This document shows positions 1-26,696 of a stretch of DNA of 26,696 nt, one piece after another; within the stretch, counting starts at the first letter, position 1; every line of letters begins with the position of its first letter. The stretch is from the IMG/VR virus record IMGVR_UViG_3300036985_004439, positions 1 through 26,696 of that record. One strand, written 5' to 3'. Position numbers and translations under genes: made by a program. The stretch comes from a virus. The notes beneath the pieces were generated by a model. The model had not been told where the DNA came from, did no database searches, and worked only from the letters and a program-made list of their open reading frames with translations.

Positions 1-72
1 CCCCGCCCGGCGTCTTACCACACTGCAGGGGGTTATCTGCGCCACCACCCTGCTGGGCTGGTAGTGAGATTA

Positions 73-100
73 ATATTACACGGGATTGGCTGAGTTGCAA
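73..100 (-). promoter_or_regulatory. Putative leftward promoter for a gene beyond the left edge
   Basis: On the minus strand a TTGCAA -35 (95-100), a 16-nt spacer and a TAATAT -10 (73-78) follow directly after the 107-607 gene. It would drive leftward transcription out of the window. Bases 1-72 show no start codon with a convincing ribosome binding site, so the next gene could not be placed. Confidence 0.35.
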
Positions 101-106
101 GGGTAA

Positions 107-607
107 TTAAGCTTCGTGTTTAGCGATAGCTTCTCGGGCGATAGACTGCGCATCCCCGAATGCGCGCAGAGCGGCTTCTCGCTCAGCGAAATCGGTGGGA
201 CGATCTAACCCTTCCAAATGGTCGCGCCATTTGAGATGCGCAATATTAGCCATCGCCGCCCGTAGTTCGTCAAGTTGATTCAACGCACCCGCCAACTCAT
301 TTTCGGCGTTAGCAGCCACATGAGCTAGCCGGCGAATTTCTCGCTCCTGCCCTTCTGCACGGTTATCTGCGGACAGTAACTGATTACCTACAGCTGAGAC
401 GAGACCAACATACTCTAGGTCTTCCGTAGTCAACCCTCGGCAAGCATTCACGCATGTTACGATGCGGCGGGCGTTGGCTCTTCCTTCGTCCATTCGAGGG
501 CCTGCTGTCATCGGAGTTCTTATACCCCCAAGAAGCAGCATTTCGTCTCCAGCTATGGTGTTATCGTACTTATCAAATGACCACGGTTCTGATGTATGTT
601 TGCTCAT
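107..607 (-). CDS. Hypothetical phage protein, N-terminal MSKHTSEPW module plus helical C-terminus
   Basis: This is a 166-residue protein of unknown function. The N-terminus (MSKHTSEPWSFDKYD) and the segment NARRIVTCVNACRGLTTEDLE form a module I recognise from small accessory proteins of many gammaproteobacterial phages, with no known function. Residues ~80-135 are rich in A, E, L and R with heptad-like spacing and are probably a coiled coil. The frame is open upstream to 682, but that stretch lies in the promoter and leader (654-682). The ATG at 607 is preceded by GAGAGG in a leader shared with the 2582 gene, so I chose 607. It is a single-gene unit in the non-structural promoter class. Confidence 0.8.
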   Translation of the reverse strand: MSKHTSEPWSFDKYDNTIAGDEMLLLGGIRTPMTAGPRMDEGRANARRIVTCVNACRGLTTEDLEYVGLVSAVGNQLLSADNRAEGQEREIRRLAHVAANAENELAGALNQLDELRAAMANIAHLKWRDHLEGLDRPTDFAEREAALRAFGDAQSIAREAIAKHEA

Positions 608-653
608 ACCTCTAATCCTCTCAGTCGAGCCGCCCAATGCAGCCCATGCGCTT

Positions 654-682
654 AAGGTATAATTATATCTCAAATACGTCAA
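654..682 (-). promoter_or_regulatory. Non-structural-class promoter A
   Basis: Minus strand: TTGACG (677-682), 17-nt spacer, TACCTT -10 (654-659), 47 nt before the ATG at 607. The AT-rich dyad GAGATATAATTATACCTT overlaps the -10. The leader then contains GGGCTGCATTGGGCGGC and GAGAGGATTAGAG, nearly identical to the leader of the 2582 gene. Confidence 0.7.
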
Positions 683-686
683 GCAT

Positions 687-711
687 TAAAAAGCCCTCAC
701 TAGGAGGGCTT
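687..711 (-). terminator. Rho-independent terminator after the tail tube gene
   Basis: On the minus strand, AGCCCTC and GAGGGCT form a 7-bp stem around a CTAGT loop, followed by TTTTTAAT. It lies 12 nt past the tail tube stop and just upstream of promoter A, separating the two units. Confidence 0.85.
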
Positions 712-722
712 CTCGTTTACTG

Positions 723-2195
723 TCACAGCGCAGGCGGCAAGTACCCAAACAGGCTTATGCCCACTGCATACCCGAGCACCGGGTCCTTGAAGGCGGTGCA
801 GTTGATAGCCACCTTGACCTTTTCGTTCCGGTTGAGCGCCTTTGTACCATCGCCCATGGTCATGCTTGGGATGTCCACCACGAACGCGCCATCGTTGTTG
901 CGCAGGCCCATGGCCAAGCTGACGCTGGTGTTATTGCGCACCGCCGCCAAGACCGCGCCGTTGACCATGACCGTCTCGGTCTCGATGGTCACTGCCAGGT
1001 TGCCGAGGTTGATAAACGCCGCGCCCAAGTTACCCAGCACGACTTCCGGCGTGACGCCATTGTCGATCGTGACTGTGGAGTCCTTGAAGTACGTGTCGTA
1101 CCCCATCTCGTCGATTCCAGCCACGCGCAGGCGCATGAAGTCCGCCGCCGTGTTGAATGCCTCAGACTGCACCATGTCAGTCCAGCCGCTGCCCAGCTTG
1201 CGCGTGGTCACGGGTGCCTCGATATCCTTGGCGACCATGCCAAACTCCAGGGTCGCTTTGTCCTCCAAGGGGAAGCCAAGCGCCATGGTGTTGCAGTAGG
1301 CGTCGCGGGCGTACTCGTAAAGCACCGGGCTGGTGTTGTAGCGAGCTTCGAGGGTGTGACGTACGCGCTGGAAATCGACATTGTCGACCGGCACGTTACG
1401 CACAAACGACCCGAGGTACAGATGGATGGTCTTGCCGGTGCCGGTGTCAGCGGTGTAGGCCTGCTCGCGCTGGCTGAGGGTGAGCTTGTTGGCAGTGATA
1501 GCGGCCACACGGGCCAGACCATAGTCGTCAGCATTGGCGAACCGAGTGGCAGTGTCGCTGCCGCCTACGTGCACCCACTGGCCGACGGTCAGGCCCAGCG
1601 TGGTGAAGTCCAACGTGGTGCTGGTAATGTTGCCGCTGGCATCGACGGCCAGATCGCCCGCAGTCGCCTGCACACCCACGATGTGGAGCACGGCAGACGC
1701 TGGCGCGGTTTCGGCAGTCAGGCCAACTACCTTGATTTCAGTCGCGGTGCTTGAGGCTCCCACAACTTTGAGGCCGTTGTTTGCCGGGGTACCCCAGCCA
1801 GCCGCATAGACCAGCGTGCCGGCAGCGACGATAGGGCCTGTCGGCACAGTGTAGCCAGTCGCCGTGGTGGCGGTAGGCAGCTTGCCGAATGGGTTTTGAC
1901 CCTTCCAGGTGCTGTAAAGTTGTGCGTCTCCAAAGAACCTCATCATATCGATGAAATTATCACTGGTGAACGCCGGGGAGGCTGCCAGACCGGTGATGGT
2001 TCCCTTGCGGGCCATGCGGTCAAGGCTGATAGGGTCCCGTGCGACAGTGGATAATTCTGCTGAAAACGAGCTGATTTCATTAATTTGCAGGTACTTCCAA
2101 GGGGTTAATGCGGTGGGAGAACATTCTCTGCAAATAGACAAAGATGTGCTATTCGTATCCGCCGCACCGATGGTGCTACATACGTCAAATGCCAT
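723..2195 (-). CDS. Tail tube protein (Phage_tube family)
   Basis: This 490-residue protein is the likely major subunit of the non-contractile tail tube. The region WKYLQINEISSFSAELSTVARDPISLDRMARKGTITG closely resembles the tail tube family typical of siphophages: N-E-I-x-S-F, then T-V-A-R-x-P-I-S and R-x-x-K-G-T. A glycine-, alanine- and threonine-rich beta region (~120-260) looks like the family's inserted domain. The C-terminal half is also beta-rich and ends in FGYLPPAL. Upstream in-frame ATGs exist, but ATG 2195 follows AGGAG at 9-10 nt and is 36 nt from an extended -10, like other virion genes. Three cysteines in residues 5-30 (C6, C22, C25) are unusual. A terminator follows at 687-711. 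Confidence 0.85.
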   Translation of the reverse strand: MAFDVCSTIGAADTNSTSLSICRECSPTALTPWKYLQINEISSFSAELSTVARDPISLDRMARKGTITGLAASPAFTSDNFIDMMRFFGDAQLYSTWKGQNPFGKLPTATTATGYTVPTGPIVAAGTLVYAAGWGTPANNGLKVVGASSTATEIKVVGLTAETAPASAVLHIVGVQATAGDLAVDASGNITSTTLDFTTLGLTVGQWVHVGGSDTATRFANADDYGLARVAAITANKLTLSQREQAYTADTGTGKTIHLYLGSFVRNVPVDNVDFQRVRHTLEARYNTSPVLYEYARDAYCNTMALGFPLEDKATLEFGMVAKDIEAPVTTRKLGSGWTDMVQSEAFNTAADFMRLRVAGIDEMGYDTYFKDSTVTIDNGVTPEVVLGNLGAAFINLGNLAVTIETETVMVNGAVLAAVRNNTSVSLAMGLRNNDGAFVVDIPSMTMGDGTKALNRNEKVKVAINCTAFKDPVLGYAVGISLFGYLPPAL

Positions 2196-2230
2196 GGCGT
2201 AAAATCTCCTGAGTTTTTGCATGCCATGGC

Positions 2231-2240
2231 ATTATATCAC
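2231..2240 (-). promoter_or_regulatory. Structural-class extended -10 promoter (tail tube)
   Basis: Minus strand TGTGATATAATG: TATAAT at 2231-2236 preceded by TGA, 36 nt from the ATG at 2195. There is no recognisable -35; that position is occupied by the upstream terminator. Confidence 0.7.
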
Positions 2241-2246
2241 AGACGT

Positions 2247-2270
2247 TAAAAAGCCCGCACTCGGCGGGCT
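2247..2270 (-). terminator. Rho-independent terminator after the 2286-2582 gene
   Basis: Minus strand: AGCCCGC and GCGGGCT form a 7-bp stem with a short CGAGT loop, followed by TTTTTAACG. It ends the single-gene unit just before the tail tube promoter. Confidence 0.85.
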
Positions 2271-2285
2271 TGATGTGATGGCGGA

Positions 2286-2582
2286 CTACGGTATCAGTTT
2301 CTGTTTGATGTCTTCGAGCTGAGATATCAAGGAATCTATGGTTTCCGGTTTCTCAAACAGGATAACCCACTTAGCGTCTAGCTCTTTGAGTGTCTTAGGG
2401 GTTTCGAACACTGTGAGCTCTCCGATAATACCGTTTCCTATGCCATATACGAACGCTATCCCGACTCGCCCGTCGTCGTACATTACATCGCAAAACTGGG
2501 TCATTCCGTCGCCTGTCTGTAGCGCCTCGAATTCATGCCCGTCTTCCGTAACCTCGTAGGTAAATCCATACTTAGTTTCCAC
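2286..2582 (-). CDS. Hypothetical small phage protein
   Basis: A 98-residue protein that I do not recognise. It is soluble-looking, with a beta-rich first half (YGFTYEVTEDGHEFEAL, VGIAFVYGIGNGIIGELTVF) and a helical C-terminus (TIDSLISQLEDIKQKL). The frame is open to 2627, but that extension is translation of the conserved leader. Alignment with the leader of the 607 gene places the start at the GTG at 2582, directly after GAGAGGATTAGAGACT. It is a monocistronic unit with its own promoter (2630-2658) and terminator (2247-2270), wedged between tail terminator and tail tube genes. Confidence 0.75.
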   Translation of the reverse strand: METKYGFTYEVTEDGHEFEALQTGDGMTQFCDVMYDDGRVGIAFVYGIGNGIIGELTVFETPKTLKELDAKWVILFEKPETIDSLISQLEDIKQKLIP

Positions 2583-2629
2583 AGTCTCTAATCCTCTCAG
2601 TCTGGCCGCCCAATGCAGCCCGTACAATC

Positions 2630-2658
2630 AAGATATAATTATCTTACTCTACCGTCAA
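2630..2658 (-). promoter_or_regulatory. Non-structural-class promoter C
   Basis: Minus strand: TTGACG (2653-2658), 17-nt spacer, TATCTT -10 (2630-2635), 48 nt before the GTG at 2582. AAGATA-ATTA-TATCTT forms a dyad covering the -10. The promoter overlaps the 3' end of the tail terminator gene. The leader can form a GGCTGC/GCGGCC hairpin. Confidence 0.75.
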
Positions 2659-3077
2659 GCGCAAACCACATCAAAATCGAACCCTACGTTCACATTCTTT
2701 TGCCACCACCCGTCATCTCGTCCCACGTCTACCAGATAGCAGTCCCTGTAGTATACCGGCCGATCCGCTCGCCCCTCGTAGAGCCGCAATAGCTGGTCGG
2801 CCAGCTCATCCGCAGCGAATTCACCCAGACCGAGCTCCGCAAAGACCTGGATAATTAAAGTCCCGCTGCGCACCCGGCGCGTCGCCACGCCCTCGCCTCC
2901 CAAGCTATCACCCCCGCCGCCGGCAAACTTGACGACCGGCCGCACCCATACGCCATCGGTAGGCAGCCCGTCCGTCTCGATACTGCCGCCGCCAAAGTCA
3001 ATACGGTCGAGCGGCACGAGTCCGGACTGGGTGAGCCGAAGCAGAATAGCGGAGCGGGCTGCGTTGATTGTGGTCAT
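2655..3077 (-). CDS. Tail terminator / tail completion protein (DUF4128-like)
   Basis: A 140-residue protein that probably caps the tail tube at the head-proximal end. The features are an N-terminal helix (INAARSAILLRLTQSG), a central beta region with VWVRPVVKFA and SGTLIIQVFAELGLGEFAADELADQLLRLYEG, and a C-terminal WWQKNVNVGFDFDVVC strand. This is the lambda gpU/DUF4128-like pattern of ~130-150 residues. The position after the HK97-gp10-like neck gene and before the tail tube is the usual one for a terminator. Its ATG overlaps the stop of the homing endonuclease gene as ATGA, so it is translationally coupled to that gene. The family assignment is by pattern and position. Confidence 0.7.
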   Translation of the reverse strand: MTTINAARSAILLRLTQSGLVPLDRIDFGGGSIETDGLPTDGVWVRPVVKFAGGGGDSLGGEGVATRRVRSGTLIIQVFAELGLGEFAADELADQLLRLYEGRADRPVYYRDCYLVDVGRDDGWWQKNVNVGFDFDVVCA

Positions 3078-4000
3078 AGTGAAGAGGCCTCTTTGCTTTT
3101 ATCCATTACCCATTGTAACAGCTCATCGGTGACTTTGAGCCATTCAGTAGCGCCATCGAACCCCGTAAACCCTGCAGACTCGAATAACTTGTGGGCCTCT
3201 ACTTCTAGCTGGCGGATATGGTGCCCGTTACTACTAGTGATGTGGTGCACTAGGTGAGTAGCAAATGGGGTAGCTCTTTTTAGCTTAGATAACCGAGATT
3301 GCAGCGTGTTTGAAATCCCGACTTTAGCCCATCTTCCACACCCTGACATAAGAAAGTATAAGGAGGCCTTCTTGCCAGGGTCAAACCCTGTTTTAGCGCA
3401 TTCCGGGCATCGGCAGCCTCGCATCAGCCTGTTAACGGAAGTCTCCCATGAGTGGCCGGCAGTACAAGATACACGTACCGGCGACTCCCAATTTTTATAC
3501 CCTCCGTCCACCCACTCTAAAAACCGCACCCCCATCTTGGCTATCTGTTCTTCTCTTTGAGCTTGCGAGGTGCGCTGTTTATCAGACCGATTTGAGGATG
3601 CACACTCAGCACATTTAGATCCTTTAAGCAGGCTAGAAACAGTGGCCGTGTTCTCTTTTCCGCATACACAGCTCACAGTGGCCTTGCTGAGTACTACATT
3701 TACATAGCTGCCCTCAAACCGTAAAAATCGTATGCCTGGGTGAGACTCTATGCCCCTTATTACTTCCTCTACGGGTATACCTCTTTTGCGAGACATGGCG
3801 GCGTACCCGCATTCTTTGCAACCTGCTTTCCTCAATAGATCAGAAGCGGTAGCTTCCCGAGTAACCCCATGCACGGTGCACAGTAAGGACGCCCTGGTAG
3901 CCATACTTCGGTATTCTTCCGACCAACCTATAAAATAGGAGTTCGGTATGGCTTTTAGCTGCTCTTCGACTTCCGATTTCGGACGGGCTTTAAATGGCAT
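3074..4000 (-). CDS. Free-standing GIY-YIG homing endonuclease with zinc-ribbon repeats
   Basis: A 308-residue selfish endonuclease. The C-terminal third contains a GIY-YIG-like nuclease: LYFLMS (~214-219), WAKVGIS (~225-230), an arginine in QSRLSKLKR (~236), and a glutamate-bearing helix (HIRQLEVEAHKLFE, ~262-275). Upstream are three related zinc-ribbon modules, each with a Cys pair or Cys/His, a basic helix (SDLLRKAGC, SSLLKGSKC, NRLMRGCRC) and a CxEC or CPEC ending, probably DNA-binding. The ATG at 4000 follows GAGGTGCGAATTTC; an upstream TTG at 4072 is less likely. It sits between a neck gene and the tail terminator, with its stop overlapping the latter's start (ATGA). It probably arrived by homing into the structural operon. 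Confidence 0.8.
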   Translation of the reverse strand: MPFKARPKSEVEEQLKAIPNSYFIGWSEEYRSMATRASLLCTVHGVTREATASDLLRKAGCKECGYAAMSRKRGIPVEEVIRGIESHPGIRFLRFEGSYVNVVLSKATVSCVCGKENTATVSSLLKGSKCAECASSNRSDKQRTSQAQREEQIAKMGVRFLEWVDGGYKNWESPVRVSCTAGHSWETSVNRLMRGCRCPECAKTGFDPGKKASLYFLMSGCGRWAKVGISNTLQSRLSKLKRATPFATHLVHHITSSNGHHIRQLEVEAHKLFESAGFTGFDGATEWLKVTDELLQWVMDKSKEASSL

Positions 4001-4116
4001 GAAATTCGCACCTCGTAGTAGGTGTCGTAGATGGAAGGATGCGGCAGGGCGGTCTACGTTCCACCTCTTCAACTGGCCGGTCTAGCCGCAAATAGATATT
4101 AACTCACGATGGGTGA

Positions 4117-4521
4117 TTAGTTAAGTGATTTATTTCTGAACTTGGATAGTGTGGTATCGATCGCCTGTTCGACAAACCCTTGAGGTGATTGCTTGGAGCT
4201 TCCCGCATTTAGCTTAGCGATGTACGAAGTATTGTTAAATACCCATAGGCTTTGGCCGGTTACTATCCGGTAAGAGGCCACTTCGGCTATGCCGGCTTGT
4301 TGTTGACTGGCTGCGGATGCAGTATCAGACGCTACTCCATATGGATGTGTGGTCCCTACCGATAAACCCCAAGACACGCTCGCAAAGCCGGTGTCCACTG
4401 GGGTTCCTTTAGGGGGGTTACTCACGAGCTCGCCGTGCAATTCTAAAGTCACTTCGCTGACCCGCTCGCTGATAGCGTCGTCCAGCTCGGCAAAGATGCG
4501 ACCCATCTGCTTGCTTTTCAC
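4117..4521 (-). CDS. Neck / tail-completion protein, HK97 gp10-like
   Basis: A 134-residue protein of the HK97 gp10 family, which acts at the head-tail junction or in tail completion. The diagnostic order is present: an N-terminal helix (GRIFAELDDAISERVSEVTLELHGEL), PVDTGFASVSW (P-V-D-T-G, then W), an aromatic VFNNTSYIAKLNAGSSKQSPQGFVEQAI segment, and a closing helix. The start is the GTG at 4521, which overlaps the previous gene's TGA as GTGA, indicating coupling. In most phages the tail terminator would come next; here the homing endonuclease gene intervenes, and 4001-4116 is a short apparently non-coding stretch. Confidence 0.85.
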   Translation of the reverse strand: MKSKQMGRIFAELDDAISERVSEVTLELHGELVSNPPKGTPVDTGFASVSWGLSVGTTHPYGVASDTASAASQQQAGIAEVASYRIVTGQSLWVFNNTSYIAKLNAGSSKQSPQGFVEQAIDTTLSKFRNKSLN

Positions 4522-4919
4522 AGCGCCACCGCCTCGTGGATAGCCGCCACTTGGCGCCCGTTGATGCGTGGCGCCTCGTTGACGAGCAGCTTATACGTCA
4601 TGCCAGCCACGGCCACCGTATCGCCCTGCTTGCTTACCCAGGCTACTGCATCGACTGTATTCAAAGGTAACCCGCTCTGAGTCGCGCTGAGCAGATCGGG
4701 AATGAAGATTGTCCGGGTCCGCACCGACGCCAAGGCCGGGTCGTATTTAGTCTCCGGCTGCACCACACCCAGCACGTTGTACGTCGTGGTGACGGTGGTC
4801 GGCTTGGTCGGGTTGCTCGGGTCGGGCGTTGTGACCTTGCGCGTGACCACACAGGGCTCGCCGGTCTTGCCGATGACCTTCTTCACGCCGAGAAGTACCT
4901 TTACCGCGTATGTGCTCAT
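4518..4919 (-). CDS. Probable head closure (head-tail connector) protein
   Basis: A 133-residue, beta-rich protein. A VTRKVTTPDPSNPTKPTTVTTTYNVLGVVQ region is followed by VRTRTIFIPDLLSATQSGLPLNTVDAVAWVSKQGDTVAVAGMTYKLLVNEAP, the small beta-barrel pattern of head closure proteins. The ATG at 4919 overlaps the preceding stop as ATGA; a longer in-frame start at 4958 lies within the upstream gene and is less likely. The position between the head-tail adaptor and the gp10-like gene supports the role, but no single signature motif is decisive. Confidence 0.6.
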   Translation of the reverse strand: MSTYAVKVLLGVKKVIGKTGEPCVVTRKVTTPDPSNPTKPTTVTTTYNVLGVVQPETKYDPALASVRTRTIFIPDLLSATQSGLPLNTVDAVAWVSKQGDTVAVAGMTYKLLVNEAPRINGRQVAAIHEAVAL

Positions 4920-5308
4920 GGCGCACTCGCCGGTGGGTTGCCGAACTGGTCGACCCAAAAGCTATCAGCCACGACAGGGCCGGAGTTGGCTCCAGCGATG
5001 CCAAGGCCTGCTGCCATGGGGTTGACGCCGGGCACGCCAATACCGCTATTGAAGCGCAAGATAAGGTCCTTCTTCAAAAGGTCCCAAGCCTTGTAAGCCT
5101 CGCTTGAATCGATCGAGATGGGGCCAACCTTGAGGCTTTCCGATTCTGTCGCATACTGAGCCATGTAGGCGTCGGCGATGAACACCATAGTGCCCAACAC
5201 GCCCATACCGGAGTCCAGCAGTGCGCTAATCTCCTCGTCGGTAAACGAAAAGTCTTCTCGTAGCTTGAAGGCCAGCTTGACCAGCGCGATGTCAGTAGGT
5301 GAGGCCAT
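4916..5308 (-). CDS. Probable head-tail adaptor (connector) protein
   Basis: A 130-residue, mostly helical protein: FTDEEISALLDSGMGVLGTMVFIADAYMAQYA, then SLKVGPISIDSSEAYKAWDLLKKDLI. The pattern of an acidic helix 'TDEEI.ALLD', a helix of small residues, then 'VG..SIDSS.....A..L' matches adaptor-type proteins that dock on the portal. It is the first gene of the connector operon. I chose the ATG at 5308 although no good Shine-Dalgarno precedes it, because a TTG extension to 5353 would begin upstream of the predicted transcription start, and because 32 nt from the -10 matches the other virion genes. Confidence 0.65.
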   Translation of the reverse strand: MASPTDIALVKLAFKLREDFSFTDEEISALLDSGMGVLGTMVFIADAYMAQYATESESLKVGPISIDSSEAYKAWDLLKKDLILRFNSGIGVPGVNPMAAGLGIAGANSGPVVADSFWVDQFGNPPASAP

Positions 5309-5339
5309 GGGGGTCTGCTCGGGTGATGTGATTGAGAGG

Positions 5340-5350
5340 AGTATATCATT
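5340..5350 (-). promoter_or_regulatory. Structural-class extended -10 promoter (connector operon)
   Basis: Minus strand TGATATACT (TATACT at 5340-5345), 32 nt from the ATG at 5308, without a clear -35. The inverted repeat at 5367-5386 lies where this promoter's -35 would be, so one regulator could affect both divergent promoters. Confidence 0.6.
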
Positions 5351-5359
5351 CAAGCGGTG

Positions 5360-5387
5360 TTGACAGGTATGACATATGTGTCATACT
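5360..5387 (+). promoter_or_regulatory. Promoter of the methyltransferase operon
   Basis: Plus strand TTGACA -35 (5360-5365), 16-nt spacer, CATACT -10 (5382-5387), 31 nt before the ATG at 5418. The spacer and -10 are almost entirely covered by an inverted repeat (5367-5386). Confidence 0.7.
5367..5386. repeat. Perfect 8-bp inverted repeat, putative operator
   Basis: Arms GTATGACA (5367-5374) and TGTCATAC (5379-5386) are perfect reverse complements around a TATG spacer. The site overlaps the spacer and -10 of the rightward methyltransferase promoter and the -35 zone of the leftward connector promoter. The small HTH protein at 6662-6820, or the methyltransferase itself, are natural candidate ligands. 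This is inferred from position only. Confidence 0.65.
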
Positions 5388-5417
5388 CAGCGGGTGTTTA
5401 ACCAACTAGGAATAGAA

Positions 5418-6671
5418 ATGACCATAACCATGGGGAGCGTGTGCTCCGGCATAGAAGCAGCCTCAGTAGCTTGTGAGCCGCTCGGAATTAAAACAGTGTG
5501 GGTTTCAGAGATAGAGTCATTTCCCTGCGCTGTTCTTGAGCACCGCTGGCCACAAGTGCCGAATCTAGGCGACATGAATCACATTGTAGACTTGATAAAA
5601 ATGGGCATAGATGCACCGGATATCCTGGTTGGAGGTACCCCGTGCCAAGCATTCAGCGTGGCGGGCCTACGGGAAGGACTATCCGATCCTCGCGGCATGC
5701 TCACACAAACATTCGTCAAAATAGGAGATGCGATAGATGAACGACGCCCAGGAAATGAAGCTGTTATTTGGTGGGAAAACGTGCCAGGAGTCCTCAGCAG
5801 TAAAGACAACGCTTTCGGCTGCTTTCTTGGAGCACTCGCCGGTGAAGATTGCGAGCTCGTCCCGCCAGGGAAGAAATGGACAAACGCTGGTTGTGTGTTT
5901 GGCCCCAAAAGAGCAGTCGCGTGGCGGGTCCTCGATGCCCAATATTTCGGAGTGGCCCAACGCCGCCGCCGTGTGTTTGTTGTCGCAAGTGCTCGAGAAG
6001 GGTTCGATCTCGCAAAAGTTCTTTTTGAGTGCGAAGGCGTTGGAACGTGTGGCGCGGACGACAACCAGGGACAAGCAGGGCACCTGATCGCGCTTGCTAC
6101 CAGAACAGGGCATATTTCCCATTGCCTGAATGCTGGCGGGATGGGGTGCATCGACTACGAAACGGAGACGATGGTTGTCCATGGCACCCAAGACCCAGAC
6201 ACCAACGTCGAGCTGGCTCACACGCTGGGTCGCAACCATGGGCAGGAGAATGCGGTATTGACTGAGTACAGCAGCATCAAAGACCACGACCGGCGCGTCA
6301 TATTCGCTGCCAACAACTGGGATGAGTTGGTACAAGAGATTCCTGCTGTGCCGGTAGCATTCAGCTCCAAAGACTACGGCGGTGATGCGACTGAGGACAT
6401 GTCTCCAACTTTGCGGGCATGCGGCCACACCAATAGCCATGCTAACGCCGGGGCTCCTCCTGCGGTTGCTACGGCAATGTCTGTCCGCCGCCTCACTCCT
6501 GTCGAATGCGAGCGCCTGCAGGGGTTCCCTGATGGCCACACTGACGTGCCATATCGCGGCAAGCCAGCAGCTGACGGACCACGCTACAAGGCGATCGGCA
6601 ACTCTATGGCGGTCCCGGTCATGCGCTGGATAGGCGGGCGTATCATCAAGGAGCTATCAAAATGCTCCTAG
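5418..6671 (+). CDS. DNA (cytosine-5) methyltransferase
   Basis: A 417-residue C5-cytosine DNA methyltransferase that transfers methyl from S-adenosylmethionine to cytosine. Motif I (GSVCSGIEAAS, ~6-16), motif IV with the catalytic cysteine (GGTPCQAFS, Cys ~76), motif VI (ENVPGVL, ~120-126), motif VIII (QRRRRVFVV, ~181-189), motif IX (RRLTPVECERLQGFPDG) and motif X (YKAIGNSMAVPVM) are all present in order, so it should be active. The target-recognition region (~205-340) includes HCLNAGGMGCIDYETET, common in phage methyltransferases; the target site cannot be read. The ATG at 5418 follows TAGGAA; an upstream ATG at 5376 lies within the promoter. It is transcribed against all neighbours. No partner nuclease is visible, so phage DNA self-protection is the likely role. 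Confidence 0.93.
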   Translation: MTITMGSVCSGIEAASVACEPLGIKTVWVSEIESFPCAVLEHRWPQVPNLGDMNHIVDLIKMGIDAPDILVGGTPCQAFSVAGLREGLSDPRGMLTQTFVKIGDAIDERRPGNEAVIWWENVPGVLSSKDNAFGCFLGALAGEDCELVPPGKKWTNAGCVFGPKRAVAWRVLDAQYFGVAQRRRRVFVVASAREGFDLAKVLFECEGVGTCGADDNQGQAGHLIALATRTGHISHCLNAGGMGCIDYETETMVVHGTQDPDTNVELAHTLGRNHGQENAVLTEYSSIKDHDRRVIFAANNWDELVQEIPAVPVAFSSKDYGGDATEDMSPTLRACGHTNSHANAGAPPAVATAMSVRRLTPVECERLQGFPDGHTDVPYRGKPAADGPRYKAIGNSMAVPVMRWIGGRIIKELSKCS

Positions 6672-6820
6672 CCGACCATATAGCCAGCGCCTACGGCGGC
6701 AATAAGTCAGCGTTTGCCAGGGCGTACGGGACATCACACCGGCAAGTCGTGAGGTGGGTAAAGGCTGGATGCTTGTGGTATGGAGGACAAGTGTGGATAA
6801 AAGCAAGAGGGCCCTTGTAG
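6662..6820 (+). CDS. Small Cro-like helix-turn-helix protein
   Basis: A 52-residue protein beginning MLLADHIASAYGGNKSAFAR and ending GQVWIKARGPL. The pattern of a short helix, then NKSAFARAYGTSHRQVVRWVKAG (helix-turn-helix), then a W-x-x-x-x-Q-V-W beta hairpin and a short basic tail resembles small Cro-like phage repressors. The ATG lies 8 nt after a strong AAGGAG and overlaps the last codons of the methyltransferase, so the two are co-translated. It is a plausible regulator of its own operon through the inverted repeat at 5367-5386. Its last bases run into the terminator of the converging capsid operon. Confidence 0.75.
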   Translation: MLLADHIASAYGGNKSAFARAYGTSHRQVVRWVKAGCLWYGGQVWIKARGPL

Positions 6821-6828
6821 GACCCTCC
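6799..6828 (-). terminator. Terminator of the protease-capsid operon
   Basis: Minus strand: GAGGGTCCT and AGGGCCCTC pair over 9 bp (one G-U) around a 3-nt loop, followed by TTGCTTTTAT. It lies at the convergence of the capsid operon and the methyltransferase operon and overlaps the 3' end of the HTH gene. On the plus strand the tail is poor, so it mainly stops leftward transcription. Confidence 0.65.
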
Positions 6829-6831
6829 AGA

Positions 6832-7200
6832 TTACTTGATGCCGTTAGCGGCTGCCCATTCCTGGGCGGCCTTGAGGCCTCGTAGCTTACCTTCTTCGTT
6901 AAGGATAACGCCACCACACATGACGTTATACCAAGGGCCGTCGCCAGCCTTAACGAATTGTACGCTATCCGTGGCCGGTAGCTCTGGCAGCTCTGGTGCG
7001 GCTACTGGTGCGGCTACTGGCTCAGGCTCGCGGGCCTCAGCGGTGCCATGAACGACCAGACCAGAGCGGAACATTGTGGCTACCCTGCGCACGTTCACCC
7101 CTAAAGCTTTCCAGTCGAACGGGTCGCCCGGCCGGAAGCCATCGAAGCGCCGCCGGACAACCAGCGGCTCATCGATATGGAAGGGTTGGCGGGCGACCAT
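6832..7200 (-). CDS. Hypothetical protein downstream of the major capsid gene
   Basis: A 122-residue protein with no family I can name. The N-terminal part (FHIDEPLVVRRRFDGFRPGDPFDWKALGVNVRRVATMFRSGLV) is compact and basic. It is followed by a proline/alanine linker (EPEPVAAPVAAPELPELPA) and a C-terminal module (WYNVMCGGVILNEEGKLRGLKAAQEWAAANGI). The ATG overlaps the capsid stop by one base (TAATG), so it is coupled to capsid translation. Being last in the protease-scaffold-decoration-capsid operon suggests a head or head-tail junction role; that is an inference from position. Confidence 0.75.
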   Translation of the reverse strand: MVARQPFHIDEPLVVRRRFDGFRPGDPFDWKALGVNVRRVATMFRSGLVVHGTAEAREPEPVAAPVAAPELPELPATDSVQFVKAGDGPWYNVMCGGVILNEEGKLRGLKAAQEWAAANGIK

Positions 7201-8183
7201 TAGATCGCCGCGCTGAACAGTGCGCCAAGGTCAGCGCCGACCAGCTTCATGTCGGTCGCGAGGCCGATCTCGATGCGGTCAGATTCAAGATTTTCCATAC
7301 GGAACTTCTTGATGCGCAGACCTTCGGTGTTGCCAGCCAGATGACGCCAGTTGAAGCGGTAACCCGCAGATGGGGTCATCAGAGCCGGGGTGTCGGCCAC
7401 GAAAGCCAGCAGCGCAACGCCAGCGGCACAGAAGTCCATGTTGGGGGTAGCCCCTTCATTGGCCTTGTTGTACACGGCGCCGGACACCACGACTTCCTTG
7501 ACGCGGAACACCTTGGCCAGATCGGAATACTCGGCTACCTGGGCGACGCCAGTAGTCTGACCGTTGTTCACGCGGGCGATGATGTCCGGGTGCTCCACCA
7601 GGATGTCAGCAACGTCCTGAGCCAGGCACAGCTTGTTCGGGCGCATGCCGGTCGCCTTGTGGATGGCGGTACGAGCCTTCATCACGTCGTTCACCGGGTC
7701 GGAGTTGGTGTAGTCACTCCACTTGATGAACTGCAGGCCGGTTGGGCTAGCAGCCACACCCGCATAATCTGTGCCCCATTTACCGGTAGTCAGGTAGCTG
7801 GTCGCAAAGATACGCTCTTGACGGATCATGCCACGCTCGGTCAGGGTCGTGGTGGAAGCCATGTCCATGTCCAGCGGGTCATCGGCGTTGGCGCGAATTT
7901 CGTCGGCCACGTCAATGTGGTTATCCCAGCGCACGCAGTTGTAGGTGCCTTGGTCCACGTTGAAGCCGGAGCCTGCAGATTCGGTGCCAGGTGCGCGCGG
8001 TTGCAGCTCGTCACGCTTCGCATCACCCTTGCGGAAGATGAAGTAAGTGTCGGATTTGCTCTCGACCGGTACGGCCGGGAACATGCGACGGTAGGCGAAC
8101 ATGTCAGCAGACTGCACGTACGCGATGGAGATGTTGGTCAACGGACGGTTGACGTGCACCTGGTTGTGAGTAGGTTGCGGCAT
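7200..8183 (-). CDS. Major capsid protein
   Basis: A 327-residue protein that forms the icosahedral shell. The sequence fits a major capsid protein of the HK97 fold (lambda gpE-like group). An N-terminal arm (NISIAYVQSADMFAYRRMFPAVPVESKSDTYFIF) precedes a helix-rich region (VRWDNHIDVADEIRANADD). TTTLTERGMIRQERIFATSYL is followed by the capsid-typical PNKLCLAQDVADILVEHPDIIARV, and the C-terminal strands include GLRIKKFRMENLESDRIEIGLATDMKLVG. The ATG at 8183 follows AAGGAGC. Directly upstream lie decoration, scaffold and protease genes, the standard capsid cassette. The length is typical for this group. Confidence 0.88.
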   Translation of the reverse strand: MPQPTHNQVHVNRPLTNISIAYVQSADMFAYRRMFPAVPVESKSDTYFIFRKGDAKRDELQPRAPGTESAGSGFNVDQGTYNCVRWDNHIDVADEIRANADDPLDMDMASTTTLTERGMIRQERIFATSYLTTGKWGTDYAGVAASPTGLQFIKWSDYTNSDPVNDVMKARTAIHKATGMRPNKLCLAQDVADILVEHPDIIARVNNGQTTGVAQVAEYSDLAKVFRVKEVVVSGAVYNKANEGATPNMDFCAAGVALLAFVADTPALMTPSAGYRFNWRHLAGNTEGLRIKKFRMENLESDRIEIGLATDMKLVGADLGALFSAAI

Positions 8184-8194
8184 GTCAAAGCTCC

Positions 8195-8560
8195 TTAAGC
8201 GAGTACGCCGTTGAGGTCGATTACAGCAGAGCCGATTTCACCGGACGCGCCGCCTTCTACGATAGTGCCCAGCACCTGGTGGGTGGAGATGGCAGCGATT
8301 GCCAGACCCGCCGCAGAGGTGGAGAACTTGGCACCGGCTGCCAGAGTAGCGCCCAGCTGGATCTTGGTGCGGCCGCCAATGGCGATACCAGCAGCGTCGC
8401 CAGCTACAGGAGCGTTTTGCAACACCCCATAAGCCAGCTCGCCAGCAGCGCTCGCCAGCACGGCGTTGGCACCGGACAGCTTCACGATCTTGTACTGGGC
8501 GGTGGAGAGGTCAGCACCTGCCAGCTTGTTGTCACACATCAATACCTGTTCGGTAGCCAT
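8195..8560 (-). CDS. Head decoration protein (DUF2190-like)
   Basis: A 121-residue, small-residue-rich, beta-type protein. The order TAQYKIVKLSGANAV, then LAYGVLQNAPVAGDAAGIAIGGRTKIQLGATLAAGAKFSTSAAGLAIAA, then TIVEGGASGEIGSAVIDL matches capsid decoration proteins of the DUF2190 type, with the conserved 'GV.QNAP..G....V...G...V..G..' pattern. These bind the outside of the expanded capsid and stabilise it. The start overlaps the stop of the scaffold gene (TAATG), giving tight coupling. Confidence 0.82.
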   Translation of the reverse strand: MATEQVLMCDNKLAGADLSTAQYKIVKLSGANAVLASAAGELAYGVLQNAPVAGDAAGIAIGGRTKIQLGATLAAGAKFSTSAAGLAIAAISTHQVLGTIVEGGASGEIGSAVIDLNGVLA

Positions 8561-9168
8561 TATTGCATCTCCTTGTAGAGCGTCTTGCCTTCGTCGGTGC
8601 TCAGCACCTCGGTGTAAGCCTGGTTGTAACTGATCTTGTTGTCTGCGGCACGCTGCTTGGCCATCTTCTCCAGCTTGTCAGCCGGGTCAGTGGACTCTTC
8701 ACCGGCCACAGCGGCAGGCTTGAAGCCAGGAGCGGCGGCAGCATCGGCAGCCTTGAGGATGGCATCCAGGGTGGTGCGTTCAGCTTCGGGCATACGCTCG
8801 ACGGCCTTGAGCACGCGGGCCTTGGCGACCAGCTCACCGGGTAGGTGCTTCATTTCGGTTTCGGCACGTTTGGTCAGACGTTCGAGATCGATAGTCTCTT
8901 GCATCTTGACCATACGCTCGTGCTGGCCCTTCATGACGTTGAAGGCCGCAGAGCCAACAGCAGACTTGAAGACCACGCCACCATCCACATCGGTGAATGA
9001 CTCGTCGGCCGGCACGTCACGCTTGCCTTTGAGAAACTCCACTTGCTCGGCCTCGCCCAGAGTCGCGTAATGCGCCTTCTGGAGGTCGGTCAGCTCAGAG
9101 AGCGCCTTATTATGATCGCGCTCTTTGCGCAGGGCGGCCAACTCGGCCTGGATTTGCTCGTCAGCCAT
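8560..9168 (-). CDS. Possible nested scaffold protein (internal in-frame start)
   Basis: Inside the 8560-9561 frame, the ATG at 9166-9168 is preceded at 5 nt by AAGGAGG (9174-9180), stronger than the site of the full-length gene. It would give a 202-residue product starting MADEQIQAELAALRKERDHN and consisting of the coiled-coil and C-terminal scaffold region only. This mirrors the known lambda C/Nu3 arrangement, where scaffold is made from an internal start. Expression of the nested product is inferred. Confidence 0.55.
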   Translation of the reverse strand: MADEQIQAELAALRKERDHNKALSELTDLQKAHYATLGEAEQVEFLKGKRDVPADESFTDVDGGVVFKSAVGSAAFNVMKGQHERMVKMQETIDLERLTKRAETEMKHLPGELVAKARVLKAVERMPEAERTTLDAILKAADAAAAPGFKPAAVAGEESTDPADKLEKMAKQRAADNKISYNQAYTEVLSTDEGKTLYKEMQ

Positions 9169-9561
9169 CTCGGCCTCCTTGGTGTCAACGGTCTTGGATA
9201 CGGGTGTGCCTACCATGGCACTGTGCAGGCGAACGATGTACTCGTCCACAGCTGCACGCAGAGCTGCTTGCTTGCCAGCCTCATCGAGCATCGGGTCTTT
9301 GCCGATGTCCTCCGCCACCTCACGCAGAGCAGAGTCAAGACGCAGCTCCCACGCTTGGCACAGCATGTCATTAACGGTCTTCTCGTACTGCTTCTCTGCC
9401 AGAGCCTGGCTGAAAATCGTCTTGAGGACTGGTTGCATTGTCATCTTCGCCTTGAGGATGGTTACTTGGGCGCCTTCGTGAGCCGGCATGTCTACCGCGC
9501 TCAGGAAGCCTATATTCAGTTCCACGGCTTTGCGTGGGTGCGTGGTGCCGTCAAACCGCAT
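8560..9561 (-). CDS. Prohead protease C-terminal segment fused to capsid scaffold
   Basis: A 333-residue product if it starts at the ATG at 9561, which overlaps the protease stop by 11 bp. Residues ~10-38 (HPRKAVELNIGFLSAVDMPAHEGAQVTILKAK) look like the terminal beta-strand segment that XkdF-type proteases carry after their catalytic serine, but here it is in the +1 frame relative to the protease gene. The rest is charged and helical: EQIQAELAALRKERDHNKALSELTDLQKAHY is a predicted coiled coil, and KISYNQAYTEVLSTDEGKTLYKE is a common scaffold or XkdF C-terminus. GAGG lies 8 nt before the 9561 ATG, so re-initiation is possible. A second in-frame start at 9168 could give scaffold alone. Confidence 0.8.
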   Translation of the reverse strand: MRFDGTTHPRKAVELNIGFLSAVDMPAHEGAQVTILKAKMTMQPVLKTIFSQALAEKQYEKTVNDMLCQAWELRLDSALREVAEDIGKDPMLDEAGKQAALRAAVDEYIVRLHSAMVGTPVSKTVDTKEAEMADEQIQAELAALRKERDHNKALSELTDLQKAHYATLGEAEQVEFLKGKRDVPADESFTDVDGGVVFKSAVGSAAFNVMKGQHERMVKMQETIDLERLTKRAETEMKHLPGELVAKARVLKAVERMPEAERTTLDAILKAADAAAAPGFKPAAVAGEESTDPADKLEKMAKQRAADNKISYNQAYTEVLSTDEGKTLYKEMQ

Positions 9562-9961
9562 CGTCGAACCTCGCGCTGCCGCCAATTGAGAACCCAGTAT
9601 ACTCCCCTGAACGGAATTTGCCGAGTACCTCTGGGTCTGTCACTTCCACGCCGACCATCACGCCGGTCTGTTTCAGCGAGTCGAGTACGCCAAACGACTT
9701 GGCGATCTCCTCGGTCATGGGCATCGCGTAGACGACTCGACCCATAGGCTTCTCATCGTGCATGACGTCCATGTGGCGGGCGTTCTTCATGAAGCCGCGC
9801 CAGGCCTTCTCGGTCACATCCTCGGGAAAGCTCTCGTTGTCGGTGTCCCAGTAGTCCACGAACTGGCCGGCGGAGTCGCGCACCTTGCAGACGCTGCCCC
9901 AGCCGTACACAAGGGGCTGCTCGGCTTCTGCTTTGATGATCCTGACGAGTACGTCTGACAT
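9551..9961 (-). CDS. Prohead protease, XkdF-like (Peptidase_S78_2)
   Basis: A 136-residue protein carrying the catalytic part of an XkdF-type maturation protease. FPEDVTEKAWRGFMKNARHMDVMHDE contains the presumed catalytic histidine (H68), and GKFRSGEYTGFSIGGSA the serine (S125) in the G-F-S-I-G-G signature. The protein stops 11 residues after the serine, whereas family members normally continue through another strand. That strand appears in the next gene in the +1 frame. It cleaves scaffold and capsid precursors during head maturation in related phages. The gene heads the capsid operon, with an extended -10 promoter 31 nt upstream. Confidence 0.85.
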   Translation of the reverse strand: MSDVLVRIIKAEAEQPLVYGWGSVCKVRDSAGQFVDYWDTDNESFPEDVTEKAWRGFMKNARHMDVMHDEKPMGRVVYAMPMTEEIAKSFGVLDSLKQTGVMVGVEVTDPEVLGKFRSGEYTGFSIGGSARFDDAV

Positions 9962-9991
9962 TCGCGCAATCTCTATCTATAAACTGCCGAC

Positions 9992-10002
9992 ATTGTAGCA
10001 CA
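9992..10002 (-). promoter_or_regulatory. Structural-class extended -10 promoter (protease-capsid operon)
   Basis: Minus strand TGTGCTACAATG: TACAAT at 9992-9997 preceded by TGC, 31 nt before the ATG at 9961. Only a weak -35 (TTGCGT, 18-nt spacing) is visible. The upstream GCCGTGGCGACG resembles GCCGTGGCGGCG upstream of the small terminase promoter. Confidence 0.6.
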
Positions 10003-10080
10003 CGTCGCCACGGCCACGCAAAGCAGTGATGAATATGCAGTCGCAGGTGTGCTAGCGCAAAAGGCCGATCTTTCTTTTCT

Positions 10081-10297
10081 AAGCTAAGTACAGACAGTCT
10101 TTATATCCTTTTTATTAATATAACATAAAGATAAAAGTAGTAAGGTAAGTGAGAAAGCCTTATAGAACAAGGGTTTGCGTGATTCACTTAGTGATTCAGT
10201 TGCACTTGCTAAGGGCTCAAATAGGTACTTCTTATTTAAGGCTAGACCACTTATTTTAAGCTTATTTAAGAGGAAGTCGTTTGAAGCTGTGGTCGAG
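10081..10297. repeat. AT-rich iteron region, copy 1 (possible replication origin element)
   Basis: This is a non-coding, AT-rich stretch of ~215 bp with a diverged direct copy at 25811-26028. The best block (10179-10222 against 25909-25952) differs at 1 of 44 positions. It contains a TTTTTATTA/ATATAA tract, GGTAAGTGA, GTGATTCACTTAGTGATTCA and CTTATTTAAG elements (10231-10241, 10261-10270). No convincing gene lies here. The remainder of 9962-10670 holds a 12-bp inverted repeat (10376-10422) and the Rha promoter and leader. Confidence 0.75.
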
Positions 10298-10375
10298 AGG
10301 CCATGCGTCAGAAATGTCAGGTCTGGGTGCGGCATAACGGGCTGTTAGTGACTCTATCTGCGCGCAGTTAGTTTT

Positions 10376-10422
10376 GTAGTGACTTATCGTTTCCTTAAAT
10401 AAGCAGCGCAATAAGTCACTAC
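10376..10422. repeat. Perfect 12-bp inverted repeat with TAGTGACTTAT arms
   Basis: GTAGTGACTTAT (10376-10387) and ATAAGTCACTAC (10411-10422) are perfect reverse complements around 23 nt that contain CCTTAAATAAG. A further direct TAGTGACT lies at 10346-10353. The elements resemble the iterons of the adjacent repeat, so this is probably part of the same origin-like region. There is no U-tract, so it is not a simple terminator. Confidence 0.7.
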
Positions 10423-10498
10423 GTCAGGTATGTTTGCTAGTGGTTTGTAGTTTTGAGTCCGGTGAATATATTCAATGTAGGTGCATAAAACGTACGCC

Positions 10499-10526
10499 TT
10501 GCAGCCTTCTATAGCTATGCTATTAT
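10499..10526 (+). promoter_or_regulatory. Promoter of the Rha-type regulator gene
   Basis: Plus strand TTGCAG (10499-10504), 16-nt spacer, TATTAT (10521-10526). Transcription would begin near 10533 and leave a ~140-nt structured leader before the ATG at 10671. Confidence 0.65.
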
Positions 10527-10552
10527 CTAGGTGCCTTCATGACGTGGAACTC

Positions 10553-10660
10553 GTGCAGGCTTTTGGCCCACAGCCTTAAGCACAACGGATAAGACTTTCA
10601 GACCCTACCAGGCGCCGCGATCCGAGGCCGTTCCAACTGGTGGGGTCTGTCCTATTTAAA
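10553..10660 (+). promoter_or_regulatory. Structured 5' leader of the Rha gene, possible RNA regulator
   Basis: Two hairpins occupy the leader. The first pairs GTGC-AGGCT (10553-10561) with AGCCT (10572-10576) and GCAC (10580-10583). The second is a 12-bp stem with one G-U pair, CAGACCCTACCA (10599-10610) with TGGTGGGGTCTG (10638-10649), around a 27-nt loop. Immediately after, TGTCC and GGACA flank the AAAGGAGG ribosome binding site and could fold over it. I do not recognise a known riboswitch class. Confidence 0.55.
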
Positions 10661-10670
10661 GGAGGACACA

Positions 10671-11336
10671 ATGGGCCAACTGATTGAAATGAACGGCACT
10701 CTCACAATGGGCACCCGCGAGATTGCGGAGATGCTCGGTAAGAACCACAGCGACATCAAGCGCAGCGCGGACCGGCTTTCTGAGCAGGGAGTTTTCACTC
10801 AGCCGTTGGCTGAGTCAGAATTTACGAATGAACGTGGGCGCGACTACACCGAGTACCGCCTGAATAAGCGAGACTCGATCATCCTGGTAGCCCAGAACAG
10901 CCCGGAGTTTACCGCTCGCCTGGTAGACCGCTGGCAAGAGCTGGAAGACGCGCCGCGCCAGTTATCACACGTTGAACAGATCAAAGGTCTGCTGGCAGCT
11001 GGCCTGCTCACTGTGGCCGAGGCAGAGGCGGCGGTCTTACGTTCGGTAGGGATGCGCCAGTTGCCGGTCAGCAAACCAGCCACGCCCCGCAAGGCTGCTC
11101 GCACCAAAGCGGTTAGCCATGGGATGACGTTCGAGCAGGCGATAGCTGAATTCGTAAACACTCTGTCAGGTACCGGCTGCATGCCAACCGAAGACGCTTA
11201 TCTGATGTTCTGTGAAATGTACGGTACCAACATGGCGAGACGTAACAAGTTCGTGTCGGCCGTACGGGAGCTGGAGGTTGAGAAGCGCAGCATTCGCTTT
11301 GACGGCATCTCGAAACAAGGCTTTATCTTCCACTAA
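10671..11336 (+). CDS. Rha-family phage regulatory protein with primase-type C-terminal domain
   Basis: A 221-residue DNA-binding regulator. The N-terminal domain (~7-95: TMGTREIAEMLGKNHSDIKRSADRL, YTEYRLNKRDSIILVAQNSPEFTARLVDRWQELE) matches the phage Rha regulator pattern. A lysine- and alanine-rich linker follows (~125-145). The C-terminal domain (~150-221: FEQAIAEFVNTLSGTGCMPTEDAYLMFCEMYG, RNKFVSAVREL, KRSIRFDGISKQGF) closely parallels the winged-helix C-terminus of the primase-helicase at the right end of the window. The ATG follows a strong AAAGGAGG. It is transcribed against its neighbours and converges on a shared terminator at 11341-11361. Confidence 0.85.
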   Translation: MGQLIEMNGTLTMGTREIAEMLGKNHSDIKRSADRLSEQGVFTQPLAESEFTNERGRDYTEYRLNKRDSIILVAQNSPEFTARLVDRWQELEDAPRQLSHVEQIKGLLAAGLLTVAEAEAAVLRSVGMRQLPVSKPATPRKAARTKAVSHGMTFEQAIAEFVNTLSGTGCMPTEDAYLMFCEMYGTNMARRNKFVSAVRELEVEKRSIRFDGISKQGFIFH

Positions 11337-11340
11337 AACT

Positions 11341-11361
11341 AAGGGGCCTAGTAGGCCCCTT
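11341..11361. terminator. Bidirectional terminator between convergent genes
   Basis: AAGGGGCC and GGCCCCTT form an 8-bp GC-rich stem around a TAGTA loop, 4 nt after the Rha stop and overlapping the last codons of the minus-strand 11348-11557 gene. The flank is TTGCTC on the plus side and TTAGTTTTAG on the minus side, so it could act both ways. Confidence 0.75.
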
Positions 11362-11557
11362 GCTCATCTGCTGTCAACTCCCCAATCCATCCAGCCACCA
11401 TGCCTTGCAGCCTTCCCAGCTGCCCTGGGTTATCGACCAGCACGATCACTGCTGTTCCTGCTACGTGGCCACTACGCGCGTAGCTCACAGCTTCGGCGGC
11501 CAGCTCGGGCGTAAGACACTCGACTTTAGCTAAGAGGGCTTGTTTATGCGTTGCCAT
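11348..11557 (-). CDS. Hypothetical small phage protein
   Basis: A 69-residue protein without a recognised family. It begins MATHKQALLAKVECLTPELAAEAVSY and continues with a hydrophobic VAGTAVIVLVDNPGQLGRLQGMVAGWIGEL. This is mixed helix and strand with no clear transmembrane span or metal site. The ATG at 11557 overlaps the end of the preceding gene by 28 bp, so it belongs to the 12092-11348 operon. Its stop lies in the terminator hairpin. Confidence 0.65.
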   Translation of the reverse strand: MATHKQALLAKVECLTPELAAEAVSYARSGHVAGTAVIVLVDNPGQLGRLQGMVAGWIGELTADEQGAY

Positions 11558-11895
11558 ACCTTGCTCCAGTCAGCCTCCTTGGGCTGTTGTTTAGTGGTTG
11601 CCTGGCGTGGCGCCGGCGTGAGATCGCCGACTGCCAGCACCTGGTATTGTGGACGCTTGGCCGTGCTGCGAGTTACCGCGCCGGTCTGCGGGTCCACTTT
11701 GGTCATCTCGGCCACGCTACGAGTGATCTGAATGTTTGGATGCTTGCACATGGCTCGCACGGTGTCGGTTATCTTGACGATATCCATCACACGGCCGTTA
11801 CCCGAGTGTGGGCACCCGGCGTCGTATAGCTGAGATGGGCTCATAGGCGGCTTGCCAACCATCCAGTTGGCAAGCTTGGACAGGTAGGTGCTCAT
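11530..11895 (-). CDS. Hypothetical phage protein
   Basis: A 121-residue protein of unknown function. It has an N-terminal helical stretch (YLSKLANWMVGKPPMSPSQLYDAGCPHSGNGRVMDIVKITDTVRAMC), a middle with hydrophobic repeats (IQITRSVAEMTKVDPQTGAV) and a proline-, lysine- and glutamine-rich tail. Cys and His residues (GCPHSGNG, MCKHPN) could form a small metal site, but the spacing matches no motif I know. The start overlaps the upstream stop as ATGA. Confidence 0.7.
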   Translation of the reverse strand: MSTYLSKLANWMVGKPPMSPSQLYDAGCPHSGNGRVMDIVKITDTVRAMCKHPNIQITRSVAEMTKVDPQTGAVTRSTAKRPQYQVLAVGDLTPAPRQATTKQQPKEADWSKVWQRINKPS

Positions 11896-12092
11896 ACTGC
11901 AAGGGCCTCCTGCACTGACGGGTGGGTGTACTCACGGCTGAGCCATATGGCGTCCTTGGGCAGCTTATCCCACAAGAGCTGCCGCCCCGATTCCGTGTCC
12001 TGCACATTGCACAGCCCATTTGCCAGCGTTTCAGCCACGTGGACGACCACCCCATTTTGCTTATAAAACCCAATTTCAATATGACCAGCCAT
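11892..12092 (-). CDS. Hypothetical small phage protein, first gene of operon D
   Basis: A 66-residue, probably beta-rich protein (MAGHIEIGFYKQNGVVVHVAETLANGLCNVQDTESGRQLLWDKL). No family is recognised. The ATG at 12092 follows GAGAGGATACTGGC in a leader related to those of the 607 and 2582 genes, 45 nt from its -10. It leads a three-gene non-structural operon ending at 11348. Confidence 0.7.
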   Translation of the reverse strand: MAGHIEIGFYKQNGVVVHVAETLANGLCNVQDTESGRQLLWDKLPKDAIWLSREYTHPSVQEALAV

Positions 12093-12136
12093 GCCAGTAT
12101 CCTCTCAACGGGCCATCCAATGCAGCCTCTTATCTC

Positions 12137-12165
12137 AAGATATAATTATCTTTAAGATATGTCAA
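12137..12165 (-). promoter_or_regulatory. Non-structural-class promoter D
   Basis: Minus strand: TTGACA (12160-12165), 17-nt spacer, TATCTT -10 (12137-12142). The dyad AAGATA-ATTA-TATCTT covers the -10, and a second TATCTT lies in the spacer. It overlaps the 3' end of the head morphogenesis gene. The leader contains GGCTGCATTGGATGGCC and GAGAGGATA. Confidence 0.78.
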
Positions 12166-13096
12166 CCCAAGTCCACTTAACGCGGCACCGGCACTGGATG
12201 ACGTTTGCAGCCGTGCCGTCTGGGTCGCGCGGGAAACCCATAGGGCCGAGCGGCGTCACGAATTTACCCGTCACCGGCACGCCCTTGGCATTCATACCCG
12301 GAATGACTAAGTGCGCATGGCGTGTGCGGCCGTCATGTGTGGCGATCCACTTTTTACGCAACTCACGCCCGTCACGGTTGATAGTCTGGATAGCCCCGCT
12401 GTTGACGCCCTGGCGGATAGCCTCCTCTTGCCCCACGCTGATAGCCGTCATGCTCTCGGTGCGGGCGATCGCCTCGGTGCGGTAGCGGAGCTGCCCTGCT
12501 CGGTAGCGTGTGGTCATCTCGTCTATCTGCTTAGCCGTGAGCGGCTTGTCGGCCTCAAGCGTGCCGTCATACCGCTTGTCGCGCAGCTCGTAGCCCAGCG
12601 CTCTGCGCGGGTCGGCCTCCAAGGCCGAGCGGAAGTTACGCACTGCCAGCTCCTGCTTGGTGTTGAGGCCGATTGTGGACTTGAAGTCTCGGGCCACTGC
12701 CGCGGGCGGGCGGCCAGTATTCACGCCGAACAGTACCGCGTTGCGCACTGCCTCGACGGTCTCCTGGCTTATCTCCATGACGCGGGTCGCCACATAGCGC
12801 TGCACGTACGCTGCGGCCCGCGGGTCTGTGAGGCTCACAATAACCGGGCTAACCACCGCGCCTGCTGGCAGTATCTCGGCCACCAGTCGGCCAGACTCAA
12901 GGATGGCGTCCTCGATTATGGGCTGCATGGTTGCATAGATGGCCGGCTCGACTACCCGCAGCATATCCAGCACGCCCTGCACGTCGCCAACAGCAAGAAG
13001 CCGCTCAATGGCGGCCATGTTCACAGAACCTTGCAGAGAAACCCATAAGGTATCAAGGGCTTCACGTAGGATGCGGTCATATTTGTCAGTTACCAC
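12152..13096 (-). CDS. Head morphogenesis protein, Mu gpF-like
   Basis: A 314-residue minor head protein of the Mu gpF / SPP1 gp7 family, usually present in few copies and needed for head assembly or DNA delivery. The N-terminal two-thirds are helical. The C-terminal signature is clear: YRTEAIARTESMTAISVGQEEAIRQGV, then KKWIATHDGRTRHAHLVIPGM, then TPLGPMGFPRDPDGTAANVIQCRCRVKW, with the family's R-T-E, H-D-x-R-T-R-x-x-H and C-x-C-R motifs. The start is the GTG at 13096, 9 nt after AGAGG and overlapping the upstream stop by 11 bp. Unlike other virion genes it has no extended -10 of its own and ends a non-structural operon. Confidence 0.88.
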   Translation of the reverse strand: MVTDKYDRILREALDTLWVSLQGSVNMAAIERLLAVGDVQGVLDMLRVVEPAIYATMQPIIEDAILESGRLVAEILPAGAVVSPVIVSLTDPRAAAYVQRYVATRVMEISQETVEAVRNAVLFGVNTGRPPAAVARDFKSTIGLNTKQELAVRNFRSALEADPRRALGYELRDKRYDGTLEADKPLTAKQIDEMTTRYRAGQLRYRTEAIARTESMTAISVGQEEAIRQGVNSGAIQTINRDGRELRKKWIATHDGRTRHAHLVIPGMNAKGVPVTGKFVTPLGPMGFPRDPDGTAANVIQCRCRVKWTWVDIS

Positions 13097-13340
13097 GGTA
13101 GCACGCCTCTTCTTGAATAACCCCTACGAACTTTTTGGCCTCACTGAACACAGACGTGAGGTCTACTTCCGACTTCACGTAAAGACCAGTTTTCTCGTGG
13201 CGCACTTCAAGCTCTACGAAAGGCCATTCGTGTAGGACAAAACCAAACCCTGGGTGGAGCGCCACGAGCATCTTTCTCACTAGCTGCTTGCGAGCGTAAG
13301 ACCCCCAAGACGGGAATACTGGCAGAATTAAAGGTCGCAT
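13086..13340 (-). CDS. Hypothetical small phage protein
   Basis: An 84-residue protein of mixed strand and helix character (LVRKMLVALHPGFGFVLHEWPFVELEVRHEKTGLYVKSEVDLTSVFSEAKKFVGVIQEEA). No family is recognised. GGAGA precedes the ATG by a short interval. It overlaps the preceding gene by 13 bp and the following head gene by 11 bp, so all three are translated from one transcript. Confidence 0.68.
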   Translation of the reverse strand: MRPLILPVFPSWGSYARKQLVRKMLVALHPGFGFVLHEWPFVELEVRHEKTGLYVKSEVDLTSVFSEAKKFVGVIQEEACYRGN

Positions 13341-13726
13341 ATATGCTCTCCTGTAGCGGACAGACGTGGCGTCAGCGAGCCACCCGATGTGGCCAAGTAT
13401 TGGCAGCCGGTCTGGGCGTCCGTGTAGAGCCGCATGCCGCTGCGCTCACCCTCGGCTGGGTCTGTCGCGTCACGGTCGGCTGGCCAAAGCTCGCTCATAG
13501 CCCAGAGCACTATCATCACGAGGCCTATGTACGCAGCGATGCGCTGTGCGCCTTCTGCCAGACCCTTGGCGATATTGCGCTGCAGGTGCTCGTCTTGGTC
13601 GTCCAGAACCTGCCAGTTCAAATCCTCGATGGCGGCTTGCTCGGTTTCACCCTCGCCGCAGACACGCGGGTAGTGGTCGTCAGTAGCCTTCCAGCCCGTT
13701 GCGTCTTGAATAGTATGTACGGTCAT
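13328..13726 (-). CDS. Small membrane protein with a DUF6440-like C-terminus
   Basis: A 132-residue protein. Residues ~1-55 form a soluble N-terminal part (MTVHTIQDATGWKATDDHYPRVCGEGETEQAAIEDLNW) with faint similarity to HicB-like folds. Residues ~64-81 (AAYIGLVMIVLWAMSELW) are a single transmembrane helix. The C-terminal segment SGMRLYTDAQTGCQYLATSGGSLTPRLSATG resembles the small DUF6440-type domain ('D..TG..YL....GGLTP..D..G') found in many phage proteins of unknown role. The ATG follows GAGGG at 7 nt. Confidence 0.7.
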   Translation of the reverse strand: MTVHTIQDATGWKATDDHYPRVCGEGETEQAAIEDLNWQVLDDQDEHLQRNIAKGLAEGAQRIAAYIGLVMIVLWAMSELWPADRDATDPAEGERSGMRLYTDAQTGCQYLATSGGSLTPRLSATGEHICDL

Positions 13727-13739
13727 ATTAAGCCCTCAA

Positions 13740-13949
13740 TCAGCACTTATGCTTGAGCCACCAGGCCCACCCTTCATCGGTGAACTGCACGAACCTATCG
13801 TCATTTTCATCGCAGTAGCGCAGCACCCTCACCGCCAGAAGTTTCAAGACTGACGATTTACGCCAGCAGGTACGATGCGGGTACCCAGCGAGCTTCTGGT
13901 GCTCAATCTCACGCAAGCAGTCGCGTAAGTGGTGTGTCATTCTTATCAT
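13740..13949 (-). CDS. Hypothetical small winged-helix-like protein
   Basis: A 69-residue basic protein. The order of helices followed by RVLRYCDENDDRFVQFTDEGWAWWLKH recalls the end of a winged helix, but no family is established. The ATG at 13949 lies 8 nt after GAGG; an internal ATG at 13940 is an alternative. It starts immediately after the stop of the ligase-domain-like gene, so it is in the same operon. Confidence 0.6.
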   Translation of the reverse strand: MIRMTHHLRDCLREIEHQKLAGYPHRTCWRKSSVLKLLAVRVLRYCDENDDRFVQFTDEGWAWWLKHKC

Positions 13950-13951
13950 CT

Positions 13952-14290
13952 TTAGACCCTCAGAAAATTAGCGATGCTCACCAGCGTGGCATCTAGTTTA
14001 TCACCGATGTGGTAGCCAGTGCCCGCCATCAATGCGCTCTCGTCATACAGCTGGCCGTGATACGCACCTTCCGGCAGCCCGTCGGCCAGCAACTGCAAGC
14101 ACAGCATGTCAAACAGCCTATCAGGCACCACGCTCTGGTCGCATGAGTAATACTTGTAGCTCAGCAGCAGGTAGCATGTCCACCTGTCGCGCGGGCTGGC
14201 AAGACTCCAGTCACCCATGGCGACGGCCAGCTGCAGAACGCTGGAATAGCGCTCCGCAGCGGCGTAAATCATGGTCAGGCGCTCGGCCAT
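13952..14290 (-). CDS. Hypothetical phage protein resembling the NAD-ligase N-terminal helical segment
   Basis: A 112-residue helical protein. The segment LLLSYKYYSCDQSVVPDRLFDMLCLQLLADG follows the 'YY..D.P..+D..+D.L...L' pattern of the N-terminal Ia region of NAD-dependent DNA ligases, also seen alone in small phage proteins. There is no adenylation domain, so it cannot be a ligase by itself. The ATG at 14290 overlaps the exonuclease 3' end by 16 bp. Confidence 0.6.
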   Translation of the reverse strand: MAERLTMIYAAAERYSSVLQLAVAMGDWSLASPRDRWTCYLLLSYKYYSCDQSVVPDRLFDMLCLQLLADGLPEGAYHGQLYDESALMAGTGYHIGDKLDATLVSIANFLRV

Positions 14291-14790
14291 AACATCCGCA
14301 CCAAATGATCAGCTTGGCTCTCGGCATCGTCCAGGGCGTTATGATGCGTGCCTTTACGCACGAGCTGCACGCCCGGATAGAACGACTTGATGGTCCGATA
14401 GCACTTGTCGTTCCAGAACTTCCAGGGCTGCTCGATGCCACACAAGCGGTAGGCGGACGACAAGATCGCGTTGTCAAACGCTGCCCCATTGCCCCACATG
14501 CCGGCCACATCATTGGCTATGCAGAACCCCATGAAGTCTATCAGCGCCTCTGCCAGCGGCTTGGCCTTCTCGTTATCCTTGAAGGCGGCCCGAGCCTGCT
14601 CGGATTGTTGCATCCACCACATCACGGTGCTGGCGTCGACTTCCATCCCAGCCGCCATGGAGCTCTGCAGGTTCACCTGACGGTAGAAGCGGTCCTTTAC
14701 ACCTGTGTGGTCGAAAGCCACGGCGCCAATTGCGATGATGGCGGCGCGACTGCCATTACCCATCGTCTCCAAATCAAGCATGATGTCCAT
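14275..14790 (-). CDS. DEDDh 3'-5' exonuclease (DnaQ / RNase T fold)
   Basis: A 171-residue exonuclease. Exo I is DLETMG with D6 and E8; Exo II is WGNGAAFDNAIL with D106; Exo III is HHNALDDAESQADH with H150 and D155. All five catalytic residues of a DEDDh enzyme are therefore present. The segment AIIAIGAVAFDHTGV and the short length resemble phage exonucleases of the Rv2179c-like group. It could degrade or process DNA or RNA ends during replication or host takeover; the substrate cannot be told from the sequence. It lies in the 16571-12152 operon. Confidence 0.85.
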   Translation of the reverse strand: MDIMLDLETMGNGSRAAIIAIGAVAFDHTGVKDRFYRQVNLQSSMAAGMEVDASTVMWWMQQSEQARAAFKDNEKAKPLAEALIDFMGFCIANDVAGMWGNGAAFDNAILSSAYRLCGIEQPWKFWNDKCYRTIKSFYPGVQLVRKGTHHNALDDAESQADHLVRMLWPSA

Positions 14791-14792
14791 CG

Positions 14793-14981
14793 TTATACCC
14801 CAGGGTGCTTATAGCGGCTTGGCTTGACGGCGCTGACAGTCTGCGCGATCACACGATTGCCTACTAGTGTGCGAGTCACCTTGTGGCCATCAGCCAGCGC
14901 CCAGTCTTTCTGCGCACGAAATTGGTTGAGCGCTTGCAGTTCGGTAAGGCCGTCTCGGGCCATGAGTTGTTTGAGGGTCAT
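14793..14981 (-). CDS. Hypothetical small phage protein with helix-turn-helix-like N-terminus
   Basis: A 62-residue basic protein: MTLKQLMARDGLTELQALNQF is a helical start that could be part of an HTH, then VTRTLVGNRVIAQTVSAVKPSRYKHPG. No family is recognised. The ATG follows GGAGAAGAGATAAT, and the stop of the upstream zinc-ribbon gene is adjacent, so it is part of the same operon. Confidence 0.65.
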   Translation of the reverse strand: MTLKQLMARDGLTELQALNQFRAQKDWALADGHKVTRTLVGNRVIAQTVSAVKPSRYKHPGV

Positions 14982-14982
14982 A

Positions 14983-15141
14983 TTATCTCTTCTCCTTCGC
15001 CCGCTCTATGAGCTTGCGGATTATCGGCATGTGAATTTGATAACCGGTCTTACAAACTGGCCGGTCGTTGTCTGCTACTGCCCACTGCATCTGGCAGCGG
15101 TGGCAGTGATACTCGTCATTTACTCTGCGCGCCTCGCACAT
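14983..15141 (-). CDS. Small zinc-ribbon protein
   Basis: A 52-residue protein beginning MCEARRVNDEYHCHRCQMQW. HCHRC followed by a further cysteine and histidine (PVCKTGYQIHM) makes a plausible small zinc-binding site, and the C-terminus is a basic helix (PIIRKLIERAKEKR). The frame is open to 15258, but the extension antisenses nothing sensible and covers the preceding gene. The ATG at 15141 overlaps that gene's end by 22 bp, so I chose it. The GGGAG ribosome site is close to the start. Confidence 0.6.
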   Translation of the reverse strand: MCEARRVNDEYHCHRCQMQWAVADNDRPVCKTGYQIHMPIIRKLIERAKEKR

Positions 15142-15566
15142 ATCTCCCGGTACTCCACGTCTGCGCCACGCGCCAGCGCAGCCTCGATGCCTTGCCGCAT
15201 CCCGCCCGATACGCCAAGGTCGGTGTATACGACCACCTTGTCGGCAGCAGGGCCCCACGCAAAGCCCGCCAGGATTCCCAGCTCGCGCTCCTCCGGGATG
15301 CTATCGTCAAGCGTTACGGTATACAGGCCATGGCTAGCAAATGGCGCCTCGCCGCGCAGCATGCTGTCCCGCAGGCACTCGGCGAGGTATGCCCGATTGC
15401 GCGATATCATTGCCGCTGCCAGCGCCCCGGTCTCGCAGTTGCCTCGACCTATATGGCCACTCGGCAGCTGAACCTCGCAGACGGTGCGACAGTCAGACCA
15501 GAAGGTCTGGTAGTTGTCTGGCCGGCAACCGCCAGCGTATGGGGATTCAAGTATTACTAGCTGCAT
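15120..15566 (-). CDS. DUF7768-type phage protein
   Basis: A 148-residue protein with the hallmarks of a common phage family of unknown activity. VILESPYAGG opens a Rossmann-like strand and loop, AYLAECLRDSMLRGEAPFASHGLYT follows, then DDSIPEERELGILAGFAWGPAADKVVVYTDLGVSGGMRQGIEAAL. The fold suggests a nucleotide or nucleoside binding protein, loosely like nucleoside deoxyribosyltransferases; that is an inference. The ATG follows a strong AAGGAGG at 8 nt, one of the best ribosome sites in the operon. Confidence 0.78.
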   Translation of the reverse strand: MQLVILESPYAGGCRPDNYQTFWSDCRTVCEVQLPSGHIGRGNCETGALAAAMISRNRAYLAECLRDSMLRGEAPFASHGLYTVTLDDSIPEERELGILAGFAWGPAADKVVVYTDLGVSGGMRQGIEAALARGADVEYREICARRAE

Positions 15567-15727
15567 AATGGGTCCTCCTTCCGTGCTTGTTGTTCTTCCA
15601 GCAGCTGCTCGATGCGTCGGCGGCGAGCCACTTTGTCTGGGTCTTCTTTGATTGGCGTCCGGTAGCGTGCGTCAATAATGCTGGCCGCTGCTGGGCCTAT
15701 TGGCTTGCCGTTACGACCCGCTGCCAT
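15557..15727 (-). CDS. Hypothetical small basic protein
   Basis: A 56-residue, strongly charged protein (MAAGRNGKPIGPAAASIIDA, then DPDKVARRRRIEQLLEEQQARKEDPLC) ending in a long basic/acidic helix. No family is recognised. The frame extends to 15898 but that part only shadows the DUF3310 gene. The ATG at 15727 overlaps the DUF3310 stop by 17 bp, and the stop overlaps the next gene's start, fitting the tightly packed operon. Confidence 0.65.
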   Translation of the reverse strand: MAAGRNGKPIGPAAASIIDARYRTPIKEDPDKVARRRRIEQLLEEQQARKEDPLCS

Positions 15728-16121
15728 TGAGTTTCTCCACCAGCTTGTTGAGGTACCAAGCCGCTTTCTGGGCGTCTTCCACACCATTCTTCTCCCACAT
15801 GCGCAGCAGGTACTCAACGGCGCGATCGTAGTCGGAGAACTGGTCGAGCGTAGCACCAGCTGCGGTCGCCTTGGCTGCCAGCGCTTGACGGATGTCATAC
15901 ACCTCTACGCCCGGCAGCAGCTGGTAGTGCTTGGGGTTCTGGACGGTGTCGTGGGTCTGGATGACACCGATAGGCCGCAGATTCGCACTCCGCCACTCAT
16001 CGTCATTCTCTGAGGCTGCCCACATTTTCAGCACGTCGTCCCAGTAATACCACTTACCTCCGTCTTTACAGTACTTCAAGTCATTGCTCTCATGCGTTGC
16101 GCGATCAGGTATGTTACTCAT
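15711..16121 (-). CDS. DUF3310-family phage protein
   Basis: A 136-residue protein. NPKHYQLLPGVEVYDIRQAL, then YDRAVEYLLRMWEKNGVEDAQKAAWYLNKLVE, is the DUF3310 signature ('P.HY.....E..D', 'G...KY..R...K.....DL.KA..YL..L'), related to the domain in T7 gp1.7, which affects nucleotide metabolism. A preceding segment (LKYCKDGGKWYYWDDVLKMWAASENDDEWRSANLRP) is an extra module. The ATG at 16121 overlaps the XRE stop by 8 bp and follows GAGGAG. Function in this phage is unknown. Confidence 0.8.
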   Translation of the reverse strand: MSNIPDRATHESNDLKYCKDGGKWYYWDDVLKMWAASENDDEWRSANLRPIGVIQTHDTVQNPKHYQLLPGVEVYDIRQALAAKATAAGATLDQFSDYDRAVEYLLRMWEKNGVEDAQKAAWYLNKLVEKLNGSGS

Positions 16122-16374
16122 TGCTCTTCTCCTCTGTTGTGAATAGCTCAAATCTAGCCGTCTGCCAGTCAGCAGTCAAGAAATAATTATATCCAACCAA
16201 GCCTTGCTGTTTGAGCCACAGCAGCAGCCTTATATGCGACTCGGCGATGGCTGGCGGCGACTGCTCACCACGCTCCCACTTGCCATAGGTGTCGCGATGC
16301 ACCCCCAGGCAAGCGGCCATCTGCTTGATGTTAAGGCCCAGCGCTTGCCGGGCCTGTAGGAATTGTGGCGTCAT
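16114..16374 (-). CDS. XRE-family helix-turn-helix regulator
   Basis: An 86-residue regulator. Residues ~5-45 (FLQARQALGLNIKQMAACLGVHRDTYGKWERGEQSPP) form a canonical XRE/Cro HTH: Q-A-R-x-A-L-G-L, M-A-x-x-L-G-V, then Y-x-K-W-E-R-G-x-x-x-P. The C-terminal half is helical and may dimerise. It is the second gene of the operon, with its ATG overlapping the previous stop (TAATG). It is a candidate repressor of the AAGATA-ATTA-TATCTT dyads in the non-structural promoters; no direct evidence links them. Confidence 0.8.
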   Translation of the reverse strand: MTPQFLQARQALGLNIKQMAACLGVHRDTYGKWERGEQSPPAIAESHIRLLLWLKQQGLVGYNYFLTADWQTARFELFTTEEKSNE

Positions 16375-16571
16375 TAACGGATGCCATATTCTTCATCCAG
16401 CGCATCGAAATGTTCTGGCCCTGCCGTGCCAAACACCACATCACCGTCTTCAAGGTCAGCCAAGCTATCTCGGAAGTCTTCAAAGCGGAGGAAATTCGCA
16501 TCCGGATAGTCAACCATGTCGATCTCCGCTACGCCATTCACTGTGTCTGCCATAAGAAAACGTGCGTTCAT
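16374..16571 (-). CDS. Hypothetical acidic protein, first gene of the 16.6-kb operon
   Basis: A 65-residue, very acidic protein (MNARFLMADTVNGVAEIDMV, FEDFRDSLADLEDGDVVFGTAGPEHFDALDEEYG). The charge and size are reminiscent of DNA-mimic or small inhibitor proteins, but no family is identified and this is only a resemblance. GAAGG precedes the ATG at 16571. It is the promoter-proximal gene of a long operon (16571 to 12152). Confidence 0.68.
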   Translation of the reverse strand: MNARFLMADTVNGVAEIDMVDYPDANFLRFEDFRDSLADLEDGDVVFGTAGPEHFDALDEEYGIR

Positions 16572-16622
16572 CTCGTTTACCTTCTTACTTCGGCTCAGCC
16601 CGTTGCCTCACCTGATGAGTTA

Positions 16623-16651
16623 ACTATAAGCCTAGCAGGCGTACATTGCAA
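16623..16651 (-). promoter_or_regulatory. Non-structural-class promoter G (16.6-kb operon)
   Basis: Minus strand: TTGCAA (16646-16651), 17-nt spacer, TATAGT -10 (16623-16628), 52 nt before the ATG at 16571. It lacks the dyad of the other class members but has the same spacing and a GGGCTG in the leader. Confidence 0.7.
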
Positions 16652-16653
16652 GC

Positions 16654-16681
16654 AATAAAAAGCCCTGAATGTGACAGGGCT
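16654..16681 (-). terminator. Rho-independent terminator after the portal gene
   Basis: Minus strand: AGCCCTG and CAGGGCT form a 7-bp stem around a 7-nt loop, followed by TTTTATTG. It lies just past the portal stop at 16691 and immediately before promoter G. Confidence 0.85.
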
Positions 16682-16690
16682 CTCAATTAT

Positions 16691-18022
16691 TTACAGCATT
16701 GTGCCTAGCGTGGCCGGAACTGGTAGGTTTGCCCGGATGCGCAGCTCCTCCTCGGTCTCGGGGTCGGTCAGCACGATCCCGGCAGATGCCAGTGATTGCA
16801 CGTAGCGGCCAAGAGCGTCCAGGCTTTCTCGCTGGATGACACCTGGCCGGAGGGTGGGCATGTACGCCGCATCCAGCCCATTCCAGCGCCAGAGCATTGG
16901 CAGCAATTGCCGCTCCAGGCAGTTGTACAGGCTATCAAGCCACGCCTTGGCGGCCCGCTCGAACACCTCAACCATGTCACCCATGGCATTCTGGGCGCCG
17001 GAGGTACCAGAACCCCCCATGAATAGGAATTGCAGCAGCATGCTACGCGACACCGCCATGTCGTGGTCTTGAATGGCGCGATCGTAATCCACACTGGACG
17101 CGCCGCTGGGTGTGAGCAACTCGACTTGCAGCTGCTGGGTGCTCGTGAAGGTCTTGCCACCGTCTACCCCGATATTCTCGTAGGGTTTTGACCACAAGGT
17201 CACACCGGCCTGCTGGTTCACCTTGATTTTGGGGGCGATGCTCTCAATCTCGGAGACTATCTTGGCGTAGGCGGCACGCTGCACCTCCGGCACGCTCTCA
17301 TCGGCTGCCAGGCGCTTGATGTCGGCGTTTGCCGTCACGACCGGAAAGCCTGACATGCGCTCGGCCAGGATGGCGCGGAAGGATTTGAGGCGGTTAGCGT
17401 AATACCAGTCGTCATACCCGGCCCGCAGCAACGAACGTCCCTCGGGGCTGCCCTTGTGCTGAATAGGGACGAAATGCACCGCCCGATCGCTCGGGATAGT
17501 GATTTGAGCCAAGCCGGTGGGCGGGTACTGCAGAATGCCCTGCACCCGGCCAGTCTCGTCTGTCATCCAGTCGGCCAGAGTATCAGGGTGGACCTGCACG
17601 ACCTGGCCGATGCCAATCGTGCCGTCTGCTTGGGCTTTGCGAGTGATATCCACAAAGGCCCAGCCATACGGCAAGGCGCTGGCAAGCTGGTCGAGGAAGT
17701 CAACCCAGGTGGCCGAGAGAGGGTAAGTAGGGTCGCCAAGCGTCGTCAGGGTCTTGTAGACCCACTTGGCCAAGTCGTCCGCCAAGTCCGGGTCGGCCAC
17801 ACCCTGGGCGCTATCGACGTGGAAATCGGTGGTCTTGAAGATATTGGTGATGCAGGTCATCGCCCCGCCGACGGTGGAGCTGTTGAGCATCTTGCCAATG
17901 GTCTTGCGGCCTTTGCTGCCTCGTAGGTCGGGCAAGTACTCGTCGTCTACACTGGTACGCCCGCCGTTGCCTGCTCGGGCATAGCTAAGGGATGCCAGCG
18001 GGGTGTCTTGTTGGTCGGCCAT
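16691..18022 (-). CDS. Portal protein (DUF935-like)
   Basis: A 443-residue portal subunit, the dodecameric DNA gate of the capsid. YGWAFVDITR, then VVQVHPDTLADWMTDETGRVQGILQYPP, then VHFVPIQHKGSPEGRSLLRAGYDDWYYANRLKSFRAILAERMSGFPVV follow the Mu gp29/DUF935-type portal pattern, including the conserved 'P.GRS.LR..Y..W..K....' stretch. The C-terminal part (LRIRANLPVP) resembles the ending of DUF935 proteins. AGAGG precedes the ATG. It has its own extended -10 promoter (35 nt upstream) and terminator, so it can be expressed alone. Confidence 0.85.
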   Translation of the reverse strand: MADQQDTPLASLSYARAGNGGRTSVDDEYLPDLRGSKGRKTIGKMLNSSTVGGAMTCITNIFKTTDFHVDSAQGVADPDLADDLAKWVYKTLTTLGDPTYPLSATWVDFLDQLASALPYGWAFVDITRKAQADGTIGIGQVVQVHPDTLADWMTDETGRVQGILQYPPTGLAQITIPSDRAVHFVPIQHKGSPEGRSLLRAGYDDWYYANRLKSFRAILAERMSGFPVVTANADIKRLAADESVPEVQRAAYAKIVSEIESIAPKIKVNQQAGVTLWSKPYENIGVDGGKTFTSTQQLQVELLTPSGASSVDYDRAIQDHDMAVSRSMLLQFLFMGGSGTSGAQNAMGDMVEVFERAAKAWLDSLYNCLERQLLPMLWRWNGLDAAYMPTLRPGVIQRESLDALGRYVQSLASAGIVLTDPETEEELRIRANLPVPATLGTML

Positions 18023-18056
18023 GCGGGCGCGCCTCTGGTGTTAAAGGGTTGCCCGC

Positions 18057-18067
18057 AGTATATCACA
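18057..18067 (-). promoter_or_regulatory. Structural-class extended -10 promoter (portal)
   Basis: Minus strand ACGTGTGATATACTG: TATACT at 18057-18062 preceded by TGA, 35 nt before the ATG at 18022, directly after the upstream gene. No useful -35 is present at 16-18 nt. Confidence 0.7.
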
Positions 18068-18075
18068 CGTCAATG

Positions 18076-18645
18076 CTAGGCGGGTAAGTCCAGCCCGCCC
18101 TCGTAGAACTCAAGGCGGGCGGTGACATCTTGCCCGGCGCTGAGGGATTCGAAGGTGAGCAGATAGCTAGTGTTAGGCGCCAGTATGCGGTTGCTGCCGA
18201 ACGAGGCGAGCGTGGAGCCCTTAGAGTTGGTCGCATCAGGCCCAATAAGGAATAGCGGGGCCGCCACCTCATCTCCATCATCTGTCAGCGTGAAGCCTGT
18301 CAGCAGTTGGGTTTGAAGTGTGGCCGCAGCCCCAGGAGTGGTGTTCATGTTGTACACCTGGTCGGGGGTGCCGCCGGTGTAGGTCGGGTCTTTGTACACG
18401 CGGGCGATAATGCCATTATCTGTGTAGGCAAACACCCGCGCCTTGAGGTCAACAGGAAGCGCGCCGGTCTTGATGATAGACGTGGCGCGCTGCCCGCTTG
18501 TCATGCCAGTGAGACGCCGCTGAGCCTCCCATTGCGTCCCATTCTTGGCGTTGGCCTCGGCGTACCCCTGGACGACAAACGCCCCGACACCCCGCCGTAT
18601 CTTGTCCACGAACCGCCAAAACAACCCATCGTACTGCACGCCCAT
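18076..18645 (-). CDS. Unknown protein, probably virion-associated
   Basis: A 189-residue protein. The N-terminus (DGLFWRFVDKIRRGVGAFVVQGY) is amphipathic. The C-terminal two-thirds are beta-rich with many G, T and S residues and end ILAPNTSYLLTFESLSAGQDVTARLEFYEGGLDLPA, which reads like a beta-sandwich decoration or fibre domain. I do not recognise a named family. The ATG at 18645 follows GAGG and lies 32 nt from a structural-class extended -10; a GTG at 18654 is less likely. The promoter type, and the place just before the portal, suggest a virion or head-assembly protein; this is an inference. Confidence 0.75.
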   Translation of the reverse strand: MGVQYDGLFWRFVDKIRRGVGAFVVQGYAEANAKNGTQWEAQRRLTGMTSGQRATSIIKTGALPVDLKARVFAYTDNGIIARVYKDPTYTGGTPDQVYNMNTTPGAAATLQTQLLTGFTLTDDGDEVAAPLFLIGPDATNSKGSTLASFGSNRILAPNTSYLLTFESLSAGQDVTARLEFYEGGLDLPA

Positions 18646-18666
18646 ATCCCGCACCTCATAGCAGAG

Positions 18667-19023
18667 TCATGCGGGCATTATACCAGCTTGGCGCAATATC
18701 GCACACACCGCGCAGTTCTTGTTACCAACTGACCGTATGTGGTTGAGTGGGTGCCGCACGCACTTGGTGCCGACGTAGAACCTGGCGCCCATAAGCTTAG
18801 CGACTTTACGGCTACGCGGCACCAACTCATCCGGCACCACGTAGCCGCCTGGTTCAACGACCGGCCACAATGGGCGACCTTGCGGACCGTGTTGCTTGTA
18901 GTACGCGGTCTTGGCAGCCGCTATGGCGTTCGGCTCGGTGCTGGACTGCGCGTCATACGTCCAGACAGCCTCTGGGTGACGACCTACGCGCCAGCTGCTA
19001 TCTGGCAGGCGGGAGACTATCAT
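18667..19023 (-). CDS. Hypothetical protein with C-terminal treble-clef-like zinc site
   Basis: A 118-residue protein. Residues ~80-113 (ARFYVGTKCVRHPLNHIRSVGNKNCAVCAILRQAG) contain C-x-x-H and C-x-x-C groups in the arrangement common to treble-clef zinc modules that precede HNH-type endonucleases, but no nuclease domain follows. The N-terminal half (SRLPDSSWRVGRHPEAVWTYDAQSS) is unrecognised. The start overlaps the previous stop as ATGA. The promoter for the next gene lies inside its 3' end. Confidence 0.68.
   Translation of the reverse strand: MIVSRLPDSSWRVGRHPEAVWTYDAQSSTEPNAIAAAKTAYYKQHGPQGRPLWPVVEPGGYVVPDELVPRSRKVAKLMGARFYVGTKCVRHPLNHIRSVGNKNCAVCAILRQAGIMPA
18677..18687 (-). promoter_or_regulatory. 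Structural-class extended -10 promoter (18076-18645 gene)
   Basis: Minus strand CTGGTATAATG: a perfect TATAAT at 18677-18682 preceded by TGG, 32 nt from the ATG at 18645. It lies inside the 3' end of the previous coding region. Confidence 0.65.
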
Positions 19024-19211
19024 TCCTTGCGCCTAGCGGGCCCGCACGCCAGCAACAGCGCGGCGAACAGGAACCAGCCCCAGCCGTCCGCATCCATGAG
19101 CGCGAGGTAGGCGGCCACGAAGCCGAACAGCAGGCACGGGATGTTAGCTACTAGCAATGTTTTACCCACGGCCAGTACTCCCAAAGCCGCCCAGCCTATC
19201 AGACTCCACAT
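19020..19211 (-). CDS. Small two-helix membrane protein
   Basis: A 63-residue protein that is mostly hydrophobic: LIGWAALGVLAVGKTLLVANIPCLLFGFVAAYLALM and WGWFLFAALLLACG form two or three membrane segments, with a basic tail (PARRKE). It could be a holin-like or inner-membrane protein, but nothing nearby is a lysis gene. The ATG follows AGGAG at 8 nt and overlaps the dUTPase 3' end by 50 bp; the stop overlaps the next start as ATGA. Confidence 0.65.
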   Translation of the reverse strand: MWSLIGWAALGVLAVGKTLLVANIPCLLFGFVAAYLALMDADGWGWFLFAALLLACGPARRKE

Positions 19212-19662
19212 CTGGCAGCTCCTCGCACTCTACCAGTTCGACAGGCTCCACGCGCTCGACCATAAGCTGGCAGAGCCGTTCGCCATCGGCGATCGCCTGG
19301 ACTTCTCGGCTGTGGTTGACCAGCGTCACGTAATACTCGAGCGAGTAGTCCTCGTCGCCCACGCCCACGCAGTTGATAAGCGTAAGGCCCTTCTTGAGGC
19401 TTAGCCCACTACGAGGATACATTTTAAGGCAGTAGCCAGGTGCTGGACGCATCGCTAGGCCGGTCGGCACCAAGACCCGATCGCCCGGTTGCAGCTGCAG
19501 CGTACCGTGCGTGATGTGCGCCCACACCTCGCCGTGCTGCGTGAAGCACTTGACGGTTTCAGTGTGCAGACAGGCCCTGACATCCAGGCCGGCGGCCAGA
19601 GCTGTGGCACGGGCTGGCAGAGTGGCCAGAGGTGTGAGTTTCTTGACGTAAAGTGTGGTCAT
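19162..19662 (-). CDS. dut: dUTPase (dUTP diphosphatase)
   Basis: A 166-residue trimeric-type dUTPase that hydrolyses dUTP to dUMP and pyrophosphate, keeping uracil out of phage DNA. All five motifs are present: AAGLDVRA (~23-30), PRSGLSLKKG (~83-92), VGVGDEDY with the catalytic aspartate (~99-106), CQLMVERVEP (~131-140) and the C-terminal RLGGFGSTGRG. Compared with most members, motif 3 reads G-V-G-D rather than G-x-I/V-D, a minor change. The ATG at 19662 overlaps the previous stop (ATGA); an in-frame extension to 19713 is unlikely. It is in the 20483-18667 non-structural operon. Confidence 0.92.
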   Translation of the reverse strand: MTTLYVKKLTPLATLPARATALAAGLDVRACLHTETVKCFTQHGEVWAHITHGTLQLQPGDRVLVPTGLAMRPAPGYCLKMYPRSGLSLKKGLTLINCVGVGDEDYSLEYYVTLVNHSREVQAIADGERLCQLMVERVEPVELVECEELPDVESDRLGGFGSTGRG

Positions 19663-19916
19663 TTGACAATCCTCACATACTTCCAAACTCCTACTCGGCC
19701 CAGATGACCGCATGCCCCTTCAGGCCGGCAAATGCAAATCTCGTCGCCCGTGTCATCTGTAATGCCAAAGGACCACTTAGAATGTAAGTTACGCTCGTAT
19801 ATCTTGCCAGCGGTGATGTACTCGCATTTGGTGTAGGTGGTATGGACCGCCTCTATGCGGCTTACTACTGGCACCTCGCGCAGACGGCGCGGCCCCTTCT
19901 TGGTTTTACGAATCAT
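19659..19916 (-). CDS. Small SH3-like phage protein (paralogue of the 20271-20483 gene)
   Basis: An 85-residue protein with a basic N-terminus. CEYITAGKIYERNLHSKWSFGITDDTGDEICICRPEG is a small beta-barrel-like pattern ('T.GK.Y.......+.I.DD.G.E....'), found in many small phage proteins of unknown role. It aligns with the 20271-20483 product through TAGKxYE, HxxWSxGIxDDxGxEICxxRP and HLxRxGVWxYV, showing duplication. GAGG precedes the ATG at 19916, which overlaps the upstream stop as ATGA. Confidence 0.72.
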   Translation of the reverse strand: MIRKTKKGPRRLREVPVVSRIEAVHTTYTKCEYITAGKIYERNLHSKWSFGITDDTGDEICICRPEGACGHLGRVGVWKYVRIVK

Positions 19917-20158
19917 GCTAGCAGCCTCTTAACGATTGGAAGGTGATTGTAGAGATGGTAGTTATCCGTGGTCAGCTGGTTTACAACGTTGCGCTCGAAG
20001 GCGCCCAGCTCAGGCCACATATTCTCCAGCGCACCCCGGCAGTACTGCTTGTGCTGCCAGTTGCTGCCGGTTACTTGAGTACGGGTGAGATAGTAGCTGG
20101 TGTGGCAGTGACCTTGCGTCGCAAGATGCCGATGAAGTGGCCGTGACGCCACGACCAC
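19913..20158 (-). CDS. 3' part of a probable frameshifted phage gene
   Basis: This frame ends YYLTRTQVTGSNWQHKQYCR, then GALENMWPELGAFERNVVNQLTTDNYHLYNHLPIVKRLLA, which reads as a real protein. The first ~15 residues (from the GTG at 20158) lack a ribosome site and look like noise. The preceding gene (20071-20274) reads well only up to GILRRK and continues into this frame after a -1 shift near 20113. The two are best seen as halves of one ~120-residue protein, split by a one-base deletion or by frameshifting. An ATG at 20020 could otherwise start a 35-residue peptide. Confidence 0.6.
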   Translation of the reverse strand: MVVASRPLHRHLATQGHCHTSYYLTRTQVTGSNWQHKQYCRGALENMWPELGAFERNVVNQLTTDNYHLYNHLPIVKRLLA

Positions 20159-20274
20159 TGCGCCCGCTTACACACTGCTTGCTGGTCACTGCCACACCAG
20201 CGCGGCTTGATGGTGCCGTCGGCGATGACCGCCACGCCGAGCCGGACGAGAAATTCTACGAAATAGAGTTTCAT
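20071..20274 (-). CDS. 5' part of a probable frameshifted phage gene
   Basis: A 67-residue reading frame: MKLYFVEFLVRLGVAVIADG, TIKPRWCGSDQQAVCKRAQW, SWRHGHFIGILRRK are convincing, but the last 13 residues (VTATPATISPVLK) look out of frame. The ATG overlaps the upstream stop as ATGA, so it is a genuine start. The natural continuation is in the 19913-20158 frame (see there). Function is unrecognised. Confidence 0.65.
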   Translation of the reverse strand: MKLYFVEFLVRLGVAVIADGTIKPRWCGSDQQAVCKRAQWSWRHGHFIGILRRKVTATPATISPVLK

Positions 20275-20483
20275 ACGAGGTTACCCTCTGCGTCTACGTA
20301 GTACCAGACTCCGATTCGGTCGAGATGTGCGCAAGTATTTCCAGGGCGTCTTACGCATATTTCTTCGCCCTCATCGTCAATGATACCCTGCGACCACATG
20401 GTGTGTTCCAAGAGCTCATACACTTTACCGGCTGTCACAAAATCACATCCTTCGTAGTCGGTCATTACGTATTGCTTTGCCAT
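20271..20483 (-). CDS. Small SH3-like phage protein, first gene of operon E
   Basis: A 70-residue protein, paralogous to the 19659-19916 product: CDFVTAGKVYELLEHTMWSQGIIDDEGEEICVRRPG, then HLDRIGVWYYV. The ATG at 20483 follows AGAGGG and lies 49 nt from its -10; the frame upstream to 20573 is only leader. It leads the operon that includes the split gene, the paralogue and dUTPase. Role unknown. Confidence 0.72.
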   Translation of the reverse strand: MAKQYVMTDYEGCDFVTAGKVYELLEHTMWSQGIIDDEGEEICVRRPGNTCAHLDRIGVWYYVDAEGNLV

Positions 20484-20531
20484 ATTATCGCCCTCTGTGT
20501 ATGCGAGCCACCCGATGCGACCCGTACATTT

Positions 20532-20560
20532 AAGATAATTATATCTCTGACCGCTGTCAA
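20532..20560 (-). promoter_or_regulatory. Non-structural-class promoter E
   Basis: Minus strand: TTGACA (20555-20560), 17-nt spacer, TATCTT -10 (20532-20537), with the dyad AGATA-TAAT-TATCT over the -10. It overlaps the stop of the large terminase gene. The leader has GGGTCGCATCGGGTGGC, a diverged form of the element at the 607 and 2582 genes. Confidence 0.75.
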
Positions 20561-22224
20561 GCGATGCCGACAATTATTCCCGCAGCTCCGCCAGGCATGC
20601 CAACCCCCACCCCGGGCTCTGGCTGGTCTGGCCGCGACGGCGCGTAGCAAATCTTCACGGCATCCGCCAGGTTGGGCGACTTGGTGCCCTTGGGCTGCTT
20701 ATCGACAGTTATTTTGCCAGCGCCATTGGTGCCCCACACTGGCTGGCTCAACTCGGCCATCAGCTCGGTGCAGCCAGCCGGCAAGGATATAAGCTCGTCA
20801 GGGTCTTCAATCTCGCCGGTCGTGACGGCCTCATAAGTCTTGCGGAACCGCTCCCGCAGCGCCCACCACGCCTGGGAGTTTGCGTTGGAGTAGTGGTCGC
20901 GGTTGCGCCGCTCAATGCCCGGGCCGGTCTCACCCGTGTGAATGTCACCAGCCGGGTTGACCACAGCGGCGCTTGGGTTCCACGCCTCAATGGCTGGCAG
21001 CCGCTTACCCACGTTGACCTCGGCGACTTGCTGAGCCCCGGCCCTGGCACCCGCCCCGACCCCGTTGACCTCGTAGCGCCAAGTGTCGGCCTTGCTCACG
21101 ATCGCCTTGACGTAATACTTGCGCCCTACGACGTTCGACTCGCCGCCCTCGCTCTCCACGCTCTCCAACACAATACCGTGCCGAACTGCCTGCGCGTTGA
21201 CGTCACCCCCTCCGTCTGCAACGTCCATAGCAGCGATGCGCTTGCCGGACGGCTCGATGCCTAGCTTGATGTGCGCCTCGACCGCAGCGCTCACCCAGAG
21301 GCCTGGGATGAGGACATTAGACTGGGCGGCAGAAGGGTCCCGGTCAACCTCACGCGCCAGAATATGCAGCGTACCCTCTCGCTCGGCCTGCGCCCGGCGT
21401 GAGTCGTACCACTCTTGGGTCTTGTTGGGGTGGTCACGCCAGTCGAATATGAATACGCGCAAGAAACCATCTCGCCGCTCAGGCAGCACGAGTCCAGCCT
21501 TGCGACGGCGGTGGAATAAGCCGTTGTTCACGTTGTACGTGCTGACAGACACCCTGCAGCGTGTGGCATCGCCGAGCGAGCTGTCCACTGCTTCCTGGTC
21601 TTCCAGAAAATCCTCTTCGTCCACAACGTAGGCGAAGTAACGGCCACCTCGACCGATGTTGCGGCCTGCCTCGCCCATGATGGTCGAGCCGTTGGACGGG
21701 TTAATAATCCGCATGTAGGGCATGTGGTCTTTTTCGTTGAACCCTGCAGGCCAGAACAGATCTTGAGGCAGCCAGCGGATAACCATGCGCACCTTCTCGA
21801 ACAGCGTGGATCGGTCGGACAGACGGTCCACCAAGTCCTCTTTGCGCGACCCGAGCCCCAGGTTGACGTCAGGTATGAATAGCCACGCCCACGTAAGCAT
21901 GCCTATGGCGATCCACGACACGCCTGCATCCCGACATTTCTCCACGAGGATAGATTGCTGGTCGAGCATAGCGCGGTGCATCTCGTCTACCAGCTCTAGC
22001 TGGCGAGGGAACATGATGAACGGGAATATTTTCACCTCGGCCCGGGGGTCGATGGTGATCATGAAGTCGGTTATCCAGTCAGCAGGGTTATTGGCGTAGT
22101 GGGCCATGGCGATTGCCTTGGCTTTGGGGTCGGTGCGGAGCTTATGGACGAGCTTTATGCGCTCTTGAAACACCTCGCGGTAGTCGAGCGGCCACGTCTC
22201 GCGGTTTACTTCTCGGATTGGCAT
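20557..22224 (-). CDS. Terminase large subunit
   Basis: A 555-residue packaging motor with ATPase and nuclease domains. The adenine-side motif is PRQLELVDEMH (~73-83). The P-loop is KCRDAGVS (~96-103), which carries its lysine at the front of the loop like lambda gpA rather than in the classical GK[ST] place. Walker B is FAYVVDEE (~197-204), followed by SVSTYN as the coupling motif. The nuclease domain has AMDVADGGGD (~331-340), YEVNGVGAGA and SPNLADAVKI, the expected acidic positions. The ATG at 22224 has a structural-class promoter 34 nt upstream. The separation of TerS and TerL by five to six small genes is unusual. Confidence 0.92.
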   Translation of the reverse strand: MPIREVNRETWPLDYREVFQERIKLVHKLRTDPKAKAIAMAHYANNPADWITDFMITIDPRAEVKIFPFIMFPRQLELVDEMHRAMLDQQSILVEKCRDAGVSWIAIGMLTWAWLFIPDVNLGLGSRKEDLVDRLSDRSTLFEKVRMVIRWLPQDLFWPAGFNEKDHMPYMRIINPSNGSTIMGEAGRNIGRGGRYFAYVVDEEDFLEDQEAVDSSLGDATRCRVSVSTYNVNNGLFHRRRKAGLVLPERRDGFLRVFIFDWRDHPNKTQEWYDSRRAQAEREGTLHILAREVDRDPSAAQSNVLIPGLWVSAAVEAHIKLGIEPSGKRIAAMDVADGGGDVNAQAVRHGIVLESVESEGGESNVVGRKYYVKAIVSKADTWRYEVNGVGAGARAGAQQVAEVNVGKRLPAIEAWNPSAAVVNPAGDIHTGETGPGIERRNRDHYSNANSQAWWALRERFRKTYEAVTTGEIEDPDELISLPAGCTELMAELSQPVWGTNGAGKITVDKQPKGTKSPNLADAVKICYAPSRPDQPEPGVGVGMPGGAAGIIVGIA

Positions 22225-22257
22225 AGTAGGGCGGCACGGTTGTGAGTCATGCCGCCG

Positions 22258-22268
22258 AGTATATCATG
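22258..22268 (-). promoter_or_regulatory. Structural-class extended -10 promoter (large terminase)
   Basis: Minus strand CATGATATACTC: TATACT at 22258-22263 preceded by TGA, 34 nt from the ATG at 22224. No -35 is recognised. It overlaps the 3' end of the zinc-ribbon/XRE gene. Confidence 0.65.
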
Positions 22269-22554
22269 GCCAGAGGCTGGCATACTCTTGAGGGTCTACG
22301 CGCCCGCTCTCTATGGTACAAACCTTCGCGGAACCGAGGCCAGAAGATTTACCAAATTCGAACAGAGATAAGCCGGCTAGCTGTCGGCGACCGAGTAGCT
22401 TCTTGCCTTCTACAACCCATGCGGCCATCTCGTCCGGCACGACGCCTGAACTACGGCACCTCAAGCACCCGACGCCCTTGTAGGCTCCAGTGCCGTCAGT
22501 GAAGCTCACAAACGCCTCTCGGCTACCCGCTCCGTCACAGCTGGGACACCTCAT
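22264..22554 (-). CDS. Zinc-ribbon plus XRE-type DNA-binding protein
   Basis: A 96-residue protein combining two modules. Residues 3-37 (CPSCDGAGSREAF, then VGCLRCRSSG) contain two C-x-x-C knuckles of the DnaJ-like ribbon type. Residues ~50-90 (GKKLLGRRQLAGLSLFEFGKSSGLGSAKVCTIESGRVDP) form an XRE-type HTH ending in the usual E-S-G-R. It may regulate transcription, perhaps at the phage promoters; the target is unknown. AAGGAG precedes the ATG by 10-11 nt. It sits between the terminase paralogue and the large terminase gene. Confidence 0.78.
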   Translation of the reverse strand: MRCPSCDGAGSREAFVSFTDGTGAYKGVGCLRCRSSGVVPDEMAAWVVEGKKLLGRRQLAGLSLFEFGKSSGLGSAKVCTIESGRVDPQEYASLWP

Positions 22555-22560
22555 AGCCAG

Positions 22561-23106
22561 TCACTCCTTAATCCAGGTCAGATGATGCGCTTGGTCGTCG
22601 TACGCATCGCCTGCTGGTCGCTTGATGGCGTCCGGCCGTGCGCTGCGCTCCATCACGAAGACCCCGTCGTATTTGCGGCCTTGGCAGACGGCTTGCGGGC
22701 CACCGGTGTGGATTACGCAATCAGCCTGTGGGAGCTGCACCTCTGGGCCGATGTACTCCACCCAGTCTACCAGCGCTACTGGCGGGGACCCGTGCCACTG
22801 CCGCTCCTCTTCAAGCAGCTTGCAACCCGGATATTGGGCAACACGCCTTTCGGTTATGCGGTTGCCGAAGGTGAGGCGGCGAGATTTGTACACCAGCTCG
22901 CGAGAGTGGTAGAAACCCCAGCCGGTGAGAACCGTGCTCACACCGACGTCACGGGCTTGCAGCACCAAGTACGTGCCGCCCTTGGCTTTCGCCTTCTCCA
23001 GCCAGTCGAGAAGCTCAAGCTGGCGTTGCCACAGCTGGGACTTCTGGCCGGGCTGGCGCATGTCGTGAAAGGTTTCGTGCCGTTCGATAAATTCTTTAGG
23101 TGTCAT
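22561..23106 (-). CDS. Truncated terminase ATPase-like paralogue, probably inactive
   Basis: A 181-residue protein co-linear with the ATPase core of the large terminase in this window. WQRQLELLDWLEKA matches FPRQLELVDEMHRA; LQARDVGVST (~49-58) matches EKCRDAGVSW; DCVIHTGGPQAVCQGRKYDG followed by VFVME (to ~153) matches STIMGEAGRNIGRGGRYFAY followed by VVDE. The P-loop lysine is Q50 here and the Walker B aspartate is M152, and there is no nuclease domain, so ATP hydrolysis is unlikely. It is intact, ATGA-coupled to its neighbour and expressed with the 24983 operon, so it may have a regulatory or structural role rather than being decay. The similarity is by eye. Confidence 0.75.
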   Translation of the reverse strand: MTPKEFIERHETFHDMRQPGQKSQLWQRQLELLDWLEKAKAKGGTYLVLQARDVGVSTVLTGWGFYHSRELVYKSRRLTFGNRITERRVAQYPGCKLLEEERQWHGSPPVALVDWVEYIGPEVQLPQADCVIHTGGPQAVCQGRKYDGVFVMERSARPDAIKRPAGDAYDDQAHHLTWIKE

Positions 23107-23438
23107 AGCCTATCAATCCTCTTGTTGAGCACCGCCAGGTACTCGCCCATGGCGTCGTGCTGTTCGTGCAGGAGCACTTGGTCTTCTGCAGCCAGACTAA
23201 AATACTGCTTGTTGCTCTCCATGAATGTCTTGAGCTTAGCCATGCGGTCAGCCAGCTCGTCTCGTTCTGCTATCATGCGCGTCACGTGGCCGGGCTGGGC
23301 TAGACGGTAGGCAACAATCTCCCACTCCGCATCGAGACGATGGCCCCAGTCGAAAGCGCAGCGCCCATTGTGTCCTGCATGCCCTTCATCTCCGCACCAG
23401 GTTCCGGCAGTCGCCGCCAGTCCATTCAATCCAGTCAT
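23103..23438 (-). CDS. crAss001_48-like phage protein with N-terminal Cys/His segment
   Basis: A 111-residue protein. The C-terminal ~60 residues (ERDELADRMAKLKTFMESNKQYFSLAAEDQVLLHEQHDAMGEYLAVLNKRI) match the common small helical phage family related to crAss001_48: 'E..EL......L..F......F..L....Q.LL..Q...M..Y...L..R'. Its function is unknown. The N-terminal part (WCGDEGHAGHNGRCAFDWGHRLDAEW) has Cys and His residues that could bind a metal. Both ends overlap neighbours as ATGA. Confidence 0.75.
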   Translation of the reverse strand: MTGLNGLAATAGTWCGDEGHAGHNGRCAFDWGHRLDAEWEIVAYRLAQPGHVTRMIAERDELADRMAKLKTFMESNKQYFSLAAEDQVLLHEQHDAMGEYLAVLNKRIDRL

Positions 23439-23686
23439 TGTGCATCTTGAAGCCTCATAATTTGCTCAACAGCGGCCAGACACTCCTCGTCCGTCACGCA
23501 TGGGTTGTGGATGATAATCTCCTCGATGAGATGGGCGCGACGCTTAGCTCTGGCCTGCTCAGCGTGCGCTTCGATGTGAGATTGTTGGTCTAAGTGGGCG
23601 CAGACGTGCTTAGCGGTAGCAGGCTGTCCGCAGATAGTGCACAGGTTGTCATAGCGCACCATCCCTCCGGTTTTATAGGTTCTCAT
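23435..23686 (-). CDS. Small zinc-ribbon phage protein
   Basis: An 83-residue protein: NLCTICGQPATAKHVCAHLDQQSHIEAHAEQARAKRR holds a C-x-x-C and a further C/H group, then a helical region (HLIEEIIIHNPCVTDEECLAAVEQIMRLQ). The zinc module is clear, the family is not. The ATG overlaps the previous stop as ATGA; an internal ATG eight codons in is less likely. Confidence 0.68.
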   Translation of the reverse strand: MRTYKTGGMVRYDNLCTICGQPATAKHVCAHLDQQSHIEAHAEQARAKRRAHLIEEIIIHNPCVTDEECLAAVEQIMRLQDAQ

Positions 23687-23889
23687 GGTTTCACCTCGTC
23701 GCGGGCTTTGAGCATGGCGTCGGCTAGAGCGTAGGCATCGTGCGCCATGGCTTCCACGCCTTTAGGGTAAGCGTATCCGCTCTGGTCTAGCGATTGCAAA
23801 GCCTTAGCGGCGAAATAGTCACGCAGCGTCATGCCCTGCTGCATCTGGCCGTCTGGGTCAGCCAGCGGGAATGCGTATTGTGTGCTCAT
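23683..23889 (-). CDS. Conserved small phage protein (GMTLRDYFAAKA family)
   Basis: A 68-residue protein: QQGMTLRDYFAAKALQSLDQ is followed by GVEAMAHDAYALADAMLKARDE. The G-M-T-L-R-D-Y-F-A-A-K-A signature and the helical A-Y-x-x-A-D-A-M-L-x-A-R ending are widespread in small accessory proteins of enterobacterial and Pseudomonas phages, with no established function. The ATG overlaps the preceding stop as ATGA. Confidence 0.8.
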   Translation of the reverse strand: MSTQYAFPLADPDGQMQQGMTLRDYFAAKALQSLDQSGYAYPKGVEAMAHDAYALADAMLKARDEVKP

Positions 23890-24983
23890 ATCTCAACCCT
23901 CCAGTTCATCTGCTCGCAAAGCTCGCGCATATGCTCAGGCGCTACCGGGTGGCCAGACATATCAGCCAGCAGACGAGCGGCCAGGCCGTACACGTCCGGG
24001 TTAATCAGGCACTCCTTGGGCTTGCAGTGGATAAGCTCGCCGTCTGCGGTGCGGAACACCACAAGTTCGGGCTCATTCAGCAAGAGCTGGCAGCCTTGGT
24101 GCAGGAAGGCGGCATGGTGGACAGTGTGCAGCGTGGGCTCCACGCCGGATTGCAGCTTGGCCATAAACGTTGCGGTGTGGTCGCCTTCGCCTTTGTCTAC
24201 GTGCAAATAGCCGCCATCGTCTGCAAACTCCGAGCATCCTGCCACACGATTCTCAATAGAGGTAAAATCCAATTTCTGCAGCCTGATGGAGGTTTTCCAT
24301 GCTTTACGGCTTATCCGTGTTTCTCCGGCACGCATCAGGTATACGTACCGCCCCTCTTGCTGCCAGCTCCAACCTGAAGGTGCTGCTGGAGGGTTTTCTA
24401 AGTCTTGTGGCCATTCGCCCACATGCTCAACCGCCCATTGCAACGCCAGTTTACGCGGCATGACAGGCTGCGCGTCTTCCAGACTGGTGAACGGATCGAA
24501 CTTGTATTTATCCGATTTGAGATCCGGCACGGCGGCAAGCACATTATCCGTGGCCTCTTGCAGGCGTGCAGTCACTGCTTGCTCTGACAGGTCAGCTGGT
24601 CGCTTCTCCAGAGTGTCGCGCCAGTCTCCGAGGACTTCGCCACCGGCGGCTCGTGAGAAGCATCCAAACCACCCTCCGTCCTTGCTAGCTGTTGGGGCCC
24701 CCTCACACCACATCCAATCACCGTCAGCTTGTTGCGCCAAGTGTGTAGCCCACTCCGGCGCATCCTTCCAGCTCGGCTTGTTCTGCAACTCTGCGCGGCG
24801 GGCGAGCCATTGCTGACGGTACACAATGAGTGGCTGCCAGGTAGTGCCGCCGTTAATCACAACATGGCTCTCGCAGAACACAGCCCCATGCTCAAACAAC
24901 TCATCCCCCGCCGGTACCACGTGTGGTGTGTTCTTAGGCCACTCGTGCACGTCACGCGCCAGCCAGTCCAATTGCTCGCTCAT
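23886..24983 (-). CDS. Large tryptophan-rich hypothetical phage protein
   Basis: A 365-residue protein, the first and largest in its operon. It seems modular: LDWLARDVHEWPKN (~5-18) and LQWAVEHVGEWPQD (~200) are related helical units, each followed by a W-rich stretch (WKDAPEWATHLAQQADGDWMWCEG, SGWSWQQEGRYVYLMRAGETRISRKAW). The C-terminal region ends HPVAPEHMRELCEQMNWRVEI. I do not recognise a named family or enzyme motif. The ATG at 24983 follows GAGGG and is 46 nt from its -10; the frame to 24998 is leader. The next genes overlap it and each other. Confidence 0.75.
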   Translation of the reverse strand: MSEQLDWLARDVHEWPKNTPHVVPAGDELFEHGAVFCESHVVINGGTTWQPLIVYRQQWLARRAELQNKPSWKDAPEWATHLAQQADGDWMWCEGAPTASKDGGWFGCFSRAAGGEVLGDWRDTLEKRPADLSEQAVTARLQEATDNVLAAVPDLKSDKYKFDPFTSLEDAQPVMPRKLALQWAVEHVGEWPQDLENPPAAPSGWSWQQEGRYVYLMRAGETRISRKAWKTSIRLQKLDFTSIENRVAGCSEFADDGGYLHVDKGEGDHTATFMAKLQSGVEPTLHTVHHAAFLHQGCQLLLNEPELVVFRTADGELIHCKPKECLINPDVYGLAARLLADMSGHPVAPEHMRELCEQMNWRVEI

Positions 24984-25028
24984 AGTTTTATCCCTCAATC
25001 CGGCAGCCCCTCGCCGCCGTCTGAGATA

Positions 25029-25057
25029 AATTTATTTCACTTCTGGGCTTCTGTCAA
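25029..25057 (-). promoter_or_regulatory. Non-structural-class promoter F
   Basis: Minus strand: TTGACA (25052-25057), 17-nt spacer, TAAATT -10 (25029-25034), 46 nt before the ATG at 24983. It overlaps the 3' end of the small terminase gene. The leader has GGGGCTGCCGGATTGAGGG, a diverged version of the leader element of the other class members. Confidence 0.72.
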
Positions 25058-25684
25058 CATGGCTCTGTACGCTTTGGTGAAATCTTCTATCGGGGCGTCA
25101 GAAGCTGGCAGGTTTGCCGTCACAGAGGCCACTACGCCGGAGTGCTCGACACGTTCCACAAAGCCGCCTTGCATTTTGCCCAGCAGCTCAGCCGCTCTCA
25201 GCCGGTCCTTAGCCGCCTCGCTGATAACGTTGAACTCCAGCTCGTACCGGCCGTCCGGCTCAGGGCGGAACTTCTTGATGAAGCGTAGGAGCTCGGTAGG
25301 GATGCCATCGGGGTCCTCCACGATGTAGGCGACTCTGTACTCGCCGTCTTCTCCTGGCCGCGTCTCCTGGCTCGTCACGTCCACGAACTGCGATCCGTAG
25401 CCAGAGAGGATGGCCGATAGCTCGGACTTGATGTCCTCGTTGCTCGCGATGTGCTTTTTGGCCGTCTCGCATTGAAGGGCCCTGAGAGCCTCTATGACGC
25501 GTTCTTCCCTAAGCAGGCGCCAGGCGTATGTCGCGGCGGTCCGCATCGCTACATGGTGGCACTCAAAGGCTTCCATGTAGCATTTGTAGCGGGGCATTCC
25601 GGTAAGGTCCTTCATGGCCCACAATTCGACGAATTTCTGTTCCTGCGCTGATAAGACCGACAGCGCTTCTTCTTGCGGCGTCAT
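25037..25684 (-). CDS. Terminase small subunit
   Basis: A 215-residue protein that recognises phage DNA for packaging. The N-terminal DNA-binding domain (LSAQEQKFVELWAMKDLTGMPRYKCYMEAF, then AATYAWRLLREERVIEALRALQ) follows the Terminase_2 pattern: L-x-x-Q-E-x-x-F-V, then a helix-turn-helix and a V-x-x-A-L-x-x-L. The central part is beta-rich (YRVAYIVEDPDGIPTELLRFIKKFRPEPDGRYELEFN), followed by helices ending in AYRAMLTEAQ. I chose the ATG at 25684, 8-9 nt after AGGAG; the GTG at 25690 is too close to it. A structural-class promoter lies 34 nt upstream. Confidence 0.88.
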   Translation of the reverse strand: MTPQEEALSVLSAQEQKFVELWAMKDLTGMPRYKCYMEAFECHHVAMRTAATYAWRLLREERVIEALRALQCETAKKHIASNEDIKSELSAILSGYGSQFVDVTSQETRPGEDGEYRVAYIVEDPDGIPTELLRFIKKFRPEPDGRYELEFNVISEAAKDRLRAAELLGKMQGGFVERVEHSGVVASVTANLPASDAPIEDFTKAYRAMLTEAQK

Positions 25685-25717
25685 GGTCACGCGCTCCTAG
25701 TTGCTGGTAGTGCTGCC

Positions 25718-25728
25718 AGTATACCACA
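25718..25728 (-). promoter_or_regulatory. Structural-class extended -10 promoter (small terminase)
   Basis: Minus strand TTGTGGTATACTG: TATACT at 25718-25723 preceded by TGG, 34 nt from the ATG at 25684. GCCGTGGCGGCG lies just upstream, as at the protease operon promoter. No -35 is evident. Confidence 0.65.
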
Positions 25729-25810
25729 ACCGCCGCCACGGCTGCATGAATGAATAGTGCATGACTAGCTGCGTCACTGTATCACTTTAGAAGGCCCTAG
25801 TTTCTTTCTC

Positions 25811-26028
25811 AAGGTAAGTAAGGACAGTCCTTATATTCTTTTTATTATTATATAATTAAATAATATGTAATAAGGTAAGTGAAAACTCTATAAGAATCAT
25901 AGACTTAAGTGATTCACTTAGTGATTCAGTTTCACTTGCTAAGGGCTCAAATGAGTAATCCTTATTTAAGGCGCTTGGTCTTATTTTATCCTTAAATAAG
26001 AGAGGCCCGTTTGAAGCCGTGACCAAGT
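25811..26028. repeat. AT-rich iteron region, copy 2 (possible replication origin element)
   Basis: Direct, diverged copy of 10081-10297. It contains the inverted repeat AAGGAC-A-GTCCTT, an AT-only tract near 25840-25870 (a possible unwinding element), GTAAGTGA and GTGATTCACTTAGTGATTCA, and CTTATTTAAGG (25961-25971) facing CCTTAAATAAG (25990-26000) as a perfect 11-bp inverted pair. The surrounding 25685-26265 contains no convincing gene. Further elements are AAGTGAC/GTCACTT (26025-26053), GCACTTT/AAAGTGC (26059-26074) and another CTTATTTAAGG (26177-26187). Confidence 0.75.
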
Positions 26029-26227
26029 GACGCGCGCACCCTTGGTGTCACTTTCCGCGCACTTTAAAAAGTGCATACAAATGCAAAACTACGGAATTTA
26101 GAATAAAGCACTGCTAAGCTGGCAAAACACGATTAGCCAATCGCGCCACGTTTAAACGCGCTATAAAACTCTGATGCTTATTTAAGGACAGGATAAACGA
26201 CTACGCTAGGATGCCGAGAAGTGCATA

Positions 26228-26253
26228 AAAGAAAGCCCTCGCTAAGAGGGCTT
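26228..26253 (-). terminator. Rho-independent terminator after the primase gene
   Basis: Minus strand: AGCCCTC and GAGGGCT form a 7-bp stem around a TTAGC loop, followed by TTCTTTTATG. It is 13 nt past the primase stop. Confidence 0.85.
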
Positions 26254-26265
26254 ATCGCTGGTTGG

Positions 26266-26696
26266 TCATGCCACCAGATGTGGCTTAATGTCACTATCTG
26301 CATCCGGCCGTAGCCCCACGCCCTTGAAGCCCTGCTTGCTCACCCCCTCGAACCGGATGCTGCGCTTCTCAATGCGGCCACGAAATGCTGTGCGCATCTC
26401 GGACACCAGTTTGTTACGCCCGACCCGGTACTGACCGTTGCGAATGCAATACGCCACGTAGGACTGATAGAGGTCTTCCGTGCTCACCTGGGCTTCTGGT
26501 GAGAAGGTCATGCAGAGCTGGGCGAAGTCGTGCAGCGGTGATTGGATGGACTGCATGTCTTCCCGCTCTACAGCCGCGGCAGCCACATCAGTAAACCGGC
26601 CAGTAGCCCGCAGGCGCTGCAAGCCAGCAATAGCCCAGCAGCAAATACCTGGCAGCTCTTGCAGCAGCTTGTCTTTCAGATAGGGGTCCTGGCAGT
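26266..26696 (-). CDS. P4/D5-type DNA primase-helicase, C-terminal part (runs off the right edge)
   Basis: The 3' end of a gene whose start lies beyond the window. The frame is open to 26694 and reads QDPYLKDKLLQELPGICCWA, then IAGLQRLRATGRFT: the 'D..L..KL..ELPGILNWA..GL..L...G.F' segment that follows the helicase core in P4-alpha/D5-type primase-helicases. After it comes a winged-helix domain (FAQLCMTFSPEAQVSTEDLYQSYVAYCIRNGQYRVGRNKLVSEMR, then KRSIRFEGVSKQGF). A TTG at 26622 would give a shorter product but is only an internal codon. The C-terminal domain is paralogous to that of the Rha protein at 10671-11336. It probably initiates phage replication. Confidence 0.82.
   Translation of the reverse strand, partial: CQDPYLKDKLLQELPGICCWAIAGLQRLRATGRFTDVAAAAVEREDMQSIQSPLHDFAQLCMTFSPEAQVSTEDLYQSYVAYCIRNGQYRVGRNKLVSEMRTAFRGRIEKRSIRFEGVSKQGFKGVGLRPDADSDIKPHLVA

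Follow-up and report, generated by a model that had tools for sequence, protein, structure and literature searches.

The window, which is the whole analysed stretch of 26,696 nucleotides of the viral record IMGVR_UViG_3300036985_004439, carries virion and non-structural genes in alternation on its minus strand. PHROGs profiles identify genes for the small and large (TerL) terminase subunits, the portal protein, gpF-like head morphogenesis, a protease-like protein, scaffold, the major head protein, neck and tail. Between these virion genes lie those for a dUTPase, an exonuclease, a deoxyribosyltransferase-like protein and an HTH protein, together with small genes without known function. The profile calls thus confirm the view of the earlier note that virion genes alternate with short non-structural operons on one strand. 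The two sets of genes have promoters of their own, and both promoter classes are real.

The non-structural promoters consist of TTGACn or TTGCAA, a 17-bp spacer and a -10 hexamer, and most of them combine the palindrome AGATATAATTATCT with a hairpin at the 5' end of the transcript. The sequence AGATATAATTAT has seven matches when one mismatch is allowed, compared with 0.02 expected. As the -10 element, the hexamer spaced 17 bp from TTGAC (TATCTT, TACCTT, TAAATT or TATAGT) is the most likely candidate; the TATAAT embedded in AGATATAATTAT was rejected because its distance from TTGACA is only about 11 bp, compared with 17 for TATCTT. Seven such promoters are present rather than the six counted previously, the one at 16179 seemingly being the addition, and those reported to overlap the 3' ends of the tail terminator, head, TerL and terminase small subunit genes are found there. 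The leader RNA has no Rfam match at the gathering threshold. A CsrA-type site was considered for the AUUGG hairpin and rejected because ANGGA is missing from the loop in most copies. A scan of viral contigs for a wider spread of this hairpin gave 13 loci, of which the 11 besides two copies in the relative G001 have no promoter sequence.

The virion-type promoters are extended -10 elements. TGnTATAMT has six exact matches in the window, compared with 0.75 ± 0.74 expected (six were reached in 0 of 100 shuffles), and all six lie on the minus strand about 30–35 nt upstream of a virion start. The site TGCTACAAT upstream of the 9961 gene brings the number to the seven claimed by the earlier note. 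No -35 element is conserved in 28 aligned virion-type sites, again as claimed, and the inferred +1, a conserved position 7 nt past the -10 hexamer, is A in 21 of them. Two of these promoters do lie at or in the ends of the 22264 and 18667 genes. A further match, TGTTACAAT, in the 3' end of the homing endonuclease gene before the tail terminator gene, is probably due to chance; it belongs to an insert that G001 does not have. The gpF-like gene, previously regarded as the one exception, does lack a promoter of its own in the window and in the close relative G001; in G002, G004 and the Vibrio phages it is preceded by one. No phage sigma factor or RNA polymerase was seen in the PHROGs matches of about 25 G001 proteins.

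Because the classes are interdigitated and each has its own promoters, control is expected unit by unit, and this part of the earlier interpretation is well supported by the sequence. The earlier interpretation overlooked a second layer, read-through. Several junctions have no terminator, and so upstream units should read into the virion genes behind them; promoters alone therefore cannot keep the two classes apart. A hairpin in the virion leader should supply the missing part of the control scheme at such junctions. In most virion units behind a terminator-less co-directional unit, the six bases between the -10 element and the inferred +1 are reverse-complementary to the ribosome-binding or start region of the same gene. 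The strength of this putative lock is expressed as the extra energy, relative to the own-promoter RNA, that is needed to open the start of the gene in the read-through RNA, and amounts to 5.8 kcal/mol for TerL, 7.1 for the 18645 gene, 7.7 for the portal gene and 11.8 for the tail gene. The predicted blocking fold is lost as the RNA 5' end shifts from -6 to -1. In TerL and the 18645 gene the stop codon of the upstream gene lies in or adjoins the 5' arm of the lock; ribosomes that terminate there could melt the structure and might even give translational coupling. The lock of the window tail gene is present despite a preceding terminator. The upstream neighbour of the portal gene also carries a virion-type promoter.

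Table 1. Genes, promoters and RNA folds in the window. Promoter classes and folds are assigned from the sequence.
Feature	Position	Strand	Profile
Virion-type promoter TGGTATACT of terminase small subunit; discriminator GGCAGC, no lock (-0.1 kcal/mol)	25718..25726	-	
Terminase small subunit gene	25037..25690	-	PHROG 51
Non-structural promoter TTGACA-17-TAAATT, inside 3' end of terminase small subunit gene; conserved in G001	25029..25057	-	
5'-terminal leader hairpin GGCGGC-GAGGG-GCUGCC, 24983 unit	25002..25018	-	
Non-structural unit, genes starting 24983, 23889, 23686, 23438, 23106, 22554	22264..24983	-	
Virion-type promoter TGATATACT of TerL, overlaps stop of 22554 gene	22258..22266	-	
TerL lock; 5' arm GGCGGCAUG starting in discriminator, 3' arm directly upstream of AUG 22224	22230..22256	-	
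TerL gene	20557..22224	-	PHROG 2
Non-structural promoter TTGACA-17-TATCTT with palindrome AGATATAATTATCT, overlaps TerL 3' end	20532..20560	-	
Leader hairpin core, AUCGG loop, 20483 unit	20506..20522	-	
Non-structural unit, genes starting 20483, 20274, 20158, 19916, 19662 (dUTPase), 19211, 19023	18667..20483	-	
Virion-type promoter TGGTATAAT of 18645 gene, within 3' end of 19023 gene	18677..18685	-	
18645 gene lock CCCGCA...UGCGGG	18648..18675	-	
18645 gene (unknown function), with virion-type promoter	18076..18645	-	PHROG 5335
Virion-type promoter TGATATACT of portal	18057..18065	-	
Portal lock; 5' arm GCGGGC exactly the discriminator (-6..-1), 3' arm GCCCGC adjoins AUG 18022	18023..18056	-	
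Portal protein gene	16691..18022	-	PHROG 113
Intrinsic terminator-like hairpin 3' of portal	16658..16684	-	
Non-structural promoter TTGCAA-17-TATAGT, 16571 unit	16623..16651	-	
Non-structural unit continuing into gpF-like head gene (12152-13096)	12152..16571	-	
Non-structural promoter TTGACT-17-TAGATT, 16121 gene, no leader hairpin	16151..16179	-	
Non-structural promoter TTGACA-17-TATCTT, overlaps gpF-like gene 3' end	12137..12165	-	
Leader hairpin core, AUUGG loop, 12092 unit	12111..12127	-	
Virion-type promoter TGCTACAAT of 9961 protease-like gene	9992..10000	-	
Weak lock of 9961 gene	9962..9990	-	
Virion-type promoter TGATATACT of 5308 gene, no lock	5340..5348	-	
Non-structural promoter TTGACG-17-TATCTT, overlaps tail terminator gene 3' end	2630..2658	-	
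Leader hairpin core, AUUGG loop, 2582 gene	2604..2620	-	
Virion-type promoter TGATATAAT of tail gene 2195	2231..2239	-	
Tail gene lock GCCAUGGC...GCCAUGGC, AUG inside 3' arm	2191..2230	-	
Tail protein gene (2195 start)	723..2195	-	PHROG 290
Non-structural promoter TTGACG-17-TACCTT with AGATATAATTAT, directly past terminator-like hairpin	654..682	-	
Leader hairpin core, AUUGG loop, 607 gene	628..644	-	

The complementarity has been evaluated mainly by swapping upstream sequences among 37 sites, because local shuffling of the discriminator alone is too weak for GC-rich sites (individual p only 0.02–0.12). The mean lock is 5.05 compared with 2.11 ± 0.39 after swapping, and the observed effect was equalled in 0 of 50,000 swaps; the sites were picked by consensus, some of those outside the window probably match by chance, and relatedness among sites lowers the effective number. 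The same test gives 3 in 20,000 for the seven window sites alone and 0 in 100,000 with one site per cluster. The lock also depends on the gene context: with contexts classified by mechanical ORF calls, the median is 7.05 behind co-directional ORFs without a terminator and 0.7 without such a neighbour (p = 2e-4). Vibrio phages 1.089.O and 13VV501A had been used in no earlier test, and their contexts were assigned from annotation after the values were known; the five units directly behind co-directional non-structural genes have values of 7.4–12.2, compared with 0.5–8.0 for the 13 other units (p = 2.3e-4).

Both promoter classes also occur in a relative of 54 kb that is about 80% identical, and the virion class occurs in Enterobacter phage Mulvp2 and cultured Vibrio phages; the non-structural promoter AGATATAATTATCT was not found in Mulvp2. 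G001 has eight matches to TGnTAYAHT, distributed over both strands, and every one of them is at the start of a virion gene, in support of control unit by unit. The arms of the locks change together. The 18645 gene has CCCGCA...UGCGGG in the window and GCCAGCAC...GUGCUGGC at the same position in G001, the TerL arms occur as CCCCTG/CAGGGG and CCCCTC/GAGGGG, and the 247-aa gene has several differing arm pairs, all of them compensatory replacements. In G001 the TerL homologue has a lock of 12.1, and those of the portal and tail genes are weak. The tail genes of Mulvp2 and G003 have no lock, and in three Vibrio phages, as in the window and G001, the 5308 gene keeps its promoter and lacks a lock. 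No relatives of the portal gene were found in bacterial genomes. The group of Vibrio phages 1.089.O and 13VV501A and Enterobacter phage Mulvp2 (58–62 kb siphophages) shares the order of homologous TerL, portal, MCP, tail and further head genes, and likewise has interspersed non-structural genes, the same virion-type promoters and, in several cases, locks. Unlike in the window, many inserted units of this group are on the opposite strand.

These observations suggest, with a probability of roughly 0.7, a mechanism in which the two sets of units on one strand are transcribed from the -35/-10 and the extended -10 (TGnTATAMT) promoters, respectively. Past the virion promoter come the six nucleotides of the discriminator and, at the inferred +1, usually an A. 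Behind a terminator-less co-directional unit, the discriminator or adjacent promoter bases usually complement the ribosome-binding or start region of the gene, so that read-through RNA carrying both arms would fold and hide the start; in some relatives the fold has the form of an intrinsic terminator. Transcripts begun at the virion promoter itself would lack the 5' arm and leave the start open, and hence synthesis of the virion protein would depend solely on the gene's own promoter and presumably occur late. The promoters, the complementarity with its statistics, its dependence on context and the compensatory changes are seen in the sequence itself; the virion start sites, the timing and the effect on translation are inferred within this model. 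It is slightly better than an even bet that this is a rule of the whole group, the late-promoter discriminator doubling as an anti-Shine-Dalgarno or anti-AUG arm at every place exposed to non-virion read-through and each such virion gene being translatable only from its own-promoter RNA.

Such control is known from T4 genes e, soc, 49 and I-TevI, the four genes named in a review, in which early read-through RNA hides the start and the late promoter lies within the 5' arm; repression of the long RNA of gene e has been measured at about 100-fold, and the T4 late promoters are gp55-dependent with the sequence TATAAATA (PMC3014915). As in gene e, the start regions of TerL, the 18645 gene, the portal gene and the tail gene are predicted to be paired in RNA from an upstream promoter, and the own-promoter RNA, counted from the inferred +1, lacks the 5' arm. 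The likeness, here predicted from sequence, extends to a long RNA folded over the Shine-Dalgarno sequence or AUG and a delayed late product. Unlike in T4, the promoter is an extended -10 element, the discriminator itself usually serves as the arm, and the arrangement is repeated from one virion gene to another in a siphophage group unrelated to T4. Because the consensus is TGnTATAMT and not TATAAATA, the system is T4-like in its working but not a member of the T4 family.

The hairpins might instead act mainly by halting read-through transcription through attenuation or termination, and in L047, L049 and the Vibrio relatives the element of the 247-aa gene indeed resembles a terminator, with a hairpin and a U-run ahead of the AUG. 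A U-run is missing from the locks of the window, in which the 3' arm lies over or next to the Shine-Dalgarno sequence or AUG, and this makes termination unlikely as the main function. 5'-terminal hairpins protect many phage mRNAs, and the non-structural class has one within its own transcript; the virion hairpins could thus be stabilisers of the genes' own mRNA if the true starts were about 6 nt upstream of the inferred ones. Since the portal 5' arm occupies exactly -6 to -1, transcription would have to start directly past the -10 element, the conserved A lies 7 nt past the hexamer, and dependence on the upstream neighbour is not expected of a stabiliser, so that this is quite improbable. A role of the inverted repeats as DNA operators, bound by a regulator of the virion promoters, is still less probable. 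They do straddle the inferred +1, a usual operator position, but the arms differ between sites (GCGGGC, GGCGGC, CCCGCA, GCCATG, CCCCTG and AGCCCT) while pairing is kept, the position of the 3' arm follows the AUG or ribosome-binding site, and the repeat is missing from most sites that receive no read-through from upstream. Chance complementarity in GC-rich leaders would fit the weak single-site shuffles; the swap tests, the compensatory pairs and the Vibrio context comparison make it extremely improbable.

Other phages have elements resembling parts of the arrangement. Cluster K mycobacteriophages carry start-linked SAS/ESAS repeats before a subset of non-structural genes, SAS being a fixed 13-bp sequence and about half of the sites having an inverted repeat (PMC3203893). 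The window elements are likewise repeated and start-linked, but consist of a promoter and a hairpin of other sequence, and by inspection the 13-bp GGGATAGGAGCCC before the start codon is absent from the window leaders. The non-structural units also resemble morons in lying between virion genes with their own promoter and, in some cases, a terminator, and the cargo at one position is a 98-aa gene in the window and a 317-aa PHROG 200 gene in G001. Unlike morons, they are multi-gene units that include nucleotide-metabolism genes (dUTPase, exonuclease) and often lack terminators.

If the lock explanation is correct, the phage could keep its timing while presumed early and late genes are mixed on one strand. 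Non-virion units could then be inserted into the virion block with the timetable intact, and the lock could account for gene gain at such places without mis-expression. Control of this kind is already known for a few T4 genes; its recurring use across a different phage group would be new. Lock-bearing promoters would be predictable from the gene context alone, a prediction that is testable in the cultured Vibrio phages.

The two promoter classes claimed by the earlier note are present in the window: TGnTATAMT before virion genes, and a -35, 17 bp and a -10 before non-structural genes. TGnTATAMT has six exact matches (0.75 expected), all on the minus strand just upstream of virion-class genes. 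The close relative G001 (IMGVR_UViG_3300044471_000002; 54,265 bp) covers most of the window with DNA identity of about 70-90% in matching stretches, and is probably a nearly complete genome because its ends meet inside TerL. When both its strands are searched, 8/8 TGnTAYAHT matches sit immediately ahead of virion genes (TerS, TerL, protease-like, 5308, tail, tape measure, tail protein and tail fibre). An alignment of 28 virion-class sites shows conservation chiefly at TG, at the -10 and at an A seven bases past it, and none at a -35.

Virion discriminators, which directly follow the -10, are often reverse-complementary to their own gene's ribosome-binding or start region. This lock is a layer that the earlier note missed. 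Because the inferred start lies past the discriminator, both arms occur only in RNA from an upstream promoter, and the predicted energy needed to open the start region drops stepwise as the RNA 5' end shifts from -6 to -1.

Features of the window and G001, with lock arms given as 5'/3'
Feature	Position	Strand	Sequence or remark
Portal lock			GCGGGC (-6 to -1) / GCCCGC (directly before AUG)
TerL lock			GGCGGCA / UGCCGCC
18645 gene lock			CCCGCA / UGCGGG
Tail gene lock			GCCAUGGC / GCCAUGGC; AUG within 3' arm
Additional virion-class promoter	before 9961 gene	-	TGCTACAAT
Non-structural promoter	682-654	-	one of seven, read from sequence
Motif copy	16183-16194	-	GGATATAATTAT
AT-rich repeat, 182 nt	10061-10242; 25791-25972		copies 77% identical
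98-aa gene	2286-2582	-	
Zinc-ribbon/GIY-YIG-like endonuclease gene	3074-4000	-	PHROG 681
Inverted-repeat region	5350-5400		ATGACATATGTGTCAT
Cytosine DNA methyltransferase	5376-6671	+	
Antirepressor-like gene	10671-11336	+	
Paired small-family genes	19659-19916; 20271-20483	-	PHROG 6261/15978
317-aa gene, G001	16284-17237		PHROG 200, annotated lipoprotein
DNA polymerase gene, G001 (L041)	14258-17892		

To assess chance pairing, each leader was fused with the 40-nt upstream segments of other virion-type promoters. The mean lock, the extra predicted opening cost in read-through RNA, is 5.05 kcal/mol for the true combination and 2.11 +/- 0.39 for swapped ones, and the true value is reached in 0/50,000 permutations, in 0/100,000 with one site per cluster and in 3/20,000 on window sites alone. 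The pairing is maintained where the arm sequences have been replaced. The 18645 gene, whose proteins are only 32% identical, carries GCCAGCAC/GUGCUGGC in G001 in place of the window pair. TerL has CCCCTG/CAGGGG or CCCCTC/GAGGGG in three relatives. A gene of 247 aa, located between TerL and portal, has AGCCCTATC/GATAGGGCT, AGCCCT/AGGGCT, GCCCTCA/TGAGGGC or CTCGC/GCGAG, in most cases followed by a U-run that makes the element a terminator-like hairpin overlapping the promoter. The portal arm in the relatives G003 and G005 is the -10 itself (GTTAC or GTTACAC).

The lock follows upstream context, with a median of 7.05 where a co-directional ORF without a terminator precedes and 0.7 without such a neighbour (p = 2e-4). 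In Vibrio phages 1.089.O and 13VV501A, which played no part in the other tests, virion units immediately behind co-directional non-structural genes (247-aa gene, portal, gpF) have 7.4-12.2, and those after opposite-strand genes, other virion genes or long gaps have 0.5-8.0 (exact p = 2.3e-4; we grouped units by annotated neighbours after a script had computed the values, and not blind). The 13VV501A portal (8.0) is the one clear exception outside the read-through group. The 5308 gene keeps its promoter and lacks a lock in the window, G001 and three Vibrio phages (5/5). A virion-type promoter is lacking from the gpF-like gene of both the window and G001, and Vibrio phages have a locked one there. 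Weak points are the window tail gene, which has both terminator and lock, and the G001 tail and portal genes, where terminators precede and locks are weak.

The arrangement is best read, on sequence grounds, as a read-through lock like that of T4 genes e, soc, 49 and I-TevI. In those genes the long early transcripts are repressed, by about 100-fold in the case of gene e, and transcripts from the late promoters lack the 5' arm (PMC3014915). Here, by inferred starts, the 5' arm is likewise lost at the gene's own promoter. RNA from an upstream promoter would carry both arms and fold over the virion gene start; RNA from the virion start would leave it open. This scheme presumes the inferred start sites, late expression of the virion class, early expression of the non-structural class and a block on translation. 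At TerL and 18645, ribosomes might open the lock, because the upstream stop codon lies in or beside the 5' arm.

Non-structural promoters occur at seven places, with a -35 near TTGACA and a spacer of exactly 17 bp. Most carry the palindrome AGATATAATTATCT or a variant (pattern AGATATAATTAT, 7 matches versus 0.02 expected), and most have a hairpin with an AUNGG-type loop beginning no more than a few bases from the inferred start. Over ten copies, 90% of its pairs are kept and two are altered on both sides; hairpin and promoter together were not found beyond the window and G001. The GGATATAATTAT copy, which lacks the leader hairpin, lies a short way upstream of the 16179 promoter, and G001 has a similar sequence at about 4400.

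Apart from the methyltransferase and antirepressor-like genes, every gene discussed is on the minus strand. The 182-nt repeats, in non-coding regions upstream of the 9961 and terminase small subunit genes, have a similar pair in G001 and may serve replication, packaging or control. The endonuclease gene precedes the tail terminator gene; its absence from G001 suggests a homing insertion. The methyltransferase is also absent from the same place in G001, and the inverted repeat upstream of it could have an autoregulatory role. In the interval from tail terminator to tail gene, the 98-aa gene of the window and the 317-aa, apparently SPFH-like gene of G001 sit behind same-class promoters and are exchangeable cargo. 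The paired small-family genes, in one unit, are probably a duplication. The G001 polymerase gene is apparently interrupted by a GIY-YIG homing endonuclease gene.

The window, a 26,696-base piece of a virus record, comes from a siphophage whose head and tail genes are related to those of Enterobacter phage Mulvp2, Pseudomonas phage KPP23 and others; the closest TerL and portal among isolates are those of Vibrio phages of about 60 kb and Mulvp2. Head genes are contiguous in KPP23, whereas in the window they are interleaved. Such interleaving, put forward in the earlier note, is not unique when synteny is compared: in Mulvp2, the Vibrio isolates and relatives G002-G005, the TerL, portal, gpF and capsid genes are likewise set apart by additional genes, of which many are non-structural. 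What does set the window apart is that nearly all units lie on one strand, the situation in which the lock would be most needed.
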